A stretch of 64,000 nt of DNA from Lyophyllum atratum (taxonomy: Eukaryota; Basidiomycota; Agaricomycetes; Agaricales; Lyophyllaceae): positions 372,001 through 436,000 of the forward strand of contig JACGCN010000028.1 in assembly GCA_014905825.1 (NCBI GenBank), read 5' to 3'. The number at the start of each line of letters is the position of its first letter. The stretch's first letter is position 1. The translations under genes and the position numbers were made by a program. The notes under the pieces were generated by a model, which was not told the origin of the DNA, did no database searches, and was given only the letters and a program-made list of their open reading frames with translations. Shown piece after piece: positions 1 to 64,000 of this stretch.

Positions 1-31
1 CTGAAAACTGCGAGTAGAATGCTGCACACAC

Positions 32-878
32 CGGAGGAACGGGTAGACGTCAACCTGCCAGGCACCGGGTCGAAGTGCAACGCCGAGGCGATTAAGACAC
101 CGGTTGACAGCGGCTACATCGGGGTCGTCGTGTTTTCCCGATGACTTGCCGTATGCCAGTGCCATCACCACGGATGCGGAGTACCTTTGATAAGTTCAGC
201 ATTGGACGAGAGAAGAGAGAAGCGGAGGGGGAAGCACCGCTTCGCATGTGCCTGGTGGAGGTCGGGGTTGTCGAGGATATCAAGAATATGCTCCTTGGCG
301 CTACGCGTGAGGACGGGGATATACGACTGTACGATCTTGGGCGCGAGGTGCGCGTGAAGTGCCCTTCCACTCTATCAGCGATCTTTGGTAATTACACGCG
401 CCCACATTCGCTTACTTTCGCATTTTTCTCAAGCGTTCACCTGCAGGTGTGAGGAGGACCCTCATGCCGCCAGACAGCGTCTCTCCAGCTGAGATGGAGA
501 GTGGACGATCAACGAGGGCGGCGCCCTCATGTTCCATGATGTCGACGGCGGCCTGATAACGCCCGACAACAATGATGTTCGTCAAGCCCTGGCGTAGGGT
601 GAAGACGGGACCATACGTCTTGGCCCACTCCTCGAACTTGCGATAAGCGCTACACGGACACGTAAAGGATTGAACCAAGGCGGAAGCGGAAAACGGGCAG
701 CGGACATACAAGGTTTTGGGAATTTGTTACCAAAAATCCAGCTGTCAGGGGGAGGTCCTGGAGGGAGTGTGAGCGAGCGATGCGTAAGCCGACGGTGAAT
801 GACGCCGAGGAGAGCGATGCAGAGCACGAGCACGGCAATCGTCTGAGGATGGGTGAGGATCGTCACAACTCGTTGCAT
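32..878 (-). CDS. Cytochrome P450, N-terminal part (CYP5144-like), runs off the window
   Basis: A membrane-anchored haem monooxygenase of the ER; substrate unknown. Proposed exons on the minus strand are 706-878, 416-649, 238-363 and 32-184 (228 codons, frame closed); the last intron starts at 31 and leaves the window. The start at 878 gives an N-terminal hydrophobic anchor (residues 10-25) followed by the proline hinge LPPGPPP. Further on are WAKTYGPVFTLRQG, LHAHLAPKIVQSY and a segment ending DVYPFLR, which match agaricomycete CYP5144-type proteins from memory. The I-helix, ExxR and haem-Cys motifs lie outside the window. Exon 1 closes in frame only with a weak donor (GTCCGC at 705); the stronger GTATGT next to it gives the wrong phase, so either a weak site is used or the gene carries a lesion there. 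Confidence 0.8.
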
Positions 879-1875
879 CTTTATGCAGGAGGAATGGTAG
901 AGTGCGAAGGGGTGTTTTCTATAGAGCCTACGATCTAATGGGATGCAGGGAAAGTTATGATTATCAGTGGCCTCCATTCTGCAACCGGGAAGTGGTCGTG
1001 TGCTTTATAGAAGACGTACCATACAGGTGCTCTCACGCCGGGAACTGCACTCAAAAGTGTAGCGAACCTGTACGCCTGTCTAATTCCTGCTCACTCAGCC
1101 GACCCAGACCAATACTTTATTGGTCCTGATAGTATTTGCCCGACAACTCGGTTGATGTGCTGCATGTCATGTTGGGCGAAGACGAGCAGAACGAACCTAG
1201 GGAGGTTCCAAATCTGGCATCAATCACGGTTCTTGGTCGCACCCATCCGGGCCCATCGGACGCGCAGCCCTCAACTCTACTTCATGCTTCCAGGGAGGTG
1301 GAGCTACTGAGGGCCATTGGATGGTCATGAGAGTGAGGAAACATGTTATTCGGGCGCCTGGTGTCGCGACCGTGCCCCGCATCAATTAAACTTGGCCAGT
1401 CACAATATTTATGGAGGCCGTGAGGGCCGCGAAAAGAGCGCCAGCCAGCCAATCACTGAATCTGGACATCGAAATGTCTCAGCGTACACTTCACTGTTTA
1501 CGCATAGAACTCCTGATTTGAAAGCACAATACCATGCGTATGGGAAAGAATTAACGCCGCGTGTGGTCATGCAAGTACCGCCAAATCCAACCAGATAACA
1601 CGGAAGATATATTCAACCAAGGTCGATGATGAGAACGCAAGTCGTCCGCAGCTTTGAGGGGTGAAGATCACGGAACATCACCAAGTATATCACTCATGAT
1701 GACACGTACATATATACTGGATGACGGACTCTTCTTTTTTTTTTTTCGATGGTTGGTGAAATGGTTGGTAATCTATCTCGACAGTTAATCGATCAAAGTA
1801 AGGCATTAGAGAGTTTCAATATACTTAACTAGCTCCTATGTCGCTACTGGTAGCTCCATAGCCTCCCAGAAAAAC
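879..1875. other. Intergenic, no gene seen
   Basis: This stretch holds the presumed promoter of the P450 gene and the downstream flank of the F-box pseudogene. Short open frames have no recognisable domain or splice pattern. A T-rich run lies near 1735-1746. Confidence 0.5.
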
Positions 1876-3268
1876 CTATTCACGTGCTTCCAAGCACTGC
1901 TGTTCCGTTGTTGAGGGTGGGCGCGGACCATAACCGCACACTCGTATGCCGTCCACAGCTCCTGACAGCCTCACCATCTCCGTAAGGCCGTGGACTGAGA
2001 AACCCCAACAATCTTCAATGTGTAATGACAATCTCCAGTCCAAATCCAGCCCCACTGTGCGAAGGACTCGGTCGTCAAGGCCAAGACATCCGACGATCTC
2101 TAGGAGAGATCCCTCCCAGGAAGACATAAATGCTGAAATATCTTCTTTGGCGCCGATATTCTGAAGGGTTACATTTCTAACGTCCGGAACTTCAACACCG
2201 GTCAGTCCACACTGGTCGACGTCCAAGAGAACCACGTTGTCGAAATGTGCCCTAGAGGTGAAAGCCTTCATGAAACTGGACGTCAGACCGCTCAGCGACA
2301 ATGAATAGGGATAAATCGTGGGGAACGCGTTCAGCGGCAGAAGGTTCAGACAGCTGAACTCCATTGTGTCGAGGCTAAGCGTGTGTAGTGTTGACAACAT
2401 CTGTGGTGTTGACAACATCTCCATAACGTCCAGAAAATCATCGAGCGTGAATTAGATGGTCTTTCGGCAAGACTGGGTGAAATGTCGAAAGCGTGAGGGA
2501 AAGCTCGTTTCTGTGAAAAACCGTTTCGGGGCTCAGATGAGATCGCCATGATGGTAGGTCCATATACGCGTAGGCAAAGTTACGTCCATCTATGTCGATT
2601 TCCGAGAGGTTAGGGCAGTGAAAAGGCTGGAGATCGGAACTTGGCAAGGACGCAGAGCCCGAATCACCAGAAAGCCTTCCGTCGTCGATACGAGCTCTTA
2701 GCACCAGCTTTGTAAGGGCGGTGGCTGGACCATGAAAATCCCGAGAAATAGATGGAAGGGAAGAAGTTTTGATGACACGGAAGGAGATGGATCGACAGCG
2801 GTGGAGTTGTGGCATGATAAGGTCGATGACCGCACGGCAGCGTTCATGCTCGTTAAACTCCACGACGGGCGAAATGGTATTAGGACGTCTCAACACGAAC
2901 ACCTCAAGCTCTCCGCCCTTCGACAGTTGTATCTGCTTCCGAATCCGGGATAATGGAGTAGGATCGATGTCGACAAAGGCAACCACGCGCGTCCAAAACA
3001 CGGGAATCGACTCCAAAATATCGCGCCAACGTCGACACACGGCCGCAGTGGCATATGGAAACAGGGAGGAGACATCGAGAAGATGGTCGTCCCGCCAATC
3101 TGAAATGTAGGCCTTCTCGTCGCCTGTGCACCCGCATTTGAAGTTTCTCGCGAAATCATGGAGCCGTAGGCAACGGCTGTGCTTAGGACTGGTCCGAAAC
3201 TTCTGACGTGCACCAAAGTAGACCTGGATAAAGATCTAACGCAGGAGTTCGGTGGGGAGGGAGTCCAT
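1876..3268 (-). pseudogene. F-box/LRR-type protein, broken by a stop and a frameshift
   Basis: The minus-strand reading from ATG at 3268 starts with a typical F-box (MDSLPTELLR then IFIQVYF) but has TAG where a Gln or similar is expected, about codon 11. Reading continues open through CRRWRDILESIPVFWTRVV (second half of the F-box) and a leucine-rich region until about 2450. There a shift of one base is needed to reach the next open segment (1876-2424, continuing LDDFLDVMEML). A short direct duplication of an 18-nt unit (ATGTTGTCAACACCACAG and relatives) sits just after the shift, near 2395-2420. Family members are substrate adaptors of SCF ubiquitin ligases. Two independent lesions make a non-functional copy likely; sequencing error at both sites is the alternative. 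Confidence 0.75.
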
Positions 3269-3896
3269 TGGTGAGCCTCCTGAATTTCGAAGATCGTGAC
3301 GATGCGCGTTATGCCGCGACCATGGTCTTTCTTGAAGGCTTCAAAGCCGGATGGTGTATGGCAAGGGTAAAAATTTGGCTTATGTAAATGGCTGTTGAGA
3401 TAAGATTGACAACTTCGAACCCCGATGCGGTCGGATATTGAGTTCAACCCTCTTCACATCTTCCTCTCGCACCGCCAGAGATTTTTCCTGTAGCTTATAC
3501 CCATATCTAGAACTCATGAGCTAAGTTTCCACCCAGATATCCTCTATATTAGCCGGTGACCAGCATCTCATGTGGGGTGTAAATATTTCATATACCGCCC
3601 AAGATTTAGTCCTAGAATATCGACTCAACGCCATATCCAGCCAGCCGTGGCGCTTAGTTCTCCTTATCGCAATCTCGATACCAACGGAGAATGATTAGAT
3701 GTATGGTCGCATTGGCTGTCTATCCTCGTTTCGGCGCCCACCCCGAGTGGCGTATCGCAGGGCGGTTGCAACTCGTGACGATGGCTAGTACGGCATTGGA
3801 TGAAATAACGTTCCGAAGTATGATTCAGAGGTGATACGGTAATCATAGCTCTCAGAACTCATTGCTCAACACTTAGACTCAGAAATATCGCGGCAA
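3269..3896. other. Intergenic, no gene seen
   Basis: No coding or RNA feature could be supported between the F-box pseudogene and the 3' element of peptide gene copy 1. Confidence 0.4.
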
Positions 3897-3952
3897 AACA
3901 ACGTTCGTCATTCCACCGGCTACAACACAGTCACAGACATACATCGACTACC
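3897..3952 (-). other. Conserved 3' element of peptide copy 1
   Basis: Read on the minus strand this contains GATGTATGTCTGTGACTG followed by a TAGCCGGTGGAATGAC block. It lies about 100 nt past the stop codon of copy 1 and recurs after the other six copies. Confidence 0.7.
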
Positions 3953-4055
3953 AAACATCTGAACCGCTACCAGTTAGATCTGACAAGAAAGAATTAAGTG
4001 AGGATACAAGGTAGTAGTGGTGAGTGTACTCACGACGTTGATCAGGCGCCATCGT

Positions 4056-4359
4056 CTACTTGCAGGTTCCGCCCATGCAGATCTGTCCCAAGCCTGCGAA
4101 GGATGAATTTAACATGGGACGTCAATGAGAGGAAATACATAAACTTACAGTCCCTGGTAGTCCTGCAAGCGCGCCTCGCATTGAGGGTCTCGGGCTCGAA
4201 ATCCCTGCGGTAGACGTCCCACTCAGCCGCATGGCGTGCGACGAGGTTGTTGCGCGTGAGCTGCGCGATGTCACGGCCTGCAAGAGTGGGCTCAGCCACG
4301 GCGGTCCAGCTGGCGAGGACGACGGGGAGGGTGAAAAGGATGGCAGAAGAGAATTTCAT
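4056..4359 (-). CDS. Secreted cysteine-peptide precursor, copy 1
   Basis: Exons 4149-4359 and 4056-4093, intron 55 nt (GTAAGT...CAG), 82 residues. Residues 1-22 form a signal peptide (MKFSSAILFTLPVVLASW, then TAVA). A propeptide of about 40 residues ends at NARR, a dibasic site suited to Kex2. The predicted mature peptide is ACRTTRDCLGQICMGGTCK, with four Cys in the spacing x5, x4, x4. The intron splits the codon of the second Cys, so the last 12 residues come from the 38-nt second exon. The leader is nearly identical to copies 2 and 3, but the core differs at many non-Cys positions. Function unknown; it is not a hydrophobin (eight Cys) and has no CaaX pheromone tail. Confidence 0.85.
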
Positions 4360-4389
4360 GGTGATAGTTGGGTGGTTGTGTGTTGTAAA

Positions 4390-4435
4390 GAGACCGGCTC
4401 TGAGGAATCCATGAGTTGTAGAGGGGGTTTATATA
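4390..4435 (-). promoter_or_regulatory. Core promoter and 5' motif of peptide copy 1
   Basis: TATATAAA reads on the minus strand at 4428-4435, 76 nt before the ATG at 4359. Between it and the ATG lies CAGAGCCGGTCTCT (4390-4405), shared with all seven family members. Confidence 0.7.
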
Positions 4436-4439
4436 CCTT

Positions 4440-5978
4440 TTCGCTTAGATCGGTGTTGGCGGTGACGCTGACATGTCACAGAATGGGGTGGAGTCTTGGA
4501 GAACGGCGAAGCGCACTCAACTCACCGTGACGCCCGACGGTTGAGCTGCAGGCCGAGCCTCCCTTGCGCCCTGTATCAGCCTATATCGTTCCCCTAATGC
4601 AGACAGTGGCAGATAGCGAAATATTACAGGTCCCTGATCAGCGATACAATCCATCAGACGGCCCCTATATCTCATCGGATCCATAACCACGGTATAGATC
4701 TCCGGCATGAACAGATGTTGAGTTCTTTTTGGAAGTAATAGGAGCCAAGCTGCCAATCGCAGAGACTGAGAGGGCCGAGAGGGGCTGGGCTCAAAGCTTC
4801 TGGGAAGACCGAATCAAATTACATCAAAACATAAGAGAAACACAGTGTGGAATGTCCGGCAAGAATGGATGGTCCAGCGACGCCATCGAGTTGGCAGCGG
4901 GGGTTTCCTAGCTTCGAGCGTCAAACGAGGGAAGGACGGTCAGCGTAGCCTAGGAATGCTGCAGTCCAACTGGAAAAAACATTCAGGCGAAGAAGCAATC
5001 TGCAACGTCGCGGGTTGGTGTTATGAGAACCCGAGGCAGACAAAATGTACACTGACCTGTCTGACCACATACGCCAAGATGGACCATGAGGTCGCGGGTT
5101 ATATATCAACCATCGAATAGAGAAAACTTGTTTAGCGAAGGCTTAAGCGGACTCAGATGAGACGTGCATGTTTCATGAATGTTTGTAGGAGGTGGTGTTC
5201 CGCACCATGAGTCCACGACAGGAAGAGGCGAGATCCACTGGCAGGCGCCAAGGCTCTTTACCAGTACGTCGTTTTGCGCCTGTAAGTATCTCGTCTGCAG
5301 AAGTGAGCAATGCAACTTCAAGCGACTGTGGCCGAGACTTCATAGTATGATTCATCGTCACTTCATACTAGCATGCAACTAGGATGACTCGGATGCACAT
5401 GACGATTGGAGAAGCGCCACAGATTTAGCCGGAGATCGCAACGGTGATCTGTCTCCGTCCCACTCGGGCTTCACTGGCAAATGCAATTTGTTGACCGCGA
5501 CCACGATAGCATCTGTATCATAGGGTATGCCCTACATGACCAGCTTTGCGCCGCCTCGATGCGCAGCACCTTAACACAAAGCTATACCCGGGACCGATCC
5601 GAGTCATACCATCTTTTACTCAGACCTCGAACATGACAGCGTTTCGTGACGCCAAACGGTATGGTTCAGCCATCCTCCCAACTGAGATAATCCAATTCGG
5701 CTGGTGTAGCTGGGATTCTCCGGATTCTAGATGTCGATTCTCCGGATTCTAGATGTCATCCTTGAGGACGTTGGTTGTTCTCGTCAGCATCACCTGCTCC
5801 CCGATCAACCGTGTCTTCGACAACGGCTTCGAGAGCCAAGTTCGTAATTCTCCTTCCCACTTACTTGTAATCTGTACTATCATCCTCATGCTATAGCGTC
5901 CATTCATGATTTACGATCAATTTCTATTAGTGTGTTTGAATCGAAAAGTCGTGGAACTTAAGTAAAGCGAAACAATTG
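4440..5978. other. Long intergenic stretch, one 22-bp direct repeat
   Basis: No gene could be supported. A minus-strand open frame of 79 codons at 4517-4756 has no recognised domain. A perfect tandem duplication of a 22-bp unit beginning GATTCTCCGG occupies 5714-5757. Confidence 0.4.
5714..5757. repeat. Two tandem copies of a 22-bp unit
   Basis: The unit starts GATTCTCCGGATTCTAG and is repeated exactly, 5714-5735 and 5736-5757. It looks like a replication-slippage product with no coding context. Confidence 0.8.
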
Positions 5979-6036
5979 CGCAACACAACTCTTGTCATTC
6001 CACCGGTTACAAGTCACAGACATACACCGACTACTA
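5979..6036 (-). other. Conserved 3' element of peptide copy 2
   Basis: The minus strand reads CGGTGTATGTCTGTGACTTG then AACCGGTGGAATGACAAG. It is the copy-2 version of the downstream element, one base shorter in the middle than copies 6 and 7. Confidence 0.7.
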
Positions 6037-6158
6037 AAAACCATGCATCTACGGTCTGTGCCACTACCAGCGAATACTAGTGAAGAAATGGTCAACTCTC
6101 CATGCTGGAATGATCAACGGCGGATACACTACTCACGAGGTTGATCAAGCGTCGTCCT

Positions 6159-6465
6159 CTACTTGCAGATCCCTTTGATGCAGATCATTCCCAAGCCTGC
6201 GCAGGACATATTTAACATGGATAGCCAATAAAACAAATTCAAAAGAAAACTCACAATCCTTGGAAGTCACGCAAGTACGCCTAGCGCTGAGAGTCTCAGG
6301 CTCGAAATCCCTGCGGTAGACGTCCCACTCAGCCGCATGGCGTGCGACGAGGTTGTTGCGCGTGAGCTGCGCGATGTCACGGCCTGCAACAGTGGGCTCA
6401 GCCACGGCGGTCCAGCTGGCGAGGACGACGGGAAGGGTGAAAAGGATGGCAGAAGAGAATTTCAT
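6159..6465 (-). CDS. Secreted cysteine-peptide precursor, copy 2
   Basis: Exons 6255-6465 and 6159-6196, 58-nt intron (GTGAGT...CAG), 82 residues. The leader and propeptide differ from copy 1 by only a few residues (EPTVAGRD for EPTLAGRD, LSARR for LNARR). The predicted mature peptide is TCVTSKDCLGMICIKGICK. An upstream in-frame ATG at 6657 would add 64 residues ahead of the signal peptide; I reject it because it would bury the signal sequence and lies upstream of the TATA box. Confidence 0.85.
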
Positions 6466-6494
6466 GGTGATAGTTAGGTGGGTTTGTGTTGTGA

Positions 6495-6543
6495 TGAGAC
6501 CGGCTCTGGGGAAATCCAAGAGCTGCACCGGGGGGTTTTTATA
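6495..6543 (-). promoter_or_regulatory. Core promoter and 5' motif of peptide copy 2
   Basis: TATAAAAA at 6536-6543 (minus), 78 nt before the ATG. The CAGAGCCGGTCTC block follows and is slightly shortened (CTCATC instead of CTCTTC). Confidence 0.7.
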
Positions 6544-7019
6544 CTTTTTTTCGCTCAAGGGACGCGAGGGGACGCGGTCACGACACCGCGTGGTTGAGGT
6601 TGATGGGGGACCGGGATGCATCATGCCGACATGCGAGCATGTGGTCATCTGTGTCACTTGGTTCGCTAGCGGATTTGCGTTTGGTGATCATGGCTGATCC
6701 TGGCTGATCTTGGAGGGTTCTAATTTCGCGTGTGATGGAAAATGTCGCTATGTTGAGTTGCTATCTCGGTTCCTCTAAATTCTGCTAGCTCACCATGCTT
6801 GCTCCATAAAATGGGGTCCATGAGCCGCGATGGGGAAGTGCTCGCCCATGCATAATCTTAAATCACGGCCCGCAAAACAAGTACCAGCAGTCCCAGAGTC
6901 ACGCGAACACATCCATGAAACGTACGAGCAACGTACGAGGTCAAGGAGAAAGCTCATGGATCAGCGTTCGGAAAGCATGCGGATATTGCAATGCAATGCT
7001 TGAAACACCAAATGCCTGA

Positions 7020-7180
7020 CGCAGCGAACCACCAGGTTACAGCATAGCACATCGGGTACCAGCCCTGACAAACACGTACACGGTATACGCAGCAGCGAAG
7101 GCAGCCAGACTACGCAGCCTTCTACGCGGAAGCAGGGCGATAAGTTTGACAAGATTTCCTATCGAGAGTTCGACACTTAC
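7020..7180 (-). pseudogene. Aldo-keto reductase C-terminal tail, isolated fragment
   Basis: The minus strand encodes a stretch resembling RLRSLAAFAAAYTVYVFVRAG. This matches the unusual hydrophobic tail of the aldo-keto reductases at 53.9-57.1 kb and of the broken copy at 7.4-8.5 kb. No other exon of this copy is present, so it is probably left from a tandem duplication of the 3' end. Identification rests on similarity to neighbours inside this window. Confidence 0.5.
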
Positions 7181-7429
7181 CAGTTGCAGACTGACGTCGG
7201 AGGCACACAGACGGTCATCAAGAGGGAAGATGGAATTGCAAGAAGTTATTCGTAATCTGATCTCAGAGTCGCAAAGTCCGATGTTCAGACGAAAATGCGA
7301 ATATATGGAAGCTTAAGGGTGCAAGTAGAGACCAGTCGCACAGAGCATGAATTACACCTAATGCCGACCGCAAACCAAGGGTCAGGGCATAGCATATTCG
7401 CCTCGCATACTAACCTTAACAAACGTGTA

Positions 7430-8500
7430 CATAGCATACGCTCCCGCGAAGGCCGCCATGCAACGAAGAGTATTCCGCGAGAGACTCAACCCGAAAGGCA
7501 CGTCAATAGTTGCGAGTTCGTCCTTTGTTAAATGGCGCTAGATAAGAAAAAGAACCTTCTTTCAGCCATGGCAGCTAACGAGGCACGGATGCGGAAGACA
7601 CATACGAAAATCGGCGTCGGTAAGATACTCCGCGAGCCATTCCTGCTTTGAGCTTGTCCTGTAAGGTAAGGCATGAATGAAAAGGAAGACGAACAGTAGA
7701 TAAGTGCTACTGACGTCACAATTACTTAGACCATGCGAGGACAACATGTGCCGGTGTTATGTCGAGATGTTTAGCTGCAGCTTTGATTGGGGCGTCCACA
7801 GGTCCACCAGGGAGCTTGGTTATCGGGCTACTTTGCAAAATACGGTGAAGGTAAGTATACAGAAGGACATACGTGACGCTTCTGTAGCCTTCGTTGAGAA
7901 TGCCATGTTTTCCGAATATTCGAGGAGAGACTTGCTTTGGGCATCGTCGTAAGGGTGGAATTCGATCTACACACATAGCTGGCTATCAGAGACGTGATGC
8001 GCGACGGAAGTTTACACAGACCTGGTTGACGGAGAGTCGGATCTCCACGGTCTTCATGACGGCCTGGAGCTGTTCGAATTGAAGATGCTCACGTCGATAT
8101 TCCTAAGGCAAGAACCACGCGTTAATGGTGCTAACAGTGGCAAAAACACTTGATGTACCTCGCCAGGCCATCTTCCTTGATCTTCTCGGACTCCTTCCAA
8201 GCACCTTCGAGATTATCCTCGACCAGACTGGGCATGTAAATGAGGGTATGCGGTCGACATATTCAAGACCGAGCTACGCTCGATTTTTGTGTCAATCATG
8301 ACTTCGGATCAGTCACTCGGTAGGATGTACCTTGGCTATGACAATGTCTCGGGAGCTATGGTATTCGGTGACTGAGCCTTAGTTGAACGCTATCGCAGGT
8401 ATTCACAGGCACTGACAGTTAAGTTCAACTCCTTCGAAAGAAGACACAGAAGGCGACTGACCTGCTTTTGATCTTTCATCTTCACGTTTCCGAAGGGTAT
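7430..8500 (-). pseudogene. Aldo-keto reductase pseudogene (tail-bearing type)
   Basis: Recognisable exon remnants occur in the order of the intact genes at 53.9 and 55.7 kb. Exon 1 reads IPFGNVKMKDQKQ near 8460-8500, with ATA where the intact copies have ATG. Exon 2 has IPAIAFN, then a stop, then a SRDIVIAK segment. Exon 4 has LVEDNLEGAWKESEKIKEDG. The next exon contains EQLQAVMKTVEI but needs a frameshift. Then come PITKLPGGPVDAPIKAAAKH, TSSKQEWLAEYLTDAD and the tail exon LTKDELATIDV with AAFAGAYAMYTFVKVS. The sequence after HVVLAWSK runs into a stop. Start loss, a nonsense codon and frameshifts make it clearly dead. Confidence 0.85.
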
Positions 8501-9329
8501 GGTACCTGGCTGCACAGTGGCAGTCTACTGGTCTTAGTTGGTGACGAGGTTGACGAAGGGCAGAGAACAGGCTGGAGCACCATGATATGCGTCATGGAAG
8601 GCCCAACTCACCTCTGTCGGTCATCGCCAAGATAAGGGAGCTCTTCATTGGTTGATGTATTTCCCACGTTCTCTTCTCTCAACCAGTCTCAACCTCTTGA
8701 CATGAAGATGTCCAGAACGCCGAACAGGTCATAATTCGAGTGCAAGCTAGGATGCAGTTCAAGTCAATCGCTCACTATTCTGAAGTCACAAGCGAGGGTC
8801 GTCTGCCCTTCAAACTCGACAGCAATGTCAGGAAACGTAATACGGTCTGCGGAAGATAATTACCTACCGTGGTGCACGCCGCCCCGCGGAGTCGCCAGCC
8901 TCGGGTCCTCTAGGCAACGCAAGGCTTGGCTCCGTCTACTAGGAATGAATTAAACTGCTTCCACTGCAGCTACTTCGATCGCGTACCAGGATTATAAAGG
9001 AGCTTTACTCTCGCAGGGGTCGCCTTCTGGGATTCGGGGTGTGTTTCTCAGTATGGCATGATAGGTTATGACGTTTGACTGAGTTGCATCTTGCGAACCT
9101 TTCTTGTAGGACAGCGAATAAGGCTCGATCGCCAGCTTATGATATGGACTCGAGCATTCAATTAGACCGTCCGAAAGCCCATCAGGGACTGAGGTCTTGT
9201 CCCAGCTGTGACTTTCGTAGCAAACAGTGAGACGGCGGAGCCTCGGGAAGCAGACCATGATCTCTACTTACACGAGGAGACACCCGTTAGGCGCTGCTGC
9301 CATCTCGGGGAGGTACTAAGTAATTCAAA
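8501..9329. other. Intergenic, no gene seen
   Basis: A minus-strand open frame at 8992-9258 has no recognisable domain. Nothing else is supported. Confidence 0.4.
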
Positions 9330-9860
9330 TTGATGATGCCTTCGCGACATGAAGGCGGGGTTCGTGACTTACCACATCTAACCTTCTTACCATCCCATTT
9401 CGCGCTAGATATCCCAGATATCTATAGAGCGCTAACTGCATTCCGTGTCCTACACATTGCAATAATCCGACATTTGTCCACGACGCATCGAAATATTCTG
9501 CGAAATCATTTTCAAGTTCAAAGACGCAGGGATCTGGTTCCTCGCATTCCTCCACCACGGCTACGAAATTCGAAGCTGTTGAGAACCAATCTCTGGGATG
9601 GTCTCCTCGAAAACTGATAGACCGTGAACCAAGACTTAGATAGAACTAGCCGTGCCTTGGACCTACTTCGCGAGCCTCGTACGGTCACTTGGGTGCCGTG
9701 TCAATTCTTACTCTCCACACTACGTTCATGGCCAATCAGGCTTTCCGATACTATTCTGGGCAAGATGCGCACCACGGCGAGCTCGCGCCTTCGATGGGTG
9801 ACGGTCAGTCATGCCTATTTGGAACACTATATGTAGTAGGTCTGCCGCCTACACGTCTGA
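9330..9860 (+). repeat. Upstream region of copy 3, also found between copies 6 and 7
   Basis: Blocks here match, in inverted orientation, the sequence at about 34,850-35,380. Examples are GATGCGCACCACGGCGAGCT (9765-9784) and the GGCGGCAGACCTAC block (complement, near 9840). The same order and distance to the peptide gene are kept, so the duplication that produced copies 3 and 6 carried several hundred bp of upstream DNA. Confidence 0.65.
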
Positions 9861-9999
9861 TCTGGTTCTATTTTGGGAGGAACCGCAAATCTGCAGCAGT
9901 CATGGGTCGCAAACCTGCATGATCATGCAGGACTCGTCCATCTTCCAATAAATTCGGATTGAAATCCATGATCCGACAACCCAAGCCGCGTCGGAGGGG

Positions 10000-10050
10000 T
10001 ATAAAAGACCTACTGTGAAACTGTGAATTCCCCAGAGCCGGTCTCTTCAC
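10000..10050 (+). promoter_or_regulatory. Core promoter and 5' motif of peptide copy 3
   Basis: TATAAAA at 10000-10006, 75 nt before the ATG. CAGAGCCGGTCTCTTCAC follows at 10033-10050. Confidence 0.75.
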
Positions 10051-10074
10051 AACACAAACCACCCAACTAGCACT

Positions 10075-10378
10075 ATGAAATCCTCTTCTGCCATCCTTTT
10101 CACCCTTCCCGTCGTCCTCGCCAGCTGGACCGCCGTGGCTGAACCCACTGTTGCAGGCCGTGACATCGCGCAGCTCACGCGCAACAACCTCGTCGCGCGT
10201 CATGCGGCTGAGTGGGACGTCTACCGCAGGGATTTCGAGCCTGAGACCCTCAGCGCCAGACGTGTTTGCGTGAGGGCCGAGGATTGTGAGCTTTCCTTCT
10301 AATTTGTCTTATTATCTCTCGATGTTGAATCTGTCCTGCACAGGCGCGGGAGAGCTCTGCATCAGAGGGCGGTGCTAG
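10075..10378 (+). CDS. Secreted cysteine-peptide precursor, copy 3 (divergent core)
   Basis: Exons 10075-10285 and 10344-10378, 58-nt intron, 81 residues. Apart from MKSSS for MKFSS, the leader and propeptide are almost those of copy 2 up to LSARR. The predicted mature peptide is VCVRAEDCAGELCIRGRC. It keeps the Cys spacing but replaces the usual LGMI with AGEL, has acidic and Arg substitutions, and ends directly at the last Cys. Core substitutions alongside a conserved leader suggest diversifying selection on the peptide, or relaxed constraint; only population data can tell. Confidence 0.8.
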
Positions 10379-10490
10379 TAGAGGAGTGAGTAATTGTTAT
10401 CTATCGATTTCGATTTTTTCATCGACTCAGTCTTTCTCCGGACAGACATCGCTGGTAGTAGGCCCATACCGCGGGAGAATCCATACTTAG

Positions 10491-10560
10491 TTGTCGGTGT
10501 AGTCTATGACTGCATCGTAACTGGTGGAATGACAATCGTTGTGTTACCGCATCTTCGAGA
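10491..10560 (+). other. Conserved 3' element of peptide copy 3
   Basis: TTGTCGGTGTAGTCTATGAC, then CGTAACTGGTGGAATGACAA. This version is degraded in the first block (AGTCTATG for ATGTCTGTG). Confidence 0.6.
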
Positions 10561-11362
10561 TAATCTGAGAAGTGTACCCCCGGTCCCGTTACCCATTAGA
10601 ACTGAGAGTGCAAGTGATCACCTTGAGGCTTGCGTTAAAGATCACCATGAGGGCAGAAGATGGACTTCCCAGATTTCATTCGCCGCGTCAGCAACCTAAT
10701 ATTATTGCTTTTGATATTTATCCTCCTCCTGCCACTTTGATCGTGAAATCCGTTTCGCGTTCATACATATCCATCTTGGTTCTTCAGAATTAGCCATCGC
10801 CATCCTTGCGCCATGTCCGCTATCGTTCTACTTGAAGGCCTGAGAGGAACTCTACGCAAGCAACGGTCTTACCCATCCTCGGCAGGACCATGCATGAACC
10901 CGACTCCGAACCGCGACAGAGCCTCAATCTACTCGCATCAAGACACAACAGGGAACTGTTGGACTCTTCATTCCCTTCATGCTCAGGCACGATGATCATC
11001 CCTATCCTAGCGTTAACGTGGACTCAGGTTTGGAGACCATTCGACCTTCTTTCGCGCGGTGATCATCAGTAGCAGGGGTTTCAGTTGCACCATGGTCGAC
11101 AAGGTGTAATCTATGTATGAGCCTAGAGAATCGTCGCCTCATTCGGACAGACTGAAAGTCTACATAGGTGCGTCGTCCAGGCGATGCGGCCCTTGAGCAT
11201 CAGCTTCTCAACTACCGGAAACTTCAATTCCGAGTCTACCACGCCGTCATTCGTAGTATTATCAAGAGATCACTTCAGTCGCCGTAACAGGTCGTAACTC
11301 GTATCGCTGTTTCAGTTCCCAATTCGTTCGGCGCTCCAACGCCGAGGCCTAGGCGATCCCAG
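10561..11362. other. Intergenic between peptide copies 3 and 4
   Basis: No coding feature supported. Confidence 0.4.
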
Positions 11363-11410
11363 TATAAAACCCCAGCAACAGCATCGATAATTCCTCAGAG
11401 CCGGTCTCTT
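11363..11410 (+). promoter_or_regulatory. Core promoter and 5' motif of peptide copy 4
   Basis: TATAAAA at 11363-11369, 73 nt before the ATG. CAGAGCCGGTCTCTT spans 11396-11410. Confidence 0.75.
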
Positions 11411-11435
11411 CACGCAACACAAACCAAATATCATC

Positions 11436-11717
11436 ATGAAATTCTCTTCTGCCCTCCTCATCGTCCTCCCCGTCATCCTAACCAGCTGGACCGTCGCGGC
11501 CTACCCCCACCAGGCTGAATCCTCAGTCGAGGCCCGGGAGTTCGACGAATGGGAGTACCTGAACGTCCGCGATTACGATGCGCTCAATGCGAGACGGGCT
11601 TGTGAGTCTTACGGCATTGACTTTTATGCGTTCTCAATTGCTCATGGTGATGCTCTTATAGGCAAGACGTCGAAGGACTGTCTTGGTATGATCTGTATCA
11701 ACGGTGTATGCCAATAG
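11436..11717 (+). CDS. Secreted cysteine-peptide precursor, copy 4 (shifted intron)
   Basis: Exons 11436-11601 and 11662-11717 give 73 residues. The signal peptide is family-like (MKFSSALLIVLPVILTSWTV) but the propeptide is unrelated in detail (YPHQAESSVEAREFDEWEY). The mature peptide after NARR is ACKTSKDCLGMICINGVCQ, identical to copy 5. The intron (60 nt, GTGAGT...TAG) interrupts the first Cys codon rather than the second, 18 nt earlier than in the other copies. Because it is 60 nt long and stop-free, the unspliced message is also open and would insert 20 residues within the peptide. Confidence 0.8.
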   Translation: MKFSSALLIVLPVILTSWTVAAYPHQAESSVEAREFDEWEYLNVRDYDALNARRACESYGIDFYAFSIAHGDALIGKTSKDCLGMICINGVCQ

Positions 11718-11841
11718 AGGACTTTCGTCGCGAGTTCCCCCTTCGAAAGTGGTGAGTCCGTGTTACGATTTATGTGTCGGTTTTGGCTCAATGGTAATGT
11801 GCAGGTGCATTATGATTCTGATGGAGAGAGTCGGTGATGGT

Positions 11842-11905
11842 AGTCGGTGTATGTCTGTGACTGCTTGTAACCGGTGCACTGCCAATATGATTTGTTGCGA
11901 GAAAT
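11842..11905 (+). other. Conserved 3' element of peptide copy 4
   Basis: AGTCGGTGTATGTCTGTGAC followed by TGTAACCGGTG. It sits after a probable 3'-UTR intron (GTGAGT at 11752 to GCAG near 11805). Confidence 0.65.
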
Positions 11906-12809
11906 GTTCGAGATCGATGCGAGTATCTCCTGTGCTGCTAGAGTGAAGTACGTATAAGCCTGGGTTAAGAAATCTTCGCCGCCTGCGATAGGATCAGTGA
12001 TAATGGTATGCGTCGTGCCTGTAGCGCACTCGTCCAATTTGATGCCTGGGGTACTGGGGTTAGCCACTGTTAGCCAACAAACAATATTTGATTCCGTCGG
12101 CTGTCCACCGATAGGGTAATCTATTTTAGGTTCAGGCACAGCCGGAGGTGACGCGTCCTATTGAGTGTTGCGTCCCGGCCTACCGACCGCCAGCGCCCTC
12201 CGCCGCCCATCTTGTACTTACCTTCATAAACCCAATCGTAAGTAAATCTCCTAGTCATGGTATGGGCTCTGAACAACCATTTTCTATGATATGAGCAGCT
12301 GGTTTATTTCGTTAGACTTGCAGCCTAGTGGAGCACACAGATAAGGCAGAAAGGAGGTGACGACGGCGGGCTGTCATGACCGAGGAAGCTCGACATGTAC
12401 AAACCCGTCGTCAGGCCTCTAATCTCTATCTTGACCCTGAATATCGCCAATGGGTGGTGTCCTCCCATATGGGCTCCCCAGAAATCACCTCTGAACTGCT
12501 ATGGTTATCGGATTTATCTTCATAGGCTCTACGGTGCACGGTGGCACTGGCAGCGTCGCCTCGTGACTGCCGTCGGGTCGTCGAGGCTCGTTCATCCCAC
12601 GCACTGCAAATCAAAGGTTGCATGATCACAGCCCTCAGGCCCAGGGGCCATAAGGGATGTATGTGGTCATGGAGACCCAGCAGTTGCTACGCATCAATTT
12701 TCAAGGAAGCTCGATGTGCGCATATCCACGATCACAGAACTGAAACGCGCCCACATGACACCAACGCGGCACAGCCCACACGCGAGACGCATTACACATC
12801 CACAAGCCC
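11906..12809. other. Intergenic between peptide copies 4 and 5
   Basis: A minus-strand open frame at 11810-12139 overlaps the copy-4 3' element and has protein-like composition but no recognised domain. It is treated as unsupported. Confidence 0.35.
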
Positions 12810-12859
12810 TATAAAGCCCCTACAGCGAAGGGCACGAATCCCCAGAGCCGGTCTCTTCA
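12810..12859 (+). promoter_or_regulatory. Core promoter and 5' motif of peptide copy 5
   Basis: TATAAA at 12810-12815, 77 nt before the ATG, then CAGAGCCGGTCTCTTCAA at 12843-12860. Confidence 0.75.
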
Positions 12860-12886
12860 AGCAACACAAACCACCCACGATCCATC

Positions 12887-13163
12887 ATGAAATTCTCCGC
12901 TGCCATTCTCCTCGTCTTCCCCGTCGTCCTCACCAGCTGGACCGCCATGGCGAGACCCCAACGCCTCCAGGCGCGCGAGTTCGACGACGTCGAAGCTGTG
13001 TCGGCAAGGGACTTCGAGCCGGAAACCCTCAATGCGAGACGCGCTTGTAAGACTTCTAAGGATTGTGAGTTTCCTTATTACCATTGCTCAGGATGCTTCT
13101 CGGGGTTGACGGTGGCGACGTGTAGGTCTTGGAATGATCTGTATCAATGGCGTTTGCCAGTGA
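12887..13163 (+). CDS. Secreted cysteine-peptide precursor, copy 5
   Basis: Exons 12887-13064 and 13126-13163, 61-nt intron (GTGAGT...TAG), 71 residues. The signal peptide is MKFSAAILLVFPVVLTSWTA. The short propeptide (RPQRLQAREFDDVEAVSARD) differs from both other leader types but rejoins the common DFEPETLNARR before the core. The mature peptide ACKTSKDCLGMICINGVCQ equals that of copy 4 at the protein level, although codons differ (TCTAAGGAT against TCGAAGGAC). Confidence 0.85.
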
Positions 13164-13280
13164 ACGACTTCGGGAAACACTTTTTATCGAAAATCGTGAG
13201 TATTTTTCTCCGTAGACGCGTTTGAGGTCGAGCTTACAAGCGCTTTGCTAGGTGCATACTGATGGGGGGAGAATTGGCGG

Positions 13281-13336
13281 CGGTAGTGTGTTTGTCTGTG
13301 ACGATAGCCGGCCCGATGTCAATCAGATTTGTTGCT
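13281..13336 (+). other. Conserved 3' element of peptide copy 5
   Basis: GTAGTGTGTTTGTCTGTGAC then a diverged AGCCGGCCCGATGTCAATCA. This is the most degenerate of the seven. A probable 3'-UTR intron (GTGAGT at 13196 to GCTAG near 13251) precedes it. Confidence 0.5.
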
Positions 13337-13389
13337 CCCGTATCGCGTCTTGCGCTTGCGTTCCACGAGTGTGGTGTCAGAGCAACTTC

Positions 13390-13919
13390 AAGTTGAGGAG
13401 TACTGCGTGATCATCAGTGGTGCTTGAGACAACCCTTACCGCCGTCGCATCTTTTTCAGTGATAGTGAAGCGAGTGGAATTTTCATAGTCTTCCGTCGAC
13501 TCTTCGAAGACTACGCGCAGCTCTAGTCAGCCTCAGGAAATGAAATGATACGGCAGGGGAGCGTCAGCCACTGACAAATGAACCTGAATGAATGCCCGGG
13601 GGTTTGAAAAACCTCCTCCTTCGTCGTTTGATGCAGTATATCAGCTCCCGTTGAAAAGCCGAGTCCACTCGCATGAGTTTTGTTCGTCGATGTTGACACT
13701 GACGAACGACGGGCCTTCCAGACAAGAGCCCTCGGTCCTCGGATCTTATCGACAGGATGCCACGTGATCAGCACGCAGCTTGCCTCTCCCCATCGCTCCT
13801 CCACGACAGACAGCGACCATGACGCTGGAATGATTTCACGCTCCTGAGGACCTGGAGCATCTAGTAATAGTATACTGCTATTCAGTTCTTTCTCACCAAT
13901 ACTATCCCTAATAGCGAGC
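13390..13919. other. Intergenic, promoter region of the lipid kinase
   Basis: No gene seen. The long minus-strand open frame over 13523-14479 is antisense to kinase exon 1 and has no domain. Confidence 0.5.
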
Positions 13920-16900
13920 ATGGTCGCGCAAAAGCCTCTTCCAGCGCTACCACAGCTCGCGGAGCTCTCGATCAACGCCAGGCAACATCGAGCTCGTCTC
14001 ATCCGCCAATTCCTGTCCGACATCCATGAATCCGGCATAGAAACCAGACGGGAAGAGTGGGTTGATGTCTTTGAAGAGGTGCTGGACGAGCTGGGGATGT
14101 GTCTCACTAAGGGTCGGTGGCTAGATGGTGTGAGGAAATGGCGAGAGCAGCAGAGGAAGGCGAGGAAGCGGGAGCGAGAGCTGGAGGGAGAATCGCGACG
14201 CCAGGACACCGTCAAGGCCAAGAAGAATGCCAAAACGCAGGACGAGGGTGAAAGTGTGAAACAGGCCGAGTCAGCGAGCAGTTCGGCGCGCTCGTCAATT
14301 GAGCTGCCTCCAATGGCGATGGTAGCGCCCAAGCCAGAGGAATTGCGTTTCCTGCTGTGCGTCGCACCGCCAGGCACACGGACACCAACCGAGGATAGTG
14401 GTTTCGATGTGGTGTCTAGGAATGTTGGGTGTACCTTCACACCAGGAATGTATGCGGACGCGGATACGGAGGACCTCACGATCCTTTTTGGCGATAAAGG
14501 TTCATAATTCTTACTTTGTCGTATACATCAATATTGACGTGTTTACCTCAGAACCTAGCTCTGTCAACTCGGTGGGCGGGACATTCACCTTTAAAGGCAT
14601 AACTGCGCGTACAGAATATGAGCACCTCGTCAATGTCCTCCGCCTGGCGACCTATGCCCACCTCGGACTCATGCTCGAACAACAACTCCTCGCCGATTCC
14701 AACATCACCCTGACCTTCCCCCGCCCCAAGCTCCCCCTTGCACCACCCTCAGCACCGCCCACCTGGTCTACCTCCTCCACATCCATCGACCAACGGATCA
14801 AGAAACCCGCAACCTCATCACCCTCTTTCCTCCCACCCGGCATCTTCTCCTTCTTCTCCAAGTCGAGCATAGGCCAGCGCGCCAGCTCGGCATTGCCCCG
14901 CCTCGGCGGCGATCACAGCACCCCGTCCTCTCCCAGCGCGGCCCCACGCACGTCCGGGGAACATAGCGGTGGCCTCGGCAGCAGCTTCCGCTTCTCCATT
15001 CTCGGGAAGAAGCCCGCTGTAGAGACCGACATGGAAGGGAAGCCGAAGACACCCTTCAAGCGGACACTCGACGAGATCGAGGCGAAGGCAGACCTGCTCT
15101 CAACGTCGCCCGGCGTGCGCTTCGACCCCCCGCCACTCATCGTCAGCCTTGCCGAACGGGAGACCGAGAATGGGCTCCGGTTGAGGGCCGATGAAAGGAC
15201 GGCGCTGGGGTGCGTGCTTGGGTGGGAGGGCAAGAGTAATTTGGCCCGGGGGATGACGGGGACGGTGGGGTTCGTGCGGCAGCAAGGTATCGAGGTGCTG
15301 GAGGTGCACCGTGTGCCCGACCTCGCAGCGGCTGTGGAGATGGAGGCGGGCGTTGGGCAGAGGTTGGCGGTGTGCGGGTCGCCTGAATGGCGGACGTATC
15401 GGTACTATGCGAAGGAAGATGAGGATGTGTCGCTGGGTGGGATGGTGATGGAGCTGTCGGAGAGCGCGGGGAGGCCGTGCGAGGTGGCGAAGTGTCAACA
15501 TTTGATCGGGGTGCATGAGACGAGACTTAGTCACGGACCGGTGAGGGTGAATATCAGTGTAGAGGAGATGCATGAAGAGGAGAAGGCTGAGAGGGTGGGG
15601 AAGGAAGGGAGGGTTGAGATCTGGGAGAGCTGCGCGACGTGCGGGGCATGCTCGACCCGGCGCGAGATGTCAGATGGCACCTAGTACGCACTTCCGCTTC
15701 ACATAGGGCTGCGTGTGCTGACGCCCATCCATAGCCTTCTCTCCTTTGGCAAATTCCTCGAGCTCCTCATCTATTCCCCGATTTTCGAGAAGCCTAGTTC
15801 TACGTATTGCCCACACACGGACCGTTTCAACATCCGCCGGCACTTTGGCACGCGTAAGCGCACCATCACGTTCGCCTGTGCCCCGGTGGAGGATGTCTTC
15901 GAGCTGCGCGTGCCGGCGCTCCAGATCACACGCGGAGAGGGCGTTCCCCGTGATTCCGGGGCGTCGCAGACGAGTAATGGTGGGGGGAGCATTGAGCAGA
16001 GAGAGGAGGAGCAGGAGAAAAGGGAGCTGAGACGGGAGATACGGAGGTGGTGGGAGGGCGTGGCGGATTATCTTGATAAGCTCGTGCGTATATTTCACTT
16101 CTCTCTGCGTGATTGGAAGCTGAATAGCGTAACAGGAGGCGGTGTTTGCAGGCGGCGAGGAAGCGGGTGGATCTGGAAAACCAAAGTCCAAGGCTCTGCC
16201 CCGCCTTCCATCGTCAAGTCAAGATTATAGGGATGAGGATTCACCTCGAATGTCCGCTACATCATCCGTGGCCAGCTCGCCTCCCCGCTCCAACATTCCA
16301 CCGGCTCCTCCATCCACACCCGCTCATGAAGTCATAGCACGCCAGCCCGTCCCGCAAGAGCAGGACGACCCCCTGATGCGCCTCGAGAGCCTACGGCAGA
16401 CGTTCCACCGCGCGGAGCAGTCATTGTACGCTCAACTTGCCCGTACAGACAAAGCGGGACTTAACGACGTCCGGCGGTCGTTCGCCGCCACCGCGAAGGG
16501 CGCCGAGAAACGGCTTTGTGCATGGCAGAAGAAGCATCTGAATGGAGTTGAAGGATTAGAGTGGAAGGGGTCGGAGGAGCCGGAGTGGTGGAAGCCGGGG
16601 TGCCATGCGTTGCCTGGGAGTGATGTGATCGTGCGGGAGGATGATTTGGGGAGTATCATTGCGTTCACTCTCAGGTTAGTGGTGTGCTGTCATTATATTC
16701 TGATGATTTCAGGCTCATCGTGTTATCGTAGTTCGCCGGACTATCAACGCGAACTGAGCAATATGTCGTCCATCCGCTCGACTTCGACGTCACCCCAAGC
16801 CCCACAGCTAAATACACCAGCGCCGGAAGGTTCAGAGACGCAGCATCCAGATCAATCCAACACACCCTCCTCCTTCTTTTCCTCCGCCATGAAATACAAA

Positions 16901-18904
16901 GTCTTCACTCCCTCCTCGCGAAAGCAGCCCGATCCAGACCACGACGATAACGATACAATCTGGGACGCGCCCGAACTCTTCTCCTCCGTCATCTCCCGCA
17001 AGGAGCACCCGCGCGACGTCACCTCCTCCCTCCTCTCCATCCGCGAGGTGCTCCGCCGGGAACAGAAGTCGCCCGCCCCCGACGCGTCTCGGTTCGGCAG
17101 CTTGGGGAAAGGGCCGGCCCCGCCGTCGGCGTGGGCGAAGCCTGACGTCGCGATTAGCAAGGACGAGGCGGATGGTAGGGTGTCTGCGGAGCATCCGGAG
17201 GGAGCGGGGAAGATATTGCATGAGTATGAGATGATGTCGGCTGAGGCGTCAAGGCCGACGTCCAGGGCTTCGAATCGCATTCCGGGGCTTGAGAATATGG
17301 AGGCGCATATACAAAGGGGGGATGCGTCGTCGGTGGTTTCTGAGGGGAGTGATGCGACGGTTGGGAAGGGGAATTCGAAGGATGTGGGGGAGAGTACGCG
17401 GAAATCGTCGAATGCAGGAGAACAACCGCCACCACCGCCTCCGAAGGACGAGCGACATATGCAGCGCGAGGGGGAACAGCCGGGGAAGGAGCAGGAACGT
17501 GCAAGGGAGGTGTCGAATGCGACGTCGTCGTCGTCTTCATTGACGAATACGCTGACGAGTGGGCTGAGCAGCGCTATGCGGTACATGCTGCATAGTGGGC
17601 AAAGCAATTCTGGTGCGGCGGCGGATGCATTGCGGTCGGTTTCGCCGTTCCCGGGGCCGAAGGCACATCATGGGCTGCTGTCGCTTGACGCTGCGGGAGT
17701 CGATGAGCGGCCTCATATCAAGTACGACTGGACGGTTGGGAAACGGCTCAAGTTCAGCTGTACGGTGTACTACGCAAAGCAGTTCGATCTTTTGCGGCGC
17801 AGGTGTGCAGTGGATGAGATATACGGGAGGAGTCTGAGGCATAGTGAGAATTGGGCGGCGGAGGGAGGGAAGAGTCGTTCGAATTTCTGGAAGACGGCTG
17901 ATGATCGGTTTATCATTAAGACACTGGTGGATGCGTGGAACGTTGCTGATTTGTGAGCTGCCTCGATATCTGGATCCTGTAAGATTTTGCTGATGTTTTT
18001 GTTTCATGATTGAAGGCAAGTGCTGATCGACCTTGGACCGTCCTATTTCCGGTATATGGATACTACGGCGAACAGGCCGAGTGTCCTCACGAAAATGTTG
18101 GGGTTTTATACGATCGAGGTCCGGAATCTGGAGACGGGCACTATTCATTCCAAGAACGACCTCCTCGTCATGGAGAACGTGTTTTACAACCAGAAGGTGA
18201 CGAAGACGTTCGACTTGAAGGGGATACAGGGCCGCAAGGTTAAGCCCTCCAGTGGTTTCAAAGTGGCGCAGAACCCGAAGACATTGTACGATGGAGAGTG
18301 GCTTGAAGGTACGTGAAGCTGTGTGCGAGCGGAGGGATCAGACCTCATTCCTTTGTTTGGCAGACCAGCTGAAGTTTTTGATGCTGGTTCGCCCCCACTC
18401 CAAGCATGTACTTCATACGGCAGTCAAGAGCGATGCCGAGTTCCTGACGAAGGGTAATATCATGGATTACTCGTAAGTGCTAAGATTGACGTCACCTGGT
18501 TTATGTGTTGACTGTTGTTGTCTAGCCTTCTTGTCGGTGTCAACGAGGAGTCTAAAGTCATTGCTTGCGGGCTTGTGGACACCATTGGTATATTCTGACG
18601 CCCCTTGGTCAATATTCATGGCATTTAACGACTACTTTGCAGGGAGCTACACATTTGCCAAGACACTCGAGTATAAGGCGAAGCAAGGGCTTACCTCTGG
18701 CAAAGAAATCACAGTCATACCGCCCATTGAATATCAGGAGCGGTTCGTCAGCGCCCTCGAGGGTTATTTCTTACCTTGTCCTGGTTCGTCTTTCGTTTTC
18801 TTGATATGATTTCTCGCTCACTCTAACGCTTAGATAAATGGTCGAAGCCCGTAGGGGATAATAAGGTAGTAAGCGACCCCGGCCTTCTCCCGAGTGTTTT
18901 GTAG
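13920..18904 (+). CDS. FAB1: Fab1/PIKfyve-like phosphatidylinositol phosphate kinase
   Basis: Ten exons: 13920-14499, 14552-15683, 15735-16083, 16136-16674, 16732-17952, 18016-18308, 18364-18472, 18526-18587, 18643-18783 and 18834-18904. They give 1498 residues with all phases closing. Residues 540-690 carry the Cys-rich region typical of Fab1 (ESCATCGACSTRREMSDGT, then LLSFGKFLELLIYSP). The C-terminal lipid-kinase domain (about 1190-1498) has the DLKG motif, IMDYSLLVGV and IGSYTFAKTLEYKAKQG. Fab1 makes PI(3,5)P2 on vacuole and endosome membranes. No FYVE finger or complete chaperonin-like domain is visible at the N terminus, so this is a short Fab1-like paralogue rather than canonical Fab1. 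The centre (750-1170) is Ser/Pro-rich and probably disordered. Intron 4 (16675-16731) is a multiple of three and stop-free. Confidence 0.9.
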
Positions 18905-20475
18905 CCGTGACTTCGTCGTGGATGACAGTTATGAATTGCGACGTTCTATTTTATTGATATAACTTATTCGGACGATGTAACGTAGACTTTTGTACCAGGT
19001 ATCCACGCCCATAATAGAGCTCGTACTATTTCGGACTACGTGGGGTGCTTATACTAAATTTCCCTGCGACTGAGGCTTGCCCGCCCGTATTCGCCCTGCT
19101 CTTTTGAATCATCAGTCCACCTAGATCGGCCGAGGCAAAGCGAGTGGGTGACTTATCTAGTGGTTTGTAACCCTGCAGTGGGATGCTACAAGTTGTCGTA
19201 GAATCTGCCCGATGAGGTTCAATAATCGCAAGGTCCGTCCTGGCCGTTAGTCGAAGTTGTAGGGGTCCTTGATCTTATCTTATCGTGCGAATATTTGTTC
19301 TTGATCATTTTTACCAGTCGTCTGGTGACGTTCTCCAGAACCTAGACTCCCATCCATCTACTGATGCTGACATATTAGCCTTCTCTCCTTCTATCCACTC
19401 TTCTCGCATTTGTAGACGATTAAACTTCAGTGTCACCATCGACCACCTCCGCTTTTCGAAGAACCGCCAGCGTCCAGTTACATGGCTAGAAGTTATTGAA
19501 TATTGAGATCTCAACAACCTTCTTTCAAATCTCGTTCAGAGCGCTTCAAACAATTACCCGCGCGTCTTCTATCGCCATGGTACATATCTCGGAGCCAATC
19601 TACATGTACACACTGCTGATTGCCTTAGTGGAGCAAAGGCTTCTCTTCCTAGCCTGTGCCACTCCCATGCATCCCATTTGAATGCCATCAAAAATCATGT
19701 TGCGGGCTCTTTCTCACTTCAGTTCCACAGGATAAGTCAGCAACGGCCAACAAATCAATACGTCGACGCACATCTGACATGACAAGGTACTGCGCTCAGC
19801 ATAATTGTTTAACCTTGCTTCTCGAGCTCAGAATGAGGTCAAAATACCACATACAGGGCATATCCTTCTCATGCGTCAACAAAGCGATATAGACCGGCCT
19901 TTTATATCTCGACTACCGTGTATTAGTCAACTGACTTATATCTCGTATCCACACCCTGGCCCCATCTCGCTCGTCCAACTTCGCGCCTCCCACCACGCCC
20001 ACCATAGCCTTCAACGTTGGTTCTCTACGTCTAATCTCACGCTCCAGCTGCTTTATAGAACATGTGCTCCTGATCGGGCATGTCTAGCGTCACCTTCCCG
20101 CCGCCGATGTGTTAATTCCCCTCGGGCTTTTATATCATTTGACCCATGGCTCCCAGATTCCGGAGCACTCTTCTCACCACATAATGACAGAAAATCCCAT
20201 TATAATATAACTACCAGGACTCCGTGTGGAGACTTCAAGCTTAAAGGAGAACCTGAACTTTCGCGACGCCACCCATTTTCGCAGCCACGGCAGTATCATC
20301 TGACACGTTTTCTGATGAGCGTAGCCCCCAGCACAAGGATTGGCAGAAGTATTCCCTCGCTTTCAGTATAAAAAGCCTCCACATCCTTCTTCACTCCCAA
20401 TTCCGAACTCAAGGTGCAAACTTTGGTCTCGCCTCTACTTACCACTCTTGTTCGTATCGAGAGTACTAACGCAAC
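18905..20475. other. Intergenic, upstream of the alcohol oxidase
   Basis: Only the TATA box at 20367 is supported. Open frames here lack domains. Confidence 0.5.
20367..20374 (+). promoter_or_regulatory. TATA box of alcohol oxidase
   Basis: TATAAAAA lies 109 nt upstream of the ATG at 20476, a usual spacing for a strongly expressed fungal gene. Confidence 0.55.
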
Positions 20476-23400
20476 ATGGGCCACCCCGAGGAAGTTGATG
20501 TCATTGTAGCAGGAGGCGGACCCGCAGGTCAGTTGTTTGACTGCTTCGCGGCTTCACCCCACCTGACGCAACTCTTTAGGATGCGTCGTCGCCGGAAGAC
20601 TGGCGTATTCGGATCCAAACCTCAAGGTTATGCTCATTGAAGGATAGTCTTCATACTGCTGAGTTCATAGCTGCTAAAGTAACCGGGTATGCTAATAGGC
20701 GGCGCAAACAACCGCGATGATCCTTGGGTCTACAGGTGCAGAAAAGACTGAATTCTCAGTTAGAAACGTTGGTTTGACAAGGTGGGATCGCTCTAGGCCT
20801 GGTATTTACGTCAAGAACATGCAGAGAGATGGAGTGTAATTATATCTCTCTATTCTCTGGAGCTCTGCCTCTAATCTTATGTTTCTTCCTTTCCGACTGT
20901 AGAAACGACAAGGCAACGTTCTATACGGATACCATGGAGTCATCCTACATGCGCGGGCGGAAGAGCATCGTCCCGTAAGCTCGTTTCATCCTTCAAATTG
21001 ATACGTCGTGCTAAGACCTTCAAAGATGCGCGAACATCCTTGGTAGGTACCTCCTATTGCAGTCGGTGACGCGAATTGATCGGTTACGTGCACGAAGGCG
21101 GTGGAAGCAGGTTCGTAGACCTTATATATTACCTTGGGTGTCATGATTTATTGACTGTTCAATTTTAAGCATTAATTTCCAGGTTCGTATACCACCGTTA
21201 AGCTTGGAAGTATCTGACCATGGGGAACCGTCCTCTCTAGATGTACACCCGAGTCAGTTTTGCGATATCTTCATATCCAGGGCAGACGTCATCTCATTGC
21301 TAACTTTCACCTTCAGGCGTCCGCATCTGACTGGGGTAGGTCAGAAAGCTTCGATAATGACTCGTACTAAGCCCAGCAATAATTTATTAGATGATTTCAA
21401 GACTCCCGGATGGACAGCTAAGGACCTTCTCCCACTGATGAAACGTGTACGTAGATTCTCTTCCGTCAACTGCATTCCTATGGATTAATCCAGGCCATCG
21501 CTATCTATAGTTGGAGAACTACCAGAAGCCGGCTAACAATGATACCCATGGGTATGACGGACCAATCGCCATCAGCAACGGGGGAACTATCACTGCTCTT
21601 GCCCAAGACTTTTTGCGTGCCTCCGACGCTGTTGGTGTCCCCTTCAGCGGTATGTCTTCTGCTTCCACAGATATATGAACTTCGATGTTTAATTTAGCCT
21701 GCTCTTTGAATAGACGACCTCCAAGGCGCGTTTTCTGCTTTCTTCTTTGAATCAAGCATTGATCTGGGGATGAGATAGATTTGGACACAGCACATGCGTC
21801 TGAGATCTGGGCGAAGTATATCAATAGGCACACCGGCAGACGCAGCGATGCTGCTACAGGTATTTCTATCTTCTTACACTTCAGTCAATTTCTAATGAGT
21901 CTCCATGAATACAGCCTACGTCCACAGCGTGATGGACGTCCAAACCAATCTCTATCTGCGCACGAACTCCCGCGTCTCACGCGTCATCTTCGAGGGCACC
22001 AAAGCCGTCGGTGTCGCTTACGTCCCTGCACGCAACCGGGTCCACAATGCTCAAGTCAAGGAGACTATTGTGCGCGCCCGTAAGTGCGTCGTCGTTAGTA
22101 GCGGTACGCTCGGAACTCCTCAGATCTTGGAGCGTTCTGGTGTCGGCGCCAAGGACTTGCTGCAGAAATTAGATATCAAGGTAGTGAGCGATCTTCCTGG
22201 AGTTGGGTACGTCGACAATTTCCCTTGTGGCTCCAGAGGTACTGAAAGCCTATCTTAGTGAACAATACCAGGATCATTACACCACCCTCTCGAGTAAGAA
22301 TCAGCATTTCTTACACAGTCGCTTGTCTTGCCTAATCTCAGCTCTGTAACAACCAGTCTACCGAGTTTCCAACGAATCTCACACGCTCGATGACTTCCTT
22401 CGAGGTGACAAGGAAACCCAGAAGGAGGTGATTAAATCATCTATCATGCACTTGAACACACCCACATATGCGTTACTAGCTCTTTGCTGAATGGGAAACA
22501 AGCCCTGAGAAAGCCAGACTCTCGTCAAACGCAATCGATGCTGGATTCAAGGTCCGTCATACCACTCCCGACTCTCAACCATCTAATACTTTGTCATAGA
22601 TTCGTCCCACAGAGGAGGAATTGAAAGAGATGGGGCCCGAATTCAACGAGCTGTGGAAGACGTACTTCAAGGACAAGCCTGACAAGCCGGTCATGTACGT
22701 CCTCTCCCTATCATGCCTATATTCCTGGGATTTCTGAAGTCCTCGTCCTGCAGGTTTGGCTCCATCGTCTCTGGAGGTAACAGGCGCTAGTTCCCATCCG
22801 TAGTTTCATGCCCGACTGAATACATTATTGCAGCGTACGCTGATCACTCTTTGCTCCCACCTGGGAAGTTTATGACTATGTACGTTCAACATGCCGTTTT
22901 CATCCTACCTTCAAACTCATAACATCCTTCTTCAGGTTCCAATACCTCGTAAGTCCTCATTTTACACTAGTGTTGGTACTGACACTATAGCGCCTGATTC
23001 TCTACCAGGAATACCCCGCCAGTCGTGGAAAGGTCTGTCCTACCCGTGCGCCAGTCATGCTTACCCTAATGCTCGGAATAGATCCACATCAGCTCTGCAA
23101 ACCCCTACAAGGAGCCGACCTTCGACAGCGGGTTCATGAACCACAAGGCAGACTTCGCCCCCATCCGGTGGAGCTACAAGAAGACGCGTGAAGTTGCCCG
23201 CAGGATGGACGGTACGTAACGATGTTTCCTTCTTTTTCCACCATGTTGACAAGACCCCTAGCCTTCCGCGGCGAGCTCGCCTCGCACCACCCTCACTTCC
23301 ACCCCGCCTCTCCTGCCGCTGCGCGCGATATTGATATCCAGACAGCTAAGCAGATGATGCCCAACGCGTTCACTGTCGGCATCCATATGGGTAAGTCTCA

Positions 23401-24286
23401 CACATCCTCTCTGAGGAGATACTGCTCACCCATCACTCTTCGTCAGGCACCTGGCACAGGTTTGCATTATGCCCCATCGTCCTGCATGCTGAAGCTAACA
23501 GAAAATCGAAATACAAGGCCGGGTACGCCATACGATGCGAACAAGGTTCACGAGGATATCAAATACACGGCTGAAGATGACAAGGCCATTGACGACTGGA
23601 TCGCTGGTCTGTATCCGTTTTCATCATCTTTCCTTCGCAGGCCCGCTCATCATGAGGTGTAGACCACGTCGAGACGACTTGGCACTCGCTCGGTACGTAT
23701 TCTAACCTCGCCGACTTACCGTCAAATCCAGTTCTCACTTGTTTCCGATCCAACAGGAACATGCGGTATGCAATCTTTTTAACCAGCCTTTGGGTCTTTT
23801 CGCTAAATCGCTCACCCGACGAAAGCTATGAAACCGAGAGCAGAAGGCGGCGTTGTCGATGAGCGTCTTAATGTCTTTGGCACTCAGAACCTCAAATGCG
23901 TCGACTTGAGTATCTGCCCTGTACGTCCCTTTATCTAAGCTCTTGGTGGCGTGATGGGAAACCAATTCACACATTGACTCAATCCAAAGGATAACTTGGG
24001 CACCAACACGTACTCTTCCGCTCTCCTCGTCGGTGAGAAGGGCGCCGCTCTCCTGCTCGAAGATCTTGGTGGGTGTTTCTTCTCGCTTTCCTTTCCTAAC
24101 ATAGCACATGCCTTGCCTCACGATTCATACCACGGGTGGCTCTTTCTGGTGTCGAGTTCGTTAGGTTTTGAACAAGAATACTGACGAATCATCGCGTTTT
24201 TAGGCCTCAAGGCGAGACTCCCACACGCGCCTGTTCCTCATGCGCCCATCCCGAAGGGCGTCCCTGCTACACAGCAAGTGCGCTGA
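20476..24286 (+). pseudogene. Alcohol (methanol) oxidase, GMC family, apparently damaged
   Basis: FAD-dependent GMC oxidoreductases of this type oxidise short-chain alcohols to aldehydes plus H2O2 and are abundant in wood-decay fungi. About 20 small exons can be traced. They include VDVIVAGGGPAGCVVAGRLA (FAD site), RDDPWVYRPGIYVKNMQRDG, the SINFQMYTRASASDWDDF segment, HVETTWHSLGTCAMKPRAEG (active-site His) and LGTNTYSSALLVGEKGA, ending ATQQVR at 24286. Two defects stand out. The intron after MLIEG starts with GA instead of GT (20643-20644). An extra base near 23,515-23,522 shifts the frame between KYK and PGTPYDANKVHED. A further intron at about 21,725 has a GC donor. Coding sequence elsewhere is well preserved, so inactivation is recent or these are assembly errors. 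Confidence 0.8.
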
Positions 24287-24782
24287 GCGCAGTGCTGATG
24301 TGCATATTGGAAGTTGGTCGGAGGGTATGCGAAAGGAAATGTCAAATGACGCCTGTCACTGTGCGGACCCGGATTCTGGAAATCGAAATGCGAGGCTTTT
24401 TATGCCCTTTACTTGTGTTTGCTGTACTATCACCACCACCACCCCGACCCCTCTGTCCTTGCGTATTTACCCAGTATCTTGTATGATTCGCTACGAAATT
24501 GGACTTCACCTGTGTTCTCGTCCGAGAGTTAGTGCCAAGCGAATTTGAATTGACCAAATATCTCCTGGAAAGTCACAGCCGGTATGGAATCAACGATCAC
24601 GGCAGCAGGCAGAATTCCTAAGGCTGCTATACTCTGCAGCGCAAGTTCGGCTGCCAAGAAACGTTGGCTTTTTACATGGCAGATTTCAGATTGATCTTTA
24701 GCTATGGGTACACGGGAGTAGGAAGAGCGAGAAATGCAATGATTTCCGGAGATGACACAAAACACTTAACAACTGGCTCCTG
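24287..24782. other. Convergent intergenic region
   Basis: The region lies between the 3' ends of the alcohol oxidase (+) and Dim1 (-). No gene seen. Confidence 0.5.
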
Positions 24783-25512
24783 TCAATATCTGTACCGAGT
24801 TGAGTAATCTATAACGAGGTCGTTGAGGGACGTTATCATGAGCGTAATGAGTCAAGACTTTCGTACCTTTCGGTGACACAACTAAACCACGGCCCTTTGA
24901 AGCTCCACGATAAACAGTCTCGACAATGTCGATCATCTGAAAAGTGCGATTCAGTGGAAGCCTTATTGTTATGAGACGTATTCGCAGACCTCTTGCTTGT
25001 TGTCCATGGCCCAATTACTAGTCGAAAAGGGGAAGCGATACGTGTTAGAACAGATCTCATGACGATGGCGGTGATCCACTTACATCTTGTTGTTATTACC
25101 AGTCCCAAGATCAATCATGATATGCTTATTCCTGAGTAGGGAAGAAAAAAGTCTAGTGTCATGATACGCCCGTACAGAAGGGGCGCTTACCGATAGAAAA
25201 ACATAACTGTGCATGGATCGTACAACTCATACATCTAGAGCATGCGCCATAAGTGTTAATCAGCACAATACGAAATCCCCATGTCCATATAAAACGCACC
25301 TTGTTGAAATCAGGTACCTCGGTAATGTCGACGAGGTAGATGACAGCGAAATTCTGGACCTTCTCTGCAACACCGTACAGGGTTTCGTCCATCGTCATAC
25401 ACTGAGTGTCCCAGTCGTGGCCAAAGCGTATCACAACGACACGATCTTCCTCAGACTTGATAGCCTCGTCGACGTGCCATCCGGATGGGAGGTGGGGTAG
25501 AAAATACGACAT
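24783..25512 (-). CDS. DIM1: Dim1/TXNL4A-type thioredoxin-like U5 snRNP protein
   Basis: Exons 25300-25512, 25191-25234, 25084-25131, 24990-25017, 24867-24936 and 24783-24808 give 142 residues, exactly the length of Dim1 proteins. It starts MSYFLPHLPSGWHVDEAI and contains RVVVIRFGHDWD, VDITEVPDFNK, ELYDPCTVMFFYR, NKHIMIDLGTGNNNKINWA and VETVYRGASKGRGLVVSP, ending DYSTRYRY. It has a thioredoxin fold without the catalytic CxxC. Dim1 is a core component of the U5 and U4/U6.U5 snRNPs and is essential for pre-mRNA splicing. All introns are GT-AG, 53-66 nt. Confidence 0.97.
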
Positions 25513-26311
25513 GGTCGAACGGGAAAGGGTTGCGGATTCGGATCCTGGAGTCCGACAATTATTTGTCGGGACGCACGTGACCTTACGCGTAAATACGCGA
25601 CGCGATCAATTTTTGCCAATCATCTGCCAGTACACAACTACAGTCTACATCCTGCTGGCAGCTGTACCAATCTACAGTAAGGTTGGTGGTTATTCTCTCG
25701 CGACAGATACATAAGAATGCATCAACAAGCCATTACGGGTTACCAGTGTTTTCTATATGACCTTAAGTACGCTTCCATTCCGTCTTCCAAGTCATGTCAA
25801 ATTTTCTGACAGCCTGCATCTTTACCCTGAGGACTCGCTATTCAGTCTTATGATCATTCAGACAGAATGATATCACTCCCTCGGAGTGAATGCGCTTGCG
25901 AGCCAGCCAGCACCTGAGAAAGAGAATCGAAGGGATCCTGCCTCCCCATGTCGAGTATCTTAGCAAACACAGCTGCTCTCACCCGCCGGCGAGTAAGCAT
26001 TTCCAGTATTTGATGCCTTAAAGAAAGAGAAATACAGTACTGTTCATTGAGCACGCAAGGCAGATACTACGAACAATTCCTCAAGCAAGAAATATTAGAG
26101 AAAGAGAATGCTATCGCAGCAATGTAGGAAAGAACTGATAGATGAAACTGGTGATAAGGATAGTGAGGCATCGCGCCCGATGGTGGCGAGGCACGGCAGG
26201 GTGTTTGTTGTAAAGATCAAGGATAGTGGTTATCGGTTAGGGCGTGGCTGCGAGCCCAGGAGGCGGTGTGTGGGGATGATACGCGTAGATCACAAAGATC
26301 CGAGGGGCGCA
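25513..26311. other. Intergenic, no gene seen
   Basis: The region holds the Dim1 promoter on its left. No coding feature supported. Confidence 0.45.
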
Positions 26312-26549
26312 CTACCAAGAGGCCGGACCCCCTGAGCCTCTCCCAAAGACATCAACTGTAACCTCCTCCACGCGCTTATATTCCAAGGTACTGTCAAGAC
26401 CAAGCGCATCAAAGCGATATGTAGATCCTCACCTTGGCGAAGTCAGAGGAAACTGCTGGTACGAGGGAGTCTGGTGCAGGGAGCGGCGCTGCAAGGCAGA
26501 CTTGGGTGATCGAGAAAATGATAGCGGAAACGACGAGGGTAAACTTCAT
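26312..26549 (-). CDS. Small secreted-peptide precursor candidate with a KR site
   Basis: Exon 26433-26549 encodes MKFTLVVSAIIFSITQVCLA, a clear signal peptide, then APLPAPDSLVPAVSSDFAK. Joining it across a 58-nt intron (GTGAGG...TATAAG) to 26312-26374 gives RVEEVTVDVFGRGSGGPASW and a stop, 59 residues in total. The join creates Lys-Arg, a Kex2 site that would release a peptide of about 19 residues without Cys. TATAAA lies about 75 nt upstream of the start on the minus strand. The acceptor (AAG) is unusual; an alternative CAG 16 nt earlier would end the protein after four more residues. Exon 1 is well supported, exon 2 less so. Confidence 0.45.
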
Positions 26550-26999
26550 GTTGATGAGACTGGGTGCGTTTCAGACGGGGACGGGTGCTATGGATTCGGA
26601 GCCACGAGTTTACGCCTGGCTTTATAGAGAATAGTCGCTGAATTTTGATTGCGATGATGAACCTAATCGGCGCACCGGGAATGTTTCGATTCAGGGTGTC
26701 AGGGTTGCGTAAGATAGCTTCTAGTGCAGCGGAGCACGACAGATCCGAGTTGGTCGCTCGAGGCATGATCCACTATGACGCCGATCACTCCTCTGCCACT
26801 ATCCTGGGAGGAGCTGAGTCCTTCCATAAGCGTATTAGCACCAGTGTGTGGCGGTTGAAATATCAATGGTTCTTGATAATTTTCCGCTCCGGTGACATCC
26901 CCGAGGCGCGCCCACTGGCACCAGCTGGACGTCGCTCCCCATCAGGCAACGCAGACAAGCTAATGCATAAATCCGCCCGTGTCCCATGCATGGAGAATG
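26550..26999. other. Intergenic, no gene seen
   Basis: The region includes the core promoter of the small secreted-peptide candidate at its left edge. Nothing else supported. Confidence 0.4.
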
Positions 27000-27600
27000 G
27001 GCGCACTTGACCAGGCTGAATTCCATGGACAACCTGGTCTGATGCCTGCCCTCCCATTTGCCCCAGAGCATGACCAGCGCACCGTTCTCCAGGTTGCCAC
27101 CGTCGGATAGATCAATGTCGAGGGAAGTACTTCAGTACTGGAAGCGAAAAATCAGATCCTGTCGCATGTAGCTGTCATACCGGTTAGAATCATGAAGTAT
27201 CAAACCCGCACCGCCATCAGGTGACAGACCGACCGATTTTTGGAGTCGTCTTCATATCGAGAAAAATAACCCGTACCATTGAATGGTTGGCAGCGTTGAA
27301 TAACGCCTCGTCTCTAATATCATCCCTCATTCTGAGATGATCTTGGAACGAGTCCTGGGAGGACGCGGTGTCCGCTAGTGCTGGAGGTCTACGTCGGACG
27401 CCGACGGAAATCGACAGTCCTTGTGCGCTTTCTGGTCATCTCCCTTGTGTTGTTGCCAGCCAAGGAGTACATCAAATAACCGACGCATGTTACCAAGAAA
27501 ATGAAGAAGGCGCTGGGTAGCCTTGGGCTCCCTACGCGCCAAGTACCTTTCCCCGCCAGAAAGATTGATCATGGTGCCAAACTCGTCCTCCGCAAAGATG
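27000..27600 (-). pseudogene. Lectin-like (ricin-B-type beta-trefoil) remnants
   Basis: The minus strand has GTMINLSGG and then LGWQQHKGDDQK near 27,430-27,590, and a second piece with LDIDLSDGGNLENGALV and GKWEGRHQ near 27,030-27,130. These resemble the repeated sugar-binding subdomains of fungal beta-trefoil lectins. The pieces are in different frames, separated by stops, and show no coherent splice solution. Only the carbohydrate-binding fold is suggested; no catalytic domain is seen. Confidence 0.35.
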
Positions 27601-28416
27601 GAAGGCCTCGCTTTTCCGATGATGATGATGAAGGTAAAGAACGGTTGATTGTTAGGTTGTGAGCATGAACTGTGATGATGGTTAGAAGCAGAGACAGTCA
27701 GAAGGGTTCGGCAACTTACTTCGCCGGCTGATTAAATAGATGCTGCGGGAGCTACGGGCCACTTCAAGGCCACTTATGCTCACAGGCCAACAAGGATTCA
27801 GGAATAAGTACAAGGCGTTTCGACTTTCTATAATCAGGGTAGTCGCGTCCCTCAGTGCGGCGCTTGTCATCTGATACATCATACCGAAGAAAAAGTGCAT
27901 CTATCAAACATTCTCGTGTCGCGCTATGGCTTGAGGAGGAGACTTCAGAAATTGCATGAGTAGGCATTTTGTGGCCAGTTGCATCCAAGTTTCGGTAAAT
28001 CGGTAACAGAAGGATCAAGGGGCCAGGAGAACTGGAGCACAAATAGTCCCTTCATCGCAATCGTAGCGCATATCGAATGTTCATGAGTCCGCAGACCTTG
28101 GAGAGGTCAACACGGTGTCACAGAGTCCTTCAGACTAGAATGCTATGCTAAAACTGAGTCCCGCTGAACCGCCTCCTCCAAAAGTGTTCGCGTACTACTC
28201 ACCAATTTCAGACGCCATCTTTCCGGTCCAGAAAAGTGTAAAGCATTAAAATTCCACACCGAGCATTACAGACAGTGACACAACACGACAGGATATAAGA
28301 ACTTCAAGACACGTACACGCGAACAAAGCATAAGAGAATTACAAAACGATCCACATGGCACGAAAAGCACAAAGACAATGCACAAGCAAGCAAGTAGCAA
28401 GAACAGGCAGCATCAC
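27601..28416. other. Intergenic, no gene seen
   Basis: A minus-strand open frame at 27682-27900 has no recognised domain. Confidence 0.4.
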
Positions 28417-29067
28417 CTACCCAACACCCGCCCCAAGCACAAACAACACCCATCCACAGCCTCCTGAATGGAAAAGGGAAGAGAACGATCAACCACACAC
28501 CACTGACAACACCTCATCACCCCCAGTAAACACCACACCACACTGCGCCAACCAAGCATCACCGCGTACCACCACGCATACCATCGAAGCGGCGACCGGA
28601 AAAACAACTCACCTCATCCACATCCAAAAGCTCCACCAATTCTCCTCTCACGCCCCTCTATCCAACACCCGCCCCAACCACGCCCAACACCCCTCCATCG
28701 CCTCCTGCATAGAAAAAGGGGCAAAAAAACGATCAACCACACACCCCAGACAACACCCCCTCCCCCCAGACCACACTCCTCCCCCCCAAAACCACCACAC
28801 ACCACCACGCAGCAAACCAAAAAAAACAACTCACCTCATCCACATCCAAAAGCTCCACCAATTCTCCTCTCACGCCCCTCTATCCAACACCCGCCCCAAC
28901 CACAACCAACACCCCTCCATAGCCTCCTAAACAAAAAGAGGGGGAAGAAAAAACGATCAACCACACACCCCAGACAACACACTCCCCCCCCCCCCCCCCC
29001 CCCCCCAAACCACCACACCACATCACACCACACACCACCACGCAGCAACCAAGAAAAACAACTCACC
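28417..29067 (-). repeat. Tandem intron/exon modules at the 3' end of the cyclin gene
   Basis: The end of the penultimate exon (GATGTGGATGAG with donor GTGAGT), a T/G-rich intron and the last exon recur in tandem. Donors lie at 29066, near 28834 and near 28612, a period of about 222-232 bp. Last-exon copies lie at 28870-28926, 28648-28704 and, diverged, 28417-28463. Each exon copy keeps a splice acceptor, starts GAGGC and ends in a stop: two read EAMEGCW and end VLDRGA,and the third ends VLGR. The first copy downstream of the donor is the default terminal exon. Confidence 0.75.
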
Positions 29068-31824
29068 TCATCCACATCCAAAAACTCCCCCAACTCCCTC
29101 CTCACCCCCCGGACCGCCCTTACCGCTCTCTTCCCTACACCCGGCTTCCGAGTCGTAGTGGTGCCGGAACAGAGCTCGTAGAGGTACCACGGCGCTGCGT
29201 CCTCGTAGCGTCTCTGCAGCACCACACATGCGCCGTGTAGGAGCGCGGCGGCGGTTAGGAGCGAGAGGGGGAAGCGCAGGACGTCGGGTTCTCCATGAGA
29301 GTTCGTGTCAGCGTTAGCATAGCTGAGCGCGCATAACCCTCGGACACCACTTCGTCCCGCATATACCGCAAACGTGCCCACCGCATGCACCTCCAGTGCC
29401 TTTGACGTAACGTGGAAGGAAAAGACAAGTTATACAGAAGAGGACGAGAGAGGGACGACAAAGCCATTGGTATCGCTCACCTCTCACAGCCGCGAACAAC
29501 ACCCGCCAAGTCTCCCTCTGTACACAATTCCATCCAGGCTCCAACTCTTGGTCGTGGTCGCAGTCGCCTTCTCGGTCTCCGTCTCTGCCAAAGAGCCGCC
29601 GCAGTCCCGGAAGCGCCTCCCAGAGCTCCAGAAGCAGAGCCTGGGGCGTGTCCCCAAGGCGCCACTTGAGCGCGGACAGGACATCACGATGCGCGATCTA
29701 TGTAGCGGGACTTGGTCAGCACGAGGGGGAAGTTGACAGTCGGTGAAGAGAACCCGTACCTCAAGATCCTCGAACCCAATGACCCCATGCGGCGCGAGGC
29801 GCTGGAATTCGTACGCGTACACCGGGAAGAGCGGGTGCAGAAAGTCGCGGTGGTACTGCACAGGAATGCGACATCAGGTCTCGTCCACAGGAAAGGGAGA
29901 AGAAACTCACTTTGACACTTATAGCTAAACACGCAACGGCAATATCCCACGTAACCAGCACCTTCCCCTCCTCGTCCAGCTCCGGTCGAAACACCAGCTT
30001 GCCCGCGTCCTCATCCTCGCCTTCCTCCGCATCCCGATCCCTATGAGAGCGGCCAACAGCATGGAAGAACCGCAAAAAGAGGTACGCGGCATGAAAGCGC
30101 GTCACTGGGGACGTTGCGAGTTGGTCGTGCAGGTTCGAGGGGTATCTTGGTCTCGGTGTCGAGTTGTTGTTAGCGGTACTGGGGAATGTCGAAGAGAAAG
30201 CTGAGGACGAGGAGGACGAAGAGGGGGAGGGCGAGAAGAACCGGATGCGTGGGGTTGGGGTGGTGCCTCTTGTGGTGTATGAGGATGCCGTAGCTGTAGA
30301 TGATGAGGTGGTCGAGCAAGAGCGTGGGCTGTTACTGCCACTGCTGCTCGAGCATGACGGCGTCCCTGCGGAGTACCCACACCTCACATCCTCGTTGTCA
30401 TCGTCGCTATCTCCACTCTCAGAGCCGTCCACACTAACATGCGAATAGTAGTCCCCGGAACAACTAGGTCCCATGGGTGCCGGCGGCGTAACCTGAGCAG
30501 ACACCAGCCCACAAATTAGTACAAGGCCCACCATGCAAACAAACAACGGGAGCTTACCTCCAAAAACCACCTCATGACACACCCTCTCAGCTTTTCAGCA
30601 ATTGCATCCCCATCCCAATCCCCAGCTCCTCCACCCTCCGCCCCAAGCTGCGTAGTGAGCCCCATGTCCACACGCAACCCCGCCTCACGCTCCAACAAGC
30701 GCTTGATACGAATATACACCGGCGCCTCAGTCGTAGGCGGCGGGAGGGGCAGGGGCGGGGCGATGATCGGGACAGGCCCTAGTCCGAGCCAGAGCCCAGG
30801 TTTCGTACGACTCAACGTCGTCTTGACATTGGTATTGTGTCGCTGTTCGGGCGTGGCGGGAACAGTTGGGATGTCGTTCTGTAGGCAAAGCGAGCATTAG
30901 CTAGAGCAAGTGGATATATGCGTGTATATGTACCTCTCTCTCGCCCTCGCCCTCGTTATTATCCGGGATAGACCGCAAAGACGCAGCCCGTCGTAAACTA
31001 GCAGGCGTACGAGCGAGCTCCGTGCGGATGCGGGTGCGTGTCGATGTGCGTGTGAGGATCTTGGGCCGTTTGCGTGGGGGTTGTGAGTCCGTATCTGTGT
31101 CCGTGATATAGGGATGGTTCGAATTTCCCTTGAATGGAGGGGAGAACGTGGCGTCCATGTGTTTCTGTCTCGGACGGTAGGAGACAGCACGATGGATGAT
31201 TCGATATTTATGACCCGGTGGTGCCGAGCGGGGTTGGGCGCTGCTTTGAAGCAAGTCTGATGCGGGGGAGGCGAAGACGAGAGTGGATAGGTCTGATTCG
31301 ATAGAGTTCTTGGGAAGAACACGAGCGTGAATTGTTGGAGCTCGTGCATGACGCAACGGGTTCCTAGTTTCGCGTGTGTTCAGAGGCATGGGGCGATGTG
31401 GACTCAAGCCGGGCGTGTTCAAGCCTGCGAGGGTATCTGAAATACGCATATTATTGTCACCGTTCTAGTAGGAGAATTTCGAGCATTTACCGTAGTCCGT
31501 TCTCGCGACATGGACATCATGTGGGCCGCCGTTGTTATCGTAAGACATGCCTCCGTCACCATTCCCGTCGTCACCTTTCAGCTGACCCTTAAGCTCGTCG
31601 GACTGACGCTCGCGCATTACAACCACCAAGAGATCATGGAGACGACGCGTAAACTCGTCCTCTGCCCCCGCAGAGTCGGTCTGCATATCGGTACTCGTGC
31701 TAGCGGTAGTGGCACACCCATCTGAGCCGTCAGACCATGTTGAATTATTGGATAGGGGTGAGCTGCTTGATAGCATGAAGTCAGGAGGGCTGCTGGACAA
31801 CGGCGGCGGGCTTGAGCTCGCCAT
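28870..31824 (-). CDS. Cyclin-domain protein
   Basis: Proposed exons: 31491-31824, 30934-31436, 30558-30878, 30492-29911, 29760-29855, 29481-29697, 29067-29290 and 28870-28926, giving 777 residues. The N-terminal half is Ser/Pro-rich and low complexity with basic patches (RPRKQKHMD, PPRKRPKILTRT). The cyclin fold begins near residue 500 (SPVTRFHAAYLFLRFFHAVG), continues VTWDIAVACLAISVKYHRDF and YEFQRLAPHGVIGFEDLE, and ends with EPDVLRFPLSLLTAAALLHG. Cyclins activate cyclin-dependent kinases. The 190-nt intron 29291-29480 is longer than its neighbours and its acceptor was chosen because it alone restores the frame. The 3' end lies in the tandem module array. Confidence 0.75.
28984..29006. repeat. 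Run of 23 C
   Basis: A homopolymer inside the last intron of the cyclin gene (a G-tract on the transcribed strand). It could form G-quadruplex structure in the pre-mRNA, and its length is error-prone in sequencing. Confidence 0.9.
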
Positions 31825-31927
31825 TGGAGGCGAGTGTATGCGCTCTGTGGATGTGATCGTGACCGTGGTGGAATGAGAGAAGGGCTCGGCAACTCAAACA
31901 AATGACATGTTCCTCCAACTCCAGTCA

Positions 31928-32491
31928 CTATGTTGAACGATTGCTTTCAAAATCAATGTTGCAGTCTGAGTTGATATCGACAGTACGCCTGCGCGGCGCG
32001 TCGTAGGGATAGTCGCTTGGAGAGACACCTGGTAACTTGGCCCTCGCATGTACAAAGACTCCAGACGCCCGTACCAAATTTGCTCCCCTGCCAACTAACT
32101 TACTGGACTCCTCATCGACTTCCTCTACCAGATGGGTCCTACCTCCCCCCGCCCTCGTGTTCGACGAAGATGCTGTGATTTGAATGCTCTGCGCCAGATC
32201 TCTGCAAACTCTTGGCTGCAGCGTGGATGTCGCTCTGGACGTGTCGATGGTGCGTCCTTTTCTCAAGTTCATTCTACCACAATGTGAAAGTGGGTAGTCA
32301 CAGTTATCTCTGTCCAGGTCATCGTAACGCCAAATCGGGACGGCCTCTCCGCCCGGCGCCACGGCTCTCGTTCGAGATTGCGATATCATGACGCCTGTCA
32401 TTTGTATGACGAGCGCCTTCAAGCCGAAGACATCATGAACTACTATGTGTTGTAGTACGCCTTCGCTTTTTCTTGCTCTGAATGATACCAA
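31928..32491 (-). CDS. Uncharacterised open frame of 187 codons
   Basis: An uninterrupted minus-strand frame upstream of the cyclin gene with no recognised domain, signal peptide or membrane segment. It could be part of the cyclin 5'-UTR or chance. Confidence 0.2.
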   Translation of the reverse strand: MVSFRARKSEGVLQHIVVHDVFGLKALVIQMTGVMISQSRTRAVAPGGEAVPIWRYDDLDRDNCDYPLSHCGRMNLRKGRTIDTSRATSTLQPRVCRDLAQSIQITASSSNTRAGGGRTHLVEEVDEESSKLVGRGANLVRASGVFVHARAKLPGVSPSDYPYDAPRRRTVDINSDCNIDFESNRST

Positions 32492-32868
32492 TCTTTAGGC
32501 AATATTCGGTTCGTACGTTGCGTATATCTCGTCATGCGACCTACCTTCCTACTGACCAGAGTGACAGCATGAATGCGACCATGATCCATGTCATCATGTC
32601 CACTAACTTGTTCTGCCTTCTATTCTCCATCTATCGAACACTCCTGCTTCTACATCGTGATTCGGCCCGCTGCGTATTGCTTCTAACATGCCCCAGCCTC
32701 TCTAGCTTTCCATCACGTATCGGCCCACACCCATATTACGCCTAGAGTCTGGCGCTTTCCTTTCTTCTAGTTCTCTGGGAGGCTGCTAATTCTGACAGCT
32801 CGCAGGCAACAACATTCTATTTTAGCTTGGTTCTTGTCCTAGCCCATCTTCGGACCACGATATTCTGC

Positions 32869-32874
32869 TATAAA
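32869..32874 (+). promoter_or_regulatory. TATA box of the small secreted-peptide gene
   Basis: TATAAA 79 nt before the ATG at 32948, the same spacing as in the cysteine-peptide family. Confidence 0.55.
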
Positions 32875-32947
32875 GCTGGCACGTCGTGATGATCTAGCAG
32901 TAGCGAGACGACTCTCGATCGACATCGTCGCATCAACATCCCTCAAC

Positions 32948-33376
32948 ATGAAGCTTGCCCTTACCTTCGTTATAGCGACTATCGCCCATATCTCACTCGC
33001 CCTGCCTCTTTCGGCATCAATCCAGGCTAGATCCCCAGCCCCAGCCAAAGTACGTTGATCTATGTTACCCCAGACTCGTCAGGTATCTAAAAATTCTCCA
33101 AGGACATACTACTCCCAGGACTCGACACGTACGTTCCGCAGTGACATGTTTCGTTAGGCGTTAGAGACTGAAGCTACTTGTTATGATAACTGAAGATTGG
33201 GAAGTCTCTTAGACGCGCTGTATGGCACGATACAGGTCAGAGACCTGCCCAAGCGGGATAGTGCCGCCGAGTCCCTCCTAGGCCTAGGCATACCGGGCCT
33301 CGAGAACTTGCAGTACGGGCTTGTTTTCTTGATTCTAGTTCTAGGTACTGATCATGCCTACCCTGGTATTTCATAG
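32948..33376 (+). CDS. Small secreted-peptide precursor candidate
   Basis: Exon 1 (32948-33049) encodes MKLALTFVIATIAHISLALP, a signal peptide, then LSASIQARSPAPAK, and meets a GTACGT donor. Splicing to CAG at 33235 opens 33236-33376: VRDLPKRDSAAESLLGLGI and onward to a stop, 80 residues in total, with a KR site after PK. The 186-nt intron is long for this genome and may hide a further exon. The architecture (signal peptide, spacer, dibasic site, short tail) parallels the gene at 26.3 kb. No family recognised. Confidence 0.45.
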
Positions 33377-33928
33377 ATTGGAAGACTTGTTGGCCTTGCT
33401 TGATTTACGTCAGGAGCACGAATGGAACTAGATAAGCAACGCGGGATGCATGAGAGTTTAACGACTCGGAAGTTGTTACTACTATTCGAACACACACTCG
33501 GTCGTACAAACCCTGTGTGCACAACCGCCGCAGTACTTATCGATACGTTTCTACTACCCTTTATTATGTCCATGCCTCCTACACTGTTCCGCCGACGCTG
33601 ATGTCGTATCAGCTGCCATCTAACAGTGTCTTTTTTTAAGTTCCAGTTCTTCGCACTTTCAAACTGCATAAAGTGGAACAAGTGTTATGCCATGAAATTA
33701 TATAAGGCCTCTAGCTGTCGTATCTTGGATAGCATTGTTATCACGAAGAAGGCAGATCTCACACACAGGTGGTACAATACAGGTGGGGAAGAAATGGTTG
33801 CCAGGTGTGAGACGATCTGAAAGAAGCGGTGGCCAAACCGTCACCATTCCATCTCTGTTCGTTGCCCGTCGATGGATGGTGCGGTCCGAAGTCCACAGGT
33901 TCGAAGGAGTGCTCTTCCAGACAGAATG
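33377..33928. other. Intergenic, no gene seen
   Basis: No supported feature up to the left arm of the inverted repeat. Confidence 0.4.
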
Positions 33929-33993
33929 TGTAGGAGAGAAAGGAATACTGCACGCCGATTATTCATGGGGACGACCACTCAAGTCACGCAGAT

Positions 33994-34058
33994 ATTGCAA
34001 CAACACAACTCTTGTCATATTCCACCAGTACCAACGCAGTCACAGACATACACCGACT
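33994..34058 (-). other. Conserved 3' element of peptide copy 6
   Basis: The minus strand reads CGGTGTATGTCTGTGACTGC then GTTGGTACTGGTGGAATATG. It is nearly identical to the copy 7 version. Confidence 0.75.
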
Positions 34059-34168
34059 ATCAAACATCCATTCTGTACCACTACCAGGGACACCTGAGGG
34101 CGCTTCAGCTGAGTACGCCAATGGCGTCAAAAGTCTACTCACGACTTTCCGTCAATAAGCATTATCGT

Positions 34169-34472
34169 TCACTGACAGGTGCCGCTGACGCAGATCATGC
34201 CAAGACCTAACAAGAGGAGTCAACGTCGAGAACATAGCGAGATCAACCCATATCTACTCACAGTCACTGGAGGTCTTGCACGACCGTCGCGCATTGAGGG
34301 TCTCGGGCTCAAAGTCCCTGCGATAGACATCCCACTCCGCCGCATGGCGCGCTACAAGGTTGTTGCGCGTGAGCTGGGCGAGGTCACGGCCTGCAACAGT
34401 AGGTTGGGCCACGGAGGTCCAGCTGGCGAGGACGACGGGGAGAGTGAAAAGGATGGCGGAGGAGAATTTCAT
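34169..34472 (-). CDS. Secreted cysteine-peptide precursor, copy 6
   Basis: Exons 34262-34472 and 34169-34206, 55-nt intron (GTGAGT...TAG), 82 residues. The leader is very close to copy 1, with TSVAQPTVAGRDL. The mature peptide after NARR is SCKTSSDCLGMICVSGTCQ, identical to copy 7. An antisense 148-codon frame covers the same DNA but simply mirrors this gene. Confidence 0.87.
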
Positions 34473-34499
34473 GGTGATAGTTGGGTGGGTTTGTGTTGT

Positions 34500-34549
34500 G
34501 ATGAGACCGGCTCTGGGGAATTCTGGGTCTCAAAGCGAGCTCTCTTATA
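34500..34549 (-). promoter_or_regulatory. Core promoter and 5' motif of peptide copy 6
   Basis: TATAAG (minus, 34544-34549), 77 nt before the ATG; copy 7 has TATAAAA at the same place. CCAGAGCCGGTCTCATC follows. Confidence 0.65.
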
Positions 34550-35816
34550 CGTCTCCGACAGCTCAGCCAACTCCTCCCGTGCACGGCGACATGTCACCTT
34601 GTATTGCTACCGCTGCAGCGCGTGAGACTTTTGGTCTGAGGAGTTAAGGCGTCGCACTTGGGTCCTGATGGAAGATGGGAGAGAAGGCTTCAGGATCATA
34701 GCCCTGCAGGAGCGCCGAGTCGCCCGAGTCGCCTTTGACCATTGTGAAGGTCATGGGTCGCACAAGAATGTTCAACACAAGTTCAACACGGTCAGCGATA
34801 TCCCTTGAGGAGTGACTCAGGGTATTATAGATGTAAGCTAGATGAGAGTATAGGCGGCAGACCTACGCCCCGTCGTGGTCCAAGCAGGCATGGCTAAGTA
34901 TCACCCATTCAAGGCGTGAGCTCGCCGTGGTGCGCATCTTGCCAAAAATCCGGAATAGCATCAAAGAACCCGTTGTGAGATGATGGATGAACTCCGAGAT
35001 ACGAGTGGGAACAGCACCGGAGTGACCATACTAGGCTCGCGAAGCACAAGGCACGGCGAGTTACTATCAAGTCGGGGTAGTCGGGGTCTAGCAAGTTTCA
35101 CCCCAGAGATCGGCTTTCGACCTCTCTCAACTGAAAGTTTCGTGCAGTGGTGGAGGAGTTTGGATGGAATTCGAGGAATCAGATACCAGCGACAATCGAT
35201 GGGGTTGATGATTGATGTGGACTCGGAAATGATTTCATTACTCCGACGCGTCGATTAACCAATGTTGGATTATGGCAACGTGTAGTACACTGTGCGCAGC
35301 TAGATTTATCTGGCGCGGATGGAGTGATAAAGAGATTATGGCAAGTCACAAACCTCATGCCATGAAAGCATCATCAATTGGATTATTCAAGGATTATTTT
35401 GATGACGGTCAACATGCCAAGAATAGCACACCGTGAGGGTACCCCTGACGGATATAGGCTATAGCACGCCTGCTATGCCGTATGTACTGGGTGTCGCGAC
35501 TCGCAAGGAATCTACCGCCTATCCTCTCATCTGGTTTATGTCGGTAATACTCTGAATCACCCTTCGAAGGATATAGTGGCCGTGGTGAACACTCTTGTGC
35601 GACTTATGACCGTCACAATGGTCAAAGGCGACTCGGGCGACTCGGCGCTCCTGCAGGGCTATGATCCTGAAGCCTCCTCTCCCATCTTCCATCAGGACCC
35701 AAGTGCGACGCCTTAACTCCTGAGACCAAACGTCTCACGCGCTGCAGCGGTAGCAATACAAGGTGACATATCGCCGTGCACGGGAAGAGTGGCTGAGGGT
35801 GTCCCTGCCAGAGACG

Positions 35817-35867
35817 TATAAAAGGGCTTGGTTTGAGACCAGGAATTCCCCAGAGCCGGCCTCTTCA
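35817..35867 (+). promoter_or_regulatory. Core promoter and 5' motif of peptide copy 7
   Basis: TATAAAA at 35817-35823, 77 nt before the ATG. The motif is CAGAGCCGGCCTCTTC here (C for T), starting at 35851. Confidence 0.75.
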
Positions 35868-35893
35868 CAACACAAACCCACCCAACTATCACC

Positions 35894-36197
35894 ATGAAAT
35901 TCTCTTCTGCCATCCTTTTCACCCTCCCCGTCGTCCTCGCCAGCTGGACCGCCGCGGCTCAACCCACTGTTACAGGCCGCGACCTCGCCCAGCTCACGCG
36001 CAACAACCTCGTCGCGCGCCATGCGGCGGAGTGGGATGTCTATCGCAGGGACTTTGAGCCCGAGACCCTCAATGCCCGACGGTCGTGCAAGACCTCCAGT
36101 GACTGTGAGTAGATATCGGCTGAGCTCACTACGTTCTCGACATTGACTGCTCTTTTTAGGTCTTGGCATGATCTGCGTCAGCGGCACCTGTCAGTAA
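35894..36197 (+). CDS. Secreted cysteine-peptide precursor, copy 7
   Basis: Exons 35894-36104 and 36160-36197, 55-nt intron, 82 residues. The leader has TAAAQPTVTGRDL; the core SCKTSSDCLGMICVSGTCQ equals copy 6. It ends TAA where copy 6 has TGA. It is the inverted-repeat partner of copy 6; the few differences between the arms suggest recent duplication or gene conversion. Confidence 0.87.
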
Positions 36198-36308
36198 ACG
36201 ATAATGCTTATTGACGGAAAGTCGTGAGTAAATACTTGTCGCCATTAGTGTACTCAGCTGAAGCTCCCTCAGGTGTTCCCGGTAGTAGTACAGAATGGAT
36301 GTTTGATA

Positions 36309-36371
36309 GTCGGTGTATGTCTGTGACTGCGTTGGTACTGGTGGAATATGACAAGAGTTGTGTTGTTGCAA
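36309..36371 (+). other. Conserved 3' element of peptide copy 7
   Basis: GTCGGTGTATGTCTGTGACT then a GGTACTGGTGGAATATGACA block, followed by AGAGTTGTGTTGTTGCAATA. Confidence 0.75.
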
Positions 36372-36437
36372 TATTTGCGTGACTTGAGTGGTCTTCCCCA
36401 TGAATAATCGGCGTGCAGTATTCCTTCCTCTCCTAAA

Positions 36438-37272
36438 CGATCTGGATACTTGATCATAACTTGGGGTTATCCTCGTATCTATGTGCTTTGATATCGTTGT
36501 CTATAACTTACATAGACTGGGAACTTGCTGACCCGCGGGACTTGAGACTTCTTCAACGAAAAGCACTCCGCGGAACCTGTGAGCCTCGGAGAGCACCAGC
36601 CATCGACAGGCAACGAACAGAGGTAGTTTTCCAAGGCCTTGAGTATGGACTTACTTTGGACAAAGTTGACAGAAATGAGCAGAAATGAGAGGTCCATCTT
36701 GATTCTTCATGTCATTTGTCCGATTGTCACGTCGTGGCTCGGAAATCGAGGAAAATGCTGTTTGGTGTTTAACTTCTCGAGCTGATTTCAACGAGCCGTT
36801 ATGAAGAGGCTACTGGATTATTCCAGCCCGGCGAATGGCATAAAACAGTTTGATCGCGGTTTAATCGCGGTTTAAATGTTTATTTACGCTAGTCCAATGC
36901 AGCCAAACTGGTGCCCTGGTTACACGGCGCGTGCTCCGGCACACCCAAAACAATCACACACAGAACGCCGCGCGTTTTTGTGATTGGTTTGATGATGCGG
37001 TGATCCATCTTGGGTCACGCGTGGGGTGGTTTCACGAAGGAGAGACTTATCCTGCCTAGAAGAGGAGGAAAGAATATGAGACGTCCCCAGGGATCTTCTC
37101 ATTGACTTTCCTTCGCTAGGTGGGATTTATTTTCTCTCTTCCCTCCTCAGGGATCTTCGTATTGACGACTTCGCATAGCTCGTTGAACCAGGCACCGTTC
37201 ATTTTCGTGTCTAATCAACCAATACATCGCTTTCACTCATCAAAGTCATCCTGAGTTGTGAAACTTTTTATT
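36438..37272. other. Intergenic, no gene seen
   Basis: It includes a short direct repeat (TCGCGGTTTAA, twice near 36,855-36,875) and a repeated CAGGGATCTTC phrase (near 37,089 and 37,148). It could be the leader of the retroelement-like frame that follows. Confidence 0.4.
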
Positions 37273-37776
37273 ATGAGCCATAATGCCCATGGAGCCTCCC
37301 GTCGCGCTGCCCCGTCTACTGGACAGACTGGAGCCCGTGCAGTCAATCAAGGAATTTCCTTCACAGGTGCAACTAGCACTGGAGCCGAACCCGAAACTCC
37401 CTCTTCTGGATCGTCTCAGTTGCCCCACAACGGTCCCCCTAATCAGCCGAATAGCACCCAGGCCAGCACTGAGCCCATCTCCTCCAGTGCTACTGGATCG
37501 ACTCTCCCTTCCCAATCCACCGGAAATCCTCCCGGTGAAATCGGATTCCAGTTTGCACTCTCTAAACAAGTCGAAGGCATTCTCGAGGACTTCAGACATG
37601 AGAAACTCGAAAAAGGGAGCGCCGCTTTATCAATCTTCCAAATTCTCAGCGCTGCGCCAGGGGAAGACTTGGCGAAAGAGCTCGCCATCAAGGAGTACTT
37701 TTCTTCCCTTGACGACATTCAAAGAGAGCTTGATTCCCAGGCTATACCGTCACATTTATATATAAAGTGGCTGTAG
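37273..37776 (+). CDS. Uncharacterised 167-residue protein, possibly a retroelement Gag fragment
   Basis: An open frame from ATG at 37273. The N-terminal 90 residues are Ser/Thr/Pro-rich; the rest is charged and helical in appearance (LSKQVEGILEDFRHEKLEKG). The 3' end overlaps sequence that is an inverted copy of the region just before the retroelement ORFs at 39.65 kb, which suggests it belongs to a related truncated element. No zinc knuckle is present. Confidence 0.35.
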   Translation: MSHNAHGASRRAAPSTGQTGARAVNQGISFTGATSTGAEPETPSSGSSQLPHNGPPNQPNSTQASTEPISSSATGSTLPSQSTGNPPGEIGFQFALSKQVEGILEDFRHEKLEKGSAALSIFQILSAAPGEDLAKELAIKEYFSSLDDIQRELDSQAIPSHLYIKWL

Positions 37777-37830
37777 TTAGCGTAGATGCGTGATATAAAA
37801 ACGGTTGTAGTTACAGTGTCACGTGACTGC
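37741..37830 (-). repeat. Inverted copy of the retroelement 5' region
   Basis: On the minus strand this reads CTGTAACTACAACCG, TTTTTATATCACGC and then a weaker match. The same order occurs on the plus strand at about 39,663-39,730. Even the encoded peptides correspond (TTTVFISRIYANYS here, TTTIFISRYCSNYK there). Confidence 0.65.
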
Positions 37831-39586
37831 ACCAACGCAGGCCAAATACCCAGCATTGCCGCCCTGGGTTGGTCGCTGCTGGGCGGTATGCGCACGCTCC
37901 ACCTGCCGCCCACCGCTCTTGTTTGTTTGTATTACATCTGCGCATCAATGCTTCGTTGATCGTACCTGAATCTCGTCCCAAATCTGTTCACGGCTATATT
38001 TGTATCGAATCTATAATTGCCGCCGCCCTTGCCGCCGCCTCCACCACAAATCATCCGGAAAAAAAGTCACGGAGAATAACATACCATACTTAATAGAAAT
38101 AAAATAGTAGATGGCTCATATCAACGCTTCCCACTTAGATCAACCAAGGCAAATATCATTCTATGGTGTCCGTACTTTCTCTGATCTATATTTAACTTCC
38201 GATTTCGTCATAAAACATATCGTCGGGAATGGCAGATGCCACATTGGGCAGGTATTGCATGCATTGAGTTTAGGAATAGGAACTCCCCTCCATACCACAC
38301 TCCCTCACATCGGTAGCACTGTATACTTGGTATCCTGGAAGAATTGTCAGGATACTCGCCGGTTTTGCAACGTGAGCATTCCAATTTGCAAGTTATGTAC
38401 CGTGTCATAGCTCATTAGTATACCTAATAATGGAGTATACTATGCTGAAATAGTGTCTTTATATTCCTAGAACAATTTATAGCATAATGGATTGTGCCCG
38501 CTTTGTAGATGCCGACCGAGGATCGTAGCTCTGATGTGCGAAACTGTGATGCCTTTGCTTGACTTTTATGGTTCGTCTTACTTTTACTCCAGGGTCCATA
38601 ATCGGGCCAATTTTTTTTGTGTAAGGCTTTAGCTATATCTGAAGCTATTTTCTGCGTTGTCCTGGTGCCACTCAGTGCAAGAACCCATGTCGTAGACCAC
38701 AATCTTGAAGCGATGGTCAGCCACATCATTGTTTGTCCTTGTATTCGTGTGAGCAATTCTGGTCGATTTTCAACATCAAGACTTCAAACCCGTCTGTTGA
38801 CTACTCACCGTTGCAGCTCCTGCCACCCCGACTACATATTGTTCGCATTCAGCGGGATTCAGTTGGGATTCAGTTGGATGGGGAGGGAAGGATGGGGCAT
38901 CCGATGGAAGGAGGACAGATTATGAACGACGCGTAAGCCTCCATGCTTATTTTTGTATCTACCCTCAGCCCCTTTAATTCGACGTTTGTCTTGGTGACAG
39001 GCGCTTTGCAGATACCGTGGTTACTAGCACTACATACTTGCTGTCAAGAATCCTCTCGTCTCCAGTCCACCGGCCCCGTCACCAGTTCCTGCGGTGTCGT
39101 GGTGCTCGTCCCGAGCCCCAGCGCAGTCCCCATCCAAGCGTCTTGTAAGGTGCCACTATGCCCAGGCTGCTGTTATGCGAGCCTAATGACTATTTGTCGC
39201 TCCATGACCCGCACTTTCCAGCAGTCGAGGGAGGGAGCTGCCCTTCTCTTGGAGGATATGGAGCGCCTACAGGCGCGGTGCTCCATATCGAACGTCATTA
39301 GTTAACAGTAGTTCAGTGTGTCTCAAAGATAATATCTCGTTAAAAATAACATATCAATGTTTTCACTGTCTATCATCGCAGCGACGGCCACAGACATACA
39401 TACTTTAAGAAGTTGAGAAACCGGCTGATTTATAGCCGAGGCGGATAGGAAGCGAATTCGCGCCCAACGTGATGTAGACACATCAGTTTCAGGAACTGTT
39501 GGACAAAAATAGACCGAGGCGGGTTTTTCTGAAATGGGAAACCCCGGCGGCTTGCATACATCGCGAGCAACGACGAGCGTGCGCTG
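37831..39586. other. Region without supported genes, probable retroelement flank
   Basis: Short open frames only. It contains the hairpin at 39,255-39,289. The final part may be the untranslated leader of the retroelement. Confidence 0.4.
39255..39289. repeat. Perfect 10-bp-stem hairpin
   Basis: GATATGGAGC (39255-39264) is matched by GCTCCATATC (39280-39289), with an inner GCCT/AGGC pairing. It may mark an element end or a structured transcript. Confidence 0.5.
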
Positions 39587-40741
39587 TTGTCACCCGTGGG
39601 ATATCCTTCAACGCCGGCTGACAGGTGGCTATCTTTACAGGCAGTTGATATTTCAGATCCCGCTGTAACTACAACGATTTTTATATCACGCTATTGCTCT
39701 AATTACAAGGGCTTGATACATCATCCTGCCAAGGTCTGGTGTGATTCCTCCATCCGTCGCGGTACAGCAGCCGGTTCGGCACTCGCGGGGGCGGTTGCAG
39801 GGGCAGAGATTCCTCAGAACCGACCCGACGACCCCGATCCACAAGACGGACAAGATCTCGAAGATTTCCTCAACCAAGCTCACGCCAGACCGTTACTCAG
39901 ACCACGTTCAGCCTCACCAATCGACAGTAGTGCAGGAGATCCCAAGAGGCGCAAACTTACCTCTAACGATATGCCGTGGTCTAAAAAGGAAGCCGTCGCG
40001 CAGCAGATCCAGCGACCGCAATGCAAAATCACGCAAGCTATCCTCGCTAGATTTGCCAGAGATCCCCCATATGTCAAGCGAAGCATCATGTCGAGTTGTT
40101 CAGCCCCCCCCGGCTTCCCGGAATGGGACGCGATCATCAGAGGAACGGCCGTCAACCTCCATTCAGTCTTCTCCTCAATCCATTCAATCATCCCTCCTAA
40201 AGAGGAGTCTGGCCGCGTGGGAGATACTGAGATCAGATTCTCAAGAACTGAGCCCGCTAACAAGATTCTCACCTCGCAGGACTGGTCTCTCGCCTGGCGT
40301 TTCGCCGTCGAGGCCTATACTTTCGCCTTCGAGGAGCGCGCATCAGAGCTTAACGCGTGGGCCAAACACATCGAAGAGATGTTTGCGTCCATCCAGGTAT
40401 CCTACCACAACCGGATCATCTTATACGACATCGCAGCCAGAAACTTGGTCGGGGGTGGGCAGCAAAACCTCCTCACCGACGTCCATCTCTTCACCAACCT
40501 CTGGACCGCAATCGGTTCACCCATGGGTCGGCTCGTCGGGACGGACGGAAGCAAAAAAGCTTCCGCTGGATCGGGAGGTATCCGCCACGAGTTATGTAAC
40601 CGATTCAACTCAGCCGATAGGCCTTGCACCAACGCCGCCGGCAAGTGTCGATTCATTCACCAATGCAGAAGCTGTGGCTCGAAGGATCACGGGGCAGCAA
40701 AGTGCCTCAAGGAAGGAGGCGGAGCGAAGCGCGAGGCCTAG
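39587..40741 (+). CDS. Gag-like protein with CCHC zinc knuckle
   Basis: An open frame of 384 codons ending TAG at 40741. The C terminus holds CRSCGSKDHGAAKC, a CCHC-type knuckle (C-x2-C-x4-H-x4-C), preceded by another Cys/His cluster (CTNAAGKCRFIHQC). This is a nucleic-acid-binding module typical of retroelement Gag. No ATG occurs at the 5' end of the frame, so the start is unresolved. It overlaps the polymerase frame by up to 1 kb, with the polymerase in the +1 frame. Confidence 0.65.
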   Translation: MSPVGYPSTPADRWLSLQAVDISDPAVTTTIFISRYCSNYKGLIHHPAKVWCDSSIRRGTAAGSALAGAVAGAEIPQNRPDDPDPQDGQDLEDFLNQAHARPLLRPRSASPIDSSAGDPKRRKLTSNDMPWSKKEAVAQQIQRPQCKITQAILARFARDPPYVKRSIMSSCSAPPGFPEWDAIIRGTAVNLHSVFSSIHSIIPPKEESGRVGDTEIRFSRTEPANKILTSQDWSLAWRFAVEAYTFAFEERASELNAWAKHIEEMFASIQVSYHNRIILYDIAARNLVGGGQQNLLTDVHLFTNLWTAIGSPMGRLVGTDGSKKASAGSGGIRHELCNRFNSADRPCTNAAGKCRFIHQCRSCGSKDHGAAKCLKEGGGAKREA

Positions 40742-42560
40742 GTATCTTCGACATAATCTTTGGGAGCAGCCTAAGTCCCTCTCAAAGTCAGCTGCCGACT
40801 GGACCGAAACAGCTGAACCCCTTCCCGCCGTTCCTCTTTCCGAAATCAACAATCCTATAGTTTCCGAAACCATTGCCACCTACCCAAATCTTTTCAAGAT
40901 CGTCACTCCTATCAATGTCAATTTGTTTGAATTTCTCCTTTCCGATCATCCAAATCAACCGTTCGTGGCATCCATCTGTACAGGCCTTCGTGAGGGATTC
41001 TGGCCGTGGGCCGATACTCACTGGGGGGAATATCCGGACGTTTACGACGCTACTTTCGGGACCCCAACTCACCCGGGAGAAGCACAATTCTTACGGGATC
41101 AGAGGGACATCGAGATTAAGAAAGGACGTTTCTCAGAGTCGTTTGGACGCGACCTCTTACCGGGCATGTATAGCATGCCGATTCATGCCATTCCGAAACC
41201 CCGCACAGATACATTCCGCATGATTACAGACCAGTCCGCCGGTACCTACTCCCTCAACTCAATGATTCAACGGGAGGACATTACCGGCTACCCGCTTGAC
41301 GACATGTCTTTACTCGGCAACATGCTTCTTTTCCTTCGCGACGCGATCGGAAGGGACACCGACCTCATCTTATTCAAGTCTGACGTGGCTGAAGCCTATC
41401 GCCACATGCCGATGTCGCCTTACTGGGCCATCAAGCAGGTCAATACCATTGACGGCTTTCGCTACATTGATCGCTGTAACGCTTTTGGGGGTCGCGCCGC
41501 CCAGGCAATCTGGATCTCCTTCATGTCGTTGGTCATTTGGATAGCGAAGTATGTTCGCGGAATCCACCTGCTGCTGATCTATTCCGACGATGCGTTTGGG
41601 CCCTGCCTGTCGCACGACTATACTTTCTATCGGCCATACCGAAAATCACTACCTACCAACCAAGCGAGCTTCCTAGTACTCCTCGACGACCTCGGGATAC
41701 CACACACGGAAAGGAAGCAGGTTGCTGGGGCACCTATTGTGATTATAGGTATCGAAGTCGACCCAAACTTAATGACGCTTACGTTGCCGGCGGACAGCAA
41801 ACTCGAGCTAATCGCCAAGATTACTCGGTTCTGTGCCACGGCGGGCGCCTCAGGTAGTTCTAGGTTCTCCCTCCGCGAGTGGCAGGGTCTAGGCGGCCAC
41901 TTGAACTGGGCATTCAACGTCTTCCCGCTCCTTCGACCGTGCACATGCGAATTGTACTCGAAGATTGCCGGGAAGGACTCACCGAACGCGCGCATTTGGG
42001 TTAACTCCGATGTCCGTAAGGAGTTGCTTTGGGCCAAGGCCCATCTGCTCGACGCATCTGGGGTTAGGTTGGTACGGTCTGTGGAATGGACCTACCCTGA
42101 TGCCGATGCGGTTCTTTACTGTGATGCATCCCTGGAGGGTTATGGCTTCTATCACCCGGCGAGTCACTATGGTTTCTTCGGTCCGATTCCATCATGGGCC
42201 CCGAGAAACTTGATCTTTTATTACGAGGCGCTCTGTGTCCTGTTTGCTCTTCTCCATACCGCCGACCTATCCCTCCCGATCCCAGCTAAGATCATCATAT
42301 TTACCGACAACTCGAACACCGTCAACATATTCTCATCGCTGCATGCGCTCCCGATTTACAACAGCATACTCAGATCGGCATGTGACTTTCTTATCCTTAC
42401 CGACCATCAGCTTCGTGTTCAACATGTCCCTGGAGTCGAGAACGGCATCGCTGACGCCCTTTCTCAAAATCTTTTCCACGTCGCAATGCGCTTGGACCCC
42501 CTCCTGGTTATCCAGGATTTTCAACCCCCCGAGAGGTTACTGGGGGCGGTAGAAAAATGA
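39741..42560 (+). CDS. Reverse transcriptase / RNase H
   Basis: The frame is open from 39741, but recognisable polymerase sequence begins near 40,740. RT motifs include AIPKPRTDTFRMITDQS, LILFKSDVAEAYRHMPM and LLLIYSDDAFGP, the catalytic YxDD. RNase H follows, with all acidic residues visible: VLYCDASLEGYGF (D), YYEALCVLFA (E), IIIFTDNSNTVN (D) and GVENGIADALSQN (D). It would copy element RNA into DNA. The first third of the frame coincides with the Gag frame, so translation probably starts late or by +1 frameshifting near the Gag stop. The stop overlaps the next start (ATGA at 42557). Confidence 0.88.
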   Translation: MIPPSVAVQQPVRHSRGRLQGQRFLRTDPTTPIHKTDKISKISSTKLTPDRYSDHVQPHQSTVVQEIPRGANLPLTICRGLKRKPSRSRSSDRNAKSRKLSSLDLPEIPHMSSEASCRVVQPPPASRNGTRSSEERPSTSIQSSPQSIQSSLLKRSLAAWEILRSDSQELSPLTRFSPRRTGLSPGVSPSRPILSPSRSAHQSLTRGPNTSKRCLRPSRYPTTTGSSYTTSQPETWSGVGSKTSSPTSISSPTSGPQSVHPWVGSSGRTEAKKLPLDREVSATSYVTDSTQPIGLAPTPPASVDSFTNAEAVARRITGQQSASRKEAERSARPRYLRHNLWEQPKSLSKSAADWTETAEPLPAVPLSEINNPIVSETIATYPNLFKIVTPINVNLFEFLLSDHPNQPFVASICTGLREGFWPWADTHWGEYPDVYDATFGTPTHPGEAQFLRDQRDIEIKKGRFSESFGRDLLPGMYSMPIHAIPKPRTDTFRMITDQSAGTYSLNSMIQREDITGYPLDDMSLLGNMLLFLRDAIGRDTDLILFKSDVAEAYRHMPMSPYWAIKQVNTIDGFRYIDRCNAFGGRAAQAIWISFMSLVIWIAKYVRGIHLLLIYSDDAFGPCLSHDYTFYRPYRKSLPTNQASFLVLLDDLGIPHTERKQVAGAPIVIIGIEVDPNLMTLTLPADSKLELIAKITRFCATAGASGSSRFSLREWQGLGGHLNWAFNVFPLLRPCTCELYSKIAGKDSPNARIWVNSDVRKELLWAKAHLLDASGVRLVRSVEWTYPDADAVLYCDASLEGYGFYHPASHYGFFGPIPSWAPRNLIFYYEALCVLFALLHTADLSLPIPAKIIIFTDNSNTVNIFSSLHALPIYNSILRSACDFLILTDHQLRVQHVPGVENGIADALSQNLFHVAMRLDPLLVIQDFQPPERLLGAVEK

Positions 42561-43570
42561 TCCCTTTCCCGGTACGATCCAGGCAGCCCGTCCGGCCTGT
42601 CTGGTCTCGCGAGCGCCTCATCAGGACTCGCGCTATCGCTCTCGGACAGGCTATCGATTCCACTACAGAAAATTCTTATAACTCGGCTCTTAACTCTTAC
42701 CTCGAATTCGTTCGCTCTCACGACTTCCCTGTCGAACCGACCGCGGATACCCTCAGCTTCTACGCCTGCTATATGTCCGAATTCATTAGACCCAGCTCCG
42801 TCAATTCATACCTCTCAGGTATAGTCAGCCTTCTTGAACCCTACTTCCCCGAAGTTCGTGAAATCCGCAACGCCTCCATCGTCCACCGTTCTCTCAAAGG
42901 CTGCAAACGCATTCGGGGCGTACCCGTCAACCGTAAACGGGCGTTGACGGTCGAGGACCTCGACGCTGTCGCGGTGGGATACGCGGAGTCTAACGACCAC
43001 GACGATTTGTTATTCAAGGCACAGCTCTTCACAGGTTTCTTCTCGTTATTACGGTTGGGGGAGCTTACCTATCCCGACAACCCCGTTCTTCGCAACCCTC
43101 GTAAGGTGGTTCGGCGCAACACTCTGACCGTCAGCGCCGATGAATTCAAATTCTTCCTTCCCTCCCACAAAGCCGACGCCGTTTTCGAGGGGAATACTAT
43201 TATTGTCACTCGCAAGAACGGCCTCCACGATCCTCACAACGCGTTCTTGGCTTATTTAGCCAGTCGTGACCGTCGCTTCCCATTCAGCTCCCCACTCTGG
43301 CTTCGAGCCAACGGGCGTGTCCCCGTGCGTAAATACTTTATTGACCGGCTCCGCCGCTTCTTTGGCACCGACGTGGCGGGCGCGTCTATGCGAGCTGGTG
43401 GTGCAACCGCTCTTGCTGCAGACGGCGTCGCGCCGTCTATTATTCAAGGCATTGGCCATTGGTCGTCGGACGCCTACCAGGTCTATATCAGAAGGCACCC
43501 CGTCATGCTACAAGCTCTCCTTTACGGTCGCCGAGGGGCCAACGTCCCGCTCTATGTCCACCACATCTAG
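42557..43570 (+). CDS. Tyrosine recombinase of the retroelement
   Basis: 337 residues. The start ATG at 42557 overlaps the polymerase stop as ATGA. An N-terminal core-binding domain (SYNSALNSYLEFVRSHDFPV) is followed by the catalytic domain: LFTGFFSLLRLGEL (first Arg), ASMRAGGATALAADG (second Arg), IIQGIGHWSSDAYQVYIRR (His/Trp and the Tyr nucleophile). These are the R-H-R-Y type residues that integrate circular DNA in Ngaro/DIRS elements. No frameshift or stop. Confidence 0.88.
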   Translation: MIPFPVRSRQPVRPVWSRERLIRTRAIALGQAIDSTTENSYNSALNSYLEFVRSHDFPVEPTADTLSFYACYMSEFIRPSSVNSYLSGIVSLLEPYFPEVREIRNASIVHRSLKGCKRIRGVPVNRKRALTVEDLDAVAVGYAESNDHDDLLFKAQLFTGFFSLLRLGELTYPDNPVLRNPRKVVRRNTLTVSADEFKFFLPSHKADAVFEGNTIIVTRKNGLHDPHNAFLAYLASRDRRFPFSSPLWLRANGRVPVRKYFIDRLRRFFGTDVAGASMRAGGATALAADGVAPSIIQGIGHWSSDAYQVYIRRHPVMLQALLYGRRGANVPLYVHHI

Positions 43571-44122
43571 CTTCATATTATCCCATGCCCATATTCCTTA
43601 TTTTGACCACCACCGCTCAATTTCCTACCCACCCTCCTGGTCATCTCTATCACTTTTTCTGACTGCTATCGCCTAATTTCCTACCCATCAACTGCCGTGT
43701 TCTCCTCCAGCTATGTATTTCTCCTATAATTTTTTCGAATCTTTACTTTATTTCTTTCTTAACATACAACATACACGATTATTCTTCGAACAATCCTATT
43801 CCCGCTTATTTCCTTCTCGCTCCTCACATCGTTACCTCATCTCATCTTTAGGTCTTTAGCGCTACCTCTCATACGAAAATAATACAGGATCGGTTTTCGG
43901 CCTTCCCGGCTGGCTTTTTAGCCGCCGGATCTGGGCTGGCCCGATTTTGCTAAAAGCCCGATACTCTAAGGACTCAGGACCTGCATTGGACAGGCTTGAA
44001 CTCTTAGGAAAAAGCTATTTTAGTCTCACAACCACGGTACGCGATTTTTCTCACCGTGCGGGGTTGTTTGGTAATCAAAACTAAACCAAACACCTCCGAG
44101 TCGGCGTCTCCTCCTCACCACC
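43571..44122. other. Retroelement 3' end and cyclophilin promoter
   Basis: T/C-rich sequence follows the recombinase, with a GC-rich palindromic patch near 43,890-43,930 (GGCTTTTTAGCC core). The element boundary was not located, but it must lie within about 500 bp of the cyclophilin start. Confidence 0.4.
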
Positions 44123-45038
44123 ATGTCGTCTGCATCGCCCGTCCGCCCCGTCGTGTTCATGGACGTCAACATCGGCGAGACGCCTGCTGGTCGCCTCAAG
44201 ATGGAACTTTTCAGCGATATCGTCCCAAAGTGCGACTTTCTCTGTATTGACACCTGAATATGATAATTGACGATCACCTCTGACAGAACAGCTGAGAACT
44301 TCAGACAGCTGTGCACGGGCGAGTACAGGTACGCCAGAATTTTGATTTCCCTTCTTTATCGACGTCTAATATGCAGTTAATCACAGAGTGAACTCGCGGC
44401 CTCAGGGTTACAAGAACGCGACGTTCCATCGGTGCGTCGCACCTCTTAGAACTGTTCTTTCACGCTGACGACCACGGCAGAGTGTACGCAAAACTAAACC
44501 ATCATACTTTTTCCGCATGCTGATACATGAAGTTCCACAGAGTGCCCAACTTCATGTGCCAGGGAGGCGATTTCCTGAAGGGTGATGGAACAGGTTCATT
44601 TTCGATCTATGGCGACAAGTTCCCCGTGCGTCTCTTATTTTTGTCCTTCATCCCTCACGCTCATACCCTCGCGTTACAATAGGACGAAAACTTCCAGGAA
44701 AAGCATACCGGACCCGGGCTACTATCCATGGCGAGTCTCCATCTCACCTTCATCCCATCCCCGTCCCCCTCGCTTACACTTCCACGCGCAGGCCAACTCC
44801 GGCCCCAACACGAATGGCTGCCAGTTCTTCATCACGACCGCCAAATGCGACTTCCTCGACAGCAAACACGTCGTCTTCGGCCGTGTCATCGACGGCATGC
44901 TCACGCTTCGCAAGATTGAGAACGTACCCACGGGGCCTAATAACAGGCCAAAACTCGTTGTTAAGATTACAGGTGCGTCGTCATTCGTCTTGGTGTTGGT
45001 GATGTTGATTTTTCGGTGCAGAATGCGGTGAAATGTAA
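44123..45038 (+). CDS. PPIH: Cyclophilin H-type peptidyl-prolyl isomerase
   Basis: Exons 44123-44229, 44287-44328, 44387-44431, 44541-44625, 44683-44730, 44792-44972 and 45022-45038; 174 residues, phases closed. It starts [19 protein letters not shown] and contains [32 protein letters not shown] (here HRVP without one residue of the usual motif), [28 protein letters not shown] and [11 protein letters not shown]. The family associates with the U4/U6 snRNP and assists spliceosomal protein folding. The fifth intron (44731-44791) uses a GC donor (ATG then GCGAGT). The upstream neighbour is a retroelement end, so its promoter may be truncated or supplied by the element. Confidence 0.93.
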
Positions 45039-46406
45039 ACGCTATTGTAGTAATAAATTGTATCAAGGTCTCTGAGTTTCAGGTTGAACTCGTCTTGAGG
45101 ACGTCGCGATAAGTTGGGGGAGGCTTGATGGGGATGACATCCGTCCCTGCCGTTCAAGTCGACGTTCACATGTGCACTCCACGATTGCCTTTCCACCCTC
45201 ATCCAGCCCGTCAAGCCCTCTCGCGTGGTCTGAGGCTACCTCCGGGTCATGGAGAACACGTTCCTCATCCACAGTATTTCCTTTGTCACTGTGGTCCACC
45301 ACCGTTCATCAGCTAACCAAATGGTGTCCGTTCCATATAGTCTCGCTTTTGGTGCCTCCTTTCGGTCCCTGATCTTAAGTGCCTTCCAATTCAGAAGCTT
45401 CGTCACTGTTGGCTATATTACCGGGCAAACATCCTCCGCCAGGCATATTGTACGTGTACTCGCTATTCCAACGAGATGTGAAGTGACCCCGTGCTCCTTG
45501 TAGGCGAAAAGGGGGACGCATCACAAAATCGGTCTCCAGTGCTCTCTATTTCTGCAGCAAGAGCTTCCTAGTGCCCATAACGACAATACATGGCGTAATC
45601 GCGTATGGTACAACCAGCTTCCAAGCTAAATTACTCCTCGTGGCTTCGACAATGCTACGCGTACCGATATCGTTCCGGACCACTGCGGCACTTTTGGAGG
45701 ACTATAAAGGACGGATGTGAGGTCCATGTTACACCGATACTTACAGTACTACGCTAATGACGATTGAATTTAGTCGTAAACATTCTGACATCAATCGGAA
45801 CTCGATTTCAATCTTCCTCATCCTGAATCCCAGACAGCTGGGGCTACAGGCGAAGTCGGAGACTCAGGTCCGGCGACCTTGTTCTGTTCTGTTGGCGGTC
45901 AAGCCCGGAATAGCCTAGTGAAATCAATCCGTGGCAGTGTTAAGATCATTTCAGCTGCCATAACCAGATCGTGATGACGCTTTGCCCAGTTTATTCAACT
46001 TCTGGTCTTCACAACCCTGTTGGCAGGTAAGCCGTCCAACTCGCGAGAATGAACTACCGCAAACATCCCATTGTCCCTCGAGAATCGGTACGTGTTGTAC
46101 GTGTTTCTCGGAATTCTATCATCTTGCGACTCATGTTGACCTAGAACGCGCAGTCCATATAGCGTGTTTGTCATAAGTACCCGTAGGGCCACGCATGGCT
46201 TTTCGTTTCTGGACGATATCTCGCGGGGTTCGAAACGCTCATGGTATCAGTCTCTTGTAGCGTCATCCAGACCCTATATACAGGTGCATCACCAGCTGAC
46301 AGTTTTCGGAACCAAATTCGGGCCCATGTCAACAATATCACGACTCTTTATATGAATACCCGACTGGTTCGTGGCTTCCCACCCCCTTCAACTCAGTGTA
46401 ACTGCG
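45039..46406. other. Intergenic, no gene seen
   Basis: Short frames on both strands have no recognised domain. Confidence 0.45.
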
Positions 46407-47600
46407 ATGGATGACGAGAGCGCTTCTGGACGCGACCATGCCACAATGCAGCCCGTTCAGCAGCAGCAGGGTCAGCAGTCTGGACTACAGCAACAGCCTG
46501 CCCAGCATACGCAGCACCTGCAACAGCCAGCTCAGCAGCAACTTTCACTTCAGCAGGAGTCCCCGTCGAATGATATCGCATCGATGCCTGCTCAGTCGTT
46601 CTCGCACACCGCTTCCCCTGCACGCCGTCGGACAGTCCCGCTCTCCCGCTCCGCTGAAAGGTTTGAAGATGAAACATATCTCGCCTACGATACCCCAGGC
46701 GAGTATGGGCATGATCGTGAAAGATTGGGAGCTCCTTCACCAGTAGGACGTGACCGTGACAGAATGGGAGGCCCTACTTCACCAGTGGATACTCGGCCTG
46801 AGTTCGGTTTACGTGCTCCACTAAGATCGCAGACCTTCGACTCGCCGTATCCAGCCAAAAGACGATCTCCGGTCGACTATAAGGGCTCCGGTCTGTCGGA
46901 AGAGAAGGTGATCTTTCTTCCCAGTATAAATCTATGTCTTGCTTCGTCCATCTAACACGGATTAGGCTTCCCCAAAACGCACTTTTGGCGAGCGTTTGGC
47001 ACCTACGCTCGCCACGGCAAATGTTGAACGAAACAAATACGCCATGAAGGCCAAAATGACGGGCTATACTTTAAATGCCGCCATTGGCGCGCAGGTTCTC
47101 CTGGGGTCTCTGACGACCGGGTTATCGGCCACGACGATCACTGGAAGGCAAGTAAGTGTCTTTCTCGCTCCTGCGTAGTGTTCGAGTTAATAGTTTCTTT
47201 ATGATAGGCTGCGGTGGCGACCACCGTCCTTGGTACAGCGTTCATAAACCCAAATCGAGAACCATGGAATGGCTTATATGTTCCTTTTATCTATAGGTGG
47301 TCTTCTCACACTCGTTGCTTCGTACCTCGCCCGTGCTCGTGGGTCCAATGAACCCGAACTCTCCATCACTCGGGTGAAGGACTTGGAACATTTCATACGC
47401 GAGTGCGAGGCATTCCAGTTGGACAACGGGCATGTCGCGACGGGCGAGCACGACGAACAGCTATTTCGGTTCAGATCTCAATTTGAAGAGCTCGTTGGAA
47501 ATGCCAATGGGTGGGTGCTAACTTACAAACTAAGTTCCGACCAGCCCACGTGGACTCATTGCACTTCTACAGCGAGCGAAAGTTAGCATCTCTAGTCTAA
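46407..47600 (+). CDS. SLATT-domain protein (fungal SMODS/SLOG-associating two-TM effector type)
   Basis: Exons 46407-46907, 46966-47151, 47208-47232, 47297-47510 and 47573-47600; 317 residues. Residues 1-165 are disordered and Gln-rich (QPVQQQQGQQSGLQQQPAQ) with Arg/Ser/Pro segments. The C-terminal half has two membrane helices in the fungal SLATT pattern: GYTLNAAIGAQVLLGSLTTG, then VATTVLGGLLTLVASYLARA, followed by RGSNEPELSI and DLEHFIRECEAFQLDNG. In bacteria SLATT proteins are membrane effectors linked to nucleotide-signalling systems; the fungal role is unknown. Start chosen at the first ATG of the frame. Confidence 0.85.
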
Positions 47601-48433
47601 AAGACTGTTCTGGAGCACAGTTTTACTATCTATACTCAAATATTCCAATCTCTATTGCCCGCATACCCAGCACGAGTACCCTGGCACTCTTTGTCACACT
47701 GCCACTCGTTCTCCAGCCGGTTTTCCCCCTATATGCCCTTCCAAAGCCGCTGCGCGGCCAACAACAGCATGGTATGATTCGTATGCCACTCGAGTGCTCT
47801 TTACACATGATGTCTTCTTCGAAATATTCATCTAGAGGTGGCGACTCGCGGTTCCGTATCGTCGGGGTCACCACAAGGGATTGCCTGACCTCCTTGTTCT
47901 CCCTCCTGAGAGACCACTGTGTCTGGAAGCTCCGCCGTATCCGACCGCGTCAGCCTTCTTTTGAGCATCTGTAAGTATATCTGAATTGTAGTCTGGGCAT
48001 TCTTGATGATCTCTAGCGTTTCCGGGTAGTGCATCCGGCATCTAGAAATTTGGCGATTAGTCCATCACACATCGTGCCAACGTTGTCCACGGCAGCCCGT
48101 AATCTTCCTGTTCTTCGTGACGACCGTCAGGATCTTATTCTTTTTTTGCTCCGTATCAAACGACTAGACGTCCTAGGAGCCGGGAACTAGCAGCGATCTT
48201 GAGGGGTTCCGTACCGTGTAACATTACCTTGCCGTACCTTACCACGTACTGTAAATTATCAGAAGGCGATGACATTTGCCATATTCCGAAGAGCAACAGA
48301 GGGGTCAAGTACGAGAACGTAACATCACTAGGATATGAGTCCGAGTAAGGGTGCAATGAATACATGTCAGTCATATTATGACAGGTTATTTAGAGGGAGG
48401 CAAAGTTGAATCGAAGTCGTAGATGCAAGTCTA
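47601..48433. other. Intergenic; right part is duplicated
   Basis: The segment from about 48,290 onward (for example GGCAAAGTTGAATCGAAGTC) recurs at 49,980 as the 3' flank of the second kinase copy. No gene seen. Confidence 0.5.
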
Positions 48434-49510
48434 CTAGTACTTTTGAAACTCCACAGCCTCGTCGATAGTGTGGTAAAATACTGGTTTGATTTCTCTGGCA
48501 TGTTCGAGAATCGCTTTGACATCATCTTCATCATCTGAGTCGAGTCCCTCTTCAGTCGCGTAGTTGCGCACGTCTTCGAGCCATTCAAGGGCATATTCCT
48601 TATTCCAGAAGTACCCAAGAGACTCATCTTCTTTGACCAGTTGGTCAACGACGTTCTGAGAAGGGCACTCAGTGACTGGGTAGGTGGAGCCAAACAAGTT
48701 TACCCGCGCTGGGATATCTGTTTCTTTGTTAGTGTGAAAAAGCACGCATACATGTGGCGACACTTGCTTCTCTTCCAGACACGAAATTCTATCAAGGCGG
48801 GTTCGGCGAGTAGATCGCACCCGAAATCCATGCGCATATATTCACCGAAGCCCCAGCGGCCATCAAATTCACAGTGATGTTCAATCAAAGTGTGAAAGTC
48901 GATGAGGCGATACTGGCCGTCCTTTGCCACGACGTTTCGCTCAGCCAAGTCGCGTGGGTGGCACTTTGAGACGATATGGAATTTGCCAAGCTGCTCGAGG
49001 ATGGCATGCCTGAAGGTTCGATTAAGTTCATCAAAATGGCACGATTATAAGCACAAACGCTGACCTTTCTTCAATCGGTAATTCGCGAAACTTGGTCTTG
49101 ATCGAGTCCCCACAATCCTGCAGAACGATGCAAGATACATCTATACCATGGGAGCAGGTTCCGTGGTATATTCCATAAAAGCTTGGAATCACAGAGCCTT
49201 GCAAGTCCTTCAGAACTGACGTGTAGGCTGTCGCTTCCCGACGGAGATCTGCGATGGATTCATCGTCCACCGAAAATTTAAGGACAACAGCCTCGAGCTC
49301 GTCACCGAGACATGCTCGATATACAACAGAATGATCGGTGGCATGTATCATAGTCTGCAGGAATGCGTATGTGGCTGGTTCAGAGGCGCTACCTGCCAGC
49401 TGTTGGTCCAGATTCATTTGAATGGGTCCGCATAAGATGTGCCGGGTATACCAAGAGGTGAGGTTTGAATGGTCGTCTGGGTATTGGATGCGAAGGGCTG
49501 CCATCTTCAT
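48434..49510 (-). CDS. Protein-kinase-fold protein, copy 1
   Basis: Exons 49065-49510, 48762-49009 and 48434-48717; 325 residues. The N lobe has EAVVLKFSVDDESIADLRRE, with the likely ATP-binding Lys. The catalytic loop reads HPRDLAERNVVAK and the metal-binding segment RLIDFHTL, so the HRD-like Asp, the Asn and the DF motif are present. This is a divergent kinase/aminoglycoside-phosphotransferase-like fold common in agaricomycete expansions; substrate unknown. The C terminus is acidic (EEGLDSDDEDDVKAILEHA). It lies upstream of a degraded tandem duplicate. Confidence 0.78.
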
Positions 49511-50011
49511 AAGAATATCCTGTAGTAGTAGTAGTAGTCGATGGGATCATGAGGCTGAGGAACAGGGAAAGGGTAAGGAGGAGCTTGAAGGCACATCCGA
49601 ACCCTATCATTAACAGTGACAACAGTCACGGTGACCTTCCTCGTGGTCGCGAAGGCCTCGACAACGGATCATGTGTCGGTGCCGCGTGCATAAACTACTA
49701 TGATAATGAGGAGTATCGACGATGCGGACCAGCACTTGGCGAACAATAAGGACCACAGAAGGCAATCTTTGTCACATTTTCTCTTCGTTCTCAGCCTGGC
49801 AGCCGTTTCCGCCCATGTGCCCACTACAAATATCAGAAGGCAAGAATTTCTGACGTATTTCAAGCCTAAGAGCAACAGTGGGTTAACAAATACATGAACC
49901 TAACTTCACTAGGATGGAGGTCTGGCTAGGGGTGGGATGGATAAGTGTCAGTTATATCATGACGGGTTATTCAGAGGGGGGCAAAGTTGAATCGAAGTCG
50001 TATGTGCAAGT

Positions 50012-51080
50012 CTACCTTCGAAACTCCACAGCCTCGCCGATAGTGTCGTAGAATATTGGTGTGATTTTTCTGGCATATTCGAGAATCGCATCGACATCAT
50101 CTTCATCGTCTGAGTCAAGTTCCTCTTCGGTCGAGTGCTTGCGCACGTCTCGGAGCCATTTAAGGCAATACGGCTTGTTCCAAAAGTACCCAAGAGACCC
50201 ATCTTCTTTGACCAGTTGGTCAGTGACGTGCTGAGAAGGGTACTGAGTGCCTGGGTAAGTGGAGCCAAACAAGTTTACCCGCGGCGGGATATCTGTTTCT
50301 TTGTTAGTGTGAAAAGGCATGAATACATGTGGCGGCACTTGCCTCTCTTCCAGACACGGAATTCTATCAAGGCGGGTTCCGCAAGTAGATCGCACCCGAA
50401 ATCCAGGCGCATATATTCACCGAAACCCCAGCGGCCATCAAATTCACAGTCATGTTCGACTAAAGTGTGAAAGTCGATGAGGCGGGTACTGGCCGTCCTT
50501 GGCCACGACGTTTCGCTCAGCAAGGTCGCGTGGGTGGCACTTTGAGATCATGTGGAATTTTCCAAGCTGCTCAACGATTGCATGCCTGAAGGTTCGATTC
50601 GATTCATCAAAATGCCACGATTATAAGCACAAGCGCTGACCTTTCTTCAATCGGTAATCCGCGAAACTCGGTCTTGATCGAGTCCCCACAATCCTGCAGA
50701 ACAATGCAAGATACATTTCTACCATGGGAGCATCTGCCGTGGTATATCCCATAAAAGCTTGGAATCACAGAGCCTTGCAAGTCCTTCAGGACTGACGTGT
50801 AGGCTGTCGCTTCCCGACGGAGATCTGCGATGGATTCGTCGTCGACCGAAAATTTGAGGACAACAGCCTCGAGCTCGTCACCGAGACATGCTCGATATAC
50901 AATAGAATGATCGGTGGCATGTATCACAGTCTGTAGGAATGCGTATGTGTCTGGTTTAGAAGCGCCACCTGCCAGCTGTTGGTCCAGATCCATTTGGATG
51001 GGTCCACATAAGATGTGCCGGGAATTCCAAGAGGTGAGGTTTGAACGGTCGTCGGGGTATTGGATGCGAAGAGCTGGCAT
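50012..51080 (-). pseudogene. Protein-kinase-fold protein, copy 2, disrupted
   Basis: A tandem duplicate of the gene at 48.4-49.5 kb with the same exon plan (50641-51080, about 50,347-50,585, and about 50,012-50,295). The catalytic segment is broken: copy 1 reads GQYRLIDFHTL, while an additional base near 50,485 shifts copy 2 out of frame just before IDFHTL. The second donor has changed from GT (copy 1) to GC. Protein similarity elsewhere is very high, so the loss is recent. An open extension runs upstream to 51335, but the start aligned with copy 1 is at 51080. Confidence 0.75.
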
Positions 51081-51846
51081 CTTCACGAAGACATCATAGA
51101 GTCGGCCAGAAGCAACGTTCGGTGCAAAGCTGCTGTGCCGGTTTAATTTTAATTTTAAAGCCAGCCCAGCTTGCTGCCAGCCTCCTCCTTGTACGAGCAC
51201 GTGATCTAAACTTGAACACTGAACGGTTTCAAATTGGACCCGGCCCGTTGTCACCATTTTGCCGCAGAATATCATTGAAGTCGGGCGCCTGAGAACGCAA
51301 GGTCTCAACAACAGGCCAGGCGTCGGTGCGTTCATAAACTACTCTGATAATGAGAAGTGTCGACGACGTGGCTATGTGACCGACGAGGACCAGAGAGACA
51401 GCGACGACGCTTTGGTCTTCCTTTTCTACCTCATTCAACGCATGGACTACTCGAGTATGCCCTAAGGTAAAATGGTCTAGGGTTTAAGGTATGGGGAATG
51501 AGGTTCGTAGAAGAACGATTCCTAGACACGATGATCTGGTCATTCGACTCTATGGCCGTAAAGATGATAAGGCTGAAAGTGAAACTAAATAACACTATAA
51601 CCACGGCGGAGCTCGCCCATGCTGGAAGCAGGTCCACCATCGCTGATGTCGGGGGTTGTCACCTAGCGTGAGGTCGCGGAAATGTGACGCAGCGCCAAGG
51701 GACCAGAATCTTGGTGGAGAGACAACAGGTAAAGGAATATACAATCTTTTGGTCAAGCTGCGGGGGATTCGAAGGCATACTCGCTGTCTTTGAAACATCA
51801 ACAAATGACTGGAACATAAAACGAGGTCACATACCTTGGTATCCCT
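51081..51846. other. Intergenic, no gene seen
   Basis: It includes the upstream flank of kinase copy 2. Nothing else is supported. Confidence 0.45.
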
Positions 51847-53110
51847 TCAAGCCCTGAAATCGCACCCAATTTCTATGAATAAGTGTCCAGCGGACATGAG
51901 CTTCGGCATCGCTTGTGTGAGGAAGTCCTTGACGTCGCTTTCAGAGCATTCATCGTCCATATCACGGATATTGATGACCACGCGTCGCAAGTGCGCAGCG
52001 TGTCGCTCTCTTGCCAGTAGATCACCTATCTCGCGCCATATATCGACGTCCTGGTACTCAGGCGCGAAGTCCTCCAGCCATATAACCAGTTCGACTGTGG
52101 CTAGCGTGTTGACCTCCTGTAAGGACTCCAGGGCGGTAAAGATGTAGTACAGGGACTCATAAGTTGTGGAGCGAAATCGGATACGGGAGAGGCTATGCAG
52201 GTCACTGAGGTCTAACGGTCGGGAGAAGGCTGTCACATCGGTCAGTATACATGTTTCAGTGTAAAAGAGGTACCTTACGTATCGGGGATCTAACATCAAC
52301 CACAAATTCTTGCAGGGACGTGGCAGATAATCGAAGGATCGTATCGCACTGGTCAAACCCCTCCTCGCTCGCAATCAAGGTCTCGTACCTCAGAAGACCT
52401 GTCAAGGACAAATGCGACGAGGGAGCACAAAGGGCAACCTGAAGTTGTTGCGAGATGACCGGACTGTCCACCTGGAGCACTTTAAGAGATCCACGGTTCG
52501 TGACCAGTTCAGACGGCGGAGCAGGGTCGGAGGTGATGTCAAATTCAACCGCGCGTTTGTCGTTTGACACCATCCTGATATGTGTAAAGTGTGGGCAGTA
52601 GCGTAGAGCGTTGAGTGGGAAGCCTTTAATCTGCCACAGATCAAGGCGTGTAAGTGTCGGCGTCTGCAAAAGACGGAGCATGTCGGTCTTCAACTCGGGG
52701 GCAAGCGTCGCCCAGTCCAATTGCAACGTAGAGGGGGCTTCAATGATGTGGAGAGAACGAATGCGCGAAAAGTTGCGCAGCATGCCCGAGTATGCCTCGG
52801 ATGCACTCGGATTGGGTATGCGCACAATCAAGGAGAGCACGTACGAGGAGAGCCGGGCGCTTGATGCTAGGCTTTGCTCCAAACGCTGCTTAGCAGGCTC
52901 GTCGTCCTCAACTAGCCAATCATACTTGGGCGGAATACAGAACGGCACGCAAATGTTAGCGTCCCGAAACATAAATTTCTGAGAGGGGTCGCGAAAGGAT
53001 TTGGCTACGGCACTGCATGCGCTCAGCCTTTCAAAGTCCCTGGGGAAAAGTTCGATGATGTTATCGATGATCTCCTGCGGCAAGGTAGGGGCGGCGGCTG
53101 TTTCTGGCAT
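51847..53110 (-). CDS. F-box protein
   Basis: Exons 52279-53110 and 51847-52229 with a 49-nt intron; 404 residues. The N-terminal F-box is LPQEIIDNIIELFPRDFERL with SACSAVAKSFRDPSQ (about residues 10-48), which would bind Skp1. The rest has an irregular leucine-rich character (LTRLDLWQIKGFPLNALRYC, LDLSDLHSLSRIRF) like agaricomycete F-box families and ends IEIGCDFRA. Substrate unknown. Unlike the gene at 1.9-3.3 kb, it is intact. Confidence 0.82.
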
Positions 53111-53917
53111 CTTGGGGTCACGTTTGGGTATGGCCGAAGTCTGAAGGCCACCGTAAGGAAAAAGAGGCCCAAAACGAAGAGCACGTTACTCACGAGTGAG
53201 CTGTGATCTTGCACGACGTCGAGTATATACCGTAAACCGCTCTTCGTGATGAATATGGGTCGTTCCAAGTCAAGACCGCCAACAGAAGAGTCTGCAGAGC
53301 CTATGGAGGTGGCAGTTGAAAGATGTCTTCGGCAAACTAATCGTCACAGTGAACCGTGGGGCAACAGATTCTTATCAAGATGTCGTAAAAACGTGGGTTC
53401 AACATGATAGATCGGCCCTTCAGGGCGTTTACGTGAAGCGCTCGGAAGGTAGTGGCTGGTCGTCTGAAAATATTCCAGGTTGCCACCTGAGTGAAAGTCG
53501 CAGTTAAAGCCTATACAATTTTGGACTGCCATCAGTGCATAACGAGTTCGAGGAACAACAGGGGCAGATCGAAGTCTAAGAAGTTCTGCCAAGTTCTGGA
53601 TCCTCGAAAATAATCAGAAAACGTAGTGCAAGTTTCCACAGTCACAGTGTTCCGTGAATTATGGTACTGATTCGCGGATGAGCCGCTCGACGTTTCGGAG
53701 ACCTCGTTGACGTTGCCCAGACAGATGGTGAACGAGGGGAGGTGGTGAGTAGCTTATCTCGACGTAAAGTATGGTTCGGATAAGCCCGACGTCCAGAAAC
53801 AGATGACAGATATGGTGCAATACGGTTTCATAAACACTCACCATGGTTCAGTTGGCTATCTTCCCCCTCTTCCCCCTCGCATTCATCTGCGACTGATAAA
53901 GCGCTTTTACGAATAAT
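53111..53917. other. Intergenic, no gene seen
   Basis: Divergent promoter region between the F-box gene and the first aldo-keto reductase. Confidence 0.5.
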
Positions 53918-55315
<1,398 letters not shown>

Positions 55316-55679
55316 AGCGGTGGTTTGGGTCTACTTTCCCATGGCGTTATACATTGTTCGCGACCAGCCAAGACCTACTCTTCCATCTATGTGGAAAGAA
55401 GGGCAAGCTCTCTACTAAGTTTTGAGCGCGAATTTCATATCAACTCACAAATGTGCAACGCGAAGTCCCCGAAACTTGTCTGCGCAATGTCTGCGTCGTT
55501 GCAGAGATTGGATAAGGAATTTATTTATAGATACGTTGAGCCGTGTCAATGTTCGGATCTGCCCGATAGGCAAAAATGGAACATATGGGCTTCACAACGC
55601 CCATCATGGACCTCCAGCCTGCTCTCTCCCTCTGCGACCCTGCATCAGTGTACGACTAGTGGAGTATTGGGGTATTGGT
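55316..55679. other. Intergenic between the tandem reductases
   Basis: No feature beyond the promoter of copy 2. Confidence 0.5.
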
Positions 55680-57066
55680 ATGCCTTTTGGGACCGTGAAA
55701 CTCAACGATGGGAACGAAGTCAGTCGTCGCCATACTTGTCCGCATGTCCGAGGTTGAGGAACTCAACTATGCTCTCAGATACCTGCTATAGCTTTTGGAA
55801 CGGGCTCTGTCAATAAGAATAGCAGTGCGAGGGACATTGTCATCCAGGCCATAGAAACTGGTTTCTCTCACATCGACACCGCGCAAAGTGAGTATACCTT
55901 CCGCGTTCAGGACCAACCCAGCGCTAATCAACAGCTCCAAAGTTTACCACAACGAAGCTAGCGTAGGGGAAGCCATTCGGGAGAGCGGGCTATCAAGAGA
56001 GGAGCTGTTCATTACCACAAAGTACTTCTCCGGACCTATTCAAGAGAGTGTTCGCGACAGTCTGGCGAAGGTCAGTACACGGTGTCGCCGTCGGGTCGCA
56101 AGCTTCCGTTGCTGATCGGAAAGGCATGTACAGCTCGGTATCAAGTCCACCGACCTTTATCTCATTCACACACCCGCTACCGTGTTACACGACCTTGAAG
56201 GTGCTTGGAAAGAGCTTGAGAAGATCAAGGAGGATGGTTTGACGAGGTAATGTCGACACTCCCTATTTTTTTTTGAATATCGTTGACACGAGTTTCACGT
56301 CAATCAGGAGCATAGGCATCAGCAACTTCAACATCGAAGAAATGCAGAAGATTATGAAGGTCGCAAAGGTCAAGCCTGCCGTCAACCAGGTCCGTATCTA
56401 CTCTCGCTACATATACACGCTTCATTAACAAGCTCTTTCGCCCCCAACCATAGATTGAACTCCACCCCTACAACTATGCAAAGCAGAAGGAGATTCTGGA
56501 GTACTCTGCCAAGCACGGCATCATCATCGAAGCCTACAGCAGTCTCACGTACGCCCTTTCACGCTCCTACCTCTCCATTCCGCCTCATCTGACATGACTA
56601 TTCACATAGCCCGATCACCAAGTATCCTGGTGGGCCCGTAGACGCCCCTGTCAACGCCGCGGCCAAAAGGCTCAGTATCACACCAACACAGGTCATCCTG
56701 GCCTGGGTCAAAGCTAAGGGCGTCGTGATCGTGACGTCAGTACCATTAGTTAATCTTCTAGCTTTTGACCACTTATCATGTATGTACAGGACGAGCTCGA
56801 AGAAAGAACGCCTCGAAGAGTACCTCGCCGTCGCTGATCTTCGTATGTCCCTTCTCTACTCGATTCTCCATCGCCTCCCCTGTACTAATTTGTGACTAGC
56901 TCCTTTAACAGAGGAAGAAATCGCCGCCATCGACGATGCAGGTGCCAAAGGCCCACCTGCAACCCTTTTCGGCGTACGGATGTCGCCGAAAACTGCTCGT
57001 AGCGTTGTAACTTTTGCTGCAGCGTGTGTCATATATACGTTATATAAGGTTGGTGTCACTGTCTGA
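55680..57066 (+). CDS. Aldo-keto reductase with C-terminal hydrophobic tail, copy 2
   Basis: Exons 55680-55718, 55779-55887, 55943-56070, 56134-56246, 56308-56389, 56454-56548, 56610-56735, 56790-56842 and 56900-57066; 303 residues. The first eight exons have exactly the lengths of copy 1. The tetrad is present (HIDTAQ, IYHNEASVG, TTKYFSG, LIHTPA). The tail is VVTFAAACVIYTLYKVGVTV, hydrophobic in the same position as copy 1 although the sequence differs. A tandem duplicate; both copies appear functional. Confidence 0.9.
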
Positions 57067-57650
57067 AGTGAATGTATTTTGTTGTGACATGTAGTCTTCA
57101 TGTGCACTCGCTTGACTCAGCTGTCCGTTCCTTGGGTTCATGCTGACATGACCTTTGGATTGGTTGCATCTCCCGAAGTGCATCTCCCCCGAAGTGAAAT
57201 TAACTGTTCCCCGGTATGTAGACCTCAACTGTACCAATGCAATGCGGTCTTCAAAGCGGTCATGAAGATGGGACCCGATAGAATCTCTCTCACGTCCGGG
57301 ATCGTCCAAAGGACTCTGGCCCGCAGTACACATGTACTCACCAGATAGTGTTAAAACTACCACGAGACATATGCAGAATTCACGGCCAACTCGCCCTCTG
57401 GGAATCAAACCGCAGTTCTCGTCTCGGCAGACAAAACTCCCCGTGATCCAGGGTTTCGATCCGGAGATCTGGAGGCTTCGAGGACTAGGCCCTTGTTCAA
57501 CTTTCATCGATTTCTTGGCTGCACCGCTGCGCTCGGCCTACTCGTTTCCGTTAAATAGGAATGCGAAACTCCGTTCGAGACATCATCTCTTTCACGCTTC
57601 TCCCAATCTAACACTCATATATCAAGCTCCCATTATCGAATTTTCTATCG
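57067..57650. other. Intergenic, no gene seen
   Basis: Contains the promoter of the SDR reductase. An open frame from 57332 runs into the first SDR exons but is out of context. Confidence 0.5.
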
Positions 57651-59048
57651 ATGACTCTTATCTTGGTGCGTCGACTTCAGCGGCTCTGATCACAGTCTTC
57701 TCATTCTTGATCCAGGTAACTGGCATCAACGGGTTTGTCGGGTCCCATGTGGTCTTGCAACTCATCGAGGCTGGTTATAAAGTTCGCGGGTGGGTCTTTG
57801 TAACTCAAGCATTGTTTCCAAACGATGATGATGTTTTCGATTCCATTAGCACTCTCCGCGGCGGCAAGGTCGACAACTTCAGGAATGTTTTCGGTTCCAA
57901 GTTTCCTGCTCTCGAGGTGGTGCAAGTTGATGATGTTGGCACTGGAGACCTCACTGACGCCTTGAAAGGTACCTTCATTCATTCTATTATTTTTTGTCTC
58001 GGGATTCAATCATAAGACACCTTCAGGCGTCGACGCCATCATACATGTCGCATCACCCTGGCCCCACAAAGGACCCGGTCCCAAGGAGTGCCTAAGTGTA
58101 AGCTATCAGATTCGCGATTTGAGTTTCCTACTCATCCATAAAAGATCGCCGTCGAAGGCTACCTCAACGTCCTTCGCCAGGCTCTCAAAAATGGTGTTAC
58201 TAAAGTCGTCATGACAGGAAGCTGGGCTTCGAGTATCGATCGTATGTCCATCTGACGCGATATCCTTGCATTCCTGATCTCATATTGCCTTACAGCTACT
58301 CTCAAGCAAGCCTTCGATGGCCATGTCAGCACCGAGAAAGGTTGGATTCTATATCCCGACATACATCGATACTGACTGATCACCTCAGACTGGGGAAACG
58401 TCACTGAAGATGAATTACTCGCCGGAGAACACGATCCCGTATGGACCTACATCGCGGCCAAGACCCTCGCCGAACGCGTGGCTTGGAAGTTCGCGGAATC
58501 AGAGCGTTCCTTGGATCTCTCAATCGGTAAGCCACAAGACCACCCAATATATGATGTCAGCTCATGGCTACTCTCCAGTCGCCCCCCCCTTTATCTACGG
58601 ACAGTTCGCTCCCGGCTTTCCCCTGCCAGAGCAGAGCACCATGAGCACTAATCAGCACATCTATACCCTGTTCAAGGGTGCCATTCCGCCTCCTCTTCCT
58701 CCGTTGTTCTGCGACGTCCGTGATGTTGCCAAGGCACATGTTGCGGCCCTACTCGCGCCCAAGTGCGTCTCCAGCATTGAAGAGAAACGCTTCCTTATTT
58801 CTGGCGGCTTCTTAATCTGGAAGGACGTGGTCGAGTATTTGCATCAGACTCGCCCCGAACTCGAGGACCGTCTCCCCGCGCTTGATGCCGCGTTTCCCGC
58901 GTTTCCCGGTCCCCCATCTACTATTGACGCGACGCATGCCAGGACAGTCCTTGGGATGGAGAAGTACCACACCTGGAAGGAGACGATTGATGGCGCGGTC
59001 GAGGGATTGTTGGAGGCTGAGAAGGCTTGGAACGCCGTCGATGCTTAG
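57651..59048 (+). CDS. Extended SDR NAD(P)-dependent reductase (dihydroflavonol/cinnamoyl-CoA reductase-like)
   Basis: Exons 57651-57665, 57716-57789, 57850-57968, 58027-58097, 58145-58241, 58296-58340, 58389-58526 and 58579-59048; 342 residues. The 15-nt first exon gives MTLIL before VTGINGFVGSHVVLQLIEAG, the Rossmann motif TGxxGFxG. The substrate loop has IIHVASPWPHKGPG. The active site is WTYIAAKTLAERVAW (YxxxK), with the upstream Ser in MTGSWASS. It follows two carbonyl reductases on the same strand, which suggests a local carbonyl-detoxification or secondary-metabolism neighbourhood; this is inference only. Substrate unknown. Confidence 0.9.
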
Positions 59049-59571
59049 GAAAGTAGTGGTCAGCGCTGGGTATGTGTTTGGGAGTTTTAAGAGGGCTTCT
59101 AGTAACTTGTGGGTTGGGATGAGTTATATGTTTTAAGACGATCACTTAGGCTGTGCCGCTGCGCATAGAAACTCCTCCATTCGTTTAAATGAGGGATGGG
59201 AATCCTCTGTCGAGTCATTATCTGACCCACACTTTTCCAGTGCAATACTCATCTCTCAAAACCCTATTTTCTTTCCATGGCTCTTATCTTAGTACGCGCT
59301 TCCATAGGCTCCATATTGGCAAGCTTCCATCAAGCACAAAACCAAGACACCAGCTCTCATAATCACTGACGTTTCGAAGAAAACTACAGTTACGTATGTA
59401 TGTGACAGTCGATTTCGGGATGACAAGAATTGGTGTTGCCGCCATGAATGGCCGTCGGAAATTCGAATTGGAAGGGTTACATAGTCACTGTAGAGCCCTG
59501 AATAGTTGAATCATGTCGTTAGGTCATCGAGAACATTGCTCGTATAATCAAGAATTTTCCCTCCTCCAGCG
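59049..59571. other. Intergenic, no gene seen
   Basis: Terminator region of the SDR gene and upstream flank of the tRNA. A second MALILV-like start (ATGGCTCTTATCTTAGTACG at 59,278) resembles the SDR first exon but no further exons follow. Confidence 0.5.
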
Positions 59572-59676
59572 TCTTTGCTAGTATATCGGTTAGTACACGC
59601 GCTTGTCATGTATGTCTCTGTCCAGAGCGAAGCACAATATACGCGCGAAAGCTGGGTTCGACTCCCAGGCAGAGAG
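59572..59676 (+). tRNA. trnD-GUC: tRNA-Asp (anticodon GTC) with a 33-nt intron
   Basis: The acceptor stem TCTTTGC pairs with GCAGAGA (one G-U) with discriminator G. A box TAGTATATCGGTTAGTA and B box GGTTCGACTCC are intact. Anticodon stem CGCGC (59598-59602) pairs with GCGCG (59643-59647); the loop TTGTCA-C carries anticodon GTC at 59605-59607. The intron 59609-59641 follows the base 3' of the anticodon, the canonical position. Removal leaves 72 nt. A run of six T starts about 4 nt downstream (pol III terminator). Confidence 0.93.
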
Positions 59677-60163
59677 ACTTTTTTCTTCTTTTGCACAATC
59701 TTCATCAGATACGCAGTATGCGACTGTTCACAGGTCCACAGCCCAGGGAGTCAGTACTAGTCAGTGACGGGCCACTTCTTAAGGTGAATATGCACCTCGC
59801 GGGTCTACATTTCACCTCGGTACACATTGCCTGAGATCTATAAAATTTGTGGCATTGACTGGATAAATATGAGTACCTATAACGAGTATTACGGGGGAGC
59901 GCGCAGTACAGCCGCATGTATATGTTCTACTTTTGCTGCTGCAGAGGGGTGAGGTTCGTAAAGCGCAAAACATAAAGAGAAAGGAGTAAAATGAGGACTA
60001 TTTGACATGATCGCAAGGAAAAAAACAGGAAAGCACCAGCGATGAAGCGACGGGAAAACAAGTATGGACAAAGAAAGAAAAGGAAGAGCATGGCATAGGG
60101 AAAACAACCAAAAGGAATGGGAAACTCAAACAACGTAGTGTCCACTCTCACAATCCCTGGGTC
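59677..60163. other. Intergenic
   Basis: The left end holds the pol III terminator of the tRNA (T-run near 59,680-59,695). The rest is the 3' flank of the sugar kinase. Confidence 0.5.
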
Positions 60164-63033
60164 TCAAACGATCCCCTTCACCAGCATCCCCTCCAAGCGA
60201 CAATACTCAGGGACAATGGCCGCATAGGTCATGAAAGCATCCACATCCGGCTCAGCCACCTTCGCCAGCCCCATCTGGGCCTCGACATCCGCCGTTGGTA
60301 ATGCAACAACTGGTGTTAACGGTGTCGGGCTGGTGGGTGCCCCGCTACCCGTGCCATTCGCGCCAATCATCCCGGCAGAGAGGAGATTCGTATCAGGCGT
60401 CGTGAACGCAGTCGAAGGCGCAGATAACCCTGGGCTCAAGAGGCTCCCTAGCGAGTCCACCGTCGAACCCGTTTGCGTCCGCACCCTGGAGCTATAGCCA
60501 AGGTCCACTCCAGTAGAACCAGAACCGAAGGTGCTTCCAGCACCATACATTCCTCCTCCAATCACACCGACCCCTCCCAGCCCAAGACCAATACGATCCT
60601 GCATCTCACGTTCTCTTCGCTCGCGCTCGAGCTCCTCATCCTCCTCCTCTTCCACAAAGACCGTCGCGCCCAGCCCAAGCCCTGATCGACCACTTCCAAT
60701 TCCTCCCACACCCGTGCTGGCGCTCAAACCAGCTCCGGCGAGACTATACGACGTGCCAGCCGCGCTCCCCGCTCCTACACTGCTCCCAGCCCCAGCCAAA
60801 CCATTCACATTCGTCCGCAGCGCCGCTCCACCCGTCGCCACCCATCTCTTCCCCAGCACTCTCCGCCCCTCCTCCTCGAACCCGACCAACCCCACGCCCA
60901 TACCGTCCCGATCCCTCGCCCATACCCACCGCGCAACATACGAAGCCCCGAGTGCAGCTCGCCCCGGGAAGCCACGAGCGGGCGCGTTGCGATGCGGGCT
61001 GACCTGCGCTGCCTCGACCTGGGAGGAGGGCACGAGCACAGAGGCGTTAAAGACGTCGCCTACAAGGTTCGCGACGGAAGGGAAGTTTGCAGCGGCGCCA
61101 GTGGCGAGGACGCGCGTGGGGAGCGGGGTGAAGTCATACGGGTCGAAGGGGAGGCCTAGACTCGACAGCATCAGCGCTGACGCCCGAACATGTGGCTGTG
61201 CTTGTGGGGCTGGGGAAGATGAGTTAGGGTTGGAGGCAGGTTTGCGTGGGGTGCCGAGGACGCCTGTGGCTAGCATGCGCGACCATTTGACGCGGAAAGC
61301 GAGGATCTGGGACTCGACGAGACACCGGGGGTTGGCACGGAGGTCGCGGAACTCGGTCACTTTGATGCCAGTCTCGAAGCGGTAGATGCCTTTGACATGG
61401 GAGAAGGGGAAGCTGTCGTTCTGGAGATACCAGAAACTGAAGAGCTTGTCATCGAGTCTAAAGCTGAGGCGTCAGAGGTTTCGATCGTATGACGGGCTAG
61501 AGAACTCACCCTATTGAACCGCCAGGAGGGACAATGGCAACCAGCCGATCGAACGCACTCCAGCTCTTTGTGTACATGTCACGGACCAGAGCTCTTGGTA
61601 CGTCCGCGTTTCTGCTAGATAACATGGCGATGTATTTCCTTTTCTCCCCAGGGTCCTGGGCTGGATGAGGAAACAGATTATAGAGGCGTGTCGGAATATA
61701 ATGTTGTGCTGGTGTCAGCAATACATCCATGGGTCCAAAGGAGAGCACAGCATCGTTTTGAGAAGGTAATAGCGAGAGATAAGACGATAGATAGTCTGAC
61801 GTAAACGGAGCTACGATCGCATCTGTCTCGAAGTCAGTACATGTCGACTAAATCAGAATGCTTGTCACATACCCGGTTCAAATCCATAGCGTTCCACTAG
61901 ATATCGAGAAACATTTCCAGCACGTCTTCCACCCCCAGAAACATCCACATCCCCGAGCCAACCTCGTACCCTCCTTCCCTCTTCCCGACTACCGCCGACA
62001 ATGTCTAGAACACCCTCGTCCCAATATCCTGATGCGCCCGGTTGTCCTGCGTTGACTGAACTCGGGTTCGCACCATGCACCCACATGCCAGTGGCGCAGG
62101 CCTCCGCCTCGCCCATACTCATCCATTTACCAGCAATTAGACTGCCAAGGAAGGCGCTCGCAAGCTGAACGCGGCCTGTCCGCGCCCATACGTCTTGTGG
62201 CCAGCTTTCCCGAACCCGCAAGAGCTGAGCGGCGACCAGGGATGCGTTAGCACATGTGCCAACTCGGTTGACCATGTGATCTGGCCCACCCAGGAGAGCT
62301 TCAATCGCGAGCGCATGCGTGTGTGAGGAGATGTCTAGTGCGATGGGTGTAGTGGGAAGAGAAAAGGAATGGGCAGGGAAATGATTGTGTAGGAGAATGT
62401 GAGGGTCTAGTGATGAGAGTGATGGTACAGTCGTAGATTTCCACCAGACTAGAGCATGCTAAAACAAAGTCGTGAGTACATAAAAGATAGAATATCTGTC
62501 TTCACGTACTTGCGCAGCTCCTCCAATGGACCTTATCCTTGACAAATCGTGGTTTCGAGACAGCTTCTCGAGGAGCATGTCTATTATAAAATGTCACGTG
62601 AGTCAGAATAGTGATCGAGATCGGACACGTGTAAAGGGAGATTGTGCCAAATCGAGCGAATCAGTTGGACGCCAAAAATTTTGGTTCCGTTTCGCCTGCA
62701 CACGTCGTAAAATGCCATGGAACCTTTGACTCACCAAGGCCCTTGATCCACATTTCCACAGGAGTAGTATAAGCATCCCCGGGTGTCGTGAAAATTCCAC
62801 CCTGTGTTCTGAAGACCCCAGACGAAGCAAGTGGGAGGAACGCAGATCAGAGGAAAGGAAGAAAAATGACACAAGATATGTACGCACTGGTATTCCGGTA
62901 GTTCCGTATCAAAATCCACACTCTCCACCCCCACAAGCTCTAGACTCTCGTCGACAATTGTCGCCCGCAGCTGGTCCGTAGCCAGCTCGAGACCCAGGAA
63001 GAGGGCCTGTCCGGTTTTATGCCCAGTAGACAT
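60164..63033 (-). CDS. FGGY-family carbohydrate kinase, xylulokinase-like
   Basis: Exons 62888-63033, 62735-62808, 62510-62580, 61873-62458, 61510-61822 and 60164-61457; 827 residues. The N-terminal lobe has ALFLGLELATDQLRATIVDE and TQGGIFTTPGDAYTTPVEMW, then IRSIGGAAQHALVWW. The C-terminal lobe has LATGAAANFPSVANLVGDVF, the adenosine-site pattern, followed by ALGASYVARW. The family phosphorylates D-xylulose to xylulose 5-phosphate, joining xylose use to the pentose phosphate path. It is about 250 residues longer than usual because of an Ala/Gly/Ser-rich and Glu-rich insertion (about residues 575-780, with FVEEEEDEELERERREREM). Confidence 0.9.
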
Positions 63034-63570
63034 CTATTTTGGTTTGGCGAAATATGAGGGTTGGGTCGACGTGGTATCCGGCGCAAGGCAGAGCTGTAGC
63101 ACAGGTGCGGTATGTGGGCGGCGCGTGGCGGTGAAAGATGCAACTTGAATTATGGCTCGACCGTAAAATGGAACGGGAAGGTGCAAGTCCAGTGGAAGAA
63201 GTGTCGGCAGGGAAGAGAAACGTTAGTCGTCGTCCTGGTGGTTGGTCGTGGAGAAACAATGAAGTGCCAACGCACGTCGTTCACAAAAAAGATGGATCCT
63301 CGTCCTTTCGAATTCTCAGGCCTTCGCGTCCCATCCATCACACCTTTTATTACATAAGCTGCCACTCTCGGCGCTTTCTCACACTTGAAGTGGCGGTTAT
63401 TCAGATTTCCCCTGACAACTCCCACTGTAAGCAGTCTGCAGCCTGCAGGAGGAGGTCTGAACGACTTATTTATTTCCAGAGGACGCTCAGCTCTGGAATA
63501 CGGAGATTATATCCGCCTCACCGTTTCCTGATGGAGCATGACCGCGGATAATGAGCGATTGTTCGCTAGA
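63034..63570. other. Intergenic, promoter of the sugar kinase
   Basis: No additional gene seen. Confidence 0.5.
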
Positions 63571-63980
63571 ATGGAGCTATGTCTTGCTTCTCTGTTACTT
63601 AGTTGTCTGAAAACCGTTGTGGCGACAGATTAGCGGAAGGTAAGCATCAACTATCAGTCACTCACTTTTTTTGCTCATTTCTCTGCCAGAACCGTATTGT
63701 GAAACGTTAGTACAAGTTGTATTCGTATCTCGAAACGGAGACAGAAGAACGTATGAAAGGCTACCGTATCGTTGCACAAGCGCTCTCCGATAGTTCTGCG
63801 GTCTATGATCAACGCTCTTCAATTCCTAGCTCCAGAGGCGAAAGCAGATCTAAAATCAGATAATGGAATTGTGGGAAGCCCCAGGGATTACATTCCGACA
63901 TCGATTTTGAACGTCATGAGAACTCAAGCACAGACTGGGATTGGCATTTCTTGCTTCCTGATATTGGATCAAGATCCGTG
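63571..63980 (+). pseudogene. Possible histidine-acid-phosphatase remnant
   Basis: A hydrophobic start (MELCLASLLLSCLKTVVATD, then a stop) is followed by an intron-like stretch (GTAAGC...CCAG) and EPYCETLVQVVFVSRNGDRR. The latter resembles the active-site entry of histidine acid phosphatases, in which RHG is expected; here the His is Asn. The frame closes about 20 codons later. Either a decayed gene or a chance similarity at the window edge. Confidence 0.3.
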
Positions 63981-64000
63981 AGGACGACACGCTCCATCCA

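Follow-up and report, generated by a model that had tools for sequence, protein, structure and literature searches.

A dispersed family of predicted secreted four-cysteine peptides in Lyophyllum atratum, with steady cores in drifting precursors

The seven small genes considered here belong to a larger, dispersed multigene family of Lyophyllum atratum, whose members look like precursors of secreted peptides. That the released cores serve as a few endogenous ligands is a reading of the sequences to which we give about even credence. A core type stays the same from one presumed allele or locus to the next, whereas the propeptides vary, which favours few fixed ligands over arms-race diversification. 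A near-constant released peptide within a drifting, recombining precursor points to a limited number of fixed signals, not a changing arsenal.

Gene copies in the window

The window, that is, the whole stretch of DNA analysed, spans 64,000 nt (assembly GCA_014905825.1, contig JACGCN010000028.1, 372,001-436,000, forward strand). A preliminary description had placed seven copies in it, and a complete gene model was obtained for each:

Copy A: 4056..4359, minus strand; exon 1 4359..4149, exon 2 4093..4056; core ACRTTRDCLGQICMGGTCK
Copy B: 6159..6465, minus strand; exon 1 6465..6255, exon 2 6196..6159; core TCVTSKDCLGMICIKGICK
Copy C: 10075..10378, plus strand; exon 1 10075..10285, exon 2 10344..10378; core VCVRAEDCAGELCIRGRC
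Copy D: 11436..11717, plus strand; exon 1 11436..11601, exon 2 11662..11717; core ACKTSKDCLGMICINGVCQ
Copy E: 12887..13163, plus strand; exon 1 12887..13064, exon 2 13126..13163; core ACKTSKDCLGMICINGVCQ, as in D
Copy F: 34169..34472, minus strand; exon 1 34472..34262, exon 2 34206..34169; core SCKTSSDCLGMICVSGTCQ
Core promoter and 5' UTR of copy G: 35817..35893, plus strand; TATA at -77, GAGCCGG element about 40 nt before the ATG
Copy G: 35894..36197, plus strand; exon 1 35894..36104, exon 2 36160..36197; core SCKTSSDCLGMICVSGTCQ, as in F

Copies F and G are arranged head-to-head. All seven models contain a single GT-AG intron of 55-61 nt, across which the core is completed; it falls in the Cys1 codon in D and in the Cys2 codon in the other six. 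The precursors (71-82 residues) each comprise a signal peptide, a propeptide, Arg-Arg and a core of 18-19 residues spaced C-x5-C-x4-C-x4-C, as had been proposed, and the earlier count of five distinct cores (A; B; C; D = E; F = G) also stands. With A as query, tblastn within the window finds B, C, F and G at E = 1e-42 to 1e-39, copy E at 4e-17 and copy D at 4e-16; a chance origin of the resemblance is excluded. Overall identity to A falls to 54% for D and 63% for E; contrary to the idea of a prepro region constant across the seven copies, the propeptides of these two are clearly different.

A dispersed family with a common anatomy

Genome-wide the family numbers 39 loci over two presumed haplotypes, with eight core types; 30 loci could be modelled intact, and the remaining nine are relics with stops, fragments or atypical copies. 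A degenerate exon-2 pattern, allowing up to two mismatches, occurs at 30 places in the genome, 29 of them family loci, and the reversed-pattern control at none; the single match elsewhere (contig C97) is probably chance. Pattern searches for relatives in prokaryotes and viruses matched 37 and 23 stretches, none coding for a relative, and a shared origin with prokaryotes or viruses was rejected.

Gene anatomy is uniform across the 30 intact models. That the family is secreted, duplicated and processed in the manner of Kex2 substrates, as first supposed, is consistent with a hydrophobic N-terminus and, at -3/-1, residues compatible with a loose signal-peptidase rule in 30 of 30, and with Arg-Arg before the core in 30 of 30 (Arg-Arg was itself a requirement of the model search). 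The motif DFEPETLxARR stands directly ahead of the core in 26 of the 30, and the genome encodes P-proprotein domains, which are found in kexins though not exclusively. In 29 of the 30, a TATA element lies between -72 and -78. A 22-base element of the 5' UTR, with up to three mismatches, has 28 occurrences, each of them immediately upstream of a family locus; the control gave none. Some family loci lack this element at the same threshold.

On contig C35 the counterpart of copy C is an exon-2 remnant alone, the rest being deleted; because so much of the counterpart is gone, copy C itself may be decaying. To extend this to the whole family, as a set of duplicated genes losing their integrity and without current function, would accommodate the nine loci that are not intact as well as the deletion on C35, but the apparent purifying selection on the core, the intact splice sites and the conserved promoters make it barely credible.

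In two loci among the 30 intact models, M (on both contigs) and N (intact on one), repeated Pro-rich segments between basic sites precede the core. By this architecture M and N appear to link the single-core family to Kex2-processed repeat proteins (KEPs). The same segments, together with the motif found ahead of 26 cores, could be taken to mean that propeptide or repeats are the functional product and the cysteine core a carrier or folding aid. This is very unlikely, as it is the propeptides, and not the cores, that vary from locus to locus and often from allele to allele, and as the repeats are limited to those two loci.

Steady cores, drifting propeptides

The core protein is identical in all 14 presumed allelic pairs. 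Cores in these pairs show 0 nonsynonymous changes per 636 sites and 9 synonymous per 162, against 22.5 nonsynonymous per 2209 and 59.5 synonymous per 725 in the prepro region (Fisher p = 0.008, nonsynonymous sites rounded); four pairs account for all nine synonymous core changes, and a single pair for 10.5 of the 22.5 prepro replacements. Copies D and E share one 19-mer, their core sequences differing by 9 synonymous and no nonsynonymous changes; their prepro regions differ at about 29 nonsynonymous positions (p = 6e-9 versus core). The SCKTSSDCLGMICVSGTCQ core is carried by eight copies with eight different prepro proteins and six versions of the core DNA. Synonymous variation is present in only three of the eight core types (2, 9 and 7 codon columns), and for these three core freezing is demonstrable; the DNA of the core is the same in all six ACRTTRDC copies, for which recent copying accounts no less well than selection does. 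To judge by these counts, purifying selection acts on the core. The original picture of a constant prepro and a variable core is therefore half right: the prepro is partly homogenised in the cluster, but across loci and alleles the cores stay and the propeptides vary.

A source of the homogeneity is visible in copy A, a mosaic in which a B-like prepro tract, from about +10 to +153 relative to the ATG, lies within an I-type gene: inside the tract, 29 of 30 informative sites are B-like, and 111 of 115 outside it point the opposite way. This tract indicates that the constancy of prepro regions in the cluster is at least partly a product of gene conversion. Conversion that evens out prepros between clustered copies and leaves core types distinct is demonstrated for copy A, and would presumably be a general process.

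A conotoxin-like model consists of focal diversification of the core. Such diversification is unsupported between alleles and within core types, and may apply to the A-B, A-C and B-C comparisons, where the nonsynonymous difference between cores is at least as large as the synonymous one; past positive selection may have acted between these types.

Frozen cores within one dikaryon would also fit any peptide with a conserved target, antifungal peptides included. The cores might be secreted for defence against, or competition with, other microbes or animals, after kexin has freed them from an inert propeptide; they are small and rich in cysteine, and their genes are multi-copy and clustered. A mushroom parallel is cylindracin/PRI3 of Cyclocybe, described in portions of PMC11532979 as a secreted antifungal protein with a short, probably inert propeptide and a Cys-rich C-terminal part; its domain has 59 residues and eight Cys, compared with 18-19 residues and four Cys here. 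Against this, the cores carry a net charge of only 0 to +2, the most frequent one being neutral; cores engaged in an arms race could be expected to change, yet these are identical in presumed alleles and conserved among loci; and no defensin family was listed for four precursors in Pfam or in core searches of the PDB. A defensive role is unlikely, though well short of far-fetched.

Comparison with known families

That the precursors belong to no named family, as first suggested, is consistent with the searches made: no Pfam family passed its cut-off for the four of seven window precursors tested, where the top scores were 15.2 bits for EB module (cut-off 24.3) and 14.5 bits for Dickkopf_N (cut-off 25), and no NCBIfam family did so for three window precursors. 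Six sequence strings of the family had no occurrence in the literature texts searched. Rfam gave no match in the window at gathering score, and a known RNA element was rejected. The best PDB matches, E = 0.93 for one core and 2.5 for a profile of the eight core types, assign the cores to no known PDB peptide family; the scorpion toxin match at E = 0.93 was rejected as evidence of kinship, as was kiwellin at E = 6.

The kiwellin match, the second for the core profile, aligns a C-x5-DC-x5-C-x4-C stretch of the kissper region, in the N-terminal part of this plant protein; sections of PMC9813671 describe kissper as a six-Cys domain within a larger protein. It could hint at effectors that act on a plant or animal partner, for example by mimicking host cysteine-rich peptides, and Kex2-processed secreted proteins do matter in plant colonisation by basidiomycetes (MiSSP8, Rep1/Hum3 and Rsp3, as quoted in a part of PMC7329392). 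The match is not significant, and the identity of cores across the presumed haplotypes gives no sign of diversification driven by a host; an effector role is accordingly improbable.

KEPs resemble the family in having a signal peptide and kexin-type basic sites, and the core length of 18-19 residues falls inside the 9-24 residue product class that a passage of PMC6339444 gives as the most abundant in Dikarya. They differ in that the core here has four Cys and that none of the seven window copies carries repeats, each having a single core, so that they fall outside the repeat criterion used in surveys, as set out in an excerpt of PMC7329392. Neither 'cysteine' nor 'disulfide' appears in the main text of PMC9769878 or of PMC7329392; 'cysteine' occurs four times in PMC6339444, where the 12 of 52 places examined concern two-Cys alpha-type pheromones. 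Ascomycete alpha-type pheromones are likewise short peptides freed by kexin from a secretory precursor, and some have two Cys (PMC6339444); unlike them, the window copies each have a single core, which contains four Cys, and lack XA/XP repeats behind the basic site. A STE2 search gave no match, and its control was equally silent.

The mating pheromones of basidiomycetes are another matter: CaaX-type precursors have a C-terminal CaaX box and no signal peptide. Here a signal peptide is present and the cores end in CK, CQ or C. The 41 STE3 matches lie on contigs C61, C96, C24, C74 and C108, none on contigs holding family copies, and no linkage of STE3 to the family was found genome-wide. A mating pheromone was rejected because the receptors are on other contigs and the CaaX end is lacking. 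A dikaritin-type RiPP was rejected as well, there being no UstYa gene near family copies: the 13 UstYa (DUF3328) matches are confined to C94, C68/C130 and C1/C65, leaving C73 and C35 without any; those on contigs shared with family copies are more than 100 kb away; and a scan of 111 of the 168 ORFs in the window found none.

For the predicted fold, one likeness is to disulfide-directed beta-hairpin peptides, whose consensus has a longer last loop than the four residues found here; core Cys spacing also resembles that of Cys II, III, V and VI of squash inhibitors. The hairpin peptides (arachnid toxins, sea-star KASH2) have four Cys paired C1-C3 and C2-C4 according to parts of PMC11891777, the pairing predicted here, and no sequence match to the family cores. 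Min-23, a cystine-stabilised beta-sheet miniprotein, is a two-disulfide knottin core able to fold by itself (PMC6259850, in part), and two disulfides are predicted here too; it is a designed unit of 23 residues, whereas the present cores are natural and 18-19 residues long. Both Min-21 and Min-23 are larger than the predicted hairpin (17 residues from Cys1 to Cys4).

A proposed pathway and its implications

The endogenous-ligand reading would run as follows: signal peptidase would cut close to residue 22, behind a site of the Ala-x-Ala type; kexin would cleave after Arg-Arg; the freed peptide of 18-19 residues would fold into a small hairpin closed by two disulfides, with Cys1-Cys3 and Cys2-Cys4 as the likeliest pairing; outside the cell it would act as ligand of a fixed partner, most plausibly as a hyphal or tissue signal within the same fungus; multiple copies and TATA promoters would provide dose; and gene conversion would even out clustered prepros, as in copy A, with core types kept distinct. 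About seven to eight core types would be separate conserved ligands, a conservation established for three and presumed for the rest. With two disulfides formed, their calculated monoisotopic masses are 1917.740, 1981.855, 1999.829, 2010.943, 2011.852, 2027.836 and 2038.877, and 1947.854 for the core of copy C. No receptor candidate is linked to the family, the STE3 genes sitting on other contigs. In its strongest form, a hormone-like system would have seven or eight fixed ligands on a natural minimal two-disulfide hairpin, gene conversion overwriting the prepro and selection keeping each ligand type, with single-core and KEP precursors as one family; this extended version is offered tentatively and is, taken whole, rather unlikely.

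For peptide families more widely, an invariant leader next to a variable core is no proof that the core evolves fast. The joining of single-peptide and repeat precursors in one family shows how repeat-type precursors can arise. To our knowledge, few secreted peptide signals are known in basidiomycetes besides lipidated mating pheromones. Some eight core types, unchanged between presumed alleles and present at many loci, provide concrete candidate ligands with exact masses, and open direct tests for disulfide-bonded peptide hormones in these fungi.

Gene structure and distribution of the family

Complete gene models were obtained for all seven window genes, and the coordinates, the seven copies and the five distinct cores of the preliminary description are correct. 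The precursors, of 71-82 residues, have one layout. An MK-(F/S)-S start leads into a hydrophobic stretch and then a propeptide; Arg-Arg follows, and the last 18-19 residues form the final peptide (the core; what precedes it is the prepro), in which the cysteines are spaced C-x5-C-x4-C-x4-C. Asp stands before Cys2 and Gly two residues after it; a further Gly occurs in the last loop of most types. In every window copy, completing the core requires the removal of a single GT-AG intron of 55-61 nt. It splits the Cys2 codon in six of the seven and the Cys1 codon in copy D; despite this, copies D (11436-11717) and E (12887-13163) encode an identical 19-mer.

With one precursor as query, 39 matching places were found in the assembly that contains the window (151 contigs, 64.8 Mb in all); additional searches brought in copies that are weak or atypical. 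After merging places of one gene, and with the remnant of copy C excluded, the tally is 39 loci. Nine were omitted before intact copies were counted, as broken, relic, fragment or atypical; the other 30 have intact models.

Loci omitted from the count of intact copies
C92: frame-broken copy
C13: relic
C46: relic
C35, 61 kb: relic
C78: fragment
C2: second broken copy, behind locus J
C119: second broken copy, behind locus J
C2:1727101: atypical copy
C119:1715846: atypical copy

The atypical member (MKFFSSLLLALPVVLSTWTAMAYYEDHD...; L070:3101-3601 and L071:3846-4346) is alike on C2 and C119, with a normal exon 2 and an ill-defined exon near Cys1-Cys2; read by eye, it may have introns near both the Cys1 and Cys2 sites.

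The intact copies comprise eight core types, with 6, 6, 1, 4, 8, 2, 2 and 1 copies. The window contig (C73) and C35 have a common gene order and 91.5% DNA identity across 3.8 kb, which suggests that both nuclear haplotypes are present in the assembly. Remaining contigs were paired by similarity and orientation only; 'allelic' here means presumed allelic. Copies stand head to head at three loci (C80/C75, C1/C65 and window F/G); the C80/C75 partners are almost identical, which suggests exchange within that pair.

Constraint on the core

The core protein is identical in all 14 presumed allelic pairs. Summed over these, the cores show no nonsynonymous differences in 636 sites and nine synonymous ones in 162, the latter confined to four pairs (those of window copies D and G, and of K1 and K2 outside the window); the prepro shows 22.5 nonsynonymous differences in 2209 sites and 59.5 synonymous in 725. 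Replacements are modestly in excess in the prepro (p = 0.008, rounded counts), and pair K2 alone supplies 10.5 of the 22.5. The cores of D and E differ by nine synonymous changes (p = 6e-9) and encode one protein, while the prepros are about 29 replacements apart; the eight copies of the SCKTSSDC type have eight different prepro proteins.

Synonymous variation within a core type is limited to three of the eight types, so on sequence comparison freezing of the core is demonstrable for those three only. All six ACRTTRDC copies are identical in core DNA, and five different proteins make up their prepros; here recent copying could equally account for the shared core DNA. The cores of A-B, A-C and B-C count against freezing: in each comparison nonsynonymous difference is at least as great as synonymous.

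Gene conversion within the cluster

Comparison of copy A with copy B and with I1, a family locus on C80, gives 145 informative sites. Of these, 30 lie between +10 and +165, and A is B-like at 29 of them; among the 115 outside that interval it is I1-like at 111 (Fisher p = 4e-25, the interval picked after a sliding-window view). A run score with no chosen interval was reached by none of 10000 shuffles. The C35 counterpart is equally mosaic (28/29 inside, 116/120 outside), and A-I1 homology reaches about 840 bases upstream, in two pieces. From the mosaic sites and the upstream homology, the best account of copy A is an I-type gene in which the cluster version has overwritten the prepro, the tract stopping just before the core; this implies no direction for the original duplication. 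Copies B and C are 96% alike in the prepro, against 74-84% elsewhere. Gene conversion accounts for part of the prepro constancy that the preliminary description noted in the window. We infer that conversions reaching into the core are purged by selection.

On C35, the counterpart of copy C is lost except for an exon-2 remnant, CIKGRCK then a stop (window 9753-10402 versus L074:3759-3819); the window copy has a stop in place of the last Lys codon. Given this deletion and this stop, copy C is possibly either a recently formed, divergent member or one in decay.

Predicted secretion and processing, and promoter

In all 30 intact copies the -3/-1 residues are compatible with signal peptidase by a loose rule, and peak hydropathy over 12 residues is 1.76-2.80. 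Arg-Arg immediately precedes the core in all 30, a condition imposed by the model search; DFEPETLxARR lies ahead of it in 26. Cleavage at Arg-Arg and formation of disulfides are predicted. P-proprotein domains occur in kexins, but elsewhere too; they match at two neighbouring places, ~3-4 kb apart, in each of C1:542205-546164 and C105:185956-189163.

Two loci outside the window have repeats ahead of a normal core. At M a Pro-rich segment ending GTGRRKHRR occurs twice; at N the duplicated unit is longer and includes SPSPNPGPR and SSSVPPPG segments. Unlike the window copies, M and N are in keeping with the notion of KEX2-processed repeat proteins. Survey passages covered here (PMC9769878, PMC6339444 and PMC7329392) describe no four-Cys core of such kind. 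Six family sequence strings do not occur in the paper texts searched, and topical searches showed no matching peptide family among the papers listed, subscription papers and supplements being outside the scope of both.

A TATA element lies at -72 to -78 in 29 of the 30 intact copies, followed by a GAGCCGG element ~40 nt before the ATG. A 22-base version of the latter (up to 3 mismatches) occurs at 28 genome places, all just upstream of family loci, and its control at none; the search misses some family loci, their sequence being too divergent. With this distribution, the family appears to move with its own promoter.

Genomic neighbourhood

The window has 168 ORFs of 95 residues or more; the Pfam scan covered 111 of them, 20 ORFs being rescanned singly. 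Matches at E <=0.001, some under the curated cut-off, were DIM1, cyclophilin, SLATT_fungal, GMC oxidoreductase, aldo/keto reductase, an epimerase type and PIP5K; none of the 111 is an obvious partner gene for the peptides. Prokaryote and viral collections yielded no confirmed relative. Judged by eye, an 84-residue ORF near 7.8 kb (7722-7976) resembles part of an aldo/keto reductase; the C35 stretch matching that region (L074:1843-1939) shows 75% likeness to window 54676-54772, which falls within an aldo/keto reductase match (54587-55081).

A UstYa-dependent pathway was rejected, no UstYa genes lying near family copies. So was a link to mating pheromones: STE3 receptors, the kind usual at mating loci of basidiomycetes, sit on contigs other than those with family copies. 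Several STE3-type genes cluster on C61, C96 and C24, probably the pheromone-receptor mating locus. The multiplicity of STE3 genes would suit a basidiomycete host.

Possible roles of the cores

The Asp/Gly pattern around Cys2 and in the last loop is reminiscent of the disulfide-directed hairpin and of the two-disulfide centre of knottins; if this likeness is right, pairing would be C1-C3 and C2-C4. A membrane-lytic or arms-race role is spoken against by the low charge of the cores and the absence of allelic change in them. Both features may be compatible with a defence peptide whose target is conserved. The favoured reading is that the cores would act outside the cell as ligands that are few in number and fixed.
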